A stretch of DNA of 64,000 nucleotides from Chloroflexota bacterium (lineage in GTDB: Bacteria > Chloroflexota > Anaerolineae > B4-G1 > SLSP01). The notes below the pieces were generated by a model. That model ran no database searches. It saw only the letters and a list, made by a program, of their open reading frames with translations, and was not told where the DNA came from. The position numbers and the translations under genes are program-made. The stretch is from contig JAKQHY010000035.1 of NCBI GenBank assembly GCA_029555965.1, positions 1 through 64,000 on the forward strand, read 5' to 3'. This document shows positions 1 through 64,000 of the stretch, piece after piece (within the stretch, counting starts at the first letter, position 1; every line of letters starts with the position of its first letter).

Positions 1-1083
1 TTCGATTACGAACGCGCGCGTTGGCCGGGCACGGCGACGCTCGCCGAGGAGCGCGCCGCGCTGGAAGCGCAGATCGCCGCGCGCCCGGCGCAGTTGTGGG
101 AAAATTTCACGCCGCAGGGCGCGGCGGAAGTGCGCTTCACCTTGACGCCGCCGGAAGGCGGGCGGGTGTACGTCAACGGGACGCCCTTGCCGGATGCGGA
201 TTGGAGCGGGCAATATCCTCTTGGCGCGGCGCTGGACGTGATCGCTGTGCCCGCGCCGGGTTACGCGCTCACGCCGGGGCCGGCGCAACGCCCCCTGGCC
301 GTGAATGGGGACGTGGTTTACGAGGCGCACTTCATCCCGGCGCAGATAGTCTCAATAGTGGATAGCGTCATCATCAACGAAGTCTGGATCAACGACAACG
401 GCACGCGCTACGCCGGCGTTGCGTATCGGCCCATCACGGGGGATTGGGTGGAATTGCTCGTCGGCTGCCCCGGCCCGGTGGATGTACGCGGCTGGCGGCT
501 CACCGGCAACGCGACGAAGGCCGCCACGGGCGCCGGATCGGTCATCTTCCCCCAGCTTGACGCGCTGGCGGCCGTGCCGGGCGGCACGGTCATTCTCATT
601 CTGACGACCGAAAACGACGCCAACGCGGAGAACTTCCCCGCCGACGATCTGGACGCGCGCGACGGGCGGCTCATCTTCTATGTGGGCAACGGGAATCTGG
701 ACGTGACGACCGATCCGGGCTTCGGGCTGCGCCTGCACGACGATGCGCTCGCGCTGCTGGCTCCCGGCCCTACGGCGGATTTCGGCGACGACGTGGGCGT
801 GGACTTCGTGGCCGAGGGGCGCGAGGTCACGCCGCACACCTTCGGCATCCTCGCCGACGGCGTGACGTGGGACGCGCCCTTCCGCGCGCTGGGCCGCGAC
901 GATGGCGCAGCCTTCGTGGGGCGCGGGCGCAATGATGCGTTGCACGATTGGGCCGAGGACCCGTCGGCGTGCCTTTCCGGCGACGCGCTGTGCGCAGACG
1001 CCGCCAACGTCGTCACGCCGGGCGCGCTCAATCCGGGGCAGTGGGGGCTGCGGGTACGGTGCCGCTTCACGCAGAAACCATGA
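1..1083 (+). CDS. CotH-kinase/lamin-tail-domain secreted protein, C-terminal part (5' end outside window)
   Basis: Frame 1 is open from base 1 (FDYERARWPGTATLAEERAALEAQ...) and joins ORF 94..1083; 'IINEVWI...WVELLV...GWRLTGN' resembles a lamin-tail domain. Confidence 0.65.
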   Translation, partial: FDYERARWPGTATLAEERAALEAQIAARPAQLWENFTPQGAAEVRFTLTPPEGGRVYVNGTPLPDADWSGQYPLGAALDVIAVPAPGYALTPGPAQRPLAVNGDVVYEAHFIPAQIVSIVDSVIINEVWINDNGTRYAGVAYRPITGDWVELLVGCPGPVDVRGWRLTGNATKAATGAGSVIFPQLDALAAVPGGTVILILTTENDANAENFPADDLDARDGRLIFYVGNGNLDVTTDPGFGLRLHDDALALLAPGPTADFGDDVGVDFVAEGREVTPHTFGILADGVTWDAPFRALGRDDGAAFVGRGRNDALHDWAEDPSACLSGDALCADAANVVTPGALNPGQWGLRVRCRFTQKP

Positions 1084-1105
1084 CCCTTAGAGCACCCCTT
1101 TTTTA

Positions 1106-1182
1106 TCAGCAGATTTAGCAGATTAAGCAGATTTCAGAGCTGTCTATCGCATGGAATCTGCTAAATCCGCTTAATCTGCTGA
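1106..1182. repeat. Imperfect intergenic inverted repeat with 9-bp periodicity (GCAGATTTA-type units)
   Basis: TCAGCAGATTTAGCAGATTAAGCAGATT pairs with AATCTGCTAAATCCGCTTAATCTGCTGA (25/28 matches). Confidence 0.8.
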
Positions 1183-1191
1183 CAGATCAAC

Positions 1192-1222
1192 ACAGCCCCG
1201 GAAGATTGACTTCTGGGGCTGT
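1192..1222 (-). terminator. Putative hairpin terminator downstream of zinc-ribbon gene
   Basis: ACAGCCCCGGAAG-attga-CTTCTGGGGCTGT; weak T-tract. Confidence 0.4.
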
Positions 1223-1243
1223 TGTTGATTACCTAACGGTGTG

Positions 1244-1885
1244 TTACTCTTGCTTCGTGCCGCACTCCGGGCAGAACTTGGCCTTGTCAGCCAGCGCCGC
1301 GCCGCACTCAATGCAGAAACGTTTCTCCTCGACGCGCGCGCCGCACTCCGGGCAGAACTTCGCGCCCGCCTTGAGCGACGCGCCGCACTTGGGGCAGGAC
1401 GCGCGCTTATCGTCGCCCTCAACGTACTGATCCACCTTGTACTGACGCTCGCGCACCTTCTCCACGGCCTGCTCGGAGATGGCCTCGGCCTGGGCGGACG
1501 CCACGCGCACGCCCACATCCGGCGCGCAGTTGTGACAGAGGCCGCGATCTTCGTTCCAGCAACGATCCCGGCAGACCCAGGCGTTGCAATTGGGGCATTG
1601 GACAAACAGATGCCGCACTTCCTGCGCCGCCTCGCCAAACGCCTTGTCGTGCGCGCGCTCCCACGTGGCCGATTGGACGCGGTTGCTCAGATCGGCGGCT
1701 TTGCCAAAGACGCCGCCCAACAGACTGCTGGCCGTATCAAGCGCCTGCGTCACCACTCCCGTGGCCGACGCCTGGAACTTGGAACGATAGCCGTTCCCGC
1801 ACCGCTCGCAGTGGAATTCCCACTGGAACCCCTGCCCGGTGCTCAAATCCGAATAGTTACGGGTGAATTCAATAAACTCTGGCAT
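1244..1885 (-). CDS. Zinc-ribbon domain protein (multiple CxxC pairs)
   Basis: CERCGNGY, CPNCNAWVCRDRC, CPKCGASLKAGAKFCPECGARVEEKRFCIECGAALADKAKFCPECGTK. Confidence 0.85.
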   Translation of the reverse strand: MPEFIEFTRNYSDLSTGQGFQWEFHCERCGNGYRSKFQASATGVVTQALDTASSLLGGVFGKAADLSNRVQSATWERAHDKAFGEAAQEVRHLFVQCPNCNAWVCRDRCWNEDRGLCHNCAPDVGVRVASAQAEAISEQAVEKVRERQYKVDQYVEGDDKRASCPKCGASLKAGAKFCPECGARVEEKRFCIECGAALADKAKFCPECGTKQE

Positions 1886-2253
1886 AGGACTTCTTTGATA
1901 TACTCCTTTTTTAGAATCGCCTAACTGACCGCAAGGCCTGTGTATTCGCGTTTATAAGGCGCATAATTTGAACTTCTCCATCTTCAGCAATCAAAGTTTT
2001 TGACGATCTCGTGAAATCTATCCCTGGGCGACATTTTAGGCGCCCATTTCAGTCATTATATCCTTTTTCAACAAACTGCGAAGAGAGTCTATCGCACACT
2101 ATCACCGATCACAACGATCAGCATAAACCGCCGCGCGGTTGCGGGGAAAGTCCTTTCGCCAACGACCTACCCGAAAGCGTGTTGCACCGCCGCGAGCACG
2201 CGCGCAAACGCGATCGGGTTAATGCAACAGTAGCGCGCTCTCGCTTATCATCA

Positions 2254-3249
2254 CTAACTTTTGTTTCCCGGCACGAGTTCTCCGCTGTTTATGTATAGCC
2301 ACCATTCATTGTCACTGTCATCGAATAGCAACACCCGTTCCGGTTCCGACCACGCGATAGTCCTCAGTAAGCGAGTGTCTTCACTGAGCACCGTTGTTTG
2401 TGATAGTGTCGCTACGTCAACCTTGATGATGGAAAACATCAAGTCCCCACTGCACGCGCCAATTTCTGCGGTCATAAGCAGGGAATTGCTGTCTGGCGAC
2501 CAAATCAAGTTCGACTTGTACACAAGAAGGTCTGGATACTGAGCATCAATATCAAATCCAATTTGACGTTCAGCACCCGACGCCATATCCCGCAATACCA
2601 GTCCGCCCTGAGAGTAGGCCAGGTATGCCAGGACTTTTTCATCTGGCGATACCGCCAGCCAGTACCCTACTTCTTGAGTGACTTGCCCAACTTCACCTGT
2701 GTCCAGGTTAATGCGCCATAAATCTGAACCGCGAAAGTTTTGCGCAGTAAAACATCCGTCGCCGCTATACTGATGGGAAAAGTAAAGATGGTTGGTACCC
2801 CAGTGCAATGGGATAGGCCAGTGATACGCTAAACCGTCCTGTTGAATCTTGTCTTCCGCAGTCCATCCAATAGTAGCATCTTTGGTATTTGTCACAATAA
2901 GAACTTGCTGAATGTCTGACTCTGAAAGCCATCTTTGTAACACGGATGCTGTCCATCTTCCATCTGTGGATGTATAAGAATCCTGCAATTTAAGGGGTGG
3001 AAGAGGCGTTGCTATTAATGTTGTTGGCGTTGCGGTTGGTATATTCAACGGAGTAGTCGTTGGTTGTATAGAGGGACTTGGCGTATGTATGACTACACTT
3101 GTAGCCGTTGGTTGTACAGTGGGTTCTGGCGTGGGTATAACCTCACTTGTAACCGTTGGCAAAGGTGGTGGCGTTGTATTGGCAACACAGCCGCCACAAA
3201 GAGAGAACAAGCAAAAAAAATATAACAAAAGTCTTTTTTGTACATACAA
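2254..3249 (-). CDS. Lipoprotein with Pro/Thr-rich linker and TolB/WD40-like beta-propeller repeats
   Basis: Signal/lipobox-like N-terminus (LFSLCGGC), PT-rich linker, 'WRINLDTGEVGQVT...LAVSPDEKVLAYLAY', 'WSPDSNSLLMT'. Confidence 0.7.
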   Translation of the reverse strand: MYVQKRLLLYFFCLFSLCGGCVANTTPPPLPTVTSEVIPTPEPTVQPTATSVVIHTPSPSIQPTTTPLNIPTATPTTLIATPLPPLKLQDSYTSTDGRWTASVLQRWLSESDIQQVLIVTNTKDATIGWTAEDKIQQDGLAYHWPIPLHWGTNHLYFSHQYSGDGCFTAQNFRGSDLWRINLDTGEVGQVTQEVGYWLAVSPDEKVLAYLAYSQGGLVLRDMASGAERQIGFDIDAQYPDLLVYKSNLIWSPDSNSLLMTAEIGACSGDLMFSIIKVDVATLSQTTVLSEDTRLLRTIAWSEPERVLLFDDSDNEWWLYINSGELVPGNKS

Positions 3250-3299
3250 TTATCCTTAAGTCATTACGCGCTAACATGTATTTATAGATTACAACCAGC

Positions 3300-3815
3300 T
3301 CAAAGCTCTAATCCCGTCTGCTCATCCTCAAACACAAACTTCGTCGGATCCTCCGCGAAACGGGTCCAGGCCAGTGCCATAGACGGGGTGATGGCAAAAA
3401 TCCCGTCCTCATCCCACTGCGTTGGCTCCGGCGCGTAGCCTATCGCCGCATACTTAGCTTTGTAGCCTTGCGACAACTTCACGCCCAATTCCGGCGCGGG
3501 ATGTTGCACCAACTCGACGACGCCCTCCACAATCACGACATCGTCGCCGCTTTCCAGATGAAGAGAGACGTGAGCGTTCTCGGCAATGTTGCGGGCGTGG
3601 CGGGTCTTGGCGCTGCCGTCAAAATAGAGCTTATCATCCACCCACACGCCCCACTTGGGGATGACGTGAGGCCGCCCGTCGGGACGCACCGAACAAAGCC
3701 AATAGTTTTTGGCATCCGTCAATCGCTGTACCACGTGCGCCCACGTCAATAGGGCGGTCGGATGCTCTACATAGCCCGGTGGAAAAAACGGACGCATGAC
3801 TTTGGGTTCTCTCAT
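3300..3815 (-). CDS. Pyridoxamine 5'-phosphate oxidase-like / F420-type split beta-barrel protein
   Basis: 'YWLCSVRPDGRPHVIPKWGVWVDDKLYFDGSAKTRHARNIAENAHVSLHLESG'. Confidence 0.8.
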   Translation of the reverse strand: MREPKVMRPFFPPGYVEHPTALLTWAHVVQRLTDAKNYWLCSVRPDGRPHVIPKWGVWVDDKLYFDGSAKTRHARNIAENAHVSLHLESGDDVVIVEGVVELVQHPAPELGVKLSQGYKAKYAAIGYAPEPTQWDEDGIFAITPSMALAWTRFAEDPTKFVFEDEQTGLEL

Positions 3816-3889
3816 CGTCGCACCTCCTGCTTTGCACCTGCTCCCATTATAAATCCTTCTGTCAAATTGCGAATTTGTAACTTCTCTGT

Positions 3890-3943
3890 GGCGGGCGTAC
3901 GCCCGCCAACGAAAAATATCCCTTTCTTTGCGGCTTTAGCCGC
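3890..3943. repeat. Two adjacent intergenic palindromes
   Basis: GGCGGGCGTACGCCCGCC (3890-3907) and GCGGC-TTTA-GCCGC (3930-3943). Confidence 0.7.
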
Positions 3944-3964
3944 GCTTCTACCGAGGACGGGCCG

Positions 3965-5347
3965 TTAGCCCCGGGCGCCAGACTCGCCCAACAAGGTCAT
4001 AAAGTGGACGAGCGTTTCCAGCCCTTTGGCAAAGTTGGGCAGGTGAAATTTCTCGTTGGGGGAATGGAGGCGGTCGTCCGGCAGGCCGAAACCCATCAAC
4101 ACCGTGTCAATGCCCAATTCCTTCTGGAAGGTAGCGACAACGGGGATGGAGCCGCCCTCGCGCATCAGCACCGGCGCGACGCCAAACGCGCGGCGGTAAG
4201 CCTCGCGGGCTGCCAGCATTGCCGGGCTGTCGCGGCGGACGATGGCGCCGTTGCCGCCGTGCAAGTCGCGCACTTCCACGGTGACGGACGGCGGCGCGAT
4301 CTGCTGGAAGTAAGCGGTAATCAGGCGGGTGATCTCCGCCGGGTCTTGATCGGCGACGAGGCGCATGGAGAGCTTGGCAAAAGCCTGGCTGGGCAGCACC
4401 GTCTTGGCGCCGCGCTCGATGTAGCCGCCCCAGATGCCGTTCACGTCCAGGGTGGGCCGCGCCGTGGTGCGCTCGACCACCGTGTAATCCGATTCGCCCC
4501 ACGCCGCCCTGACGCCGGCCTCCGCCAGCCAGTCGTCGTGCGAGAAAGGAACCCTGGCCAGCTCGGCGCGCTCCGCGTCATCCAACGAGCGCACCTTGTC
4601 GTAGAAGCCAGGGATCAAGATATGTCCATCCTCGTCCTGTAGCTGCGCGATCATCCGACACAGTACGTTGAGGGGATTGTTAACTGCGCCGCCGTAGATG
4701 CCCGAGTGGAGGTCGTGATCCGGGCCGGTGACGGCGACCTCGACGTAAGCCAGGCCGCGCAAGGCGTAAACCAGCGCGGGCATGTCCTTGCCGAGGATGT
4801 GCGAATCGGAAATCACGGCCACGTCCGCCGCCAGAAGATCGGTGTGCGCCCGGATGAAGGGATCGAGGTGCGGGCTGCCGATTTCTTCTTCGCCCTCGAA
4901 GAGGCACTTGAGGTTGACCGGCGGCGTGCCGGCGGTCGCGTGGAACGCCTCAGCAACTTTAACGTAGAGGAAAGCCTGCCCCTTATCGTCGGACGCGCCC
5001 CGCGCATAGAGGTCGTCGCCGATGACGGTTGGCTTGAAGGGCGGCGTGCGCCACAAGTCGAGCGGATCGGCCGGCTGCACATCGTAGTGGCCGTACACCA
5101 GGACGGTGGGGGCTTCCGGGCCGGCGGCCAACCATTCGGCGTAGACGACGGGATGACCGTCCGTCGGCATGATGTCGGCGCGCGGGAATCCGGCGGACAG
5201 CAGTTGCTCCCGCAGCCAGCCGGCGGCGCGCACCATGTCCGGCTGATGTTCTGGGCGGGTGCTGATGCTAGGGATGGATAGGAAAGTTTTTAATTCGGTG
5301 AGAAATCTGGGGTAATTGGCGTGAATGTACGCTAAGGTTGACATCAT
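3965..5347 (-). CDS. M20/M25/M40 family dipeptidase
   Basis: 'VLVYGHYDVQPADPLDLW', 'YARGASDDKGQ', 'FEGEEEIGSPHL', 'REGGSIPVVATFQ'. Confidence 0.92.
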   Translation of the reverse strand: MMSTLAYIHANYPRFLTELKTFLSIPSISTRPEHQPDMVRAAGWLREQLLSAGFPRADIMPTDGHPVVYAEWLAAGPEAPTVLVYGHYDVQPADPLDLWRTPPFKPTVIGDDLYARGASDDKGQAFLYVKVAEAFHATAGTPPVNLKCLFEGEEEIGSPHLDPFIRAHTDLLAADVAVISDSHILGKDMPALVYALRGLAYVEVAVTGPDHDLHSGIYGGAVNNPLNVLCRMIAQLQDEDGHILIPGFYDKVRSLDDAERAELARVPFSHDDWLAEAGVRAAWGESDYTVVERTTARPTLDVNGIWGGYIERGAKTVLPSQAFAKLSMRLVADQDPAEITRLITAYFQQIAPPSVTVEVRDLHGGNGAIVRRDSPAMLAAREAYRRAFGVAPVLMREGGSIPVVATFQKELGIDTVLMGFGLPDDRLHSPNEKFHLPNFAKGLETLVHFMTLLGESGARG

Positions 5348-5395
5348 ATCCTCCTCGGGAAATAACAGGATTTACGGAATGGTAGGATCAAAAAA

Positions 5396-5422
5396 TCCGT
5401 TTCAATCCGTTGAATCCGTTGA
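5396..5422. repeat. Half-copy of the CGGATT-type 9-bp-period intergenic repeat
   Basis: TCCGTTTCAATCCGTTGAATCCGTTGA; closely matches one arm of the 10078-10134 hairpin. Confidence 0.6.
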
Positions 5423-5453
5423 CAAATTTTCATTATGGAGACTGTATCAGTAG

Positions 5454-6119
5454 TTACACGGCGGGCGCAATGCAGTCCGGCGTGTCGTTCATCGGGCTGT
5501 TGACCAGGCGGGAAACGGCGTAGGCGGTCATCGGCTCGGCGGGATAAGGTTTGAGCAGGGTGTTTAAGGCGAAGGGCGGCGTCGCCGGGTTGAGCCATTG
5601 CGCATAGGCCTCCGGCGGCAGAATCACCGGCATCCGGTCGTGAATGGGGGCGACGAGCGCGTTGGGGCGGGTGGTGATGATGGTGCAGGAATGGGTGAGC
5701 GACTCCTGCGGCCCCCAGGTTTCCCACAGACCGGCAAAGGCAAAGGGCTGGCCCGACGCCATGCGGATGTACATCGGCGTCTTGGTCTTGCCGTCGGCCT
5801 CCGCGCGCCATTCGTAGAAGCCATCGGCCAACACCAGGCAGCGGCGCTGCTTGAAGGCCGCGCTGAACGCCGGTTTGTTCGCCACCGTCTCGGCCCGCGC
5901 GTTGAAGAGGGTATTGCCCACGTCGGCCTCTTTGGCCCAGAAGGGGATCAATCCCCAGCGGAAGAAAGCCACCTGGTGGTCGCCCGTGTTGGGCACGACG
6001 GCCACGGGCTGCGTCGGCGCGATGTTGTAGCGGGGAGACATCTCCTGGGGGAAGATGAAGTCGGGCCACGCTTCTTGTAAGTCCGATAAAGACAACCACA
6101 GCGAAAAACGTCCACACAT
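5454..6119 (-). CDS. SOS response-associated peptidase (SRAP/YedK/HMCES family); start placed at MCGRF
   Basis: MCGRFSLW N-terminus (Cys2 nucleophile), 'RYNIAPTQPVAVV', 'ARAETV', 'RCLVLADGFYEW'; the ORF track start at 6134 adds 5 residues. Confidence 0.93.
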   Translation of the reverse strand: MCGRFSLWLSLSDLQEAWPDFIFPQEMSPRYNIAPTQPVAVVPNTGDHQVAFFRWGLIPFWAKEADVGNTLFNARAETVANKPAFSAAFKQRRCLVLADGFYEWRAEADGKTKTPMYIRMASGQPFAFAGLWETWGPQESLTHSCTIITTRPNALVAPIHDRMPVILPPEAYAQWLNPATPPFALNTLLKPYPAEPMTAYAVSRLVNSPMNDTPDCIAPAV

Positions 6120-6193
6120 AAGCGCACTCCTCAAAAGATAGCAGGATTAACAGAATGTTAGGATTAAAAACTCCGGTTTCTGACCACAGTGGT

Positions 6194-6224
6194 AAAAATC
6201 GCGCCGGAGTAGAGTCTCCGGCGC
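6194..6224 (-). terminator. Rho-independent terminator of LysM/M23 peptidase gene
   Basis: GCGCCGGAG-N6-CTCCGGCGC followed on the minus strand by GATTTTT. Confidence 0.8.
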
Positions 6225-6251
6225 AGGGTGATTAGAGGGCTTCAGCAATGG

Positions 6252-7574
6252 TTATTGCGGTTCGGCGACTTCAAACGGCACAGCCACGGGAAGTACCGAC
6301 AACGCCGTCAGGTCAGCTTGCGCCCAGGTATCGGCGGCCAACCACTGTTTACCGTCCACAGAGACGCCGTTCACCCACACTTCCCAATGCAAGTGGGAGC
6401 CGGTGGAAAGGCCGGTGTTCCCAACTTTGCCGATAACGTCGCCGCGCTGCACGTGTTGCCCCACCTTCACGTTGCTCTGGGAAAGGTGCCAGTAGCCTGT
6501 CACCAGGCCCCAGCCGTGGTCAATGAGGATGGCGTTGCCGCGCGCTTCCAGTTTCTCGGTCAGCAGCACGACGCCGCCGGCCGGCGCCACCACCGATAAC
6601 CCCGTCCACGCCCGGTAGTCCACGCCGGAATGGTAGCCGTTCACCAGCCCGCCGTAGGAACGGCGATCCCCGTAATCCGCCGAAACGGACACTTTTTGGG
6701 GCAGGGGAAAATCCAGGGGGAACTGCCATTGGCGTTCCGGGGTGCGGATGACCCGCCAGTTCGCCAGATAATCTATTTCGCCCTGCATCAGGGCTGCATC
6801 CATCAACTTATTGAGCGCGGCCGGTGGGTTGATCACCTGATAGCCATAGCGCCCGGCAGCTACTTTCAGGGGAACTCTTAAGAACGTTTCCAGGCCATCC
6901 GTGATCAACCGCACCACGATTTCATAGTCGCCGGCGTCGCTCAAAGCGGAAACGCCCAGCAGGACGTACAGGTGCGTGCCATCGTCCGTATAGCACGGCT
7001 CGGTCTGGCCCAGGTAGGTAGCCTCGCACGAGGCCGGCTCCGCCGTTTCCAGGGATAAGAGCGCGGTTTTGCCCCGCACGAGGGGTTGCGGCGTCAGGGA
7101 CAGATTCACCAGAGGATAAGGAAAGCAATTTTGCATCTCGGCGCCGGGTAACAGAACTGCGCCGCCCACATGGAGTGGGTCAGGGTTGTAGCGAATGACT
7201 TCCCAGAGAGCGCGCCCGGTCTGCACGGCCAGCGACAGCCGCGTATCCTGGGCGTGAGCGGCCAACACCGTCTGTGGGCGGGTCGGCAACGGCATGGTCA
7301 CGGCCATTCCGGCAGATAATTGTGTGGGATTCAGAAGGTGATTGTGTTGGGCCACAGCCTCCCACGACATCCCACTGCGCTGTACCAGGCAGGCAAACGT
7401 TTCCGCGGGTTGCAGAACGTGGGTCTTCCAGTCAACCGCAACCACAGGTGAAGCAGCGATAGCGACCGTCTGCGCACCGCCCCGGGCAGGCGGGGCAGGC
7501 TCTTGAGCGAAGGCCGGTAAAACGGGACTTAACACACCATACAAAAGCAAGATGATCAGAAGTCTACGCAGCAT
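6252..7574 (-). CDS. LysM-containing M23 family metallopeptidase (secreted)
   Basis: Signal peptide; 'YHSGVDYRAWTGLSVVAPAGGVVLLTEKLEARGNAILIDHG...HLHWEVWVNG'; LysM-like N-terminal region. Confidence 0.9.
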   Translation of the reverse strand: MLRRLLIILLLYGVLSPVLPAFAQEPAPPARGGAQTVAIAASPVVAVDWKTHVLQPAETFACLVQRSGMSWEAVAQHNHLLNPTQLSAGMAVTMPLPTRPQTVLAAHAQDTRLSLAVQTGRALWEVIRYNPDPLHVGGAVLLPGAEMQNCFPYPLVNLSLTPQPLVRGKTALLSLETAEPASCEATYLGQTEPCYTDDGTHLYVLLGVSALSDAGDYEIVVRLITDGLETFLRVPLKVAAGRYGYQVINPPAALNKLMDAALMQGEIDYLANWRVIRTPERQWQFPLDFPLPQKVSVSADYGDRRSYGGLVNGYHSGVDYRAWTGLSVVAPAGGVVLLTEKLEARGNAILIDHGWGLVTGYWHLSQSNVKVGQHVQRGDVIGKVGNTGLSTGSHLHWEVWVNGVSVDGKQWLAADTWAQADLTALSVLPVAVPFEVAEPQ

Positions 7575-7689
7575 AAGACCCTTCAGGAAGTTGGCTTAAG
7601 GATACAAGTTCAAATTCTAACTTACCGCATCAAAACTCTATGATAAGCCTAAAAAACAAAATGTCAAAAGAAATTCCCAATAATCACGG

Positions 7690-8175
7690 CTAAATCACCC
7701 GCCCTTCCTGGGTGGCGCGCTGGTCGGCCATACTACCAGAAAGGATACCGAGCAGTAAGCCGATAAGCCCCCCCACCAAAAACAGCGGGATCGGGCTGAT
7801 CATTAAAAAGCCTGCCATAGCGCCCAAAACAATACCGATGACGAGGCCATACAACGCCCCTTTGCGCGCATAGTAGTTGGGCGGAGCGAGACGATAATGT
7901 TTTACAAAATACTCACTCATTTCCGCCAGCATTTTCCGGTGGTATTGCCGCTGCGCTTTTGAACCGGGCAGCTCGCCCATTTCTTCCTGCAAGCGGTTCA
8001 GGGTGTGCTGGAAGCCACGGCAGGTCTCGGAACGGTCGGAGCCGTCGCGCACCCGCCGCGCCAGGCGCAGGATGAAGTCTATCTGATATTGCGCCTGCTG
8101 TTTGTCGCTAAATTGGGACTTACGCTCCTCGATGGCGCGCGTGAAGTGGGTATACCACAGATCGTCTTTGTACAT
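7690..8175 (-). CDS. Small membrane protein of unknown function (two C-terminal TM helices)
   Basis: MYKDDLWYTHFTRAIEERKSQF...GLVIGIVLGAMAGFLMISPIPLFLVGGLIGLLLGIL; start moved to 8175. Confidence 0.6.
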   Translation of the reverse strand: MYKDDLWYTHFTRAIEERKSQFSDKQQAQYQIDFILRLARRVRDGSDRSETCRGFQHTLNRLQEEMGELPGSKAQRQYHRKMLAEMSEYFVKHYRLAPPNYYARKGALYGLVIGIVLGAMAGFLMISPIPLFLVGGLIGLLLGILSGSMADQRATQEGRVI

Positions 8176-8223
8176 TCCGCCTCCAGAGCCGGTCGCCAGA
8201 TTCAACGACAGCGTCGCCCCAAA

Positions 8224-8251
8224 AATCTGCTTACTCCGCTAAATCCGCTGA
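8224..8251. repeat. Half-copy of the intergenic 9-bp-period repeat (GCAGATT/GCGGATT type)
   Basis: AATCTGCTTACTCCGCTAAATCCGCTGA, similar to the right arm of the 1106-1182 element. Confidence 0.55.
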
Positions 8252-8339
8252 CGAAAAAGGGAATTTTGACGCGTGTATAGTATAGCATGACTTTCTTTGA
8301 GAATAAACCAGAAAAAGTATATAAAAAAGATAATATCCC

Positions 8340-8367
8340 TTGACGGCAGCATGGGGTATGCTATAAT
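8340..8367 (+). promoter_or_regulatory. Sigma70-like promoter upstream of the PDO/TrxB operon
   Basis: TTGACG (8340-8345), 16-bp spacer, TATAAT (8362-8367). Confidence 0.6.
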
Positions 8368-8429
8368 AATGTTGATTGATGGCTTTTTTAAGAAAACCAT
8401 CATAAAAATTACTTAAGGGGGTTTGAGAC

Positions 8430-9071
8430 ATGGCATTGCTTAATAATGAAATCGTTCAGCAGGTTCAGCAACGGTTGGCCGATCTACCCGATCCGGTAAA
8501 ACTGATGGTTTTCACTTCACCAGACCATTGCGACTACTGCAAGGAAATCGTGCAGTTGGCCGAAGAGGTTGCCGCCACCTCCGATAAACTCACGGCGGAA
8601 GTCTACGACATTCGGCAAGCGCCGGAACAAGCCCAAGCCCTGAACATCACCATGGCCCCAGTGATTGCGATGGTTGGCGCAAAGGACTATGGGCTGCGTT
8701 ACTACGGCATCCCGTCCGGCCACGAGTTTTCGACGTTGCTGGCTGGCATTGAGCGCGCCAGCTACGGCAAACCCGACCTGGATGAGCAGACGAAGACCTA
8801 CCTGGCCAGTCTTAGCCAGCCGGTGACGCTGCAAGTCTTCGTCACCCCCACCTGCCCCTACTGCCCGCGCGGCGCGATTCTGGCCTACGATATGGCCGTC
8901 GCCAGCGACAAGGTTGTCGCCGAAGTGGTGGAGTCTATGGAGTTCCAGGATTTGGCGATGCAATTCAACGTGATGGGCGTGCCGCTCACCGTCATCAACG
9001 GCAAAGAGCGCATCGAGGGCGCCGCGCCGCCGCCAATGGTGGTGGATGCTATCAAGAAGGTCCTGGCCTGA
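8430..9071 (+). CDS. Protein disulfide oxidoreductase (tandem thioredoxin-fold, glutaredoxin-like PDO)
   Basis: Two redox motifs: CDYC (N-half) and CPYC (C-half). Confidence 0.88.
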   Translation: MALLNNEIVQQVQQRLADLPDPVKLMVFTSPDHCDYCKEIVQLAEEVAATSDKLTAEVYDIRQAPEQAQALNITMAPVIAMVGAKDYGLRYYGIPSGHEFSTLLAGIERASYGKPDLDEQTKTYLASLSQPVTLQVFVTPTCPYCPRGAILAYDMAVASDKVVAEVVESMEFQDLAMQFNVMGVPLTVINGKERIEGAAPPPMVVDAIKKVLA

Positions 9072-9088
9072 GATCGTGGGGAGCACCT

Positions 9089-10069
9089 ATGTTTGATTTC
9101 ACCCTCACAGAAGAAAGTTCTGCCACCGCGCCTAGCGGCGGGCTGTACGATGTCATCATTATCGGCGGCGGCCCGGCCGGGATGACTACCGCAATTTATG
9201 CGTCGCGGGACGGGATGAAGGTGCTGGTATTGGAACGCGAGAGCACCGGCGGGCTGGCCGCCACCACCGAGAGGATCGAGAACTACCCCGGCTTCCCGGA
9301 TGGCGTCAGCGGGATGGAGTTGATGGAGCGTTTCCGCAAGCAAGCGGAGCGGTTTGGCAGCGAGATTGTCGAATTTGATGAGGTAGCCAGCGTGGAGCCG
9401 GTGGAAAAAGGTCTGATCAAAGTTCACACCGCCGAAGGCCACGTCTATGAGGGCAAAACCGTTGTGGTAAGCACCGGCAGCCGGCCCAAGAAGCTCGGCA
9501 TCCCCGGCGAGGACGAGTTCTACGGGCGCGGCGTGTCGTACTGCGCGACCTGCGACGGACCGTTCTTCAAGAATAAAAACGTGGTCATCGTCGGGGCGGG
9601 CAACTCCGGTCTCCAAGAAGGGCTGCAAGTCCTGGAATACGCCAAGAGCGTGACGTTCATCGAGTTCCTGCCGTACACGCGCGCGGAGCAGATTTTGCAG
9701 GATCGGGTCAAGGCCAGCCCCAAGACCACGCTGCTGTTCAATCATCGCGTGGCCGCCATCCAGGGCCAACAGACCGTCACCGGCGTTGTTGCAGTGGATC
9801 GGGAAAGCGGCGAAGAAAAGCTCATTCCGACCGACGGCGTCTTCATCTACGTGGGGTATTCGCCCATCAGCCAGTTTGTGACCGATCTGGTGGAGACGAA
9901 CCGGTGGGGTTACATCGTCAGCGACGCGCGGATGCGCACGAAGACGCTGGGGCTGTACGCCGTCGGCGACGTGCGCGCGGACAATCCGGCGCAGCTCACC
10001 GTGTCGGTGGGCAACGGGACGATTGCGGCGCTGGATATTCGGGATTTCATCCGAGAACTCAATAGTTAG
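9089..10069 (+). CDS. trxB: Thioredoxin-reductase-like flavoprotein
   Basis: 'IIIGGGPAGMTTAIYASRDG', 'IENYPGFPDG', CATC redox motif, 'YAVGDVRADNPAQ'. Confidence 0.88.
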   Translation: MFDFTLTEESSATAPSGGLYDVIIIGGGPAGMTTAIYASRDGMKVLVLERESTGGLAATTERIENYPGFPDGVSGMELMERFRKQAERFGSEIVEFDEVASVEPVEKGLIKVHTAEGHVYEGKTVVVSTGSRPKKLGIPGEDEFYGRGVSYCATCDGPFFKNKNVVIVGAGNSGLQEGLQVLEYAKSVTFIEFLPYTRAEQILQDRVKASPKTTLLFNHRVAAIQGQQTVTGVVAVDRESGEEKLIPTDGVFIYVGYSPISQFVTDLVETNRWGYIVSDARMRTKTLGLYAVGDVRADNPAQLTVSVGNGTIAALDIRDFIRELNS

Positions 10070-10077
10070 GCCAATGG

Positions 10078-10134
10078 CTCAACGGATTGAACGGATTCAA
10101 CGGAAAATCCGTTGAATCCGTTCAATCCGTTGAG
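10078..10134. repeat. Perfect 27-bp-stem intergenic hairpin with AAA loop
   Basis: CTCAACGGATTGAACGGATTCAACGGA-AAA-TCCGTTGAATCCGTTCAATCCGTTGAG. Confidence 0.95.
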
Positions 10135-10157
10135 GTTATTTTCAAACAGGGGGAATT

Positions 10158-10388
10158 ATGCAGCCAAATCTCAGTGATCGAGAGAAATTGTTGCGCACCA
10201 TTTTCGGTGTGTATTTGATGTTGTTGGGATTTCTTTTCATCCAAGGCGTCGCGGGTATCCTGTTGGGCATTGTGGGGTTGGCACTGCTGGCGACGGGCGC
10301 GCTGGGCTGGTGCCCGCTCTACGTCTGGCTGAAACGCTCCACCGCTCCGGCCATGTCGGAAGAACCGGCCGGTGAGGATAAGGCATGA
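10158..10388 (+). CDS. DUF2892-like small membrane protein
   Basis: 'REKLLRTIFGVYLMLLGFLFIQGVAGILLGIVGLALLATGALGWCPLY'. Confidence 0.75.
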   Translation: MQPNLSDREKLLRTIFGVYLMLLGFLFIQGVAGILLGIVGLALLATGALGWCPLYVWLKRSTAPAMSEEPAGEDKA

Positions 10389-10726
10389 TGTTGCTCAAGG
10401 ACATCGCCCAAAGTCAGGCGCAATCCACCGCGCCGGGGATCGGCATCCACTGGCTCATCACCCGCAAGGAAGGCGCGCCCAACTTCACGATGCGCGTCAT
10501 CGAGATCGCGCCGGGCGTGGTGTTTGCACCCCACCAGCATCCCTACGAGCACGAGATTTACGTGTTGGAAGGGCGGGGCGTCGTCACCAATCCGGCGGGC
10601 GATGTGGGGGCTATGCAGCCGGGCGTCTATCTGCTGGTGCCGCCGGACGAGCCGCACGGCTATCGGAACACCGGCGAGCAGACGTTAAAGTTCATCTGCG
10701 TTATTCCCAATCCGCAGGAGGCATGA
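10385..10726 (+). CDS. Cupin domain protein
   Basis: 'APHQHPYEHEIYVLEGRGVV...LVPPDEPHGYRNTGEQTLKFICVIP'; ATGA overlap with preceding gene. Confidence 0.9.
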   Translation: MMLLKDIAQSQAQSTAPGIGIHWLITRKEGAPNFTMRVIEIAPGVVFAPHQHPYEHEIYVLEGRGVVTNPAGDVGAMQPGVYLLVPPDEPHGYRNTGEQTLKFICVIPNPQEA

Positions 10727-10727
10727 G

Positions 10728-11192
10728 ATGGCAAACGTTCAAGTGAGCTGGATCGGGCCGGGATTGCGGATGATCGGCGACGTGGAAAACGGCCCGGCGA
10801 TTATCCTGGATTCCAACCACCCGGAGTACGGCAGTCACACCGGGCCTTCGCCGATGGAACTCATTCTGTTGGGGTTGGCGGGCTGCACGGCCATGGATGT
10901 CATCACCATTATGGAAAAGAAGCGGCAACCGTTGACCAATTTGCAGGTCAAGGTGGCGGCGGAACGCGCCGAGACGCATCCGATGGTGTACACCCAGATC
11001 CACCTGGAATACATTGCCTATGGCAGCGGGGTGGACGAAGCCGCGCTGGCGCGCGCGATCAAGTTGTCAGAGGAAAAGTACTGCTCGGTCAACGCGATGT
11101 TGAGCAAAACGGCGGAGATCACCACGTCCTATCGCCTTGTCGCAGCGCCCAATCCGGGGAAGCCCGGCGCCATAGCGCCCAGCAGCGACTAA
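10728..11192 (+). CDS. OsmC family protein
   Basis: 'GPSPMELILLGLAGCTAMDVITIMEKKRQPLTNLQVKVAAERAETHP...EEKYCSVNAML'. Confidence 0.92.
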   Translation: MANVQVSWIGPGLRMIGDVENGPAIILDSNHPEYGSHTGPSPMELILLGLAGCTAMDVITIMEKKRQPLTNLQVKVAAERAETHPMVYTQIHLEYIAYGSGVDEAALARAIKLSEEKYCSVNAMLSKTAEITTSYRLVAAPNPGKPGAIAPSSD

Positions 11193-11206
11193 CCTAATAA
11201 AAACAG

Positions 11207-11241
11207 AGAGAGGCAACCCGAAGGTTGCCTCTCTTGCTTTT
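11207..11241. terminator. Convergent rho-independent terminator
   Basis: AGAGAGGCAACC-CGAA-GGTTGCCTCTCT then TGCTTTT; A-rich on the opposite side. Confidence 0.85.
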
Positions 11242-11251
11242 CCAGGCAAAG

Positions 11252-11560
11252 CTACAGTTGGAACGCGCCGCGCGCTCTGACGATCTTCTGGTGATACCCT
11301 TTGGTGTAAAGCAGCAGGCGGCGCTTGGCCTCTTCCCATTGCAGAGATGTAAGGAACAACTCCATGGTTTGAAAATCATCTCCCACGATGCCAATGCTCA
11401 CCTGCGGCCAATCGCCATATACGGTGTACCAGGCCTCAGTCAAGCGCAGTCCCGCCTGCTGCAATATCGCCGGGAATTCCTGCGTGACAAAAGAGAAGTA
11501 GTCCTCTTCCTGACCCGACTTAATATCCCAAGTCAACAACAGTTTGACCGGTGCGCGCAC
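11252..11560 (-). CDS. Conserved hypothetical protein (dimeric alpha-beta barrel-like)
   Basis: 102-aa intact ORF 'MRAPVKLLLTWDIKSGQEEDYFSFVTQEFPAILQQAGL'; clean boundary with the terminator. Confidence 0.6.
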   Translation of the reverse strand: MRAPVKLLLTWDIKSGQEEDYFSFVTQEFPAILQQAGLRLTEAWYTVYGDWPQVSIGIVGDDFQTMELFLTSLQWEEAKRRLLLYTKGYHQKIVRARGAFQL

Positions 11561-11726
11561 GGTTCACTCCATAAAAAAGGTGATGAGAAATGGATAACGG
11601 GAAACCGGCCATTGGCAAGAGGAATGAGGGGCTGCGACGGCTTCTTGATTGCCAATTTTAGGCTTCGGATTTCCACGCTCTCACCCTCAGTCTATCACAA
11701 GGCGGGATTTTTAGCAATTTCTGTCC

Positions 11727-11757
11727 AAAACAAAGGGCCGGAGATAAACTCCGGCCC
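11727..11757 (-). terminator. Rho-independent terminator of the giant DUF11 gene
   Basis: GGGCCGGAG-loop-CTCCGGCCC followed on the minus strand by TTTGTTTTG. Confidence 0.8.
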
Positions 11758-11782
11758 TGAGTATGCTCAAGCCTGGCCCTGA

Positions 11783-14700
11783 CTACTGCGTATTCCGCAG
11801 CACCAGCGGTAGGTAGATATAATGACCGCCTGACGTAATCGTGAAGGTTGCCGACACGATTGCCGAGGCATGGAGTGGATCGTCGCTGGTGATCTGCAAG
11901 TTGGCCGTGTAGGTATTGGCAGTCAAACCGGCCGGGTCAAAACTGACGATCACGTTCGCCTGACCTGACGGCGCAGTGGTCTGTGGGTCGCTGACGGAAA
12001 CTGCCAACCAGTCCGCCGTGCTGCTGATACTCCAGTGCAGGTCGGCCACAGCGGCTGTGTTCTGAATGGTCAAGGAGCGCGTCAACACAGCGGTTGAACC
12101 CTCCGCGGCTTCCGCTGCAAGGCTGGTCGGCGCCCAGGCCAACGTGGGCGCGAGGATATTCAGCGTCACATCCACCACCACCGGCGCGTCATTCCCCGTG
12201 ATCACCAGGGTCGTCGTGTACGTCGAACCCGGCATCAGGCCAGCAGCGTCGAAAGCCAGCTCGACGCGATCCTGCTCCCCTGGCATAAGAGTGCCTGAAG
12301 CCTGGGGCAACAACAACATCATCGTGCCCGGTATCAGGGTTGGCGTCAACCATGCGCGCTCCGGCGATTCGGCCAGGTCCCAGTTCAGGATGTCTGTGGC
12401 TCCCGCGCCGTTGGAGATGGTCAATGTCCGCGTAGTGTAGCCGTCGGCGAGCAGTTCCACGGTCACAGCCATGGCCGACACCTGGAGATCAGGCTCGCCG
12501 GTGACGGTGATGGGGTACGTTTCGACCACAGAGCCGAGTTGATTCGTGGCGGTCATGATCACCATGTAGGTGCCGCTCATCTGATAGGTCGTGTTGACCA
12601 GCCCAGAGCTTGGCAGCGTCCCACTGGCAGAAGCGCCATTCCCAAGGGTGATGACGAAGTTGATCGGGGCGGAACCCTCAGCGCCCAGATTGAAATAGAC
12701 CTGCTTGGGCGCAACATAAGGCGGAACACCACTTTGAATGGTCGGTTCCAACACCAGGTTGTGGGGAGCCGTGCCGCCCACAAACACTACATTGCTCGCT
12801 TCCGAGGGCGTCTGATCGCTCCATCCCCAGGCAACATTCGAGAACGTCGCCCCCTGGGGCAAGGCGCCCAAGCGCGCTACAATCTGGAGGGTATGCGTCG
12901 CTACATGCTGATCAATCGGACCTACGGTACAGGTCAAGGTTCCCCCGGTGAGCGTCGCCGGGATACTGCCCTCGCTATGCACGCAACCGGGCGCGCTCTG
13001 GACGGTGAGATAGTTGTCAAGGGTATCGGTGAGGACCACATGCGTCAGAGTACCCCCACCGATATTTTCCAAGACAAGTGTATAGGTAATCAGCGCATTG
13101 GCCGCAAGCGACGGCGCGGAAACCGATTTCACCAAACGCAGGTCGTGATCATTGATGGTCACATCCACCGGGTAGAAGTATTCCGTCTCGTCATCCGGCT
13201 GCGCGTCGTTGAGGCGGCGGGAGCTGATTTCCAGGTCGCCGGCGTCAAAGACGACCCACTGACCCGGCTCGTCTTTGGCTCGCACGGTCAAATGGACCAC
13301 GCCGCCGCGCCCAGCTCTCAGATCGCCAATCTCCCAGGTAACGATGCCGCCCGCTTCTGCACCTTCAGGCGCGCTGACAAAACTTACCACATTGGTAGGC
13401 AGATGAACCTTGAAGACCACATCATTTGCCGTAGCCGTGCCCCGGTTCTGGTAAGCTAATTCATACGTGATGAGATCGTCCGGCGCAACGTTGTTGTATT
13501 CAGGATGCGCCACCACCAACGTCTGCGTCAGGCTCAGGCGCGGGCGCGAAATCACCAATGGCACATCCACGGTGCCAGGGCGATAGGGAACGGTTCCATC
13601 CCCATCACTGCCCGTGGTATTGACGATCACGGTATTCTCAGTACCGGCCACGGTTCCCCAAACTTGCACGCTGCCACTGCCGTCGATCGCGAAGGACATA
13701 CACTTCCAGTAGACATCAGTGCCGCCGGAGGCGCCTGGTTGTGTGCCAAAAGTGGAGCCGGCCAAGCAGCCGCTGATGTCACTTTGTGTGTAGCCTTCCA
13801 AGACGATGCCAGAAGGCAGGCGATCTGTGATGACCGCATTCTGCACCGGCGCTTCCCCGGTGTTGGTGTAATAGATCGTGTAGGTCAAAACACGGCCGGG
13901 GAAAGCGATGACATCGCTGGGGAGTTTATAGGTCTCAATACTGCCCTTCCAGAGGTCATGCTTAAAGGTGGGGACTTCATGGATCTGATCACAGGCAATA
14001 TCCAGGTAGTTCTCGTAATGGTCAGCGTTGACATCAACCCGCAAAGTCAATTCGCTGGGCGTGACTATCTCGCCCGGGGCAAGGGAGAAGGGATTGTTAA
14101 CCCAAGTCGCCGCAGCATTGCCCAGGTCGGTCCAATCGCTGCCCCCGGACAGGAAAGACAACTTGCTTCCTTCCCAGGTGTCCGTAATGACACAGCCGGT
14201 AGCTGTAAAGTTCCCCGTATTCTGCACAGTAAAGTTATAGAGCACCGGGTTGCCCGCATCGGGAGCCGTCGTGGAGGTACTTGTTTTCATCATGACCGCC
14301 TGCGGTCGTAACACATCCACCACCACACTGTCGGTCTTGGAGGTTGCGCCCTCACTTGCCAGTTCCACGAGGCTCTCCAGCTCAGCCACTGCGTAATTCA
14401 AGGGGGCCTTTACCCGCACGGTCACCTGAATCTGCCGCAGGGTGTTGGCCGGCGCCAGGCCCGTGAAAATGTGATCCGAGCCATCCGACTGCGTCGCGTC
14501 CCCCGTAACCGAGACAAACGTAAGGTTGGGATCGTAATCAAAAGTCAGCGTGATGGGGCGATTGGTCGGGCCAACATTGGTATAGACCACCGTGTAGACA
14601 AACTGGTCGCTGGCATACGTAGACTCCGGCCCGCTGACCTCTACCATCAAGTTAGCCACATCCAAGGGAGTCACCACCACCTGCTCGCGTGCAGGCGCAG

Positions 14701-17404
14701 TAGTTTCGAGACTATCCCACAGCATTTGGTTGGTCAGCGTGATCACGCCATCGGGCAGCGGATCCTGTACTTGCAAGGTCAATAAGATTTGCCCACTGGT
14801 GTTCGCTACACTGCCGATATCCCACATCAACTGGTGGTTGTCGGTGTCTACCATGTCCGGGGCGGGCGTCGCGCCGCGATAGGTCAAGTAGGTATCGTAA
14901 GTATCCGTGATGACCACACCCGTGTAATCGTTGATGCCGCTGCTGTCTGTATAAGCTAACGTATAGGTGATGTAATCGCCGGGTTCAACGACCAATTGCC
15001 AGGGCGTATTGGTCGCTTCCAGGCCCAAGATTCGCATACATTGCGCGCCGCAGTTGACCGGATCGGGAATTCCGTCCGGAACCAGGCTGTAGTGACGCTC
15101 GCCCTCAACCTCGCCAGATTTCGTGGTGTAGTCGGCGATCGTAGCATGGTTCGTCACGTACCCAGGGACCACGGCATCCGTCACGTCTGCGCGATAATCC
15201 AAGCTATAGGCGGCGCCTTTCGGCACCCCATAGAGCGTCCAGCAAATTGTCCCGCCACTCCCCAGCGCCGGGGGCGTGTAAGCAGGACAGGTCGCCGCCG
15301 GGGCGCACCCATTATCCTGACCAAAGACCAGACCCTTGGGCAAGGTATCACATACCTTTAACTCATGCGCCCGAATCGCTGTGGCGGCATTCCCGGCGCC
15401 GTTGTTGGTGAACGAGATCCGCAAGTTAACCGTTCCGCCGACCTCGCGCGGAATGTTCCCATCCGTGCGGGTGGTGGCGAAATTATCGGCCATAAACGGC
15501 TGAATGACATTGAAGTTAGCGTTGTCAACTTTGTTGGACACAGTGTAAGACGAACCCGCCGGCGCAGTCCAGCGCACGATGACGCCGGTATTGGCAATCG
15601 CGGTTGCAACCGCAGCCTTCATGTTCGCCGCGGTTTCATGAACCGCCTTATCCCGGAAATCCCAACCGGTGTTGAGCGTGACAAACGTTGCCGTTACCCA
15701 ACGAGGCGTTGGACTCTGCGCCAGAGTCGCCAGGCTCCACCCCAGACTCTCGTGATATTCACCAGAGGTTGCCGGCCCTTCCGCTACCCGTTGGTCAACC
15801 AGGGTGCCGCCTACTACCGCCAACGTGCCCGGCATGTAACGGAAGCCCAGCGGCAAGGTATCGGTAAGTATCGGGGATTGTAGCGTCGTGTTGGCGCCCT
15901 GCTTGAGCACCACAGTGTACGTGACGCGGTCGCCCATCGTCACATTGGTGCCAGGGGACGCGGTCTTGACCAGGGCCACTCCAGGACGTAAGACGCCGTC
16001 AAGACGGTACCCCAGGTAACGCCCTTCACCGATCACGTCACCGGCGAATGTATCATAGCGCATCGCCGCGGTGTAGGTAAATTCACGACCAATGGTAAAT
16101 GAGCCAGCCAGAGTGGCCGTCACGACCGCCTGCCATGATTGGTTGGCAGCCAGGGCATTGGGCAAATTCCACACAACGTACGTCACTCCCCCAGGGCCGG
16201 CAGAGACTGCGCCAGCGCCGGTGTTCTGCCCAGACGAGGTCTGATGAGTGAGACCTGGCCCCAACGTGGCCGTGAAAACCCCATCATAGGCGACGGGCCG
16301 ATTGCCATTGGCGCTGTTGAAGATCAAGCGCACCTGTCCGTTTCCTTCGCCAATACCGTTGGCATCGAGATACACCGGGTTGCCAAAGGAGAAGGTTACC
16401 TCTGGGCGCACCAACTCGATTTGCGAAGCGGGCGTCACATCCGAAAGGAAATGGTAGGCCGGCGCACAAACCGTCTCGTTACACCAACGCAGAATGGCCT
16501 GCGCTATTTGATCAGTCCCATGCGTGAGATCGTCGCCAGTCACCGGACGACGCTGCGATTGCCGGGCATAAATGGTGATCGCCACCGTCTCGGTAATGGC
16601 CGAAGCGTCCCGATCACCGAGATTGGGGAAGGTCACCAACACCCCCTCATAGTTGCCGGTAGGGATGGCCGTGTCATACCCTCGCAGTGTGGCAGCAGTG
16701 CCGGTGTACACATTGGCCCAGGCAGGCTCCGAAGCATAGGGCGACAGACCTAAACGCAGCACGACCTTGGGCGTCACGGTATAAACTGCCATCCCCTGGG
16801 GGATGGGGTAGTTCACAGTCACCGTGACCAGCTCGCCCGCGACAGCCGCCTGGATGGGATTATTGGGCACCACCAGAGAAGTTGTCGTCTGTTTTGAGGC
16901 CGTGGTGTTGCGCACGTAATGGGTGCCGCTACGCGATGGCGTCGTGCTTGCCCCATCAAGGTCTAGCTGGGCGCTATAGGTCAGTTGATCATGCACCACG
17001 GTTCCCACGGCCAACTGCGCCGTCACGGTATAGTTGACATTGGAACCCGCAGAGAAATTGGTAAGCGCCCAGGTAACAATGTTACCATTCACAGCGTAGT
17101 TGGGAGTGGCCGAGACAAAGTCCATCTGCGTGGGCAAGGTGAAGGTCAAGACGCCATTTGCCGGGTCGCCCGTATTGCGGAAACGGATAGTATATTGTAC
17201 CAGGGTGTCCATAGCCACATCCCCGGTAGGAGCAACCTGAATAGCATCCATCGCCGGCGTGGGCGCCCAGAAGGGGGCCGCCCATCCCCCTCCGCTCCAC
17301 AACGCCAGGCCCATCAACGTGAAAGCCAACACGAAAACGAAGCTGATCCCTTTTAAGGGGACCGAGTGACCCAAAACACTCAAGGCATTTCTACGAGCTA
17401 ACAT
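11783..17404 (-). CDS. Giant secreted surface protein with multiple DUF11/conserved-repeat domains, BACON-like repeats and C-terminal YIYLPLVLRN tail
   Basis: N-terminal signal anchor; repeated 'ALVKTASPGTNVTMGDRVTYTVVLKQ...LTDTLPLGF' modules; ends HYIYLPLVLRNTQ. Confidence 0.9.
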   Translation of the reverse strand: MLARRNALSVLGHSVPLKGISFVFVLAFTLMGLALWSGGGWAAPFWAPTPAMDAIQVAPTGDVAMDTLVQYTIRFRNTGDPANGVLTFTLPTQMDFVSATPNYAVNGNIVTWALTNFSAGSNVNYTVTAQLAVGTVVHDQLTYSAQLDLDGASTTPSRSGTHYVRNTTASKQTTTSLVVPNNPIQAAVAGELVTVTVNYPIPQGMAVYTVTPKVVLRLGLSPYASEPAWANVYTGTAATLRGYDTAIPTGNYEGVLVTFPNLGDRDASAITETVAITIYARQSQRRPVTGDDLTHGTDQIAQAILRWCNETVCAPAYHFLSDVTPASQIELVRPEVTFSFGNPVYLDANGIGEGNGQVRLIFNSANGNRPVAYDGVFTATLGPGLTHQTSSGQNTGAGAVSAGPGGVTYVVWNLPNALAANQSWQAVVTATLAGSFTIGREFTYTAAMRYDTFAGDVIGEGRYLGYRLDGVLRPGVALVKTASPGTNVTMGDRVTYTVVLKQGANTTLQSPILTDTLPLGFRYMPGTLAVVGGTLVDQRVAEGPATSGEYHESLGWSLATLAQSPTPRWVTATFVTLNTGWDFRDKAVHETAANMKAAVATAIANTGVIVRWTAPAGSSYTVSNKVDNANFNVIQPFMADNFATTRTDGNIPREVGGTVNLRISFTNNGAGNAATAIRAHELKVCDTLPKGLVFGQDNGCAPAATCPAYTPPALGSGGTICWTLYGVPKGAAYSLDYRADVTDAVVPGYVTNHATIADYTTKSGEVEGERHYSLVPDGIPDPVNCGAQCMRILGLEATNTPWQLVVEPGDYITYTLAYTDSSGINDYTGVVITDTYDTYLTYRGATPAPDMVDTDNHQLMWDIGSVANTSGQILLTLQVQDPLPDGVITLTNQMLWDSLETTAPAREQVVVTPLDVANLMVEVSGPESTYASDQFVYTVVYTNVGPTNRPITLTFDYDPNLTFVSVTGDATQSDGSDHIFTGLAPANTLRQIQVTVRVKAPLNYAVAELESLVELASEGATSKTDSVVVDVLRPQAVMMKTSTSTTAPDAGNPVLYNFTVQNTGNFTATGCVITDTWEGSKLSFLSGGSDWTDLGNAAATWVNNPFSLAPGEIVTPSELTLRVDVNADHYENYLDIACDQIHEVPTFKHDLWKGSIETYKLPSDVIAFPGRVLTYTIYYTNTGEAPVQNAVITDRLPSGIVLEGYTQSDISGCLAGSTFGTQPGASGGTDVYWKCMSFAIDGSGSVQVWGTVAGTENTVIVNTTGSDGDGTVPYRPGTVDVPLVISRPRLSLTQTLVVAHPEYNNVAPDDLITYELAYQNRGTATANDVVFKVHLPTNVVSFVSAPEGAEAGGIVTWEIGDLRAGRGGVVHLTVRAKDEPGQWVVFDAGDLEISSRRLNDAQPDDETEYFYPVDVTINDHDLRLVKSVSAPSLAANALITYTLVLENIGGGTLTHVVLTDTLDNYLTVQSAPGCVHSEGSIPATLTGGTLTCTVGPIDQHVATHTLQIVARLGALPQGATFSNVAWGWSDQTPSEASNVVFVGGTAPHNLVLEPTIQSGVPPYVAPKQVYFNLGAEGSAPINFVITLGNGASASGTLPSSGLVNTTYQMSGTYMVIMTATNQLGSVVETYPITVTGEPDLQVSAMAVTVELLADGYTTRTLTISNGAGATDILNWDLAESPERAWLTPTLIPGTMMLLLPQASGTLMPGEQDRVELAFDAAGLMPGSTYTTTLVITGNDAPVVVDVTLNILAPTLAWAPTSLAAEAAEGSTAVLTRSLTIQNTAAVADLHWSISSTADWLAVSVSDPQTTAPSGQANVIVSFDPAGLTANTYTANLQITSDDPLHASAIVSATFTITSGGHYIYLPLVLRNTQ

Positions 17405-17512
17405 AGTATCCTCCTATTTGATATCGTTGGTGACTCCCTTGAAAATAGCCACAGAGATCACAGAGTTCACAGAGAAAACCCTTTGTGTCCTTCGTGTCCT
17501 TTGTGGTGAAAA

Positions 17513-17561
17513 TTTTCATCCAACCGCTGGTGAACCGCCGGTTAATGATGAATTCCTCTGA
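17513..17561. repeat. Direct repeat copy 1
   Basis: CCGCTGGTGAACCGCCGGTTAATGATGAATTCCTCTGA. Confidence 0.85.
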
Positions 17562-17568
17562 AAATAGC

Positions 17569-17628
17569 CTCAACGGATTGAACGGATTCAACGGAAAAAT
17601 ATCGTTAAATTCCGTTACATCCGTTGAG
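17569..17628. repeat. Degenerate copy of the CTCAACGGATTGAACGGATTCAACGGA hairpin
   Basis: Left arm identical to 10078-10104; right arm diverged (ATATCGTTAAATTCCGTTACATCCGTTGAG). Confidence 0.85.
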
Positions 17629-17634
17629 AAAGTT

Positions 17635-17682
17635 TTTTCATCCCACCGCTGGTGAACCGCCGGTTCATGATGAATTCTTCTG
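17635..17682. repeat. Direct repeat copy 2
   Basis: CCGCTGGTGAACCGCCGGTTCATGATGAATTCTTCTGA; near-identical to 17524-17561. Confidence 0.85.
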
Positions 17683-17706
17683 AGAGAAATTCCCGCCCCA
17701 TTCCAC

Positions 17707-18522
17707 TCACTGGTCCAACTGACCGAGAAGTTGTTGGGCTTCCTGCGCCCACACTTCAGGTGGATTGGTATCCAAAAAACGCTGGAGTGTCTCCCTAGCC
17801 TGAGCGTTTTGCCCGGCCACGGCATAGGCGCGCCCTAAAGCAAACAACGCCTCGCGCATATCAGGCGACTGCTCCAGGGCCTCCTCCAACAAGGCAATCG
17901 CTTCGTCCACCCGGTTTTGGAAGATGTGGATGTTCGCCAGGCCGACCAAAGCCTCCGGCTTATTGGGCGCAGACTGTAAAGCCAGCTCAAACTCGGATTG
18001 CGATTTAGCAAGGTAGTCCGCATCCGGTTGGAGCGCGCCCGCCGGGAATGCCAGCACCAGGTAGGTGGCGCCCAACTGATAGTGCGAGTCAGCATCCTGC
18101 GCATCAATGGCTAACGCCGCTTGAAATTCCGCCACCGCCGTGGTCAAATCCCCCAACTGATAAGCCAGAACACCGAGGTTGTGATGGACTGCCGCACCGC
18201 GTCCCGGGTCAAGGGCCAACGAACGGTTAAAGGATTCTCTGGCTTTGTCGTACTCTTGCAGGTTAAAACACGCCAACCCCAGCAAAAAATGGGCCTCAGC
18301 ATCCTTATCATTCTGCGCAACGAGCTGTTCCAATGTTGCCTTAGCCGCAACAAACTCACCAGCATCCAACTGTGCCTGAGCAGCCTCAATATCGCCCCCG
18401 ATCACACTCGCTTCGGGTGTGGGCGTTTTTGCCGACCGCTGCAACAGCCATGAACCTCCGGACACCAAGGCCCCTACAACCAACACAATCGCAACCACAC
18501 TCACCACAAGGCGTTTCTGCAT
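17707..18522 (-). CDS. Tetratricopeptide-repeat protein with N-terminal TM anchor
   Basis: 'AEAHFLLGLACFNLQEYDKARESFNRSLALDPGRGAAVHHNLGVLAYQLGDLTTAVAEFQAALAIDAQDADSHYQLG'. Confidence 0.88.
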   Translation of the reverse strand: MQKRLVVSVVAIVLVVGALVSGGSWLLQRSAKTPTPEASVIGGDIEAAQAQLDAGEFVAAKATLEQLVAQNDKDAEAHFLLGLACFNLQEYDKARESFNRSLALDPGRGAAVHHNLGVLAYQLGDLTTAVAEFQAALAIDAQDADSHYQLGATYLVLAFPAGALQPDADYLAKSQSEFELALQSAPNKPEALVGLANIHIFQNRVDEAIALLEEALEQSPDMREALFALGRAYAVAGQNAQARETLQRFLDTNPPEVWAQEAQQLLGQLDQ

Positions 18523-18562
18523 AGACCCTCCTCTGTTTTATTCGTAAGATTATTTATGAAAC

Positions 18563-19216
18563 TCAAATTTTTTGTGGCTCCAGCAGGACAACTTGAGTTT
18601 CTTCTGATTCACTGCCGGCGGTTACTTTCAAGCTAGGCTCGGTTGTGTACTGCGCAATCCCCATCTCTTTCAAAAAGCGCGTTACCGGCTCACGCTTGAT
18701 AGCCAAGTTGGGGATCTCATACTGCATGGGCACCACAATGTCCGGCTCGATTAAGCTGACAACTTCCGAAGCCATTTCTGCCGTCATCCCTTTGGGAATC
18801 CCCACCGGCAGCAGCAACACCTGGACGCCGCCCATCATTTCAACCTGCGCCTGCGTCGGGATATTTCCCAACGCGCCCAGATGACAAATCACCACACCAT
18901 TGACATTAAAAACGTATACGATGTTTTGCCCTAATTCGGCGCCTTGTTTGGCATCGCGGAAGGTGGCGATGCCGGTGATAAATAAACCGCCAACTTCATA
19001 TTCACCTGGTCCGGCAAACGTATGCTCCACATTCCGCAAGCCCTTCCACCGCGCTTTTTCCGGTTCATCCATAAATGCACTGCTCGTCACCACTTCCGCC
19101 CGCGCACGGGGCAATACCAGCCCCGACTCATCCTCATTAAAGGGGTCGGTTACGACGGCGGGAAAACCGCGTTCGACAATGCGAAAACACCCCAAACCAT
19201 ACCATGTCAATTCCAT
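18563..19216 (-). CDS. MBL-fold metal-dependent hydrolase (UlaG-like)
   Basis: 'MELTWYGLGCFRIVERGFPAVVTDPF', 'GVVICHLGALGNIPTQAQ', 'IEPDIVVPMQYEIP'. Confidence 0.78.
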   Translation of the reverse strand: MELTWYGLGCFRIVERGFPAVVTDPFNEDESGLVLPRARAEVVTSSAFMDEPEKARWKGLRNVEHTFAGPGEYEVGGLFITGIATFRDAKQGAELGQNIVYVFNVNGVVICHLGALGNIPTQAQVEMMGGVQVLLLPVGIPKGMTAEMASEVVSLIEPDIVVPMQYEIPNLAIKREPVTRFLKEMGIAQYTTEPSLKVTAGSESEETQVVLLEPQKI

Positions 19217-19400
19217 TGACCGCTCCTATTCTTGTTAAGTTATGCTTTCCTTAGCATTATAATCAAAAAAAGAACCTAGCCAACTTTTACAGATCGTTTA
19301 CAAAACAGCGTTATTCCCCCGGTCGAGGAGATATTTGACCTAAATTATGAAAATTTCCTTAGGTTTTTCTAAAAGGATTTGTACCATATCCCACTTGTGC

Positions 19401-19406
19401 TATAAT
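19401..19406 (+). promoter_or_regulatory. Possible -10 element (TATAAT) upstream of 19499 CDS
   Basis: TATAAT at 19401-19406; only a weak -35 (TTGTAC at 19379-19384). Confidence 0.3.
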
Positions 19407-19498
19407 TAAGTCAGGGAATGATTAGGAACACGCACAATATCTCCCCACATCCAGTTAACAAAATCAGGTGGCGTGGCTTTCACTGTTTTGAGGTGCCT

Positions 19499-19924
19499 AT
19501 GTCACAATCGCCCATCAAATTTATCCCACCCAATCAATCCAACCAACTCACCGAGTTGGCCGAACGCGCCCGCGTAAGTTTGAGCCGGTTCGCCGGGCTG
19601 GAAATCGAATACAACGCAATTGGCCTGCAAATGTTAGATGAATGGATTGATCGTCACTTAAAGCAATTCCCCGAACCGTCCCAAGAAATTGTTATGGTAT
19701 GGGGCGCCTTTCTTGGCGAAACGTTTCGACGCCGGTTCAACGGCGCCTGGGGTGTTCAAAGTGCAGGACGAAAACCACAACTTGGCGTCATTTGCCCCAG
19801 AGATGAAGATGACGGCATCGTCTTCACTGATGTGATGGATCAAATGCAGCGCCGCATCAAGATTGGCATGAATGAATCCCTTGCCTTTTACTATACCCTC
19901 AAAGGGGTGGAAATCAAAAGCTAA
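19499..19924 (+). CDS. Hypothetical protein (142 aa); start placed at MSQSPIKF
   Basis: Intact ORF; 'EIVMVWGAFLGETFRRRFNGAW'; no family assigned. Confidence 0.6.
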   Translation: MSQSPIKFIPPNQSNQLTELAERARVSLSRFAGLEIEYNAIGLQMLDEWIDRHLKQFPEPSQEIVMVWGAFLGETFRRRFNGAWGVQSAGRKPQLGVICPRDEDDGIVFTDVMDQMQRRIKIGMNESLAFYYTLKGVEIKS

Positions 19925-20000
19925 CCGGCGCGGGAGCCTCTCAAGAGTGACTTATCTGTAAAAGAACTTTGCTGCCCCCAAACCGGCGGATGAAGCGGCG

Positions 20001-22433
20001 TCAGCCGGCCAGACAAGGCTCGTCTTCCTCCGGTTCGTCATCTTCGTCCCGCTCCCCCCGGGAACGGTCAGCGAACTCCCGCAAGCGCGCTTCGGCCATT
20101 GCGTGAAGCGACCCCTCCGGAAAGTTTCCCTCAGCATCCCGCACACCGGCCACCAGCCCGGTCAACAGTGACAATCCTTCATCCACCGTCGCCACCGCAT
20201 AAACATGGAATTGTCCGGCGCGCACCGCCTCGACCACATCCTCCCGCAACATTAAATTGCGCAGATTAGAAATCGGAATGATCACACCCTGCGTGCCGGT
20301 AAACCCTCGGCTCCGGCAAATCTCAAAGAATCCCTCAATTTTTTCATTCACCCCGCCAATCGCCAACACCCGCCCTAACTGATCCACCGCCCCGGTGGCG
20401 GCCAAGTCCTGGCGCAGCGGCGCCAACGCAACAGCGGAAATCAAAGCGTACAGTTCGGCGGACGAAGCGCTGTCCCCCTCAATTTCATCGTACAGTTGCT
20501 CGAAACTCAAACTCGCCTCCAACGAAAGTGAATGTTCCGTGCCGTACTGCCCGCCAAAGTACCCCACCAGCGACAATACCCCTTTGCCGTGGATCGGGCC
20601 GCCCAACTGCACCTCACGCTGTACATCCAGAACATTGCCCCGCCCCACATACGCGCGCGCTGTAATGCGGCTGGGCATCCCGTAACTGTATCCCCCCATC
20701 GAGACGACCGACAGTCCGTTGATCTGGCCGACCGCGGCGCCTTCCGTCATCACGATCAAGCTATTCTCTAAGATCTCGCGGCGGATAATGTCCTCCGACA
20801 AACTCACCCGTCGCTTTTGCTGCGCCAGCGCGTGCCGTACATCTGCATAGCGGACAGATTCTTGCCCGGCGCGGCGCGCCCAATACACAGCCTCCCGCAC
20901 GAGATCGGCAATGGGGCCGAAACGCGCGCTCAGCCGTTCCTGATAATCGGCCAGCCACGCGCCAAAATCCACCACCCGCGCCAGTGCTTCTGGTGTAAAA
21001 GGTAGCAGGGATTCTTCCGCACACAACGCGCGCACAAAACGTCCGTAAATCTGTTCAATCTCCGGCGTGCGCGGCATCGTCAGTTCAAACTCGGCCAAAA
21101 CCTTAAAAAGCTTGGCAAAATCTTCGTCGTAATCATAGAGCGCATAATAAATTTCCGGCGCGCCCCGCAGGATAATTTTCGCCCGCAGGGGAATGGACTC
21201 TGGCTTGGGTGTCACCATACTGACCAATTGCTGGCTATCGGGCGATTCAATGCGCAGCGTCTCGGTCAACAAAGCCCGCTTCAGCTCAGCCCACATATGG
21301 GGCGATTCAAACAGAGCCTCCGCATCCAGGATCAAGTACCCGCCGTTGGCCAGATGCAATACACCAGGGCGAAGCAGAGTATGATCGGTCATCGTTGAGC
21401 CATGGCGCATATCGTATTCAATACGCCCAAACAGCTTCTCATACGTTGGCATCTCCTCAACGATCACCGGCGCTCCCTGCGTCTGCCGGTGATCCACAAA
21501 TAGATTGACACGATAACGCTGCGCCAGAGGCACATCTAATAACGAAGCGCGCTCCTGCGCCCCTTCAGCCTCTCCATCGCGAAACAAATCCAGACGTTGA
21601 ACAATATCCTGGCGCACTTCCGCCAGATATTCTTTGACCTCCGCATGGGTGGCATATTTATCTTCCAACTCTCGCAGCAAAGGCTGAATGGTGAAATCAG
21701 CCACGCTACGGTCCAACGCTTCAATCTCGGCCTGTGCAGCGCGCTCGTGCTCCCGCAACCGGCGCAGCGCGGCGTCCAATAAACCGTCCAGCATCGCCAT
21801 ATCAGTCTCGATGCGCTCACGCACCTCTGCCGGCAACGCGTCGAAAGCCTCGGAGGTAAGCGCCTCGCCCTCGTGAAGCGGCGCAACAAACAGCCCTGAA
21901 GCCGACTGCATGAGCTTGAAGCCGTACTCCTGACAGGCACTCTCGACCCCCGACAGCGCCTCCTCCTGCACCCCTATGAACTTCTGCTCCAGCGCGTCCA
22001 GCGCTTCAGCATACTGATCGGTTTCGAAGGCGCGCACCAACCGTTCCGCTATCGCACTATTAAAGCGTTCCATATCATCGCGGAACTGCGCCCCTTGGCG
22101 CGGCGGCAGGCAGATTGCCCGCGGCGCGCGTGGGTCGGCAAAATAGTTCACATACACCCAATCGCCCGGCGTCGGTTCCTGCGCCGCCTGCTGCGCCACC
22201 AAGTGCTGCAACACCGAGCGGCGGCCCGTGCCCATCGGCCCGGTCACAAAAAGATTAAAGCCAGGGCTGCGAATATCCAACCCGAAACGGATTGCCTCCA
22301 CCGCGCGCTCTTGCCCAATGATGTCAGGAATATCCAGCAACGCTTCATCCGCCGGTTCGACAAAACATGCCGGATCGCAGCGCCGGCAGAGAGCTTCTGG
22401 GGAGATTTCCAACAGATACTCGGTACTCTTCAT
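20001..22433 (-). CDS. Lon-like (COG1067-type) AAA+ protease
   Basis: 'IIGQERAVEAIRFGLDIRSPGFNLFVTGPMGTGRRSVLQHLV', 'GDSASSAELYALISA' and 'GGVNEKIEGFFEIC' (Ser-Lys dyad). Confidence 0.9.
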   Translation of the reverse strand: MKSTEYLLEISPEALCRRCDPACFVEPADEALLDIPDIIGQERAVEAIRFGLDIRSPGFNLFVTGPMGTGRRSVLQHLVAQQAAQEPTPGDWVYVNYFADPRAPRAICLPPRQGAQFRDDMERFNSAIAERLVRAFETDQYAEALDALEQKFIGVQEEALSGVESACQEYGFKLMQSASGLFVAPLHEGEALTSEAFDALPAEVRERIETDMAMLDGLLDAALRRLREHERAAQAEIEALDRSVADFTIQPLLRELEDKYATHAEVKEYLAEVRQDIVQRLDLFRDGEAEGAQERASLLDVPLAQRYRVNLFVDHRQTQGAPVIVEEMPTYEKLFGRIEYDMRHGSTMTDHTLLRPGVLHLANGGYLILDAEALFESPHMWAELKRALLTETLRIESPDSQQLVSMVTPKPESIPLRAKIILRGAPEIYYALYDYDEDFAKLFKVLAEFELTMPRTPEIEQIYGRFVRALCAEESLLPFTPEALARVVDFGAWLADYQERLSARFGPIADLVREAVYWARRAGQESVRYADVRHALAQQKRRVSLSEDIIRREILENSLIVMTEGAAVGQINGLSVVSMGGYSYGMPSRITARAYVGRGNVLDVQREVQLGGPIHGKGVLSLVGYFGGQYGTEHSLSLEASLSFEQLYDEIEGDSASSAELYALISAVALAPLRQDLAATGAVDQLGRVLAIGGVNEKIEGFFEICRSRGFTGTQGVIIPISNLRNLMLREDVVEAVRAGQFHVYAVATVDEGLSLLTGLVAGVRDAEGNFPEGSLHAMAEARLREFADRSRGERDEDDEPEEDEPCLAG

Positions 22434-22457
22434 AAATCCTCACATGATATAAATACA

Positions 22458-22501
22458 ACAGGGCTAGAGGTGAAGTCAAGCAACCTCACCTATAGCCCTG
22501 T
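22458..22501. other. Intergenic hairpin between dnaN and Lon-like gene (attenuator/terminator candidate)
   Basis: ACAGGGCTA-ga-GGTGA...TCACC-ta-TAGCCCTGT. Confidence 0.5.
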
Positions 22502-22576
22502 AATCAGTATAAAAATCTTGTGAAAGCCCCTGGTATTCGCCAGACCTTCACCAGAGTCATCACAGCGGTCAGCAGA

Positions 22577-23701
22577 TTAACGCCGCCCCAGATGCATCGG
22601 CATGACAACGTGGACAAAGGCGTCGTCGCCAATGGCCTTGATCAGGCCGGGATTTGTGGGGGCATTCAATTCCAACGACACCTGCGGCATCGCCAACGCA
22701 GAGAAAACATCCGTCAAGAAGCGCACGTTAAAGGCAATCTCTAACTCCAGCGCCTCGCCCTCAACGTTAGCCGCCAGACGGGTAGAGCCTTGTCCAGACT
22801 CGGAAGAATCCGCCGAAACCACGATTTCACCAGGGGTAATGCTTAATGTCACGATATTCGCAGCGTCGCGGGCAAAAATAGCCGCCCGCTTGCACGCCTG
22901 CAAAATTTCCTCGCGCCCCAGCACCACGCGCGTGGTGCTACTCACCGGAATGATCCGCCGCACATCCGGGAAATTGGCATCAATCAACTGGGAATTGAGC
23001 ACTGTGTCCTTGAGTTGGAAGAGAATCTGGTTGTGTTGATGCGTGGTTGAAATTGAGACCGGCTCCTCCTGGCTGCCGATAATGCGCAGCACTTCAGAGA
23101 GCGCACGGGCCGGGATGATAACGCTGAACGGCTGCGGGACGGGATGAATCAGCGGGATGCGGCGCATGGAAAGGCGGAAGCCATCAGCAGCAGCGAGGGT
23201 CAACGTATCCTCGGCAAACTCGGCCAAAACGCCGGTCAAAACGGGATGGCTTTCATCCGTTGAGGCGGCAAAGATGACCTGCCCCAATCCAAGGCGCAGG
23301 TCTCCCGCTTCTACAGCAAAACCGTTGCTCTCTTCGGGAGCCGGCACTACCGGAAATTCATCGGCGGCAATGCCCCGAAAGTTAGCCTTGACCGAACCAC
23401 ACGCCAACGCCAACGCTAATGATGGCTCATCCAGGGTTAGATCCACCTGATCAGGCGGCAGCGAATTAACCAAATCAATAAAGTTACGCGCCGGCACGGT
23501 CACAGCGCCGTCAGTCTCCACCCTCGCCCCTACCCAATGAACCACACTCAATTCGAGATTGGTGGTCGCCAGTTTGAGCTGCCCCCGGTCGGTTGCCAGC
23601 AGCACATTGCTTAAAATGGGCATAGTAGTCCGTGAGGGTACGGCCCGACCCACAATCCCCAAACCGCGCGCCAGGTTTTCTTGAAGACAAGAAAGTTTCA
23701 T
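22577..23701 (-). CDS. dnaN: DNA polymerase III subunit beta (sliding clamp)
   Basis: 'MKLSCLQENLARGLGIVGRAVPSRTTMPILSNVLLATDRGQLKLATTNLELSV'; ends 'FVHVVMPMHLGRR'. Confidence 0.95.
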   Translation of the reverse strand: MKLSCLQENLARGLGIVGRAVPSRTTMPILSNVLLATDRGQLKLATTNLELSVVHWVGARVETDGAVTVPARNFIDLVNSLPPDQVDLTLDEPSLALALACGSVKANFRGIAADEFPVVPAPEESNGFAVEAGDLRLGLGQVIFAASTDESHPVLTGVLAEFAEDTLTLAAADGFRLSMRRIPLIHPVPQPFSVIIPARALSEVLRIIGSQEEPVSISTTHQHNQILFQLKDTVLNSQLIDANFPDVRRIIPVSSTTRVVLGREEILQACKRAAIFARDAANIVTLSITPGEIVVSADSSESGQGSTRLAANVEGEALELEIAFNVRFLTDVFSALAMPQVSLELNAPTNPGLIKAIGDDAFVHVVMPMHLGRR

Positions 23702-23784
23702 TGAGGACCTCCTAAGTGTTTAGTTACGCCAAGTATAATGGACAAATAACAAATAGCAAATAGCGAATAGCGGAGATGCCCTGC

Positions 23785-23812
23785 AATTCGTAATTCGTAA
23801 TTCGTAATTCGT
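23785..23812. repeat. Short tandem repeat, 4 x 7 bp (AATTCGT)
   Basis: AATTCGTAATTCGTAATTCGTAATTCGT upstream of dnaN. Confidence 0.9.
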
Positions 23813-23818
23813 AACTTC

Positions 23819-25297
23819 TCACTCCTCACTTCTCACTCCGATCATCTCCGTCGCCGCCGTCGCCAGGCCGACAAGCAGCCAGAAGAGTGTGACTGAGTGG
23901 TGAAAGTCTAGGCTGAAGAAATAGTGATCGAACACGCCGCCGACCAATCCGCCAATGATGGCAGCATGGATGCCATACCACAGTGGCTCAAGCTCCGGGT
24001 GACACCCTACCGCAACGCGCCGCCGCCAAAAACGCGCCAGCACAGTCCCCATAATGACAAGAAAGGTGACCAACCCCACCAATCCCATCTGCGCAGCGAT
24101 CAACAAGTACACGCTGGCGACGGCGACGTAAATATCAATATCCGGCGCGCCGGCGAATCCTACCCCCAACACTGGGTAACGCGCAATGAGGGTAAAGGTA
24201 TCTTTATACTCCCCCATGCGCATCTGCGTGGAGAGGTCTTCCTGCAAAAAACCCTCAACGAAGTGCGTCACCAATCCCTGCGTCCATGGCAATACCAGGA
24301 AGAGGAGCAACCCCACCCCCATCAAGGGCAACAGCTTACGATAACGCAGCCCCGCAAGAACGGTCACGGCCACGGCCAGACCCAGCATCGAACCACGCGA
24401 GACGGTCAACCCCAAACCCAGACCCATCACCCCCATTGCGCCCAATAAAAGCCAGCGCGGCAAGAAAGGGCGGCGGGCAAACAGTTGCGGCGCCGCCATC
24501 GCCAGGGCCACGTTGAGCAGGCTGCCCAACACATTTGGGTGAACCGAAGTGGATGTCGCCCGTTGCATCAAAGTGGGATCATCGCGGATATACCACAGCA
24601 CCCCCGACCCAGTGGGATATCCAAAGCGCCCCAGGGCGGACAAGATGCGAATCGCCAGCTCATCCGGCAGAAAATACAGGCCAATCCCCAACAACGCCGC
24701 CGCAGTCGCGCCCAACACCACCCACCGCATCAGGGAGCGCAGGCGGGCTACGTCGCGCACAGTGTTGACCACCAGATAGAACAGCGCAATACTGAGCAAC
24801 ACCTCGGCGAAATGGCGCACCAAATAACTGGTCAAAGCCCCGTGGGACAGCCCCGACACAAACGCGCCGATCGCCATCAACATAAACGCCAGTACCGCAC
24901 CGCCCACCGGCGTCATCACAAAACGCTGCTCCTCTCCCAATATATAAGGTAAAGCCCATACCGCGAACAAGGCCAACAACGTCAAATCCAGAAACGTAGG
25001 GGTGAATCCCAAATCAAAGGGGACCGAGGCGAAAGGCAGCAGGGCGATAATGCCGATCACGCCCAGGTAGGCAATTTCAATATCGCGCAACACCCAGGCG
25101 ACGTACCCTAACCCCACCAACAGCGCCAACACCGGCAGCGCGCCAACCTCGGCAATGAGCCACCCGCCCCCTACCCCAACCACCGCCATTGCCAGCAACA
25201 ACGCGCCGACCAACAGCCAACGTCGCCGGGTAAACAACAGCCAGCGCGCTGGACTGTGTTCGAGCAAATCCTGGATCGTTATGCGCCAATTCGTCAT
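23819..25297 (-). CDS. O-antigen ligase/polymerase (Wzy-like) family membrane protein; start placed at MTNWRIT
   Basis: Many TM segments; 'LGLGLTVSRGSMLGLAVAVTVLAG', 'ARYPVLGVGFAGA'; the ORF track start at 25450 seems too far upstream. Confidence 0.85.
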   Translation of the reverse strand: MTNWRITIQDLLEHSPARWLLFTRRRWLLVGALLLAMAVVGVGGGWLIAEVGALPVLALLVGLGYVAWVLRDIEIAYLGVIGIIALLPFASVPFDLGFTPTFLDLTLLALFAVWALPYILGEEQRFVMTPVGGAVLAFMLMAIGAFVSGLSHGALTSYLVRHFAEVLLSIALFYLVVNTVRDVARLRSLMRWVVLGATAAALLGIGLYFLPDELAIRILSALGRFGYPTGSGVLWYIRDDPTLMQRATSTSVHPNVLGSLLNVALAMAAPQLFARRPFLPRWLLLGAMGVMGLGLGLTVSRGSMLGLAVAVTVLAGLRYRKLLPLMGVGLLLFLVLPWTQGLVTHFVEGFLQEDLSTQMRMGEYKDTFTLIARYPVLGVGFAGAPDIDIYVAVASVYLLIAAQMGLVGLVTFLVIMGTVLARFWRRRVAVGCHPELEPLWYGIHAAIIGGLVGGVFDHYFFSLDFHHSVTLFWLLVGLATAATEMIGVRSEE

Positions 25298-25438
25298 TAT
25301 GCGGACGATTATACTTTGCCAGCAGAGTGCGTCAAGAGAACAAACAGCACGCTGGCATGCCTCTAACACTTGCAAATATATAAGATTCGTGGTAATCTTC
25401 TCAATAGAAATGACCTTATTCATCCAAAAGGAGTGACT

Positions 25439-26530
25439 ATGTCCAAGCAACTCAAGAATCTGGGCGACGATCTACTGGCCGGAGGTTTTACACTCTTTGC
25501 GCAATTTATGGTGAAGGCGCAGCCTATTTGGGACAAATACAAAATATGGATCAGCATTGCCCTGGGCGTTGCCATCGGGCTGGTTATCGGTTGGGGCCTC
25601 TTCCCGGTAGAATGGGAAAATGCCACCGCCGGGCACCTGTATGCCGATTACCAGGCTTATTATCTGGCCGCGGTGGCCGAGGATTATATTGAAACTGGGG
25701 ACAAACAAATGGTTGTGAAACGGTTAGGGCTGGATTTACCCAAGAGCAGCCACATCCCCTGGTTAGCCAAGAAAACCACCCTCGACAACGACCTCAAACG
25801 AGCCATCACCAATGCCGAAACCTACAAACTCAGCACCAACAAAATTATCGCCTTGCAGCGTATGGCACAGGACATGCCGAATATTCGCGCCAGCATTGAA
25901 AAGGCAACTACCCCAAAAGGGTCGCCACTACAGGTCCTCGGCACACTCTTCCTCATTCTAGTGCTTGTGCTGGGGGTCGTGGCGGCGATCTGGTTCCTCG
26001 TCATCAACAAACGCCGCGCCCCTGAGCCGGAAGAAGCCTTTGAGCCGACGGAGTACGGCGCTGCCATAGAGGTCGAACCCGGTGTGGAACCGCCCGTCAA
26101 ATCCTTCACCACCACCTACGTGATGGGTGATGATTTCTTCGACCCCTCTTTCAGCATCGAAATCGGGCCGGATTTCCTCGGCGAGTGCGGCATCGGCATT
26201 TCCGAGACCATCGGCGCGGGCGACCCTAAGAAAGTCACTGCCTTTGAAGCCTGGCTGTTCGACAAAAGCGACATCCGCACCGAGACCACCGTACTCGCCA
26301 GTGAGTATGCCTTCAATGAGCCGGACTTGCGCGCAAAATTAGAACCCAAAGGCGATGTCCAGCAGCTCGCGGCAGGACAAGGCGCCGCCATTGAAACCAG
26401 CGCGCTGCGCATCGAAGTGCGCGTGAAAGAATTGGAATACGCGCAGGGCAATTTGCCCCAACACAGCTTCGTGCAGAAAGTCACCTTTGAACTGCGCGCC
26501 TGGGTCAAAGCCACACAAAACGCTATCTGA
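25439..26530 (+). CDS. Hypothetical membrane protein (two TM segments); start placed at MSKQLKN
   Basis: Shine-Dalgarno-like AAAGGAG upstream; 'KIWISIALGVAIGLVIGWGLFPVEWENATAGHLYADYQAYYLAAVAEDYIETGD'. Confidence 0.75.
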   Translation: MSKQLKNLGDDLLAGGFTLFAQFMVKAQPIWDKYKIWISIALGVAIGLVIGWGLFPVEWENATAGHLYADYQAYYLAAVAEDYIETGDKQMVVKRLGLDLPKSSHIPWLAKKTTLDNDLKRAITNAETYKLSTNKIIALQRMAQDMPNIRASIEKATTPKGSPLQVLGTLFLILVLVLGVVAAIWFLVINKRRAPEPEEAFEPTEYGAAIEVEPGVEPPVKSFTTTYVMGDDFFDPSFSIEIGPDFLGECGIGISETIGAGDPKKVTAFEAWLFDKSDIRTETTVLASEYAFNEPDLRAKLEPKGDVQQLAAGQGAAIETSALRIEVRVKELEYAQGNLPQHSFVQKVTFELRAWVKATQNAI

Positions 26531-26562
26531 CCGGATTTGATCCGCCGCGCAACCGATTCAGC

Positions 26563-26603
26563 AAAAAAAGTCCTCCCACTCGCTCAAGTGGGAGGACTTT
26601 TTT
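26563..26603. terminator. Bidirectional rho-independent terminator
   Basis: AAAAAAAGTCCTCCCACT-loop-AGTGGGAGGACTTTTTT. Confidence 0.95.
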
Positions 26604-26651
26604 ACTTTCTGGCAATGGATTTAACGTTTCACCCATTGCATCCGCTGACCG

Positions 26652-28454
26652 TTATGGTTCCGGCGTCACTACGATAGCATCGGGCGGGGGAATGAAATTC
26701 GGGCCATACTTATATTGTGCCGGCCAGGGGACAAAGTGACTGACGAAGTTATCCTGGTACACAATCGTGCCGGAGGCATCCCGCACCACACGCCCCAACG
26801 TCGCCAGCAGGCCATCATGGGGATTTTCTATCTTGACCAGCGTGCCGGACGGTAAAGTGGGATCGTATTCATAAATCGCCGCGCCCGGCGGCTCCGGCTT
26901 CCCCGATTCTGGCCCGATCTGCTCGACCGTGCGCCCATCAGAGGTGCTGTAAAACAAAAAGCGCAGGCGCGCGCGCGCGGCATCCACCTGTGTCTGAATC
27001 AGGATATGGTGAGGCGTATCATTCTTAAAACGGAAATCCACCAACGGGGAATACACCGTCGCATCAAAGCCGGGGCCAAAACCGCCCAGTTCGTAATAGC
27101 CCACCCGATAGGCATGCGCCCAACGCTCCACAATCGGATAGCCTCCGTAGTAGGCAGCGCGGAACGCGGTGGTGGCAACCTGGCAAATACCGCCCCCCAC
27201 CCCTGGCACGGTGCGCCCGTTGATAATCACATAAGACTCATCGTACCCCTGCTCCACCGAAACGTCGCCCAGGTACTCATTGAACGAGAAGGTCTGCCCC
27301 GGCGCAATAATGACGCCGTCAAATTTGGAAGCGCCCAGGCGGATATTCTTATCCCGTGCCGAAGAAGAGCCGGTAAAATAAGATTCCCCCACCGCCACGA
27401 CTTCGCGGATGCCCAAATCGGCTGCCGTGATGGAATCTGGACGGGCGGGTGGAATTGTGTTGATCACCAGGGGGATAAAATGCTCCCCGTTCGGAAGCCG
27501 CTCGTTGATGCGCAGAATCGTCGCCGCCACATCAAGCTCCCGTCCGGTAACGCTAGGAGAGATAGGGGTCAGCGCGATCGCGGTCGCATCAAAGCGGAAG
27601 GTCGCATCCACCGGTTCGCGGAAAAGGGCCAGCGCCAGCGGGCTGAGAAACTGCGCCAACGCCGCCTGATCCAGCCCGACCGTGACCGACTCGGCGGCAA
27701 TCTGCACATTAAGCATTTCCAACAACACATCAGAAGGCAACACCCACGGACCGGGATCGCCCGCGCCGGGGTCGGCCAGCAGCAGCGTCAACGGTTGCGC
27801 CAGCATAGTGTGCGCCAGGGCCAGGGCGTGCTCCACCTTGGTGTCATTGATTTGTGGCGGCAACGCAGTGAAAACCGGCACGATCTCCGCCGGCTCCAGC
27901 GCGTAAAGGTGCGGCAGCAATGCCTCCAACGTCGCCGTGACCACCATCTGCCGCCCCACGCGCCCTGGCGCCAGTTGCAACTCGGCGCCCACCCGGCGCA
28001 CCGCCGCATCCTGCGCCGGCAATGCCAGTTCCACAGCAATTGCCTGCAACCGCTCCCGCGCCAGGCGTTCATTCCAGGCCAACACCGGGGAAAAAGTGAC
28101 GCCGTTGAGGAGCACATTCAACCGTTCTTGCAGGCCATTCAGGCCCGCCTCCTGACGCCCAACAGCGTAAGCCTGCGTCAACGTTGCCGCCGTATCCACC
28201 GTCATCCCCAGGTCGGCGGGGGAGAGTGACCAACGCTGTCCTTCCGGGCCGACAATCACTAAATTGGGCTGCTGCAACGGCAAAGAGACCTGCAAATGGG
28301 TCGTTGCAGCCTCCGGCGTCATTCCCCCCAGGGCAATGTCCCACACCCACACCCCTGGCAAGAACTTATGTTGCAGTCCCGGTCCCAAAGCCCAGGCAGA
28401 CACGGTGATCAGCAACAGCAAAACCACGGTCAAAGCCATCAATAAGCGGCCCAT
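26652..28454 (-). CDS. VanW family protein with peptidoglycan-binding-type N-terminal repeats
   Basis: 'FSFNEYLGDVSVEQGYDESYVIINGRTVPGVGGGICQVATTAFRAAYYGGYPIVERWAHAYRVGYYE'. Confidence 0.92.
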   Translation of the reverse strand: MGRLLMALTVVLLLLITVSAWALGPGLQHKFLPGVWVWDIALGGMTPEAATTHLQVSLPLQQPNLVIVGPEGQRWSLSPADLGMTVDTAATLTQAYAVGRQEAGLNGLQERLNVLLNGVTFSPVLAWNERLARERLQAIAVELALPAQDAAVRRVGAELQLAPGRVGRQMVVTATLEALLPHLYALEPAEIVPVFTALPPQINDTKVEHALALAHTMLAQPLTLLLADPGAGDPGPWVLPSDVLLEMLNVQIAAESVTVGLDQAALAQFLSPLALALFREPVDATFRFDATAIALTPISPSVTGRELDVAATILRINERLPNGEHFIPLVINTIPPARPDSITAADLGIREVVAVGESYFTGSSSARDKNIRLGASKFDGVIIAPGQTFSFNEYLGDVSVEQGYDESYVIINGRTVPGVGGGICQVATTAFRAAYYGGYPIVERWAHAYRVGYYELGGFGPGFDATVYSPLVDFRFKNDTPHHILIQTQVDAARARLRFLFYSTSDGRTVEQIGPESGKPEPPGAAIYEYDPTLPSGTLVKIENPHDGLLATLGRVVRDASGTIVYQDNFVSHFVPWPAQYKYGPNFIPPPDAIVVTPEP

Positions 28455-28458
28455 CGTG

Positions 28459-29418
28459 TTAAAGCCCCAACTCCATCAGACTCAAGGCCAGCGCGCCCCA
28501 CAACCCCACATCCCCGCCCAACATAGCAGGAACCACGCGGGTCTGCTCCTGATACGCCTGGGGGGCGCGCGCCGCGATGGTCTGACGTAGCGGCCCAAAT
28601 AGCAAATCGCCGGCCAACGTCACACTCCCCCCCAGCACAAACAGCGAAGGGTTCAGCAAGTACATCATTCCCACAATCGTCGCGCCGAGATAGGCGCCGG
28701 CCTGTTCAAAAACAGAGATGGACAGCGGATCACCCTGTTGCCCGGCTTCGTTGACTTCTTTGGCAGTAATCTTTGCCAGATCGCCGCGAACCATCTCCAG
28801 CAACACCGAGGGTTCCCCGGCAATGATCCGCTCACGAGCCTGCCGCGCGATAGCCGTCCCCGAGGCCATCACCTCCAAGCAGCCCGAGTTGCCACAGCCA
28901 CAGAGCGGGCCTTGCATATCCACCACCAAATGACCGATTTCGCCGCCCAGGCCGTTCCCGCCGGTAAACAGGCGGTTGTTGAAAATCATGCCGCCGCCGA
29001 TGCCGGTGCTGATGGTCATGTAGATCATGTCGGCCACACCACGCCCCGCGCCGAAGCGGTGTTCAGCCAACGCCGCGACATCGGCGTCATTCCCCACAAA
29101 GACCGGCGCATGGAATTTTTCCAGCAGAATATCGCGCAAGGGCACATTCTGCCATCCCGGCAAATTGGGGGCAAAGCGCACCACGCCCCGTTTGAAATCT
29201 ATGGGACCGGGAACACCAATGGCAATCCCCGACACGGGGTTATCCATCGGCCAGACCTGATGGATGGCTAACTGCACACGCCGCAACACAGCGGACTGCC
29301 CCTCATCTGCTTCGGTAGGCATGGCGACGCGGGCCTCCAACACATCGTCAGCCGTGTAACGCGCTGCCCGGATTTGCGTCCCCCCCAAATCTACGGCAAT
29401 GAATTGCAAAGACCCCAT
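28459..29418 (-). CDS. ROK family sugar kinase (glucokinase-like); start placed at MGSLQFIAV
   Basis: 'AVDLGGTQIRAARY', 'TISTGIGGGMI', Zn motif 'GPLCGCGNSGCLEVMASG'. Confidence 0.92.
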   Translation of the reverse strand: MGSLQFIAVDLGGTQIRAARYTADDVLEARVAMPTEADEGQSAVLRRVQLAIHQVWPMDNPVSGIAIGVPGPIDFKRGVVRFAPNLPGWQNVPLRDILLEKFHAPVFVGNDADVAALAEHRFGAGRGVADMIYMTISTGIGGGMIFNNRLFTGGNGLGGEIGHLVVDMQGPLCGCGNSGCLEVMASGTAIARQARERIIAGEPSVLLEMVRGDLAKITAKEVNEAGQQGDPLSISVFEQAGAYLGATIVGMMYLLNPSLFVLGGSVTLAGDLLFGPLRQTIAARAPQAYQEQTRVVPAMLGGDVGLWGALALSLMELGL

Positions 29419-29453
29419 TCCTTCCTCCCACTCGCTTGAAAATAGGGATTGAA

Positions 29454-29499
29454 GATTGGGGACTAGGGATTGGGCCAACCCAATCCCTAGTCCCCAATC
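29454..29499. repeat. Perfect 21-bp-stem intergenic hairpin
   Basis: GATTGGGGACTAGGGATTGGG-CCAA-CCCAATCCCTAGTCCCCAATC. Confidence 0.95.
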
Positions 29500-29548
29500 C
29501 CTAATCCCTGCGGTGACATCTTCATCCAACCTGGAATTTTACCACATT

Positions 29549-31306
29549 CTATCCATGCTGCATCCGGGCCTGACGCCAGCGGGGAATTTCGGCAGCCGAC
29601 CGCGCATTGAGCAAATGCTGCGGCCCGGCCCAACCACGCCGGGCCATCGCCATGCCGAAATCCAGCACGGCAAATCCTTCCCGATCGTGGGCGTCGGAAC
29701 TAATGGCTAAAGTGACCCCTAATTCCAGAGCGCGCCGCACATAAATGTCATTCAGGTCGAGGCGCTGCGGCCAGGCGTTGATCTCCAGAGCCACACCGCG
29801 CGCCGCCGCCGCGCGAAACACCGCTTCGACATCCACGTCCACGCCGTGACGCAGTCCGAGCAGCCGGTTCAAAGGATGGCCGATCAAATCCACGTGGGGG
29901 TTCTGCATCGCAGTGATGATCCGCCGCGTCATCTGTTCACGCGGCAAACTGAGGTCGGTATGCACGGACGCGACCACAAAATCCAACCGGGCCAGCGCCT
30001 CATCCGACCAATCCAGCGTCCCATCGGCCTGAATGTTCACCTCAGCCCCGGCAAACACCTGGAACTCACGGAATAGCGGTGTCCCTTTGGCAAACCAGGC
30101 ATTAACGCGGGCAACATCGGCCAGAAAGTCGTCCAAAACTTCCGGCGTCAGCCCCTTGCCGCAGGCGGTTCCATTCGTGTGATCGGCCACCACCATATAC
30201 CGCAGTCCGACTTGCCGCGCGGCAGCCACCATCTCTTCCAGGTTGTGCTCGCCGTTGGAATAGTCAGTATGACATTGAAAATCCCCCAACAAATTGCCGC
30301 GCTCCACCAGGCGCGGCAAACGCCCCGCCTGCGCCGCCTCAATCTCGCCGCGATCCTCGCGCAATTCTGGCGGAATCCAGGGCAACCCTAAGGTAGCATA
30401 GACGGCTTCCTCCCCGGCGCAGATAATCTCGGAGCCGTTGTCCCGGCGGAAGCCATACTCACCCAGGGTCAGTCCCTGTTGCTGCGCCAGCCGGCGGATG
30501 TGCAGGTTGTGAGCTTGACTGCCGGTAAAGTACTGCAAGCCAGACCCCCAGCGCTCCGGCGACAGCACACGCAAATCCACCTGAATGCCATCGGCTGTGC
30601 GCACGGAGGTCTTCGTTGCACCCATCAATAGCACCTCCTCCACCAACGGGAGTTGGCAGAAATGCGCCATCACCGCGGCAGCATCGGTTGCTGCAACCAG
30701 CAGCGCCACATCCCCTACCGTCTCGCGCATCCGGCGCAAACTGCCGATGGGTTCGGCCTGTAAAACGCCGGGGACATCCCGCAACTCCCGACGGATGTCT
30801 TGAAGCAGCGGCCAGGCGACGCCTAAGGGGAGGCGTCCGGTGCGCTGCCGTCGCCAAGCGCGAATGTTTTCCAGCAGCCTCTGCTCCATCCGCGCGCCAA
30901 CGCCTTTGACTTGCCGCAATTGTCCGGCAATAGCAGCCGCTTCGAGATCATCAGCAGAAACGATTCCCAGTGAATCCCAAAAAAGTTTGGCGCGCCGGGG
31001 GCCAACCTCGGGGATTTCCAGCAGTTCCAACAGTCCGAAGGGAACCTGGTCCAACAACCGATTGTAGGCCGCGAGCGTTCCCGTTTGTAGATACTCGGCT
31101 ATCTTGGCAGCCAGAATGTCCCCCACGCCGGGGATTTCTTTCAGTCGCTTTTCACGCCAGAGTTGCTCCAATGGTTCGCCTAACGCACGCAGACTTTCGG
31201 CAGCCCGACGGTATGCTTGCGTGCGATGCGGGCTTTCTCCTTGCAGTTCCAACACATTTGCCATTGTCTCAAAAATGCCGGCCAAGGTGTTCTGCTGCTC
31301 ACTCAT
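29549..31306 (-). CDS. polX: Family X DNA polymerase with C-terminal PHP domain
   Basis: N-terminal HhH ('EIPGVGDILAAKIAEYL'), 'GSLRRMRETVGD', 'GDFQCHTDYSNGEHNLEEM', 'VVASVHTDL', 'ISSDAHDREG'. Confidence 0.9.
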   Translation of the reverse strand: MSEQQNTLAGIFETMANVLELQGESPHRTQAYRRAAESLRALGEPLEQLWREKRLKEIPGVGDILAAKIAEYLQTGTLAAYNRLLDQVPFGLLELLEIPEVGPRRAKLFWDSLGIVSADDLEAAAIAGQLRQVKGVGARMEQRLLENIRAWRRQRTGRLPLGVAWPLLQDIRRELRDVPGVLQAEPIGSLRRMRETVGDVALLVAATDAAAVMAHFCQLPLVEEVLLMGATKTSVRTADGIQVDLRVLSPERWGSGLQYFTGSQAHNLHIRRLAQQQGLTLGEYGFRRDNGSEIICAGEEAVYATLGLPWIPPELREDRGEIEAAQAGRLPRLVERGNLLGDFQCHTDYSNGEHNLEEMVAAARQVGLRYMVVADHTNGTACGKGLTPEVLDDFLADVARVNAWFAKGTPLFREFQVFAGAEVNIQADGTLDWSDEALARLDFVVASVHTDLSLPREQMTRRIITAMQNPHVDLIGHPLNRLLGLRHGVDVDVEAVFRAAAARGVALEINAWPQRLDLNDIYVRRALELGVTLAISSDAHDREGFAVLDFGMAMARRGWAGPQHLLNARSAAEIPRWRQARMQHG

Positions 31307-31693
31307 CTCTGCCTCCTCTCAATGTCGAGACCTGCAAACCTACGACGAGTCATACTCCTGACGATAGCAATGTCCCGATAGGCTATGGGACAATGAGGAT
31401 TTAAGATGACCGCCCCAGGCTCATCCCATCCTGGAAACGCCCCAGGGGATCATTGCCATGGCGGATTATTACTTTTATTATAGAAGGTTTTGAGAGAAGG
31501 GGCAAATTCCACATAAAGACAATGCGCAAAGTAAATTATATAAAAATAAATATGTTCAACACACTCGCATAGGTTCGTAATCCACTCAAGCTGCTGACGA
31601 AGAGCCGGGGCTTCGATATACGCGCAGTATGTACGTCTTCCGGTCTCCTTCAAAGTTTGACATTTTTCCCTTTACCCCTACAATCGCAGCGAT

Positions 31694-32755
31694 ATGCGAG
31701 ATTACCGCGAATATGCCGGAAACCTACACGTTCATTCTGTCTATTCGGATGGACATGCCCCCCACCAGACTATCGTTGAGGCAGCCGCCGCAGCCGGGTT
31801 GAACTTTGTCATTGTCACCGACCACAACGTCCGGCCTGAAGGGTTAGAGAATTATTATGGTCGCGTGCTGCTGCTCATCGGTGAGGAAGTTCACAACGCG
31901 CGGCGCCAACCGCAAAGCAGCCATCTGTTGGTTTACAATAGTTCTCAAGAACTGTCGCCGTACACCTTTGGCAGCAGTCACACCTTGATTCAAACGGCTC
32001 TGGCGCGCGGCGGCTTTTGTTATCTGGCGCACCCCATAGAAAAGGCCAGCCCCCTTGGCCCAGAACTGGCAGCCATTCCCTGGGCCGATTGGCCGGTGGA
32101 GGGGATCAGTGGACTGGAACTGTGGAATTATATGTCCGAATTCAAGAGTCTGGCGTGGGCCAAGCCGGCGGCGTTGATCTATGGATTGCAACCAGCCTGG
32201 GGCATCACGGGCCCTTTCCGCGCCACGCTGCGACTATGGGACGAGTTGCTCAATCAAGGCCGCAAGCTGGGCGTTCTGGGCAATTCCGATGCTCATGCCA
32301 CGGTCTATCACTGGGGGCCGGTCACCCGGCAGTTGTTCCCTTATGCCTACTTGTTTCGCTGTGTAAACACCCACGTATTGACGCAAGGGGCATTGACCGG
32401 AGAGGTCGCGCACGACAAAGAGATTTTGTACGATGCCCTGCGAATCGGGCGCACCTGGGTGGGATACGACCTGCCCCACAGCACACGCGGATTCCGCTTT
32501 GTGGCTCGGAGCGGTGCGGCCCAGGCCACCGTCGGGGAGGAGTTGCGCCGGTTGGGCGCCATCACGTTCGAAATCACGCTACCGGCGCCCGGCGATATTC
32601 ACCTGTTGCGCAACGGTAAGCGCGTCTTGCGTCGTTATGGGGCCTATGTGCAGCACCTGTTGGTTGACCCCGGCGTCTATCGCGTTGAGGTATACCGGCG
32701 TTTCTGGGGGCGCAAAGTCGGTTGGATTTTTTCAAGCCCGATCTACATTCTTTGA
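31694..32755 (+). CDS. PHP-domain metal-dependent phosphoesterase-like protein
   Basis: 'NLHVHSVYSDGHAPHQTIVEAAAAAGLNFVIVTDHN', 'LGNSDAHA'. Confidence 0.88.
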   Translation: MRDYREYAGNLHVHSVYSDGHAPHQTIVEAAAAAGLNFVIVTDHNVRPEGLENYYGRVLLLIGEEVHNARRQPQSSHLLVYNSSQELSPYTFGSSHTLIQTALARGGFCYLAHPIEKASPLGPELAAIPWADWPVEGISGLELWNYMSEFKSLAWAKPAALIYGLQPAWGITGPFRATLRLWDELLNQGRKLGVLGNSDAHATVYHWGPVTRQLFPYAYLFRCVNTHVLTQGALTGEVAHDKEILYDALRIGRTWVGYDLPHSTRGFRFVARSGAAQATVGEELRRLGAITFEITLPAPGDIHLLRNGKRVLRRYGAYVQHLLVDPGVYRVEVYRRFWGRKVGWIFSSPIYIL

Positions 32756-32821
32756 AAAACGGAGGGATGCCTTCGACGGCAAACGGCGCCGGTCAACACA
32801 AAAAACCTTGTTATGCCAAAA

Positions 32822-32851
32822 CAAAGAGGCCGACATACGTCGGCCTCTTTG
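32822..32851. terminator. Convergent hairpin terminator
   Basis: CAAAGAGGCCGAC-ATAC-GTCGGCCTCTTTG. Confidence 0.8.
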
Positions 32852-32885
32852 TGTGCTAAACGCCACAAAATAGTGTACTACGCGC

Positions 32886-33146
32886 CTAAATCAGGTCCTT
32901 ACCCGGCCCCTTAGTGAAGAAATCCGCATTGGCCGCAATCGCTGCCACGTCTTCTACATCCCCTTCGTCAAAAATTGCTTCGTTAGGACATTCCGCAGCG
33001 CACGCGCCGCAGCTAATGCAGCTATCGGGGTTGATGTAGTAGGTGGGCCATTTGGCATCGCCCTCTACACAATGAATTGAATCGGTAGGGCAAACATCTA
33101 CACATAAACCGGCGCGCTCACACAGAGCAGTAATCACATAAGCCAT
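32886..33146 (-). CDS. 4Fe-4S (2x) ferredoxin; start placed at MAYVITALC
   Basis: 'CERAGLCVDVCPTDSIHC', 'CISCGACAAECPNEAI'. Confidence 0.92.
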   Translation of the reverse strand: MAYVITALCERAGLCVDVCPTDSIHCVEGDAKWPTYYINPDSCISCGACAAECPNEAIFDEGDVEDVAAIAANADFFTKGPGKDLI

Positions 33147-33232
33147 AGATAACCTCCTGATCAAAGTAATAGGAATAGGGTAAAAACTTTCTCCAGTCAA
33201 CAACGATCATTGTACACCGGAGATTTAAACTG

Positions 33233-36200
33233 TCAACCGGCGGATTGCACAGAGTCTTTCTTATCGGTGCGATGACGACCATTTTTCTTGACAGACTCCA
33301 ACACAGAGGCTACATCCCGGAGTAACTGCTCCTGATCGTAGATGCCTTTTTGCAACAATGCCTCCACCCCCTGTTGCAACCGTTCCCGTTCTTCGCGCGT
33401 CAACTCTTTGGCGGTGACGACGATGACGGGAATACGCTGCGTGGTGCTGTTAGCCTTCAGGTTTTCCAGCACTGCAAAGCCATCCACATCGGGCATCATC
33501 AAATCCAGCACAATCAAGGCCGGCGGGTCGGCGTGAATCCGGGAGATGGCATCAGCGCCGCCGGCCGCCTCCCGCACCTGGTGGCCGGCATTGGTGAGAA
33601 TCCGATGTAAAAGTTTCCGATCATCCACATTGTCATCCGCCACCAAAATGTAACCCTCACCGATGGGTTGATCTAACCGTGTCAGCGCATCCAACAAGTC
33701 CTGTTCATTGATAGGTTTGATCAAGTAGTCGCTGGCTCCCATACTGAAGCCCTTCTCCACATCGTCGCTCTTGATCGAACAGACAATCACCGGAATTTCA
33801 CGGGTCTCCGGTTCAGATTGTAAGTCTCCGATAACCTCCCAACCATCCTTGCCCGGCATCAATACATCGAGGGTAATGGCGTAGGGCTTCAGGCGACGAG
33901 CCTCGGCCATCACACGTGCGCTGTCCGTCAGACCAAAGACGATATACCCCTGCTTTTCGAGATACCGGCGCAGAATGGTGATCACGGTTTCGTCGTCATC
34001 CACGGCCAGAATGATCCGCGAGGTCGGACTCTTGCCCCGCTTTTCTTCGATCTCCTCCGGCGCCACAGTTCTCGATTGCGGGCCGCCAATAGGCAAGGAG
34101 AAGAAAAAGGTTGACCCCTCCCCCACCTTACTATCCAGCCAGAGATCGCCGCCGTGGGCCTTGATAAACTCCAGGCTCAAGGGCATCCCAATGCCGGTGC
34201 CGCCATATTTCCGCGTTGAAGAGGAGTCCACCTGTTCAAAGCGCTCAAACACTGCGGCGAAACGGTGCTGGGGAATACCGATGCCGGTATCCTGAACGCT
34301 GACAATCACCTGGTAGTTGTCATAGGTAGCCGAAATCTTGATGTAGCCCTGCTCGGTAAACTTCGCTGCATTACTCATCAAGTTCGTGATGACCTGACGG
34401 ACGCGTCGGGTATCGGCTAAAACCGAGGGCAGCTCGGGCGGCACATCGGCCAACAATTCTACATTTTTGTCCTTCACCAACGCCTTCGATACCAACAGGA
34501 CACTCTTGATCAGTTCCTTGAGGTCCGTCGGTTCAAACGCGAACTCCATCTTGCCGGCCTCAATCTTAGAAATATCGAGGATGTCGTTGATCAAGTTTAA
34601 CAACTGCGTGCCGCTCTCAAAAATGGCGGTGAGGTCGGTCTTCTGCATATCGGTGAGGGGGCCATCAATTCCTTTGAGGATCACGCGCGAGAAACCAATA
34701 ATGGAGTTCAACGGGGTGCGCAATTCATGGGACATATTGGCCAGAAATTCACTCTTAAGACGATCCACTTCCTTGAGTTTTTCGGCTGTCCCCTGCGCAT
34801 CCTGATACAATCCGGCGGTCTCCAGGGCCACGCTGATGTTGATGCCAGCGGTCCTGATGGTCTCCCGCACCTTCTCATCTATCGGCGGTTGTCCTTCCTG
34901 CCGGCCCACCATCAAGACGCCAAAGACGGCCTCGCGCACCGCCAAACGCACCGCATACGCTTCGACCAGCGGCGACTTTAGCCCGGCCGTGAAACTGAGC
35001 ATCAGGCTGTCCTTGCGCCCGCGGAAGTCAATGTGTGCGGTCTCCCGACTATCCACCACCTCATAGACAGCGGGGAATTCATTCGGCACGAACGTGCCCG
35101 GTTCGCGGTCAGCATTAAGCAGTACCCCCTCGCCATCCAACACGCCCACCGGGCTGAGAAAGCGCCCATCCCACTGCCACATCAGCACCGGCATGTGCAG
35201 CCACGCCGCGATAACCTGACCGACATTGCGCATCAAAGAGACCGGCTCCAACTCGGTGCTCGCGGTCTGAAGGACCTGGTTGAGGAAGGCGCGCCGGTCG
35301 GCCTCTTCCTGCGTGTCGGCAATCAAGCTGATATTCTGCAACGCCACCGAAGTCTGCCGCGCCACGCTCTCGTAAAACCGCAGTTCAGCCGTGGAGAACT
35401 CGCGCGTCTTTATGCTGTGGATCAGGAGCAAGCCATACTGCACATCGCGCACGGCCAGTGGAAACACGGCCGTCGCCCGCAGCCGCAACCCACCGAAAAA
35501 GTTTCGCACGTACTCATCCACGATAGGTTCCTGCGTTACATCAGGCGTCACGAAACGCCCATCGTTATTCAACACATCCAAGAACAAGCGCAGCTCGGAC
35601 AATGGCAAAATCTGCACCGGTAGTTTGGGCTGTTCCCGGCTGCGGTTAACCACCAACCGCAGTTCGGTGGGATTACGGATGGGCATCAACAGGCCGGCGG
35701 AGATCCAATCCGGCTCTTCGCGCTGCGAAATCCCATCTACGGCTGCCTCTAACACATCCTCCACAGCGCTGGCATCCGTGATCTGTTGCGAAATCCGATA
35801 CAACATCCGGGTCTCCGCCAGGGAGCCTTGCGAACGTTCGTAGAGGTTCGCACTTTCAATAACGTTGGCTAACTGCGTCGCCATCAAATCCAAAGTGGAA
35901 ATTTCTTCCTGAGTGAAGGCAAACCGACGCTGACTCTGGAGACTCAACACGCCAATGGTCTGCCCGCGACTCACCAGCGGCAAGGCGATAGCAGACCGCG
36001 TCTCCGGCAGCAATGGGTTGGCGAAATACAAGGGGTCACGCGACACATCCAGAGCCACCCGGCGTTGGGCGCGCTCGGCGCACCAACCTTCCAGGGTCTC
36101 GCTGCTGACGCGCAACCGATGCCCCATTCGCAACAATTTGTCGCCAGCCTCGCCGCTCCCCGCCTCCAGCACGGCCCATACCCCATCGCTATCCAGCAAG

Positions 36201-39200
36201 TAGATAGCCACAAAGTACAAATCAAACCGATCCCGGAAGAAATTCACCGAATCCCGCAGCAACTGCTCACGATCTGAGAGCGCCGTGGTGACATTCGCCA
36301 GGTCTACAGCGGCGCTCAACTGTTCGGTTTGATTCACCGAGCGTTGCAGCAGTTCGAGGTTAGAAATCACCACCGCCGCTTGTACCAGGATACTGTTGTA
36401 AAGCCGGATATCCTGTTCGGTCGGTTCAAATTTTTCGGAAAACTCGAACTTAAAGAAACCGATCCGTTCGCCGCTGACGATGCCGCCGATCAAGAACTGG
36501 CCGACAACGACCGACAGGACCCCCTGTTGCAGGTAGGCAGCGCGCGCAGCTTCAGGCAGACGCTCGTCCGTCGTCACATCTGCCACAACATACACTTCAT
36601 CCCCCACCTGCTCCAAAATCGGCAATTCCGAGATGTGCATTCGCTCGCCGATCTCGGCAGGCCGCAACTTTGGATCATTGCTCCATGCTGTCACCGTCTC
36701 CACGCGATCATGCGTGGCGCCGGTCTCCGGGTCAGGCACAAAAAGCTGGATTTCGCCCCGCGCCGACTCCCCCAGGATCGTGTGCTCAATGATCGCGCGC
36801 AGCAACGTCTCATAGGAGGTAGCTTTACCCAGCGCGCTTGTTGCCTCATATAACCGCCGCGACTCGCCCGCGCTGTCCTGGGCCTGCCGCAGCAAGCTGG
36901 CGCGCTCCATCGCCGAAGCAACTTGTGCGGCGACTTGTTCCAGGATCGGCATCAGATCGGCGCGCGAGAATGCCTCACTGGTGCGGCTCGCCAGGTGCAA
37001 TGACCCCAACGCGCGATACCCCAGACGCAGCGGCATAATCACCAGCGAAGTCATCTCCAATCCCAACCAATCCGCATCCTCTGGGAATTGCTGCGCAGGG
37101 TGCAGATCGTTAACCACATACAGTTGATTTTTTTGGGCCACCCAACTGGCACCGCTAGTAGGCGGCAAGCGGCGATTCAGCCAGAGCGCCGCCCCCTGAG
37201 TTTCGGCGGCTTGCCCCACCCCCAACACTTGTGAGGCGCCATCCCGCATATCATAGCCCACCAACAACAACATATCCAAAGGGAACAAGGCGCTCAGGCG
37301 GATCACAAAATCATCCAGAGCAGCCACGAGGTTCTCGGTAGCATTGAGGAACGCCACGACCTCTTGCAAAAAGCGCACCTGTTGCTCTCGGCGTCGGGTT
37401 TCGCGTAGCGCGTTCTGCGATTGATCCAGCAATAAGCGGTTTTCCAGAGCCAGCGAAATCTGATCGCGCACGGCCTCCAACATAGCAATGTCGTCCTCAG
37501 AGAATTGGGCCGCGTCGCCTGGCTCCTCAAAACGGAGCGTCCCGACCAATTCACCCTTCAATTCCAACGGCGAAATCAGCGAAGCGCCATCCCCGCCTTC
37601 GGTTGGGACAACCGGCATTTCCGGGGTCCAAGTCTCCGGCAAAGGCGCCACCGTCTCCAAAGAGGAGATGGGCGTGACCTGCTCCAAGTCGTAGGAGTAT
37701 CCCAGGACCCCTTGCTGCACCACATACGTGTCCAACATCTCCACCGTATAACGGCTTTGAATCCGCTGCACTTCCTGATAACGCGCCTCGGATTCCGCAA
37801 TCAGCCGCGCATTGATGATGGCATTGGCTAACTGGTCAGCCATCGTCTGCAAGATCGTGATGTCAGACGGCGAATAAGCGGCCACTTCGACGGATTGAAT
37901 GGTCATCGCGCCGATAACCTCGCCCCGGCTCGCCAGCGGCAACGCCATCTCCGAGCGGGTATCAGGCAGGTGGGGGTTGTTGAAGCGCACCGCAGCCTGC
38001 CCCACATCCAGCCGGATGACCGCCTCGCCACTCGCCACGCATGTCCCGATCATGGACTTGCCGCCGACTTCGAGACGGTGGCCGGCCTGCAACATAATCT
38101 GGCCGGCTTCGCCAGTGCCGGCGCGCAACACCGCCCAGTGCTGGGAATCATCCAGCAAGAAAATACCGGCATAGTACAAATTGAACCGCTCCCGAATCAG
38201 TTCGACCGCCTGGAACAACAACTGATCCTGATCCACGATGGAGGAGGCCGCCCGCGAGACTTCGGCCGCCGTTTGCAATCGCTGCGCCCGCCGTTCATTC
38301 TGTTCGATCAAGTGGCGCGTGTACAGCGCGCCGCCCACCTGATCGACGACCGTGCGCACGATGACCTCCAGGAAACGCTCCGAGACACGCCGCACCGGAC
38401 GGCGACCCAACCAGGAGAGTAGCCCCAACAACCGGTTGGCCGCGTGGAGCGCCGCTGAAATCACACTGCGGTACCCGCGCTGTCCCATACTGGCGCGGAC
38501 ACTTTCGGGCACCTCAACGTCAGGAGCCGTGATATCATCATAAACGTAAATCTTTTGGGACTCTCCTGTGAACCACGCCAGTAGCTCATGATCGAAGTCC
38601 ATCCGCGAAAAACACTGATAGTTTCGCGCCGCCCCCTCCAGCTCGATCAGGTGCGCATCCATCATCAGGGGATTGCCATGCTCATCCCAATGCGTAAACA
38701 AGCGCACAGATACCGCATCCATTTCTAAAAATTCGGCCACATCCGCAACCGAGGACACCAAATCCTGGACAGATTGGGCTTGATTGACCCCACGACTCAC
38801 TTTATAGAGCGCCTGGGTCTCAGCCAGCGAGGCCTGAGCCTCATCAAAGACACGCGCATTCTGGATAGCGGTGGCAATCTGCCCGGCCATCGTTTGTAGC
38901 ACGGTAATGTCGGTGCGTGAAAAGGATCGCACCTTATCTGATTGGACGGTCATGGCGCCGATGATCTGACCACGCCCGATCAGGGGCAAGGCAATCTCGG
39001 CAGTAGAATCCGGCAACAAGGGGTTTACATAACGCACTGCGGCCTCAATGCGTTCCGGGATCTGTGGAACACCCAACGCCACACACTGCCCAATCATGGA
39101 ATTGCTGCCAATTTCGAAACCGTGTTGGTTCGCCAACATGATACGACCTGGCTCCCCGGTGCCGGCGCGCAGTCCCACCCAATGTCGCTCTTGATCGACC

Positions 39201-40357
39201 AGGAAAATACCGACGTAGTAGAGGTGAAATTTCTCCTTAATCAAATCCACCGCCATCGGCAGCAGTTCATCCAGTCCCAGGATCGAAGCGGCGGCTTCGG
39301 CGACGATAGCCGCTGCCTCCATCCGCTCCGCGCGGCGCTGCAACTCGTCAAAAATGCGGGTGTTGTAGACGACGATCGCGACCTGATTAGCCAGCGCGCT
39401 CAACAACTCCATGTCTTTCTGGGTGAAGTCGGCGCCCTTCAGCACATTCACGACCGTCACCACCCCCAGCACACTCTCCTGGTAACGCAGCGGCGCGATG
39501 ATACAGCCGCCAATATTTTGCGCCAGTCGGGCCTGGTACGTGGCCTCATCCTCTAGCGGCGACATCTCCCCCTGAAGGAGCAGCAACGGACGTTGCTCAC
39601 GCAGCGCCCAGCCTCGCGCGCCCTCCCACAATACCGCGAAAGACGGCCACGCTACTTCCGGCGCTTTGGGGCCATCCTGGAAATAGTGCGTGACTTGGCG
39701 CGCTTCCATGTCGAACAGGGCCACGCTCGCCCAGTCGGCCTGAAGCAGACTCACCGATTGCCTCACCACCATCTGCAACAAGCCCGGCAAATCGGCAAAG
39801 CCGCCCACCAGGCTGCTGAGTTGGTACAATGCTTCCGCCTCAGCCAATGCATCCTGAGTTTGGTGGAGCAGTTCTTCTCCCTGAGCTTCCGCGCGCCAGC
39901 GGTCGGTCACATCCAACATGATCCCCACCATGCCCACCACGTGACCCTCCAGGTCAGCGATGGTGGCTTTGTTAAACGTCACCCGGTGTTCAACGCCATC
40001 AGCGTAACGGACCGGCGCCTCATAGCGCTGGGTGCCGGGGTTGCGAATCAAATCCAGGTCGCGCGTGTGATAGGCCACCGCTACCTCCGGCGGGACCACC
40101 TGAGGGAAATCGTAGGCGGTATGGCCCACGATCTGCTCGCGGGGCAGTCCCAACACGAGATCGGCAAATGCCCGGTTGCAGCCCCGGTAGATGCCCGATG
40201 TATCCTTGTAAAAAACGGGGTTGGGAATGGCGTCCAACAGGGATTGCAAGAAATGGAAGCTAGCCAGACCGCTTTCCTGCCCCCACGCCACCAACATCTG
40301 CTGCAATCCGGACGCTTCCTCCGGCAGCAAGTCCCTACCTTTCGCTTTAGCGCACAT
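33233..40357 (-). CDS. Giant hybrid histidine kinase: PAS + ~10 GAF + HisKA/HATPase_c + two receiver domains; start placed at MCAKAKG
   Basis: 'FLANMSHELRTPLNSIIGFS' (His codon 34727-34729), 'DTGIGI', 'GGTGIGMPLSLEF', REC1 'AVDDDE..LDVLMPG..IKPI', REC2 'VADDN..LDLMMPD'; start overlaps upstream stop (ATGTGCGCTAA). Confidence 0.93.
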   Translation of the reverse strand: MCAKAKGRDLLPEEASGLQQMLVAWGQESGLASFHFLQSLLDAIPNPVFYKDTSGIYRGCNRAFADLVLGLPREQIVGHTAYDFPQVVPPEVAVAYHTRDLDLIRNPGTQRYEAPVRYADGVEHRVTFNKATIADLEGHVVGMVGIMLDVTDRWRAEAQGEELLHQTQDALAEAEALYQLSSLVGGFADLPGLLQMVVRQSVSLLQADWASVALFDMEARQVTHYFQDGPKAPEVAWPSFAVLWEGARGWALREQRPLLLLQGEMSPLEDEATYQARLAQNIGGCIIAPLRYQESVLGVVTVVNVLKGADFTQKDMELLSALANQVAIVVYNTRIFDELQRRAERMEAAAIVAEAAASILGLDELLPMAVDLIKEKFHLYYVGIFLVDQERHWVGLRAGTGEPGRIMLANQHGFEIGSNSMIGQCVALGVPQIPERIEAAVRYVNPLLPDSTAEIALPLIGRGQIIGAMTVQSDKVRSFSRTDITVLQTMAGQIATAIQNARVFDEAQASLAETQALYKVSRGVNQAQSVQDLVSSVADVAEFLEMDAVSVRLFTHWDEHGNPLMMDAHLIELEGAARNYQCFSRMDFDHELLAWFTGESQKIYVYDDITAPDVEVPESVRASMGQRGYRSVISAALHAANRLLGLLSWLGRRPVRRVSERFLEVIVRTVVDQVGGALYTRHLIEQNERRAQRLQTAAEVSRAASSIVDQDQLLFQAVELIRERFNLYYAGIFLLDDSQHWAVLRAGTGEAGQIMLQAGHRLEVGGKSMIGTCVASGEAVIRLDVGQAAVRFNNPHLPDTRSEMALPLASRGEVIGAMTIQSVEVAAYSPSDITILQTMADQLANAIINARLIAESEARYQEVQRIQSRYTVEMLDTYVVQQGVLGYSYDLEQVTPISSLETVAPLPETWTPEMPVVPTEGGDGASLISPLELKGELVGTLRFEEPGDAAQFSEDDIAMLEAVRDQISLALENRLLLDQSQNALRETRRREQQVRFLQEVVAFLNATENLVAALDDFVIRLSALFPLDMLLLVGYDMRDGASQVLGVGQAAETQGAALWLNRRLPPTSGASWVAQKNQLYVVNDLHPAQQFPEDADWLGLEMTSLVIMPLRLGYRALGSLHLASRTSEAFSRADLMPILEQVAAQVASAMERASLLRQAQDSAGESRRLYEATSALGKATSYETLLRAIIEHTILGESARGEIQLFVPDPETGATHDRVETVTAWSNDPKLRPAEIGERMHISELPILEQVGDEVYVVADVTTDERLPEAARAAYLQQGVLSVVVGQFLIGGIVSGERIGFFKFEFSEKFEPTEQDIRLYNSILVQAAVVISNLELLQRSVNQTEQLSAAVDLANVTTALSDREQLLRDSVNFFRDRFDLYFVAIYLLDSDGVWAVLEAGSGEAGDKLLRMGHRLRVSSETLEGWCAERAQRRVALDVSRDPLYFANPLLPETRSAIALPLVSRGQTIGVLSLQSQRRFAFTQEEISTLDLMATQLANVIESANLYERSQGSLAETRMLYRISQQITDASAVEDVLEAAVDGISQREEPDWISAGLLMPIRNPTELRLVVNRSREQPKLPVQILPLSELRLFLDVLNNDGRFVTPDVTQEPIVDEYVRNFFGGLRLRATAVFPLAVRDVQYGLLLIHSIKTREFSTAELRFYESVARQTSVALQNISLIADTQEEADRRAFLNQVLQTASTELEPVSLMRNVGQVIAAWLHMPVLMWQWDGRFLSPVGVLDGEGVLLNADREPGTFVPNEFPAVYEVVDSRETAHIDFRGRKDSLMLSFTAGLKSPLVEAYAVRLAVREAVFGVLMVGRQEGQPPIDEKVRETIRTAGINISVALETAGLYQDAQGTAEKLKEVDRLKSEFLANMSHELRTPLNSIIGFSRVILKGIDGPLTDMQKTDLTAIFESGTQLLNLINDILDISKIEAGKMEFAFEPTDLKELIKSVLLVSKALVKDKNVELLADVPPELPSVLADTRRVRQVITNLMSNAAKFTEQGYIKISATYDNYQVIVSVQDTGIGIPQHRFAAVFERFEQVDSSSTRKYGGTGIGMPLSLEFIKAHGGDLWLDSKVGEGSTFFFSLPIGGPQSRTVAPEEIEEKRGKSPTSRIILAVDDDETVITILRRYLEKQGYIVFGLTDSARVMAEARRLKPYAITLDVLMPGKDGWEVIGDLQSEPETREIPVIVCSIKSDDVEKGFSMGASDYLIKPINEQDLLDALTRLDQPIGEGYILVADDNVDDRKLLHRILTNAGHQVREAAGGADAISRIHADPPALIVLDLMMPDVDGFAVLENLKANSTTQRIPVIVVTAKELTREERERLQQGVEALLQKGIYDQEQLLRDVASVLESVKKNGRHRTDKKDSVQSAG

Positions 40358-43300
40358 CGCCACTGCCCTCCTCACCCGTCAGTTGCGGGGAGCGGAATTG
40401 TACTACATTGCGCGAAGTCCCCAAGGCGCGGCCCAGTTCGCGCAAACCGGTCTGGAGTACCCCCTGGACATCCGGTGCGCGTTGGATGCGCTCGGTAATT
40501 TCGCGGATCATTTGCTCGCGGCGGGCGCGCGCCTGGATGGCTTCGAGCTGGTTCAAGTTCTGCACCGCGATGGCGGCCTGACCGGCCAGGCTCGTCAAGC
40601 GCCGCATCTCTTCTTCGGGGAAAGTCGTCGTCTGTGGGTAGATGGCGTTAAGATAACCAACCCGTTGGCCGCCGGCGATCAGCGGCACAAAAATGGTGCT
40701 GGTTGCCCGGAAGCGATGGAGATAGAGGGCGCGCAAATTATTATCCAACCGCGGATCGTTTGCAATATCTTCGAAGAAAACCGGCGTGTAACCAAAAAAC
40801 TCATTGGCAGAGGGGAAGGCAGCCAACGGATAGCGATCGCTGACCGCATCCGCAGGCAACGAACTCCAGCGCGCCAACACGGAAATCCACTCAGGTTGTT
40901 CGTTATCAGTCCAAGGGCGGTCAAAGAAGTTCAGCGAGACGTTGTTGCTGCTTTGGCCCAAGAGCGTGTAACGGCGCAACACATCCAGGATGCCAATGTA
41001 CGAGTCGGCGGCGTTCAACTCGGCGCTGGCGCGATACAACGCCTCCTGCTCTGAAAGGGAGGTCTGTACCCGGTTGAACAGATTTTCTCGAACGAGGGTG
41101 TTGGAGAGGGCCGCCGCCGCCGTCTGCAACGCGCCAATCTCATCCGCTTGCAAAAGCCGCGCCTCACGCACGCCGACGAATGCCAGAAACCCCGGCGGGC
41201 GGTCTTCTACGACAATCGCCAGAGCCAGCAAGGATTGGCAGGCAAGCGGCGCCAACAGCTCGCGCGCCTCATCTGGCAATTCGTCTATCATCATCTGCAT
41301 AAACCCAGTTTCACGGAGACGCTGCGCCAGCGTGGGGAATTTGTTCATCGGCAAGCCCTGCAAGGTTCCACCGCGCAGAGCTTCCGGGAGGTCCGGCATT
41401 GTCCATTCCGCCACCAGCCGCCAGTAGGCGCCCACCGTGTCCCAATAGGCGCCGGTGGTATCCTCGAAACTCTCGGCATAGTAAGCGCGGTCCACTCCGG
41501 CGGCCTGGCCCAACAGTTCCAACACCCCCTCCAAGGCGCCTGTGCCATCCTGCGCCAGGGAGGCCACGGCCTGGGAAATGTTGGTCTGGTAACGCGCTTG
41601 CCGCTCCACCACTGAAAGCGCGGTCTGGGTGCGTCCGAATTGCAGCGCGTTCTGCAAGGCTGCCGCCGCCTGTGTCGCCAGGAACTCCAGCAGGTGCAGA
41701 TCATCTTCGTTGAATTGATCGACTGCGGCGCCGTGGACGAAAATAGCGCCCAAGACTTCCTCACCGATTTGTAAGGGCACGCCGATCTGCGAGAGCAATC
41801 CGGCCTCAACCAGGCGCGCATTGCCCTCAGTAGGGTACGTGCGGTTGTCGCGCACCAATACATGTTCACGGTTCTGGATGATGATTTCGGTCAGACCGTG
41901 GGCGCTGGGAGTCGTTACCTCGATATCCGGCAGCAGTTCAGCAGCATCGGCGCTCTGGCCTTTCATATACTCGCCGGTGACGCTATCGCGCAGGAATACC
42001 ACAGAAGACGGCGCGTGAAGTACCCGCCGCGACAGATCGGCGGCCCGCGTCAAAAGGGGTTTGACATCCAGAATTGCCAGCAGTTCAATGCCAGCCTCGT
42101 AAAGTTGGGCGAATTCCTCGGCCCGCCGCCGTGTTTCTTCCGAAAGGGTCAGGTTACTCATAATCACGCCAATCTGATTTGCCAGGTTCTGCGCCAGTTC
42201 GCGGGTATCCGGGTCCAGTGGCAGGTCGCCATGGCGCTGAATCATGGCAATGAACCCGGCCTGAGCGCCGCCGCTGGTGATAGGCACATACAGCACACGC
42301 TGGAAGTTATAAGCGTTGAGCAACGCCTCAACCGCATCAGACGTCGCAGCAGGCGGAGCGTCGCCGGACGCCTGGGCCAGGTACAGAAGCGGCGTCATCG
42401 GGCCTAATTCAGGATGGCTCAATCCACGGAAAAAGATATGATGCTCATCCGGCAAACTGAAGCTGTGGGTAAAAAAGGGCAGCGGCTGGCCGGCCATGTC
42501 CAACACGGCCTGCGGTTGCACAATCGGCGCGTCGGGAATGACGAAGGTGAAGATGCCTATTGCCATATCCAGACTGTGCGCCAACACTCGCGTGATATGT
42601 ACCAGCACTTGTTCTGGGGCGATGTCAGGATCGGCGGAAACCCGCAAGACGCTGCTGATCAAGACTTGTTGGCGCTCGTTGCGCTGCGCTTCTTCAAAGA
42701 GGCGGGCGTTGTCCAGGGCCAGGGCCACTTGTTCGGTCACGCTGGAAATCAGTTCCAGTTCTTCGTCGCTCCAACTATGTTGGGTATCAGAGAGACCCAG
42801 GTAGCCTACCACCCGGTCGCCGGCGCGCATCGCCTCCATCACCACCGGCACCCCCCCATCCCGGAACATTTTCCGCCCCACCTGGCCCTCCAACAAATCC
42901 GCCGGCACGGGCAAGGGCGGCACGGGGTTGGTATCTACGCGATCATATTCGTAGGCCAACGTGCGCGTCCGGCTCGTCATCCGCGCCCATTCCCGACGTT
43001 GGTAGTCAATTTGCACCTCGCGCAGTTCGGCAATGGCGCTCTCCATCACTTCCAAAGAGCGCGCGTTGCTCAGGGCAATCGCCAGTTGGTCGGCCATCAA
43101 TTGCAGGGTGCTGATGTCCTCATCGCTGAAAGCCTGCGGCTGCGAACTCTGCACATCCAAGACGCCGATCACTTCGTTGGCGCTCTTCAAGGGCAACGCC
43201 ATCTCTGAGCGAGTTTCCGGCAAGTCGGGGTTATTGAACCACACTGCGTCACCGCCGACGTCAAAGGCGATGCGTGGCTTGCCGGTGCCGGCGACGTAAC

Positions 43301-44318
43301 CCACGATGCCGACCTGCCCCACCCCCAGGCGATGGCCGCGCGCCAACATACGCCGCCCACCTTCTGAGGAGGTAGAGCGCAAAATAGCCCATTGTTTCTC
43401 ATCATCCAGGATAAAAATACCGGTATGGTAAAAATTGAATTTTTCCGAAATGGCAACCACTGCCGTATCCAACACCATGTTCACATTGCGCATCTGTGCG
43501 GCTTCTTTGCTGATCAGGCTGATCGCCTCAAGCTGGATCGATTTGCGTTCCAGCGCTTCGGTGCGCGCCGCCACGCGCTGCTCCAACCGCACCACCAGTT
43601 CTTGCAAGCGTTCCGCCATAGCATTAAAAGCCTGCGCCACCGCGTCAAATTCCGCCTGCTCGACACGGATTTTGTACGACAGATCGCCGGCGCCAATGAT
43701 AGTGGCGCCTTCCGCCAGCGTTTGGAGGGGTTTCAACACCATCGTGGTCAGAGCGTAGTGCAACAGGCTCACGGCTATCGTAGCGACCGCCAGCGCCAGC
43801 GTAACCGGAACAAGTAATGGCGGAGGGTCTACCGCGTAGGCATACTCGGCCACGACCAGGTAGAGGGTGCGGTTGGCATCGCCAGGCATGGGCATCGCGT
43901 GCGAAACCAGATACAACGCAGTGCCCGCCATTCTGCGCCGCACCGCAGCGCCCGTGTCACTCAATCCCCGCAATTCCGGCACAAGCGTTCCCTTCAACCC
44001 TGGCTGCGAGCTTTCAATGACCCAGCCCTGAGAATCCACCAGGGCAATGAAGACGAACTCGTCCACATCGGCAACCATGTCCTGCAACAGCGTGCTCAAG
44101 CCGGGCACGTCTTCCAGCGTGGTTACATACGGCACAACTGTCCCCAAAATCTGTTTCAATTCCCGCGCGACGATCTCCCCCTTTCCCAGGCGCGCCTCGC
44201 GATAAGCGGCGCGATACCGCAGGGCAACGAAGCCAAAAATCAGCAGCAAGCATATCGCGGGGATGCCGACGATGATCGCCATCATACGCCAGCGCAGACT
44301 CTGGCTCAGTTTAATCAT
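40347..44318 (-). CDS. Membrane sensor: TM / periplasmic Cache-like / TM / HAMP / ~6 GAF, no kinase
   Basis: 'LKPLQTLAEGATIIGAGDLSYKIRVEQAEFDAVAQAFNAMAERL' (HAMP); 'FNFYHTGIFILDDEKQWAILRSTSSEGG' (GAF); no HisKA/HATPase/GGDEF/HTH seen. Confidence 0.88.
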   Translation of the reverse strand: MIKLSQSLRWRMMAIIVGIPAICLLLIFGFVALRYRAAYREARLGKGEIVARELKQILGTVVPYVTTLEDVPGLSTLLQDMVADVDEFVFIALVDSQGWVIESSQPGLKGTLVPELRGLSDTGAAVRRRMAGTALYLVSHAMPMPGDANRTLYLVVAEYAYAVDPPPLLVPVTLALAVATIAVSLLHYALTTMVLKPLQTLAEGATIIGAGDLSYKIRVEQAEFDAVAQAFNAMAERLQELVVRLEQRVAARTEALERKSIQLEAISLISKEAAQMRNVNMVLDTAVVAISEKFNFYHTGIFILDDEKQWAILRSTSSEGGRRMLARGHRLGVGQVGIVGYVAGTGKPRIAFDVGGDAVWFNNPDLPETRSEMALPLKSANEVIGVLDVQSSQPQAFSDEDISTLQLMADQLAIALSNARSLEVMESAIAELREVQIDYQRREWARMTSRTRTLAYEYDRVDTNPVPPLPVPADLLEGQVGRKMFRDGGVPVVMEAMRAGDRVVGYLGLSDTQHSWSDEELELISSVTEQVALALDNARLFEEAQRNERQQVLISSVLRVSADPDIAPEQVLVHITRVLAHSLDMAIGIFTFVIPDAPIVQPQAVLDMAGQPLPFFTHSFSLPDEHHIFFRGLSHPELGPMTPLLYLAQASGDAPPAATSDAVEALLNAYNFQRVLYVPITSGGAQAGFIAMIQRHGDLPLDPDTRELAQNLANQIGVIMSNLTLSEETRRRAEEFAQLYEAGIELLAILDVKPLLTRAADLSRRVLHAPSSVVFLRDSVTGEYMKGQSADAAELLPDIEVTTPSAHGLTEIIIQNREHVLVRDNRTYPTEGNARLVEAGLLSQIGVPLQIGEEVLGAIFVHGAAVDQFNEDDLHLLEFLATQAAAALQNALQFGRTQTALSVVERQARYQTNISQAVASLAQDGTGALEGVLELLGQAAGVDRAYYAESFEDTTGAYWDTVGAYWRLVAEWTMPDLPEALRGGTLQGLPMNKFPTLAQRLRETGFMQMMIDELPDEARELLAPLACQSLLALAIVVEDRPPGFLAFVGVREARLLQADEIGALQTAAAALSNTLVRENLFNRVQTSLSEQEALYRASAELNAADSYIGILDVLRRYTLLGQSSNNVSLNFFDRPWTDNEQPEWISVLARWSSLPADAVSDRYPLAAFPSANEFFGYTPVFFEDIANDPRLDNNLRALYLHRFRATSTIFVPLIAGGQRVGYLNAIYPQTTTFPEEEMRRLTSLAGQAAIAVQNLNQLEAIQARARREQMIREITERIQRAPDVQGVLQTGLRELGRALGTSRNVVQFRSPQLTGEEGSGDVR

Positions 44319-45441
44319 GCGCGCCTCCTTGCGGCGTCAGCGGTAAGGGCAGCACTTCGTATACTTCGGCCAACAACGGAAAGGCCAGTGGAATGGGTAA
44401 ATTCCACTTACGCGCCGCCGCCAAATTCATCAACAGCACACTCCGCGCCGAGGTATCCACCGGGATAGTGGCCGGGGAGTCGCCATGAATGATGCGCAGC
44501 GTCAGTTCCGCCGCACGCGCCCCCTGAGCATAGCCAGAAGGCGCCAACCCGGCCACCGCGCCATAGCGGACTGCCCGGCTAGACATTGCAAAGACCGGAA
44601 CCGGCGAGTTTTCCAACATCCACGCTAGTAAAGTTTCCTGATCCATATACTGCCCCCCACTATCCCACACGTAATAAGCACTGGTCAACAAGATAAAATC
44701 ATAGTCCCCGGCCCCCAAAACCTCAGCCTGCCATGTCTGCCATTGCGCCGTCACCAACAAATCCGGCTCCGGCGCGTCTGGTTGATAGGTTTTGAGCGCC
44801 TGGTAGACATTCTGGGCCATCAACCGCCCAGAGGCAGAGGCGTCACTCAAAATGAGGTAATGGCCCGTGTCGTTAACAAACGCGCGGGCAATTTCCAGGT
44901 TTTGTTCCGGACGCAATACTTCCAACACGCCCGTCACATTGGGACGATTCAGGTCGTATTCCTGAGCATCGTTGTTCAAGCCGCAGTAGACGAAAGGGGT
45001 TTGAGCGTCAGGGTAATGCGGAATGACGGTGCGGATGGCTTCGTCGTCGGAAACAATGACCAGGTCCGGTTGGAAAGCCTGTACCTGGGCAATGGCCGCG
45101 TCGGCCGCCGGCGCGATATGCGAGGGCAGGACATATTGGGCGATATTCATATACACAGGCTCCCATTCCAAGGTATCCTCAACGCGACTGTACCCGTTGC
45201 GCGCCAGCGTTTCCAAGATGCCATTTTGAATTTGTAAGGTCCAGGGATCGCTGTCGGTATAGCTGCTGACCCACGCCAGGCGCAAAGTTCGTGGAGCCTG
45301 CGACGATACGGGAGTAGGCGCGGGAGGACGGCTATCAAACTCTCGCGCCGCCGAGCAGGACAGCAACCCGCAAGTCAGCGCCAGCAGCCCCAACCCCAGA
45401 CCACGCCGGAGACTGCGCGCCCGCGCCCCCAGAAGAGCCAT
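44311..45441 (-). CDS. ABC_sub_bind-like substrate-binding lipoprotein
   Basis: Lipobox 'ALTCGLLSC'; 'LRLAWVSSYTDSDPWTLQIQNGILETLARNGY'; 'QAFQPDLVIVSDDEAIRTVIPHY'; 8-bp overlap with next gene. Confidence 0.82.
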   Translation of the reverse strand: MALLGARARSLRRGLGLGLLALTCGLLSCSAAREFDSRPPAPTPVSSQAPRTLRLAWVSSYTDSDPWTLQIQNGILETLARNGYSRVEDTLEWEPVYMNIAQYVLPSHIAPAADAAIAQVQAFQPDLVIVSDDEAIRTVIPHYPDAQTPFVYCGLNNDAQEYDLNRPNVTGVLEVLRPEQNLEIARAFVNDTGHYLILSDASASGRLMAQNVYQALKTYQPDAPEPDLLVTAQWQTWQAEVLGAGDYDFILLTSAYYVWDSGGQYMDQETLLAWMLENSPVPVFAMSSRAVRYGAVAGLAPSGYAQGARAAELTLRIIHGDSPATIPVDTSARSVLLMNLAAARKWNLPIPLAFPLLAEVYEVLPLPLTPQGGAHD

Positions 45442-47192
45442 CAGTCCTGCTCCCCCAGCGGCAACAGTTGAATCCGGCTACGCTCTACCTGAAGTGCGCG
45501 GCCCAGCTCTTCCACGGCGCCGCGCATAATCGCATCCGTGCTGCCGCCCACCCGGACGCGGGCCATGATCTCGCTGCGCGCGCGTTGTTGGTTCGCGCGC
45601 CGCGTAGTCTCTTCCAACAAACGCGCGTTATCCAACGCCAGGTCTAATTGTTCCACCACAAAACGGGTAAACTGTAGTTGTTCCTCAGTCCACGGCGTCG
45701 GTTTTTCAAAGGCCAACACCCCTAGCTTCTGGCGACGAATCGTCAGCGGCGCCAACAGAAGATGCATCCCATCGGGCGCGACCGTTGTGGTCACCTCCGC
45801 CACATCCGCCGGGGACACTGTCAGGGTTGCCTCTTCGGGCGATAGGCGATTGACAATACCGGAAGCATAGTCGTAGTCCAGGCTCATATTGCGGCGGGCT
45901 AACGCCTGCCGCCACGCGCGCAGAGCGTCCTGCTCCTGGTAACGGGAGAGGCGCTCCAGTGTTTCGCGCGCGTCCGCCAGAGAGCGCGTGTTGGCAATCG
46001 CCACGGCAATGCTGTCGGCCAGGATGCGCAACACGGCGACATCCTCATCGCCAAAGGCGGCCTCTTCTTTCGTCTGAATATCCAGCACCCCAATCGTCTC
46101 ATCCCGCGCAATCAGTGGCAGCGCCATCTCCGATTTGGTATCCGGCAGTTCGGGGTTGTTGAACCAAATCGTATCCTCCCCCACCCGAAAAGCGAAGCGA
46201 GCAATGCCGGTGCTGGAAACGTAGCCGACGATACCCTGCTGCCCCACGCGCATCCGATGACCGCGCGCCAACATCCGCTGACCGCCCTCCGAGGAGGCGG
46301 CCTGCAATACAGCCCAGGCATTGGTGGGGTCTACCAGGAAAATAGCCACATGATAGAAGCCCAACCGTTCCGCAATCAGGTTGACGGTGGTGTCCAGCAG
46401 GGGCTGCAAATGCTGGATAGAAGAGGCGGCCCGGCTCAGTTCCGCAATGGCCTGGAATTGTTCGGCGCGCTTCTGCAATACAGCCGTGCGGGTTTCAACG
46501 CGCTGCGCCAACTCCCGGCGGGTCGCTTCCAGAGATTGGGTTGAATCCTGCAAATGCTGTAACCAGTCACGGGTGAGCCGTGCATTGACAAACGCCAAAA
46601 TTCCCGGCACGGCAGTCAACAACATCAGGGTCAATGCCTGCCCAATAAACCAGAACAGGGTGGCAGATTGGCCCACCAACGGTTGATAAGTATGCGCGCG
46701 GGTCGTCACAAAAAGGAGCAGATAGTATACCAATACCCCCAGAACGGTCATGGGGACGTACCAAAGGGGCAGGAAAACCCCCACCAGTGTCAACGGCCAA
46801 AAGTACATCAACCACCAGGGAGATACAGTGCCGCCAAAAAGATAGATCGCGATAGAAATGCCGGCCAGACACAGTCCAATGTACAGCGCAAAGGCGCGAC
46901 GCATATTCCCGCGTTTGGTCTGGATATAGCCGACCAGGCCAAAGGGAACAAACATTAACGCAAAGGCTCCTTGCAGCCAAAACTCAGTCACGTTTTCAAT
47001 CCAGGCGTTACGCCAGGCAAAGACATACATCCCGCAAAACATGCAGGAGAAACACAGACTCATTAACATCAGGATGTTAAACAGGCGGCCCAGGCGAATT
47101 TCTTCCGCATTGTCGCCCACCGATTTGACATCAATCAAACGGGTCAACACGGCAAAAATTTTCTCACGCCATTGCAACGGCAATGTGATCAT
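45441..47192 (-). CDS. Multi-TM + GAF + short GAF + tail sensor protein
   Basis: ~6 TM N-terminus; 'FYHVAIFLVDPTNAWAVLQAASSEGGQRMLARGHRMRVGQQGIVGYV'; TGATG overlap. Confidence 0.85.
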   Translation of the reverse strand: MITLPLQWREKIFAVLTRLIDVKSVGDNAEEIRLGRLFNILMLMSLCFSCMFCGMYVFAWRNAWIENVTEFWLQGAFALMFVPFGLVGYIQTKRGNMRRAFALYIGLCLAGISIAIYLFGGTVSPWWLMYFWPLTLVGVFLPLWYVPMTVLGVLVYYLLLFVTTRAHTYQPLVGQSATLFWFIGQALTLMLLTAVPGILAFVNARLTRDWLQHLQDSTQSLEATRRELAQRVETRTAVLQKRAEQFQAIAELSRAASSIQHLQPLLDTTVNLIAERLGFYHVAIFLVDPTNAWAVLQAASSEGGQRMLARGHRMRVGQQGIVGYVSSTGIARFAFRVGEDTIWFNNPELPDTKSEMALPLIARDETIGVLDIQTKEEAAFGDEDVAVLRILADSIAVAIANTRSLADARETLERLSRYQEQDALRAWRQALARRNMSLDYDYASGIVNRLSPEEATLTVSPADVAEVTTTVAPDGMHLLLAPLTIRRQKLGVLAFEKPTPWTEEQLQFTRFVVEQLDLALDNARLLEETTRRANQQRARSEIMARVRVGGSTDAIMRGAVEELGRALQVERSRIQLLPLGEQD

Positions 47193-48556
47193 AGGCTCTC
47201 CTCCTGCTGCGCCCCCAGCGTCAACCGCGCCGCGCCGCGCTCGGCATTCAACGCCCGCCCCAATTCCATCAAAGCCCGCTCCAACACGGCCTCGATCTCT
47301 ACCTCGGCGCGGATCTGCGCCGTCACCTCGCTGGAAGCCTGCTCCCGCGCGGCGCGGCGGTTGGTGTCGTCCAGCAGCCGCAAGTTCTCAATCGTCTGCG
47401 CCAATTGGTCGGCAACGGCGTTCACAATCTCTAATTCCTCGGCGCTCCATTCGCCAGTCTCATCACGCCGCGCGCCCACCGCGCCGATAATCTGTCCGCG
47501 CGTTTGTAAAGGGATCGCCAGTTCCTTTCCGGTCACTGTCAAATTGCGGGTACGCACCGCCTCAGTCATCGCCGGCAACCACACCGCATGGTTGACCAGC
47601 ACCTCGTCTCCCCGGTAGACGTAGCCACTGGGGGTCGTCCCACTCTCCGTCAAACTTTCCCACGACCGTTGAACGTAGGCTTGTTGGACCGATTGCACCT
47701 CTGTCAGCGCCTCGACCAGGCTTTCCACCGTCGCGTTCAAGTAGCGCCCCAGGTTGATCAGGGATAGCGACAGGTTTTTGTTGTTCGCCATTTCATTCAT
47801 GTCCAGGCGGAGCGCGTAATCTCCGGCGCGGATTAATTCCAAGAAATTCACGTACTGCTTCAGCGTATTATCCAATTGTTCCGCGGACTGCGCGTCACGT
47901 CGCCGCAGTTCGCGCTCAGCCTCCACAGCCGCCTGCGCGCGCTGCGTCGCCACCGCCAGATCACGCTGCTGTTGACGCAAGGTTTCAAGCGACTCTTGCA
48001 TAAACGCGGCCAGTTGCCCGTTGATCATTAACAAGATAAATGAGACGAAGAAAAAGGTGGCTCCCCAGAACACCCACATCAAAACTGAGGGCATAGCATA
48101 GGGGGTCACAACGCCCAAATATTCCAAAATCAGGAAAAGGGCATAAAGGGCGACATTCACCACCAGGGTGGGCAACCCGCCGCGCCGCCCGACCAATGAG
48201 CCGGCAATTAAAGGGATGGCCGGCAACGCTATAGCGATAGGGCCGGTAACGCCGCGCATATAGTGCATAGCAATGAATAATATGAAAGAAAGGCTAGATA
48301 GATACAGACTTAGGGCCAACTTGAACTGCTTGCGCCGCACCAACCATAGCGTGCCGCTCATTAAGGCCACCGCCACCCCCCCCCACACCAGCAAGCCCTG
48401 GGGGAAATCCGGGATTGTATACCAGCCCACGATGTAAACTCCCCAGAAGAGAGTAAACACCCCCAGGGTAAGTAAGATCACCTGCCGGAAGAGCTGTTCA
48501 CGACGTTCTGTTTCGGATACTGTGGTATTCACCAGCGAACGGTAGTCCTCAGTCAT
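47189..48556 (-). CDS. Multi-TM + HAMP-like + short GAF + tail sensor protein (first GAF missing)
   Basis: ~6 TM; 'ELIRAGDYALRLDMNEMANNKNLSLSLINLGRYLNATVESL'; 'ELAIPLQTRGQIIGAVGARR'; ATGA overlap. Confidence 0.82.
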   Translation of the reverse strand: MTEDYRSLVNTTVSETERREQLFRQVILLTLGVFTLFWGVYIVGWYTIPDFPQGLLVWGGVAVALMSGTLWLVRRKQFKLALSLYLSSLSFILFIAMHYMRGVTGPIAIALPAIPLIAGSLVGRRGGLPTLVVNVALYALFLILEYLGVVTPYAMPSVLMWVFWGATFFFVSFILLMINGQLAAFMQESLETLRQQQRDLAVATQRAQAAVEAERELRRRDAQSAEQLDNTLKQYVNFLELIRAGDYALRLDMNEMANNKNLSLSLINLGRYLNATVESLVEALTEVQSVQQAYVQRSWESLTESGTTPSGYVYRGDEVLVNHAVWLPAMTEAVRTRNLTVTGKELAIPLQTRGQIIGAVGARRDETGEWSAEELEIVNAVADQLAQTIENLRLLDDTNRRAAREQASSEVTAQIRAEVEIEAVLERALMELGRALNAERGAARLTLGAQQEESL

Positions 48557-48558
48557 GG

Positions 48559-50229
48559 TTAGGCGCCTCCTTCAGGGGGAGTCAGAGTGCGCGCGGCGCC
48601 GATACGACCGACCGTCTCATCAGCGCGCAACACCCGCGCCACTTCCTGAACAGCGCGGCGCATCGCCTCCTCCACGGTCAGGGAAGCCCGGATATTGTCG
48701 GTGATTTCACGGGTGAGTTGCTCGCGCAGCGCGCGGCGCTGGGTGACTTCATAAAGGCGCGCGCTGTCCAATGCCTGTTCCAACTGTGCCATCAAAGTTT
48801 CCAATATCATGTTTTCCTCGGCCGTCCACGTTCGCCCGGCTTTGTGCGCGATGATTTGACCCAGCACTTGCCCCCGCACGCGCAAGGGCAACAAGCGTTC
48901 CGCCAGTTCGAGCGAGGCCTCAGGCGCCGTCTCTCCGGTATAACGATACTCCCGCCCCATCTCCGAACGCAGCCAATGTTGCCACGATTCACGGGTCGCC
49001 CGACCGGCAACCCGCTCGGCAATCTGGAGGCTCTCCCGCAGCTCGGCAAACAGACGCGCCTGGTTAATGACCATCGCCGATTGGTCAGCCAACGATTGCA
49101 AGACTAACGTATCTTGTGTGTCAAAGGCGTCAGTGTCCTGACTGTATAATCCCAAGACGCCAAAAACCTCGCTGTTCTGCACCTGACGCAGCGGCAGCCA
49201 TAAGAGGGTGCGAGCATCCGGCAGGTCCGGGTTATTGAAGAAGTTCGCGCCAGTACTCACAGAGGGCATGGTATCCTCCGCGCGACACATCCGAGTCTCG
49301 CCGCGCCACACAACTGCCTCCAAATCCGGCGATCCCGGCAATTCCAGGTGGTATCCCCGCGCCAACCAACGCCGGCCCGCCTCCCCAGAGGCAGCCTGTA
49401 GCGTCAAATGGCGGCGCGTGTCATCCAGCAGCAGAATGGCGGCATGATAGAGAGAAAATTCATCACAGATCAGATCCACCAGGCGCTCCCACAACGGCGT
49501 CAGTTCCAACGCGGACGCCGTTTCCCAGGTCACACGCACGGTAGCTTCCAAATAGGCGAAACGACGCTCCACATTGCGCACGTAAGCGGATTGCGCCTCA
49601 CGGTTGAGCTGCAAATCCCGATTGCGTTCAGCCAACATCCGCTCGCTACGGCGCATGAGTTGACTCCAACGTTGCCGCTGTTGCAGACTCGTCTGCAACA
49701 GTGCGGCTATCAGCGTGATGACCAGGCTGAATACAACCACAGACTCGGCAGGCACCGGTTGCTCCCCGCTCCCGGCAATCAGCCCGATCCGCTCCAGGAG
49801 GAACAGCAGCGCTCCGGACAAAATGCAGAGCGCGCCTATCACAAGGGTCGCATTGGCGCCCAGTAAAGCCCCCGCCGCGACAACGACCAGGCAGTATGCC
49901 AGTGCGATCATCCCTCGGATTCCCCCAGAGGTCATCGTCAAATAAGTGATCGTAACCCACAACAACAGCGTCAACAACCAGGCGATGGGACGCACGTGGC
50001 CCCGTAACAGCGCCAACCGTAAACCGACTAAGGCCAGCGTCAATACCACCCCCATCCCCAAGTCTATCAGGGCTTCTGCCGGTTCTACCAAAATCATGAT
50101 GCCGGTTCCCACGAGGGTGGCGACAAAGATAATCCACAGGATGGTATGCAACAACAGCGTGGTGTGCGCGACCTCCCGGTCGGCGCTCACTGTCGGCGGA
50201 GCGAAGAACTGCCCGATTCTATCCCACAT
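48559..50229 (-). CDS. Multi-TM + GAF + short GAF + tail sensor protein
   Basis: ~6 TM; 'FSLYHAAILLLDDTRRHLTLQAASGEAGRRWLARGYHLELPGS'; tail 'RALREQLTREITDNIRASLTVEEAMRRAVQEVARVL'. Confidence 0.85.
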   Translation of the reverse strand: MWDRIGQFFAPPTVSADREVAHTTLLLHTILWIIFVATLVGTGIMILVEPAEALIDLGMGVVLTLALVGLRLALLRGHVRPIAWLLTLLLWVTITYLTMTSGGIRGMIALAYCLVVVAAGALLGANATLVIGALCILSGALLFLLERIGLIAGSGEQPVPAESVVVFSLVITLIAALLQTSLQQRQRWSQLMRRSERMLAERNRDLQLNREAQSAYVRNVERRFAYLEATVRVTWETASALELTPLWERLVDLICDEFSLYHAAILLLDDTRRHLTLQAASGEAGRRWLARGYHLELPGSPDLEAVVWRGETRMCRAEDTMPSVSTGANFFNNPDLPDARTLLWLPLRQVQNSEVFGVLGLYSQDTDAFDTQDTLVLQSLADQSAMVINQARLFAELRESLQIAERVAGRATRESWQHWLRSEMGREYRYTGETAPEASLELAERLLPLRVRGQVLGQIIAHKAGRTWTAEENMILETLMAQLEQALDSARLYEVTQRRALREQLTREITDNIRASLTVEEAMRRAVQEVARVLRADETVGRIGAARTLTPPEGGA

Positions 50230-50231
50230 AG

Positions 50232-53200
50232 TTATGCTCCCTGTTCGCGATCCGTTCCTAGCTCAATCGTCAGGTCGTGTAACCCCAACGCCTCGCCTAT
50301 CGCCCGGGCGGCGGTCTGTAGTACGGTATCCACATCCAACGAAGCGCGCATCTGCGCCGCGACCGCGCCAGTGAGACGCTCGCGCGCCGCCGCCCGCTGT
50401 GTCTCATCCAATAAGCGCAGTGTCTCTGCCGCCTGCCCCATACGCTCGGCCACCGCCTCCAATAAGGCGACGTCATCCGCGCTCCACTTACGGCTGCCAT
50501 CCTCGTCGTGAATGCCCAGGACGCCAATGACCTGATCCCGTAACGTGATGGGAACCGCCAGAGCGGCATGGCGCGTATCCCCAACCTGGGCTGGCAGCGT
50601 CACGGCCCGCTGGTCAGCCACGACCTGGCGCACCTCAGGGAGCACGGCCTCTCCCAGGGGATCAGCGCCTGGACGCCGGGTTTCATAACCGGTGGCGACC
50701 GCCACCTGCAAATACTCTGCCCACGCCTGCTGCTGATAACGACGCTGGACCGCCTGCATTTCGGACAATGCGGCGCGGGTCTGCTCCAACAAACGGGCGG
50801 TCTCCACCGCCGCCGCCACCCGATCAGTGATACTGCGCAACAAGCCCACTTCTTCCGAGGTGACGCGCGCGCGCTCTTGACGGTGATGACCGACCTCCAA
50901 CACGCCAATCACCGCATCGCGGGCGATCAGCGGCACGTAGACACGGATGAGATTAGCATGGCCGGCGCGCTCAAATAGCTCACGGTCGAAGCGGTCATCC
51001 CAGCCATCAATGACCTCAATTTCCCGCTTATGGACCACGTCCATGAGAATGTCCCCTTGTAACTGGGCCAGGGGGCGCACCAGTCCCTCCATAGAGGCTG
51101 CCCATCCAATCGCGCGCGGCGTCCGCACCTCCCCCGACGCCTCATCAATCAAATTGATAGCAATATAGGTGAAACCCATCGTATCCGCAAGCGCCGTCAC
51201 AGTCGCATCCAAGGTCGCGCTCAGGTCGGTCATGCCGGCGACGGCCTCGCTGATTTCCTGCAACGTTCGCATTTCCGCAACCTGCGCCTGGGTCCGCGTG
51301 CGTAGGCGGATGTTTTCGATGGCATTCGCCAATTGATCGGCCATAGACTGCAAGATTGCCACATCCTGCTCGCCAAAGGCTGCCGGTTGATCGCTCTGGA
51401 TAGTCAAGGCGCCAATCGCACGCCCCCGGCTGACCAGAGGCAGCGCCAATTCGGAGCGGGTGGCCGGCAGCAGGGGATGCGGCTTGCGCATCGCTTCCGC
51501 CCCCACATCAAGCGCGATGCGCGCCTGACGGTTCGCCACACACCAGCCAATCATGGAATCGCCGCCCACTTCCAATTGGTGCCCTTTGCTCGTCAACTCG
51601 CGGCCCACCTCTCCAGAACCGGCCCGCAACACGGCGGTCCGCCCGGTTTCGTCCACCAGAAACACTCCCGCGTAGTACAAATCTAGGCGGTCTTTGACCA
51701 GGTCTACCGCCTGCTGCAATAACATTTCAGCTTCCATAGCGCCGCCGGCCAGCCGTGACACTTCGGAAACTGTTTCGAGTTGTACGTTACGGCGCAGCAG
51801 CACCGCTTCTGTCCGCTTCAGTTCGGTAATATCGCGCGTTACGCCCACAAAACTGGTGATATTACCGTCGGTGTCATAGAGAGGGATCTTGGTGGTGGAC
51901 AACCATAACGGCTCACCAGATTCCGGGGAAATAATCTGATCTTCCTTATTCAGCAATGGTTGCCCCGATTGCATGAGAGACTGTTCCTCAGCATGATACC
52001 TCTCCGCCGACGCTTGCGGGAAGAAGTCGAAGTCCGTTTTACCCACGACCTCTTCCTGACTCTGTATACCCAAAATCCGCAGATGCGCCCGATTATTGAT
52101 AACAAAGCGACTCTGGCGGTCTTTAACATAAATATAATCCGGAATCGTATCAATGAGCGCCCGCAGCAGGTTACGTTCCTGCGCCAATTGCATTTCCGCG
52201 CGTTTGAGGGTGGTGATATCCCGCGAAACGCCAAAAGTGCCGATAACGTTGCCTGCGTCATCATACATGGGCATCTTGGAGGTCAACACCCACGTATCGG
52301 GGCGATCCAACCATGTTTCGCGCTCCTCAAGGTCAAGAATCGGCCGGCCAGTACGGATGATCTCCTGTTCGGCAGTGTAGGCCGGGCGCGCGTGATCTTC
52401 GGTGAAGAAATCAAAATCGGTTTTCCCGACCACCTCAGTCGGGTCCTGCAAGCCAAAGCGGACCGACTGCGACTTGCTGACGCGGATAAAACGGCTCCGG
52501 TCATCCTTGAAATAGATATGATCGGGAACATTTTCCATCAAGGCATCCATCAGGCGCTGCTCATAACGCAAGGTTGCGTACAGGCGCGCGTCGGTTAACG
52601 CATCGGCCAACCGGTCGGCCATGGTCTGCAAAACGGTGATGTCGTCCGCGTCAAATGCCGCTGGCTGTTCGCTTTGAATCGTCAGCGCCCCCAGCACTTG
52701 ATCGCGGCTGATCAGAGGCAAGGCCAACTCCGAGCGGGTTTGGGGTAAAAATGGATTGTTGAAGCGCACGGCCTCTGCCCCCACGTCCAACGCGATGCGG
52801 GCCTGCCGGTTAGCAATACACCAACCAATCATAGAACTGCTCTCTATCCGCAATTTGTGGCCCCGCGCCAACATCTGCCGTCCAGCCTCACCGGAGCCGG
52901 CGCGCAATACGGCCCATTTCCCCCCAGCCTCCCCGCTCCACACGCCTGCTTCATCCACCAGAAACACCCCAGCGTAATACAGAGCGAACCGTTCACAGAT
53001 CAACTCTACGACTTGCGCCAACAACACATCCGGATCCAGCACGCTGCTGGCCGCCTGTGAAACTTCCGCCGCAGCCTGAGCACGCCCGGCGCGGCGGTCC
53101 AAAGAACGCAGCAGGGACTCCCGCTCACGCGTCAAGAACACGCCTTGCAGGGCGACGCCGATTTGCCGGCTTAACATCGCGTACAATGGCGCCTGTTGCG

Positions 53201-54866
53201 GCCCAACCTCAAACACAACAAAACCCAAATGAGCGCGTTGGAAATAAAGCGGTTCGACCACCCAATTGTAACGGCGTTCGGTTGGGATATAGTCAGTCGG
53301 CACCAACCGCCGCGCCGGAAATATCACACCCTCGGATGGCAGAGAAATCTGACCCTTTTCGTTATACGCCATCACCAGCCGGGCATCTTCCGTGGGCGCA
53401 GTTTGATCCAGGTACAACGAGAGATAGGCGCCGGGAATTTCCAAGGCCCGTAATTCCCGCACCAGGATATCCATTTGCGCTGAAAGGTCAAAGGTGGTCA
53501 ACAACACCTGCTCCAGGTTGCGCAGCATCTCAGTCCGCCGCACCGCCTGATAAGTCTCATGCGCCTGCGCCTGCTGCCAGATTTCCAGCAGCAGAACCCG
53601 AGCCTGCTGCCAGAGGTTTTCGGCGCGGGCCAAAGCGGCGGCATCCGCTGTCAGCAAAGGCGCCAGGACACGTCTTTGCTCCGATAGCAGCAACTGGCCC
53701 ACCGAGAGCGGCGTCCCGGCTAACCGCATCTGGTGCAACATCTCGTAGAAAATCCTGAGAAATGCCGCAGTCTCCGCCGGGGCGGACGCTGCGCGGCACA
53801 CCTCCTGCTGCAAAGCCTCCAACAACGGCGCACACCACCGGGCAGCAGGCAGGCTCGCGCCGCTTTGAGTCACAGCCGCCAGCAGCGGCTCCCGCGCCAT
53901 GTCAAACGCGGCGGCGCATACCGGCGGCTCAATTTCAGGCATATCAGCCGACAAATAAGGGGCCGCGGCGTTCATCACGGTGAGGGGCAAACATCCGCAC
54001 GATTCGCGGATCACCAGCTCGGCCGGCACCAGAACTTGCTCTGGCGTGGGCTGCCCGCGAATTAATGAGAGCAACAATTCGGCTACGGTATACCCCAACT
54101 CATAGGTGGGCATTTTCACCGTTGTCAAAGCCGGCGCCATGAAGCGCGCCTCCTCCACATCGTCAAACCCCACCACAGCGATCTCTTGGGGCACCTGGAT
54201 CCCGCGCGCGTGCAAAGTTCGCAAAATCGCAATGGCCTGACCGTCATTCGCGGATGCTATGGCGTCTATGTCACGCTGAGGGCGGAGCTGGCGCTCATCC
54301 AGCAGCGTCGCCACCGCCTGCGCTCCCAGCGCGCCGGTAAAATCTCCCGGCGTTACAAGTGCGGGATCAAAGGGGATCTCAAAAGCGGTCAGGGCATCCT
54401 GGTAAGCGGCATAGCGATTAAGGGCAGTGGGGTTATCAGCCGGCCCCTGGACGAAAGCGATACGCCGGCAGCCATGAACCTGGATCAGGTGGCTGATGAC
54501 AGCGTACATCCCCGCGTAGTCTCCCGTGGCAGCGCCGGGGACGCCAGGATAAAACCGATGCGAGTTGACCACCGGCAGCGGACTGTAATACTGTTGGTAA
54601 GCGGCCTCAAACTCCTCACGATTATTCCACCACTGCGCCAGACCCACCCCATCCAGATGTTCTGGGCTGACCAGGCGGTGCAACACACAGCGCACATCCG
54701 TTTCCCAGGAGATGCTGGTAAAGAACGATATCATGTTGACGTCCTGCGTCTGCGCCAAGGCTTGCGCGCCCAGCCACCAGTCACTGGGCCACGTTACCAC
54801 ATGGGCCACCAATCCCAGAGTCGGACGTTGTTTTTCCATTTGAGGTTTGCGCTTCTTTTTACTCAT
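50232..54866 (-). CDS. HTH-less LacI/PBP1-fold + GAF + 2 PAS + GAFs soluble sensor; start placed at MSKKKRK
   Basis: 'RPTLGLVAHVVTWPSDWWLGAQ...IAVVGFDDVEEARFMAPALTTVKMPTYELG...LVIRESCGC'; tandem PAS 'KTDFDFF' x2; multiple GAFs; no kinase. Confidence 0.88.
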   Translation of the reverse strand: MSKKKRKPQMEKQRPTLGLVAHVVTWPSDWWLGAQALAQTQDVNMISFFTSISWETDVRCVLHRLVSPEHLDGVGLAQWWNNREEFEAAYQQYYSPLPVVNSHRFYPGVPGAATGDYAGMYAVISHLIQVHGCRRIAFVQGPADNPTALNRYAAYQDALTAFEIPFDPALVTPGDFTGALGAQAVATLLDERQLRPQRDIDAIASANDGQAIAILRTLHARGIQVPQEIAVVGFDDVEEARFMAPALTTVKMPTYELGYTVAELLLSLIRGQPTPEQVLVPAELVIRESCGCLPLTVMNAAAPYLSADMPEIEPPVCAAAFDMAREPLLAAVTQSGASLPAARWCAPLLEALQQEVCRAASAPAETAAFLRIFYEMLHQMRLAGTPLSVGQLLLSEQRRVLAPLLTADAAALARAENLWQQARVLLLEIWQQAQAHETYQAVRRTEMLRNLEQVLLTTFDLSAQMDILVRELRALEIPGAYLSLYLDQTAPTEDARLVMAYNEKGQISLPSEGVIFPARRLVPTDYIPTERRYNWVVEPLYFQRAHLGFVVFEVGPQQAPLYAMLSRQIGVALQGVFLTRERESLLRSLDRRAGRAQAAAEVSQAASSVLDPDVLLAQVVELICERFALYYAGVFLVDEAGVWSGEAGGKWAVLRAGSGEAGRQMLARGHKLRIESSSMIGWCIANRQARIALDVGAEAVRFNNPFLPQTRSELALPLISRDQVLGALTIQSEQPAAFDADDITVLQTMADRLADALTDARLYATLRYEQRLMDALMENVPDHIYFKDDRSRFIRVSKSQSVRFGLQDPTEVVGKTDFDFFTEDHARPAYTAEQEIIRTGRPILDLEERETWLDRPDTWVLTSKMPMYDDAGNVIGTFGVSRDITTLKRAEMQLAQERNLLRALIDTIPDYIYVKDRQSRFVINNRAHLRILGIQSQEEVVGKTDFDFFPQASAERYHAEEQSLMQSGQPLLNKEDQIISPESGEPLWLSTTKIPLYDTDGNITSFVGVTRDITELKRTEAVLLRRNVQLETVSEVSRLAGGAMEAEMLLQQAVDLVKDRLDLYYAGVFLVDETGRTAVLRAGSGEVGRELTSKGHQLEVGGDSMIGWCVANRQARIALDVGAEAMRKPHPLLPATRSELALPLVSRGRAIGALTIQSDQPAAFGEQDVAILQSMADQLANAIENIRLRTRTQAQVAEMRTLQEISEAVAGMTDLSATLDATVTALADTMGFTYIAINLIDEASGEVRTPRAIGWAASMEGLVRPLAQLQGDILMDVVHKREIEVIDGWDDRFDRELFERAGHANLIRVYVPLIARDAVIGVLEVGHHRQERARVTSEEVGLLRSITDRVAAAVETARLLEQTRAALSEMQAVQRRYQQQAWAEYLQVAVATGYETRRPGADPLGEAVLPEVRQVVADQRAVTLPAQVGDTRHAALAVPITLRDQVIGVLGIHDEDGSRKWSADDVALLEAVAERMGQAAETLRLLDETQRAAARERLTGAVAAQMRASLDVDTVLQTAARAIGEALGLHDLTIELGTDREQGA

Positions 54867-56616
54867 GGTCGCCATCCCCCGGCTCTAGCAGTGGCGCCGC
54901 GGACGGGGTCGGCTCGTCCGCAGACACAGGCGGTTCGGCAGGCGGCGCTTCGCCCAAATTCAGGCGGACGTAGGTATGTGAACCACGTAAACTGCGATTT
55001 AATTCTTCGGTAGCGATCCGCATTAACGCCTCCATACTCACCGCGCGCTGGAGCGCGTCGGTGATCTCGCGGGTCACTTGCTCGCGGGCCGCGCGGCGCT
55101 GGGTATCCTGATACAAGCGCGCACTTTCCAGCGCCAACGCCGACTGTTCAGCCAGAGTTTGCATCAGCGCGATCTCTTCCTGTGTCCATTGGCGGCCGCC
55201 AGACTTGTGCCCATCCATCACCCCAATGACGCGGCCCCGCACTTTGATCGGGATAGCGAGCGCCGTGTTTTCGACGTCGGTGGTCATTTGTCCCTGGGTC
55301 AACGCCGTCCGCATTTGCGGCGTCCAGGTATCTCCGACCGGCAAAATGGCCTGACGATCGCTGACAAACCCCAGATCGGTCTGCGCGTTGAGCAGGTTGG
55401 CCCACGCTTGCCCGGATACCCCGCCATAAGCACTGCGTTCGGCCTCGAAACTTTCTTCAATCTGCCGAAACAGGCGCGCGTTATTGATGGCGGTCGCAAT
55501 CTGATCGGCCAACATCTGCAACACGGCCACATCTTCCGGGGAAAACGCTTCCGATTCGGCGCTCTGCACATCCAGCACACCGATGACCTTCCCGCGCGCC
55601 CGCAAGGGCAGCGCCGCCTCCGACCGGGTCAGGGGCAAATCGGGATCATCGAAGGTGACGAAGTCCTGAGCTGTATCCAGCGCAATGCGCGCTTTGCCAC
55701 TCTGCGAGACTTCCCCGACGACCTCGTTCCCCCCCACACGCAGACGATAACCGCGCGCCAACAGCTTTTGCCCGCCCTCGCCGGAGGCAGCCACTAACTC
55801 GAGCCACTCGCCTGTGCCGTCTACCAAAAACAGGCCCGTATAATAGAAGCTAAATTTGCGGCTGATCGAATCAACCACACTGTCCATCAAGGGACTCAAC
55901 GCCAGTTCAGAGGTGGCCTCATGGGCAATGACGGCGGTCGCTTCCAGGTAGCGCGTTCGGCGGGTCAGCTCTACGGTGCGTTCCTGCACGGTCTCTGCCA
56001 ACCTGGCGCGCTGTTCTTCCAGTTCTGCCGCATAACGGCGGGCGCGCCGCAGCGCCTCTCCCCAACTGTTCGAGGTCAGATTGATCAAGCCAGCCGTTGC
56101 CATCAAAAACAGGCTCAACGGCCACCATTGCTCCATAGGGGATCTGACGCCAAGTCTACCGGGCAGGAGATTGGCAGTTTGGGCTAGAGCGATCCCCAGA
56201 GTGGCCGCAACGCTCAGTCCGGCAAAGGCGATGGCCCCCCGGCCACCAAGCAGAAGACCGGCCGCGACCACAATCACGACAAAGCTCCAATAAGTTGCGG
56301 ATTGCGTGCCACCCAAAAAGAAGCTCACGGCCAGCATCAAGAACCAAAAAACAACCAGAAACATCATGCTGGCGCTAGACACCTGACCGCGCCGCATCAG
56401 CCACAGCAAGGCCCCATTGCTCAAAAGGAATCCCCCAACAAGCGGCAAGGATAGCTCTGGATTGGGCAAGAAGACAAAGAAGAAGCCCGCAGCGATGCAA
56501 ACAGCAATAAAAATCCATAAGATGGTATTGAGCAAAGCCGCTACATGCGTCTTCTGTTCATCCCCTGCGAAGACAGGGGGCGTAAGCAAGCGCTTGATGG
56601 TATTCCCCATGATCAC
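54859..56616 (-). CDS. Multi-TM + GAF + short GAF + tail sensor protein
   Basis: ~6 TM; 'FSFYYTGLFLVDGTGEWLELVAASGEGGQKLLARGYRLRVGGNEVVGEV'; 'AAREQVTREITDALQRAVSMEALMRIATEELNRSL'. Confidence 0.86.
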   Translation of the reverse strand: MIMGNTIKRLLTPPVFAGDEQKTHVAALLNTILWIFIAVCIAAGFFFVFLPNPELSLPLVGGFLLSNGALLWLMRRGQVSSASMMFLVVFWFLMLAVSFFLGGTQSATYWSFVVIVVAAGLLLGGRGAIAFAGLSVAATLGIALAQTANLLPGRLGVRSPMEQWWPLSLFLMATAGLINLTSNSWGEALRRARRYAAELEEQRARLAETVQERTVELTRRTRYLEATAVIAHEATSELALSPLMDSVVDSISRKFSFYYTGLFLVDGTGEWLELVAASGEGGQKLLARGYRLRVGGNEVVGEVSQSGKARIALDTAQDFVTFDDPDLPLTRSEAALPLRARGKVIGVLDVQSAESEAFSPEDVAVLQMLADQIATAINNARLFRQIEESFEAERSAYGGVSGQAWANLLNAQTDLGFVSDRQAILPVGDTWTPQMRTALTQGQMTTDVENTALAIPIKVRGRVIGVMDGHKSGGRQWTQEEIALMQTLAEQSALALESARLYQDTQRRAAREQVTREITDALQRAVSMEALMRIATEELNRSLRGSHTYVRLNLGEAPPAEPPVSADEPTPSAAPLLEPGDGDHE

Positions 56617-56623
56617 ATCCTTT

Positions 56624-58330
56624 CTATCCCGATCCTGCTGCGTCGTCCGTCTCTGACATCGCCAGGCGAATGGTCAACATGTCCAAATCGAGCGCCTGAC
56701 GGATCTCGCTCGCTGTCGTTTTGAGCACGGTTTCAATGTTAAGGGATTCACGAATGTGCGACGTCACTTCACCGACCAACCGTTCCTGCGCGGCGCGCCG
56801 CTGAGTATCCTGATAGAGGCGCGCACTCTCCAAAGCCACGCCAAGTTGCTCGGTCAGCGTCTCCAAAAGTTCATGCTGATCGGCTGACAGGGGTTGCGCC
56901 TCGGACACATACGCCGTAAGTTCTCCGATCACTTGCCCCCGCGTTTTGAGCGGCACGGCCAACACATTTGAGGGCGTCGCGGGTTCCGGCGTAGGCCGCG
57001 CCGTGGGCGACCGCAGGTCAGTGACCTCAAGGGGCGCATCACCTAAAAGCAGGCCATGGGGATCATAGCGCGCCGCCAGACGCCCGCTGTTACGGAGGAT
57101 TTCTTGCCAGGCAAGGCGGCTTACCTCACCATAGGCGCGCTGCGCCGCATCCAAAGTAGCCTGAGATTCTGCGATGAGGCGGGCATTCTCAATCGCGACG
57201 GCCAACTGGTCTGCCAACGTCTGCAAGACATGCAAATCTTCCTGGGTGAAGGCCTCGGGTTCGACGCTCTGCACGTCCAACGCGCCAATCACCTTCCCCC
57301 GCACTTGCAAGGGCAGCGCCATTTGAGAACGGGTTGCCGGCATCTCCGGGTGTTCCTCCCCCATAGCCGCAGCCCCCCCCTGGGCAATGCGCGATTCTCC
57401 CGTTTGGGTCACATAACCGACCAGGCCCACCTCCCCCACGCTCAAGCGATGTCCACGCGCCAACAAACGCTGGCCCTCCTCAGACGATGCCGCCCGCAAC
57501 ACGGCATATTTACCCACCTCATCAATCAAAAAGATGCCGGCGTGGTAGAAGCCAAAATAATCCGAGATCAGTTGCGCGGCGCGCTGCAACAACATCCCCA
57601 CATCCTGGATGGTGGTCGCTTCGCGCGCGACTGCGGTGGCTGCCTCCAATTGCCTGGAGCGTTTTTCGAGATCGGCGGTGCGCCGCACCACCTGAGCTTC
57701 CAAATCGGCTTGATTGGCCTCCAAAGCGTGGGACAGTTCACGGCTCCGGGTCACATAGGTATTAAAGCGGGACGTGTAAGAGGACACCAGTAGCATAATA
57801 AAGACGCCCATACTCACCAACTCGACAGAAAGGGGTATCCAGGCCCCCACATCCGTCGAAACGACCTCGACGGCGATGAGACGACCACTGATGAACACCC
57901 AACTCATCCCCACCATCGTGGCGATAACCAGCCCTATCGTCAGAATAGCGGCCCGCTGCCCCAAGAAGAGCGCCGAGAGAAAGATCATGGTCAGTAGATA
58001 AACGCGGCTGCTGTCGCCAAGCCCGCGTGTGACAAAGACAATGACCGATATGGTATAGAGGATTAACTGAATCCCCCCGACCTGGAGCGTATACGGGGCT
58101 TGCCGCCACAACGTCAGAAGCACCAGGATACCATAGACGCCAATGTAGGCTTCCATAGCCCAAAAGAGGCCGCGCGAGTAGGTCGTATAGGCGCCAACGG
58201 CGGTCATTAAACCACCAAAGAAAAGCATGACCCGCAATACCCGCCGAATTAGTTCCTGACGCCAGGTGAGGATATCCGCCACCAGGGGAACGTGTTGCTG
58301 GTCAACCAAGCTTATGTTATCCTTGTCCAT
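56624..58330 (-). CDS. Multi-TM + GAF + short GAF + tail sensor protein; start placed at MDKDNIS
   Basis: ~6 TM; 'FGFYHAGIFLIDEVGKYAVLRAASSEEGQRLLARGHRLSVGEVGLVGYV'; 'AAQERLVGEVTSHIRESLNIETVLKTTASEIRQAL'. Confidence 0.86.
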   Translation of the reverse strand: MDKDNISLVDQQHVPLVADILTWRQELIRRVLRVMLFFGGLMTAVGAYTTYSRGLFWAMEAYIGVYGILVLLTLWRQAPYTLQVGGIQLILYTISVIVFVTRGLGDSSRVYLLTMIFLSALFLGQRAAILTIGLVIATMVGMSWVFISGRLIAVEVVSTDVGAWIPLSVELVSMGVFIMLLVSSYTSRFNTYVTRSRELSHALEANQADLEAQVVRRTADLEKRSRQLEAATAVAREATTIQDVGMLLQRAAQLISDYFGFYHAGIFLIDEVGKYAVLRAASSEEGQRLLARGHRLSVGEVGLVGYVTQTGESRIAQGGAAAMGEEHPEMPATRSQMALPLQVRGKVIGALDVQSVEPEAFTQEDLHVLQTLADQLAVAIENARLIAESQATLDAAQRAYGEVSRLAWQEILRNSGRLAARYDPHGLLLGDAPLEVTDLRSPTARPTPEPATPSNVLAVPLKTRGQVIGELTAYVSEAQPLSADQHELLETLTEQLGVALESARLYQDTQRRAAQERLVGEVTSHIRESLNIETVLKTTASEIRQALDLDMLTIRLAMSETDDAAGSG

Positions 58331-58350
58331 ACCGCTACCTTCCACGCCTC

Positions 58351-61116
58351 TTAGGGTTGGTCTTCCGTGCCCAGATGCACATCAAGCGCGAGGAATCCCA
58401 GCTTTCCCCCGATCTCGCGCGCCGCAGTCTGTAAGACGGTCTCCACATCCAACGTCTCGCGCATCCGGCTGGTGATCTCAGAGATCAAACGTTCGCGGGC
58501 AGCGCGACGCTGGGTCTCATCTAGCAATCGCAGACTCTCCGCAGCCAATCCCACTCGTTCAGCGATAGCCTGCACCAGGGCGATCTCATCTTCCGTCAGT
58601 TCCCGCTGCCCATCCTCCCAGTGAACGCCCAATGCGCCAATTGGCACCCCGCGCTGCATAATGGGGGCCACCAACGCCAGGTTGTCGTCCGACCTACGCA
58701 ATACGGATGGCTCGGATTGGCGTAAGGCTTGTTGGATTTCGGACGCCACACTTTCGCCAAGCAATTCCTGACCGGGCCGCTGTGTCTCATACGCCGTCGC
58801 CGCAGCCATCTGGAGATACTCATTCCATGCCCGCTCTTGATAGCGACGCTGTGTTGCCTCCATCTCCCGCAGTGTCTCCTGAGAACGGTTGAACAGGCGC
58901 GCATTCTCAATAGCATTGGCGACCTGATCGGCCATTGTCTGCAAAACGGCAATATCCTCCTCGCTAAAGGCCGCTTCCAGCGAGCTTTGGATCGTCAATG
59001 CGCCGATCGCCACCCCTCGGCTGACCAGCGGCAGCGCCAGTTCCGAGTGGGTATCCGGCAAATAGGGGTTCTCGAAACGCACTGCCTCGACCCCCACATC
59101 CAGCGCAATACGCGCCTGCCGGTCAGTGATACATTGCCCAATCATCGAGCTACCGCCGATTTCCAACTTATGCCCGCGCGCCAACATCTGGCGGCCCGCC
59201 TCGCCCGTTCCCATGTGGAGTTCGGCCCACTTGCCATCCTCACTCACCAGGAACAGGCCCGCGTAATACAACGCGAACCGTTCCCGCACCAGTTCCACCA
59301 CACGCTGTATCAAAACATCTGGGTCAAGTTCACTGCTGGCGACGCGCCCGACCTCAGCGGCAGTCTGAAGCTGAAGGGCGCGCCGGGACACTTGACCGGA
59401 GAGCAACACACTGTGCAGGGAACTGTCAATCTGACCGCGCAGAGAATCATAGATGGCGCCATCCCCGCCCCTGGCGTCAAATAAAATAAAACCCAATTGC
59501 CGCTCCCGGAAGTATAAGGAGTGTACGACCATCTCGTAACGGCGATCTCGCGGCCACACCCCATCGGGGAGCAAGCGTTGCGCCGCGAAACGCCGGCCCC
59601 AGACTTTCGGAGCTATCGCGCCGTCCTCATCATACGCCGCCAACAATCTAACCCAACCGGTTGGAGAATCGGGGTTTTCGTAGAGCGCCAGGTAGAAGCC
59701 GGGAATGCCCAGACCGGGCAATTGGGTGGATAGGACATCTACGACTTCAGAAGTCTCTTGTATGGCCGCCAACGACTGACTGATCGCGCGCAAAACGCCG
59801 GTCTGCCGCGTAGCCTCGAATGCGCGATAGGCCTCAACGCGCTGCGCCCGCTCGGCGATTAACACACGCGCCTGCCCCCACAGGGCCTCAGCCTTGTGCA
59901 AAGTCGCGGGCGCCAGGGCCGGCAACATCTGATGCCGCAGGCCAGAAATAACCGTCTGCCATATCAAAAGATTGTCTTGCACCTCGGCGGCGCGCCGCAG
60001 CAAGCCGGACAGCACCGCAAGAAAACGGGGCGACGGAGCCTCTTCCAGATCCGCGATACAGCTCTCCACCAGGAGCGCTGCCCAGCCCTCCTCCTGCCCA
60101 CCCACCGGCGTTTGCGCCAACAATGCCGCAGTCGCGGCGCGCCATTCCGTCGTGAAGTGCCCCACGCCCGCCGACGGCTCGATAAGCAGCGCCGCCTGGT
60201 CAACAGCGGCCGTGGTAACGTCCGAGGAAACACAACCACAGGATTCCCGCACGGTCAAAGAGCCGGTCACACTGTGCTCCTCAGAGACTTTTTTACCTTT
60301 CATCAATGCGAGCAACATCTCAACAGCCTGATACGCCATTGCATAAAAGGGCAAGTGAAGGGTCGTCAGGGAGGGCGTCACCACGGCCGATTCAGCCAGA
60401 TCATCGAAACCGACCACCGCCAAATCGTCAGGAACGCGCACGCCCCGCGCCTGGAATTCACGCAGCGCGGTGAGCGCGCCCCGGTCATTCCAACTTACCA
60501 CCGCTTCCAGATCAATGCCAGGGCGCAGTCCCTGCTCGTCCAACAGCCAGCGCGCGATGCCGTGGCCCATTTCGGGGACTAACAACCGCGGCTCGAAAGG
60601 CAAGCCATACTCGGCCAGGGTTGCGACATACCCGCGATAACGCTCCTGGGCGCCCACATGTCCCGGCGGTCCTTGCAGGAAGGCAATCTTCCGATAGCCA
60701 TGCGTCTCGATGAGATGCACCAGCGCCTGACGTATCGAACCACAATCATCCATCAATACACTGGGGAATCCTTCGATCTTATGCTCGCCGCACACGATGG
60801 GCAACGGGCGCTCCCCGATCTGGTAATGCCGGCAGAAATCGCGAAACTCCTGAGGGCTGACGACATTGTCCACTCCGCCGGCCCACACAACCAAGCCCGC
60901 CACGTTATCCGGGCCGGCCAATTCGTAAAGCACGTTGGCCTGACTCCCGAAGTTCGCCTCGGCCCGTAAGGTCCCCCCCAAAAAGCACAGTAAATTGACG
61001 TTATGCTTCTGGGCCGCAGCGACAGCCCCACGCCAGGGTAAGTACCCCCAACTGGAGATAATGTCAGAGATGAGTAGCCCGATGGTGGGACGTGTTTTCG
61101 CGCGTCTAGTGGGCAT
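58351..61116 (-). CDS. HTH-less LacI/PBP1-fold + GAF soluble sensor
   Basis: 'RPTIGLLISDIISSWGYLPWRGAVAAAQKHNVNLLCFLGG...LAVVGFDDLAESAVVTPSLTTLHLPFYAMAYQAVEML...LTVRESCGC'; GAF and tail; 11-bp overlap with upstream gene. Confidence 0.88.
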   Translation of the reverse strand: MPTRRAKTRPTIGLLISDIISSWGYLPWRGAVAAAQKHNVNLLCFLGGTLRAEANFGSQANVLYELAGPDNVAGLVVWAGGVDNVVSPQEFRDFCRHYQIGERPLPIVCGEHKIEGFPSVLMDDCGSIRQALVHLIETHGYRKIAFLQGPPGHVGAQERYRGYVATLAEYGLPFEPRLLVPEMGHGIARWLLDEQGLRPGIDLEAVVSWNDRGALTALREFQARGVRVPDDLAVVGFDDLAESAVVTPSLTTLHLPFYAMAYQAVEMLLALMKGKKVSEEHSVTGSLTVRESCGCVSSDVTTAAVDQAALLIEPSAGVGHFTTEWRAATAALLAQTPVGGQEEGWAALLVESCIADLEEAPSPRFLAVLSGLLRRAAEVQDNLLIWQTVISGLRHQMLPALAPATLHKAEALWGQARVLIAERAQRVEAYRAFEATRQTGVLRAISQSLAAIQETSEVVDVLSTQLPGLGIPGFYLALYENPDSPTGWVRLLAAYDEDGAIAPKVWGRRFAAQRLLPDGVWPRDRRYEMVVHSLYFRERQLGFILFDARGGDGAIYDSLRGQIDSSLHSVLLSGQVSRRALQLQTAAEVGRVASSELDPDVLIQRVVELVRERFALYYAGLFLVSEDGKWAELHMGTGEAGRQMLARGHKLEIGGSSMIGQCITDRQARIALDVGVEAVRFENPYLPDTHSELALPLVSRGVAIGALTIQSSLEAAFSEEDIAVLQTMADQVANAIENARLFNRSQETLREMEATQRRYQERAWNEYLQMAAATAYETQRPGQELLGESVASEIQQALRQSEPSVLRRSDDNLALVAPIMQRGVPIGALGVHWEDGQRELTEDEIALVQAIAERVGLAAESLRLLDETQRRAARERLISEITSRMRETLDVETVLQTAAREIGGKLGFLALDVHLGTEDQP

Positions 61117-63301
61117 TTGTTTCTCCTTCTGTTTCTGGTTGGGTCTCCACTCCCAACCGCACGTAAACTCGGGAAGAACCCAACACTTTGTTCAATTCCT
61201 CGGCGGCAATCCGCATCAGCGCATCCATGCCCGTCGCCCGTTGCAGAACATCGGAAATTTCACGGGTGGCTTGCTCACGGGCCGCGCGGCGCTGTGTTTC
61301 CCGATAGAGCCGCGCACCCTCCAGGGCCACGTTCAATTGATCGGTCATAGCGGTCAGCAAGTCAATCTCCTCCTGAGTCCAGTGAGCGCCATCGGCCTTG
61401 CGACCATCAATCACGCCCACGACCTGATTGCGCACCTTGATGGGGACCGCCATCGTCGGCGACTCGCCCTGCCCCGGCTCGATCTGGCCGGAAACTAACG
61501 CAGCTTCCATTTCCGCACGCCAGACATCAACAGCCGGCAACGTAGCGTGATAAGTACTCAGGAATCCCAGGTCGGACTGCGCTTCGAGCAGACTTTGCCA
61601 CGCGGCATGGCTTGACTCACCGTAGGCGCGCCGTTCGGCCTCCAGACTCTCTTGAAGTCGCTGGAACAAACCGGCGTTGCGCACAGCATTGGCGACCTGG
61701 TCAGCCACGGTTTGCAGCACGGTGATGTCTTCTTGAGAGAAGAAAGCCTCTTGATCGCTTTGCGCCGTCATCGCGCCCAGAATCTGCCCGCCGGCGCGCA
61801 GCGGCAGCGCCAACTCGGAGCGCGTGGCGGGTAAAAAGGGATTGCTGAAGCGTACGGGCGCCTCGCCGACATCCAACTGAATGTCAGCCTGCCCGCTGGA
61901 TACACAACGGCCAATCATCGAATTGCCCCCCACCGGCAACTGCCAGCCCTGCGCCATCATTTTTTGTCCAGCCTCGCCAGAACCGGCGCGCAAAACGGCA
62001 TATTCACCGGTCTCATCCACCAGGAACAGTCCCACATAATACAGATTAAACCGGTCCCGCATCAACGCCACCACCTGCGGCAGCAGTTCGTCGAGGTCTA
62101 GCACGGCCGTCGTGGTTTTGGACACCTCAGCCGCTGTGAGCAGCCCTCGCGTGCGTTCGACGACGCGCTGCTCCAGGCTGGTCAGGGTCTCCCGCAACTG
62201 CGCGGTCATACTATTAAAGGCCTCGGCCAGATTGATCACTTCGGCAGGACCTTGCAGCACGGCTTGCAAATGCGTCTCCCCCTCGGCGATCCGGCTGGCG
62301 GTAGTGGTCAGGTTAAGCAGCGGCACAGACAGGCGCCGGGCGAGGTAGACCGTCACGCGACTGGCGGCCGCCCCCACGACCACCACCATGACGAGCGATA
62401 TCAGGATGCTGCCGACGAGGGCCATCGAACCTTCCTGTAGCGGCAGTTCGATGACGACGGCCCAGTCAGGCGTCCCCAAAGGGACATAAGTTCCGACGAC
62501 CCAGTTGCCATTGATCCCCCGAAACCACTTCGTCAATCCCTCATCGTCAGGCGCCGTGCTCTGAATGAAATGGGCCACCAGCGCCAACTGACTGACATTC
62601 TCACCGCGCAGAACGCGCGAGAGGTCGCCGAAAGCAATCAGATTGCCCGGCCGGTCTACCACGTAGGACAGACCGGTCTCGCCAACCTCCAGTTGGGCGA
62701 CCAGATCCCACATAAATTTGAGATTCACCTCGGCCAGCAGCACTCCCTGAAAATCGCCAAATACATCCAAAGCCGGGGCCGCCATAATCACCCGTGGCTC
62801 GCTGGTCGCCTCGTCCACGTAAATCGGGCTGACATATCTATTCCCCTGCCTGACCAGATCGAACCAACCGCTTTCGAGCCATTGGGTAAGCTGTCCCGAC
62901 CGTATCCGCGACAGGAGAGAGACCAGGCTCTGCTCCTGTCCTTGGGCATCCAGAAAAGCCAACTGTTGGAAGGCGAGTTGCTGCCCCATCACGCTCGCCA
63001 GAATTCTTTCCTGATCTTGCGAAGAGGTCGTCGCAGGATTGCCGAGTCGGGCCGCCGTCTCCAATACGTCAAATCGGACCTGGAAAAAGTTGGCAACCTC
63101 CGTGGCCGCTTCTTTTGCAATCAGGTGCTGTTCGCTCTCCAGCGCCCGATTCCCTGTCTGGAAGAAAAGGAGCAGTTGCGGGAGGTAGGCAATGAACAAC
63201 GCGCCCAAGAGCAACACCAGGAAAGCGCGGACCAGGGTCGCTGCCAAAGTGCGCGTGGTTGCGGGGGTCTGTCCGGTGGGCTTTTCTTTTTGCATAGACA
63301 T
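61106..63301 (-). CDS. dCache-like / HAMP / GAF + short GAF + tail membrane sensor
   Basis: TM-Cache-TM ('YVSPIYVDEATSEPRVIMAAPALDVFGDFQGVLLAEVNL'), HAMP, 'FNLYYVGLFLVDETGEYAVLRAGSGEAGQKMM'. Confidence 0.88.
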   Translation of the reverse strand: MSMQKEKPTGQTPATTRTLAATLVRAFLVLLLGALFIAYLPQLLLFFQTGNRALESEQHLIAKEAATEVANFFQVRFDVLETAARLGNPATTSSQDQERILASVMGQQLAFQQLAFLDAQGQEQSLVSLLSRIRSGQLTQWLESGWFDLVRQGNRYVSPIYVDEATSEPRVIMAAPALDVFGDFQGVLLAEVNLKFMWDLVAQLEVGETGLSYVVDRPGNLIAFGDLSRVLRGENVSQLALVAHFIQSTAPDDEGLTKWFRGINGNWVVGTYVPLGTPDWAVVIELPLQEGSMALVGSILISLVMVVVVGAAASRVTVYLARRLSVPLLNLTTTASRIAEGETHLQAVLQGPAEVINLAEAFNSMTAQLRETLTSLEQRVVERTRGLLTAAEVSKTTTAVLDLDELLPQVVALMRDRFNLYYVGLFLVDETGEYAVLRAGSGEAGQKMMAQGWQLPVGGNSMIGRCVSSGQADIQLDVGEAPVRFSNPFLPATRSELALPLRAGGQILGAMTAQSDQEAFFSQEDITVLQTVADQVANAVRNAGLFQRLQESLEAERRAYGESSHAAWQSLLEAQSDLGFLSTYHATLPAVDVWRAEMEAALVSGQIEPGQGESPTMAVPIKVRNQVVGVIDGRKADGAHWTQEEIDLLTAMTDQLNVALEGARLYRETQRRAAREQATREISDVLQRATGMDALMRIAAEELNKVLGSSRVYVRLGVETQPETEGETNAH

Positions 63302-63328
63302 CGTTTCACCTCTCGGCGACGCGCGCGC

Positions 63329-64000
63329 TTAACGAATAATCTCGTCCGCCTGCGCCAAAATACTTTCGGGTACGGCCAATCCCATGGCCAGCGCCGCTTT
63401 ATAGTTGATCTGCACGAAAAGGTCCGCCGAGACGACCGGAATGGTGCCGGCTGGCGTTCCCTTAAAAATCTTGTCAGCCAGGGGAGCGGCCTGCTTACCC
63501 GCGTCATACGATTTGACGTTCACCCCAAAAATGGATTCATAACCTTCCACAGACATAAAAGCGCCGCCGATGGGCACCCCCTGTTCATGGGCGAATCTGC
63601 CGATCACGACAAAATTTTCCGGCGTCACAGTGAGCGGTTCCACGAGAAAAAAGATCGCGTCCATCCCCACGTCATCCTGCTGCGCGCGCGATTGCAATTC
63701 CGCCTCAAGTTCTGCCGCATTCGCGGCAGGGAACTCGATCAAAGTCACCCCGGCAGCCGCTGCCACCGGGTATAGGACATCGAGTTGTGGTTGCACAATG
63801 GGATAATCCCGCTGATAGGGAACCCATAGGCGTTTGGCCTCGGGGAGGATCTCTTGCAGAATCTCAAACCGCTTGACCGCGATGTCCGGGCCGGGATAAC
63901 GCACACCGGTGACGTTGCCGCCGGGTTCACGCACACTGTCAACCAGGCCCATGCCCTCGATCAGGGCAAAGCTAAACACTACCGGGATGTCGGTCCCCTG
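63329..64000 (-). CDS. ABC_sub_bind-family substrate-binding protein, C-terminal part (truncated by window edge)
   Basis: Frame open to 64000 ('QGTDIPVVFSFALIEGMGLVDSVREPGGNVTGVRYPGPDIAVKRFEILQEILPEAKRL...'). Confidence 0.85.
   Translation of the reverse strand, partial: QGTDIPVVFSFALIEGMGLVDSVREPGGNVTGVRYPGPDIAVKRFEILQEILPEAKRLWVPYQRDYPIVQPQLDVLYPVAAAAGVTLIEFPAANAAELEAELQSRAQQDDVGMDAIFFLVEPLTVTPENFVVIGRFAHEQGVPIGGAFMSVEGYESIFGVNVKSYDAGKQAAPLADKIFKGTPAGTIPVVSADLFVQINYKAALAMGLAVPESILAQADEIIR

Follow-up and report, generated by a model that had tools for sequence, protein, structure and literature searches.

An array of GAF sensors without kinase domains encoded together with histidine kinases in Anaerolineae

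Twelve sensory genes on one strand of the window

The window analyzed here comprises the first 64,000 nucleotides of contig C162 from an Anaerolineae genome (G000). From position 33233 to its end, it contains the twelve consecutive minus-strand open reading frames of the original prediction, all of which were recovered, with junctions between -29 and +27 nt. Gene calls are longest-ORF calls, and the features are as follows.

33233..40357, minus strand: g01, giant soluble hybrid histidine kinase, the last gene of the array (Pfam)
40347..44318, minus strand: g02, TM-HAMP-multiGAF sensor with the shared tail (Pfam, tail search)
44311..45441, minus strand: g03, SBP2, ABC_sub_bind-type lipoprotein-like binding protein (Pfam)
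45441..47192, minus strand: g04, multi-TM GAF sensor with tail (Pfam, TM prediction, tail search)
47189..48556, minus strand: g05, six-TM sensor with one reduced GAF and tail (Pfam, TM prediction, tail search)
48559..50229, minus strand: g06, six-TM GAF sensor with tail (Pfam, TM prediction, tail search)
50232..54875, minus strand: g07, HTH-less LacI-type (Peripla_BP_3)-PAS-GAF sensor with tail, without TM segments (Pfam, TM prediction, tail search)
54859..56616, minus strand: g08, multi-TM GAF sensor with tail (Pfam, TM prediction, tail search)
56624..58345, minus strand: g09, MASE11-type TM GAF sensor with tail (Pfam MASE11; AlphaFold2 of GAF-GAF'-tail)
56690..56884, minus strand: shared C-terminal tail on g09, a long signalling helix and a short helix, model residues 257-321 (alignment A1, own-genome search, joined array, model)
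58351..61116, minus strand: g10, HTH-less LacI-type GAF sensor with tail (Pfam, tail search)
61106..63301, minus strand: g11, dCache-HAMP-GAF sensor with tail (Pfam, tail search)
63329..64000 in the window (full gene 63329-64348), minus strand: g12, SBP1, ABC_sub_bind lipoprotein-like binding protein, truncated by the window edge and complete on the contig

The giant kinase consists of a PAS domain, at least six GAF domains, HisKA, HATPase_c and two REC domains, in this order (Pfam). Its H box is intact (FLANMSHELRTPLNSIIGFSR) and the receiver aspartates are present, as read directly from the sequence. With the ATG start chosen here (33233-40357), the first junction is the ATGTGCGCTAA overlap quoted previously; a GTG at 40375 is an alternative start. 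Pfam annotation agrees with the predicted domain order in all but one respect: the protein at 47189-48556, described before as TM-HAMP-GAF, gave no HAMP match and features only six predicted TM segments and a GAF. Within the window, HisKA, HATPase_c and two Response_reg domains are found in the last gene only, and the LacI-type proteins yield no HTH match in Pfam, both as proposed. An Rfam search of the window returned no match. Elsewhere in the window, positions 11783-17404 encode a probable surface protein of 1873 aa, in which seven DUF11 repeats and a PKD domain were recognized.

The array probably continues on a second contig, with a kinase at each end

The initial estimate of at least 30.8 kb proved far too low. 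Beyond SBP1, a 200-nt gap is followed by six more sensory genes up to the end of contig C162 (75,270 bases), and searching with a profile built from the C-terminal region that the sensors have in common (A1) located a second sensor run on contig C33. C162 ends with the same 141 bases, without mismatch and on the same strand, with which C33 starts, and a gene split between the two contigs continues in frame; from this overlap, we infer that the two contigs adjoin. Thus joined, the array would run from 33233 to about 128586 (~95.4 kb), with 34 further genes upstream of g12 (on C162 to 75270, then on C33 to position 53457), all genes on the minus strand (46/46) and no internal gap exceeding 200 nt.

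The joined array comprises 35 sensors with the shared tail (hereafter tail sensors), four substrate-binding proteins (two ABC_sub_bind, one PBP_like_2, and one NMT1), a trio of slr1659, slr1658, and SpoIIE genes, two receivers, and two histidine kinases. Sensor input domains include Cache, multi-TM/MASE11, HTH-less LacI, and PAS. The two receivers and a HAMP-GAF-HisKA-HATPase kinase form the head of the array, and the giant hybrid kinase forms its tail, so that the notion of a single kinase holds only inside the window. The hallmarks of two-component systems, HisKA and HATPase_c together with receivers, are present both in the terminal kinase and in the head kinase and receivers.

The gaps and overlaps are compatible with a single operon, and the genes may be read as one transcript. 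The 200-nt gap (contig 64349-64548; L007 4350-4549) is the largest in the array and contains short repeated stretches (atagtcg). A search for minus-strand promoters and terminators in this gap gave no match; it may split transcription after SBP1, possibly with a second transcription start there. Promoter and terminator scans inside the window gave counts at chance level, and promoter-like matches within the run therefore neither prove nor exclude internal promoters. One such match (11/12) lies on the minus strand at window positions 33209-33236, at the 3' end of the kinase gene, and is followed by a 105-aa ORF of unassigned nature (32886-33203). On C33, a promoter-like site (10/12; G000:C33:53625-53654, L061 13625-13654) lies ahead of the array's first receiver gene, and a terminator-like hairpin separates the two.

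Several smaller operons could also produce this arrangement if neighboring sensors served different kinases and the run were a tolerated cluster with internal promoters. Such a division would fit the 200-nt gap that follows SBP1, the placement of the two kinases at either end of the array, and the SpoIIE trio in between. We nevertheless consider it unlikely, given that the head and tail kinases bracket the same set on single contigs of three other genomes (G020:C8 79998-142444, G021:C172 27946-77098, and G023:C222 8507-57969) and that the gaps are mostly overlaps. Moreover, the head kinase is absent from most other families, and the sensors there still run directly into one hybrid kinase.

The sensors share a GAF-GAF'-helix end and lack output domains

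All sensors of the array (35/35) have a common back end, composed of a conserved GAF domain, a long helix, a reduced GAF domain (GAF'), and a terminal helix tail with the pattern ..ARLYxxTQRRAARExxxxEITxxxRxxLDxExxLxTAxxExxxALxxxxxxRL. In each of them, the tail stops where the next (third) GAF would begin. The AlphaFold2 model of the g09 module, computed as one chain from 77 aligned modules (mean pLDDT 84), predicts two GAF-type domains, GAF and GAF', followed by helices of 53 and 47 residues, respectively; a short helix and a disordered stretch complete the chain. Foldseek matched this model to single GAFs and to signalling proteins with tandem GAFs, among them PDE2A, PDE5, and phytochromes. 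Alignment of the tail profile to the full GAF profile covers only the helix start and gives no significant match; the view that the tail represents the beginning of a GAF is therefore based on the sequence pattern together with the model. Two related ideas were discarded. The tail and the kinase N-terminus are not two halves of a split GAF, as the kinases begin with PAS or GAF' and not with the missing half; programmed frameshifting into the remaining GAF half was ruled out because the next gene begins immediately with a different domain.

In the window genome, the 35 strongest matches of a genome-wide tail search (same-protein repeats aside) all fall within the array, and the best match outside it scores 67 bits. 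Similarly, each of five closed or near-closed genomes, including that of Longilinea arvoryzae KOME-1, has its strong tail matches at one place.

The Pfam scan covered 33 of the 35 sensors, one of them as a fragment on the window's contig, and left out C33:18132-20432 and C33:39066-40295. It found GAF, PAS, HAMP, Cache, MASE11, and LacI-type domains only. None of these 33 proteins contains a catalytic, DNA-binding, or GGDEF/EAL output, which upholds the predicted lack of outputs against the very HMM search named as able to overturn it. A kinase domain is likewise absent from the 33 polypeptides, i.e., sensor and kinase do not reside in one protein. No sensor has an NCBIfam equivalog match above cut-off.

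A tail that ends where a further GAF would start is also what truncated kinases would leave behind, and the sensors might thus be remnants of multi-GAF kinases stripped of their catalytic ends. The end point is the same in all members, however, the long open frames retain conserved residues, and the sensors persist class-wide. Such decay, already disfavored, can be given hardly any credence.

For 27 of the 35 sensors of the window array, the best match lies in another genome and not in an array mate, indicating that sensor diversity has been maintained and does not stem from fresh duplication; recent tandem duplication was accordingly rejected for most members. Array members are only about 25-50% identical to each other over most of their length. 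Judged by their sequences, these sensors are old and distinct.

The array layout is conserved across Anaerolineae

Anaerolineae are filamentous bacteria that abound in sediments, digesters, and hot springs. With a cut-off of E <= 1e-25, the tail is present in 142 of 396 genomes of the class, representing 82 of 222 genera. In a phylum sample of 400 genomes, 32 were tail-positive, 31 of them in Anaerolineae; the sole exception (G411) shows 8% contamination. In a separate scan of 84,980 species genomes, the records returned are all titled Chloroflexota, mostly Anaerolineae. The genomes compared are mostly MAGs, and domain labels in them derive from searches with the window array's own domains, with a Pfam check on key genes.

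Across all loci examined, neighboring sensor pairs always share a strand (372/372), with a median gap of 2 nt and 48% overlapping or abutting; these counts are slightly redundant because some loci overlap. In other families, the canonical locus reads REC, REC, sensors (3 to 14), ParA-type ATPase, hybrid kinase, PALP-REC (a threonine-synthase-like enzyme that ends in a receiver domain), and EamA transporter; encoded on the opposite strand are an OmpR-type regulator, a REC-kinase, and a GAF-GAF-kinase. A kinase is the last gene in every array whose 3' end is present, and the window's family has a head kinase in addition. Sensor numbers range from 3-4 to 35 per array; the cultured species Longilinea arvoryzae KOME-1 has a small array of four. 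Individual window genes keep their places as well: the orthologue of g02 sits before the hybrid kinase in G020, G021, G023, and G018, and SBP2 has homologues in 19 of 40 relatives, occupying the equivalent position in four arrays.

The layout is found again in further genera and families, with 372/372 neighboring sensor pairs on one strand, and hence does not reflect chance. The original prediction had named, as the third finding that would speak against it, an absence of the gene set from related genomes; the neighborhood comparison found the set conserved. As a conserved system, the locus is about as certain as synteny allows, and the window region is best explained as the downstream third of a multi-receptor two-component system widespread in Anaerolineae.

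The locus could instead be a sensor nursery, which generates modules by duplication and recombination and supplies them to kinases encoded at other places; its sensors would then have little joint function, each maybe acting as a homodimer on targets of its own. A single back end in all members, the wide range in copy number, and the resemblance of many kinase-borne GAFs to sensor GAFs are in line with this scenario. On the other hand, the low mutual identity of the G000 members, which are usually closer to another genome, argues that their lineages have been kept apart; the tail hardly occurs outside the array, and the kinase, the receivers, and often ParA remain attached across families. We therefore regard a nursery as improbable.

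ParA-type ATPases, a receiver-fused enzyme, and a partner-switch trio accompany the sensors

ParA-like matches adjoin a tail sensor in 29 of 32 cases. In a phylogenetic tree, the array ParAs separate from chromosomal ParAs with 100/97 support. In the window's family, the only array-type ParA is a single copy on C9. This nearest array-ParA homologue in the window genome (G000:C9:358-7217, L209) is 45% identical and has a CheW gene and two MCP genes as neighbors; its long branch makes its placement in the tree uncertain.

In most lineages, PALP-REC is encoded beside the kinase, and full-length matches exist in nearly all of 40 relatives searched. Array-borne copies retain both the PLP-lysine motif SFKDR and the receiver aspartate motif LDLMMP. 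In the window's family, PALP-REC lies on a separate contig (C134), accompanied by the same REC-kinase, GAF-GAF-kinase, and OmpR-type regulator. The second receiver of the window kinase is 42-48% identical to the receiver of PALP-REC. Threonine-synthase-like enzymes fused to one or two C-terminal receivers are encoded in G000 at C134:26141-27895 (L179), C119:3536-5647, and C123:18154-20283. The open-access literature yielded no description of threonine synthase-receiver fusions.

The trio of slr1659-superfamily, slr1658-family, and SpoIIE phosphatase genes lies within the array at G000:C33:15329-18135 (L059). The slr1658 and slr1659 family genes score above NCBI cut-offs, the slr1658-family gene has a SiaB-kinase match below cut-off only, and the SpoIIE gene carries a TM-GAF front of its own. 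The trio was found in no other array examined, and open-access publications on slr1658/slr1659 describe no such array system. A phosphorylation-independent output, with the sensors acting mainly on this trio, or on ParA in other lineages, and the kinases merely co-located, would make sense of a SpoIIE gene with a TM-GAF front beside slr1658/slr1659 family genes, and of ParA genes next to tail sensors. It is nonetheless very unlikely, as among the arrays examined the trio was seen in this one only, while the terminal kinase is general.

A model for receptors sharing a kinase

We consider it probable that homotypic GAF'/helix contacts link these kinase-less receptors to hybrid kinases that they share. 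In each member, the common back end is combined with an individual module for ligand detection (Cache, multi-TM, cytosolic LacI-type, PAS, or a partner substrate-binding lipoprotein), and sensors and kinases would associate via their homologous GAF'/helix segments into heterodimers or larger clusters. In this way, 4 to 35 receptors could set the activity of one or two shared kinases, with the binding proteins presenting ligands to the sensors. Phosphate would be transferred to receivers of three kinds: those within the kinase, the stand-alone ones encoded at the array head, and, in most lineages, the one fused to the threonine-synthase-like enzyme next to the kinase, which would make PALP-REC an output. 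Where a ParA-type ATPase is encoded, as in many arrays, its probable role is to position or distribute the cluster. A positioned sensor cluster is plausible because ATPases of this type are responsible for the placement of chemoreceptor arrays in other bacteria (PMC3964821, PMC5706961, PMC10241942).

Several features favor homotypic GAF'/helix association and ligand presentation by binding proteins. In the kinases, GAF'/helix segments homologous to those of the sensors precede HisKA-HATPase. The tail profile matches the window kinase with 64 and 61 bits, the G275 kinase with 89.5 bits (5-145 of 156 positions), and the N-terminus of the G363 kinase with 50.6 bits, and the soluble kinases of other families open with GAF'. 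In relatives, an SBP2-type domain is fused to tail sensors (754-832 aa), linking the free binding proteins to the sensors; ABC_sub_bind-type domains are fused directly to tail sensors at G020:C8:111790-114054 and G021:C172:50827-55551. Other observations count against the model. Ordinary multi-GAF kinases frequently contain tail-like helices and GAF' segments, so that the shared tail may reflect ancestry only, the 200-nt gap may divide the transcript, and the window's family is without the array-type ParA and has PALP-REC on another contig. On balance, it is somewhat more probable than not that sensor and kinase proteins form one physical complex.

The overall interpretation of the original prediction stands in part, in that many sensors and shared kinases are encoded in one gene array, with two kinases in place of one. 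The shared tail, the ParA ATPase, and the PALP-REC fusion were missing from it because comparison was needed to see them. No described system of this composition was found in the open-access literature, including that on GAF arrays of Chloroflexi/Anaerolineae.

The class-wide layout of sensors with histidine kinases suggests an undescribed way of wiring many sensors into few switches. If the model is correct, Anaerolineae integrate very many signals via a dedicated receptor array devoid of chemotaxis or stressosome proteins, and the design of many receptors with a shared kinase arose again, from two-component parts. It would also give a reason for the huge GAF content of Anaerolineae genomes, and the PALP-REC fusion would offer a testable link from sensing to amino-acid metabolism.

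Comparison with known systems

The array is best read as following chemoreceptor-array logic, built from two-component parts. As in MCP-CheW-CheA arrays, receptors of different inputs with a common signalling end would feed few kinases, stand-alone receivers are present, and many gene sets encode a ParA-type ATPase. ParA-positioned cytoplasmic chemoreceptor arrays include those with PpfA, and ParC/ParP act in Vibrio (eLife 2014 e02151, eLife 2017 e31058). Unlike chemoreceptors, the array sensors end in GAF-GAF'-helix, and the array kinases, judged here from the genes, are of HisKA type. MCPsignal (PF00015) is absent from all array sensors scanned with Pfam, and no MCPsignal, CheW, or CheA domain occurs in the array proteins scanned. 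In the window genome, CheW matches map to contigs C9, C40, and C226 and all fall outside the array, and this genome has ordinary CheW/MCP genes elsewhere.

The stressosome, built from RsbR paralogues, RsbS, and RsbT (mBio 2022 e02001-22), similarly combines paralogous sensors of variable fronts and one back end that control a switch kinase, and the array contains a STAS-like slr1659 gene and a SpoIIE phosphatase. In contrast to the C-terminal STAS domain of RsbR, the common end in the array is GAF-based (GAF-GAF'-helix), and most array sensors are membrane proteins. No clear RsbT-like gene was found in the array; the slr1658-family gene has a SiaB-kinase match, though only below cut-off.

In RetS/LadS-GacS, LuxP-LuxQ, and TorT-TorS, the activity of a hybrid kinase is adjusted either by a binding protein or by a heterodimerizing second sensor. 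The array differs from them in that up to 35 separate kinase-less sensors and four binding proteins share a gene array with the kinases. The multi-GAF hybrid kinases of Chloroflexota use the same GAF, PAS, and HAMP blocks, and the terminal array kinase is one of them. The array sensors, unlike these kinases, are separate proteins that end before any catalytic domain, with about 25-30 GAF-bearing proteins at one locus. Tentatively, and with somewhat less confidence than in the model itself, the locus may represent a third type of receptor array in bacteria, with no relation to chemoreceptors or stressosomes, in which dozens of kinase-less receptors join a soluble hybrid kinase via the GAF'-helix tail, are positioned by ParA in many lineages, and signal partly by phosphorylating a threonine-synthase-like enzyme via its fused receiver.
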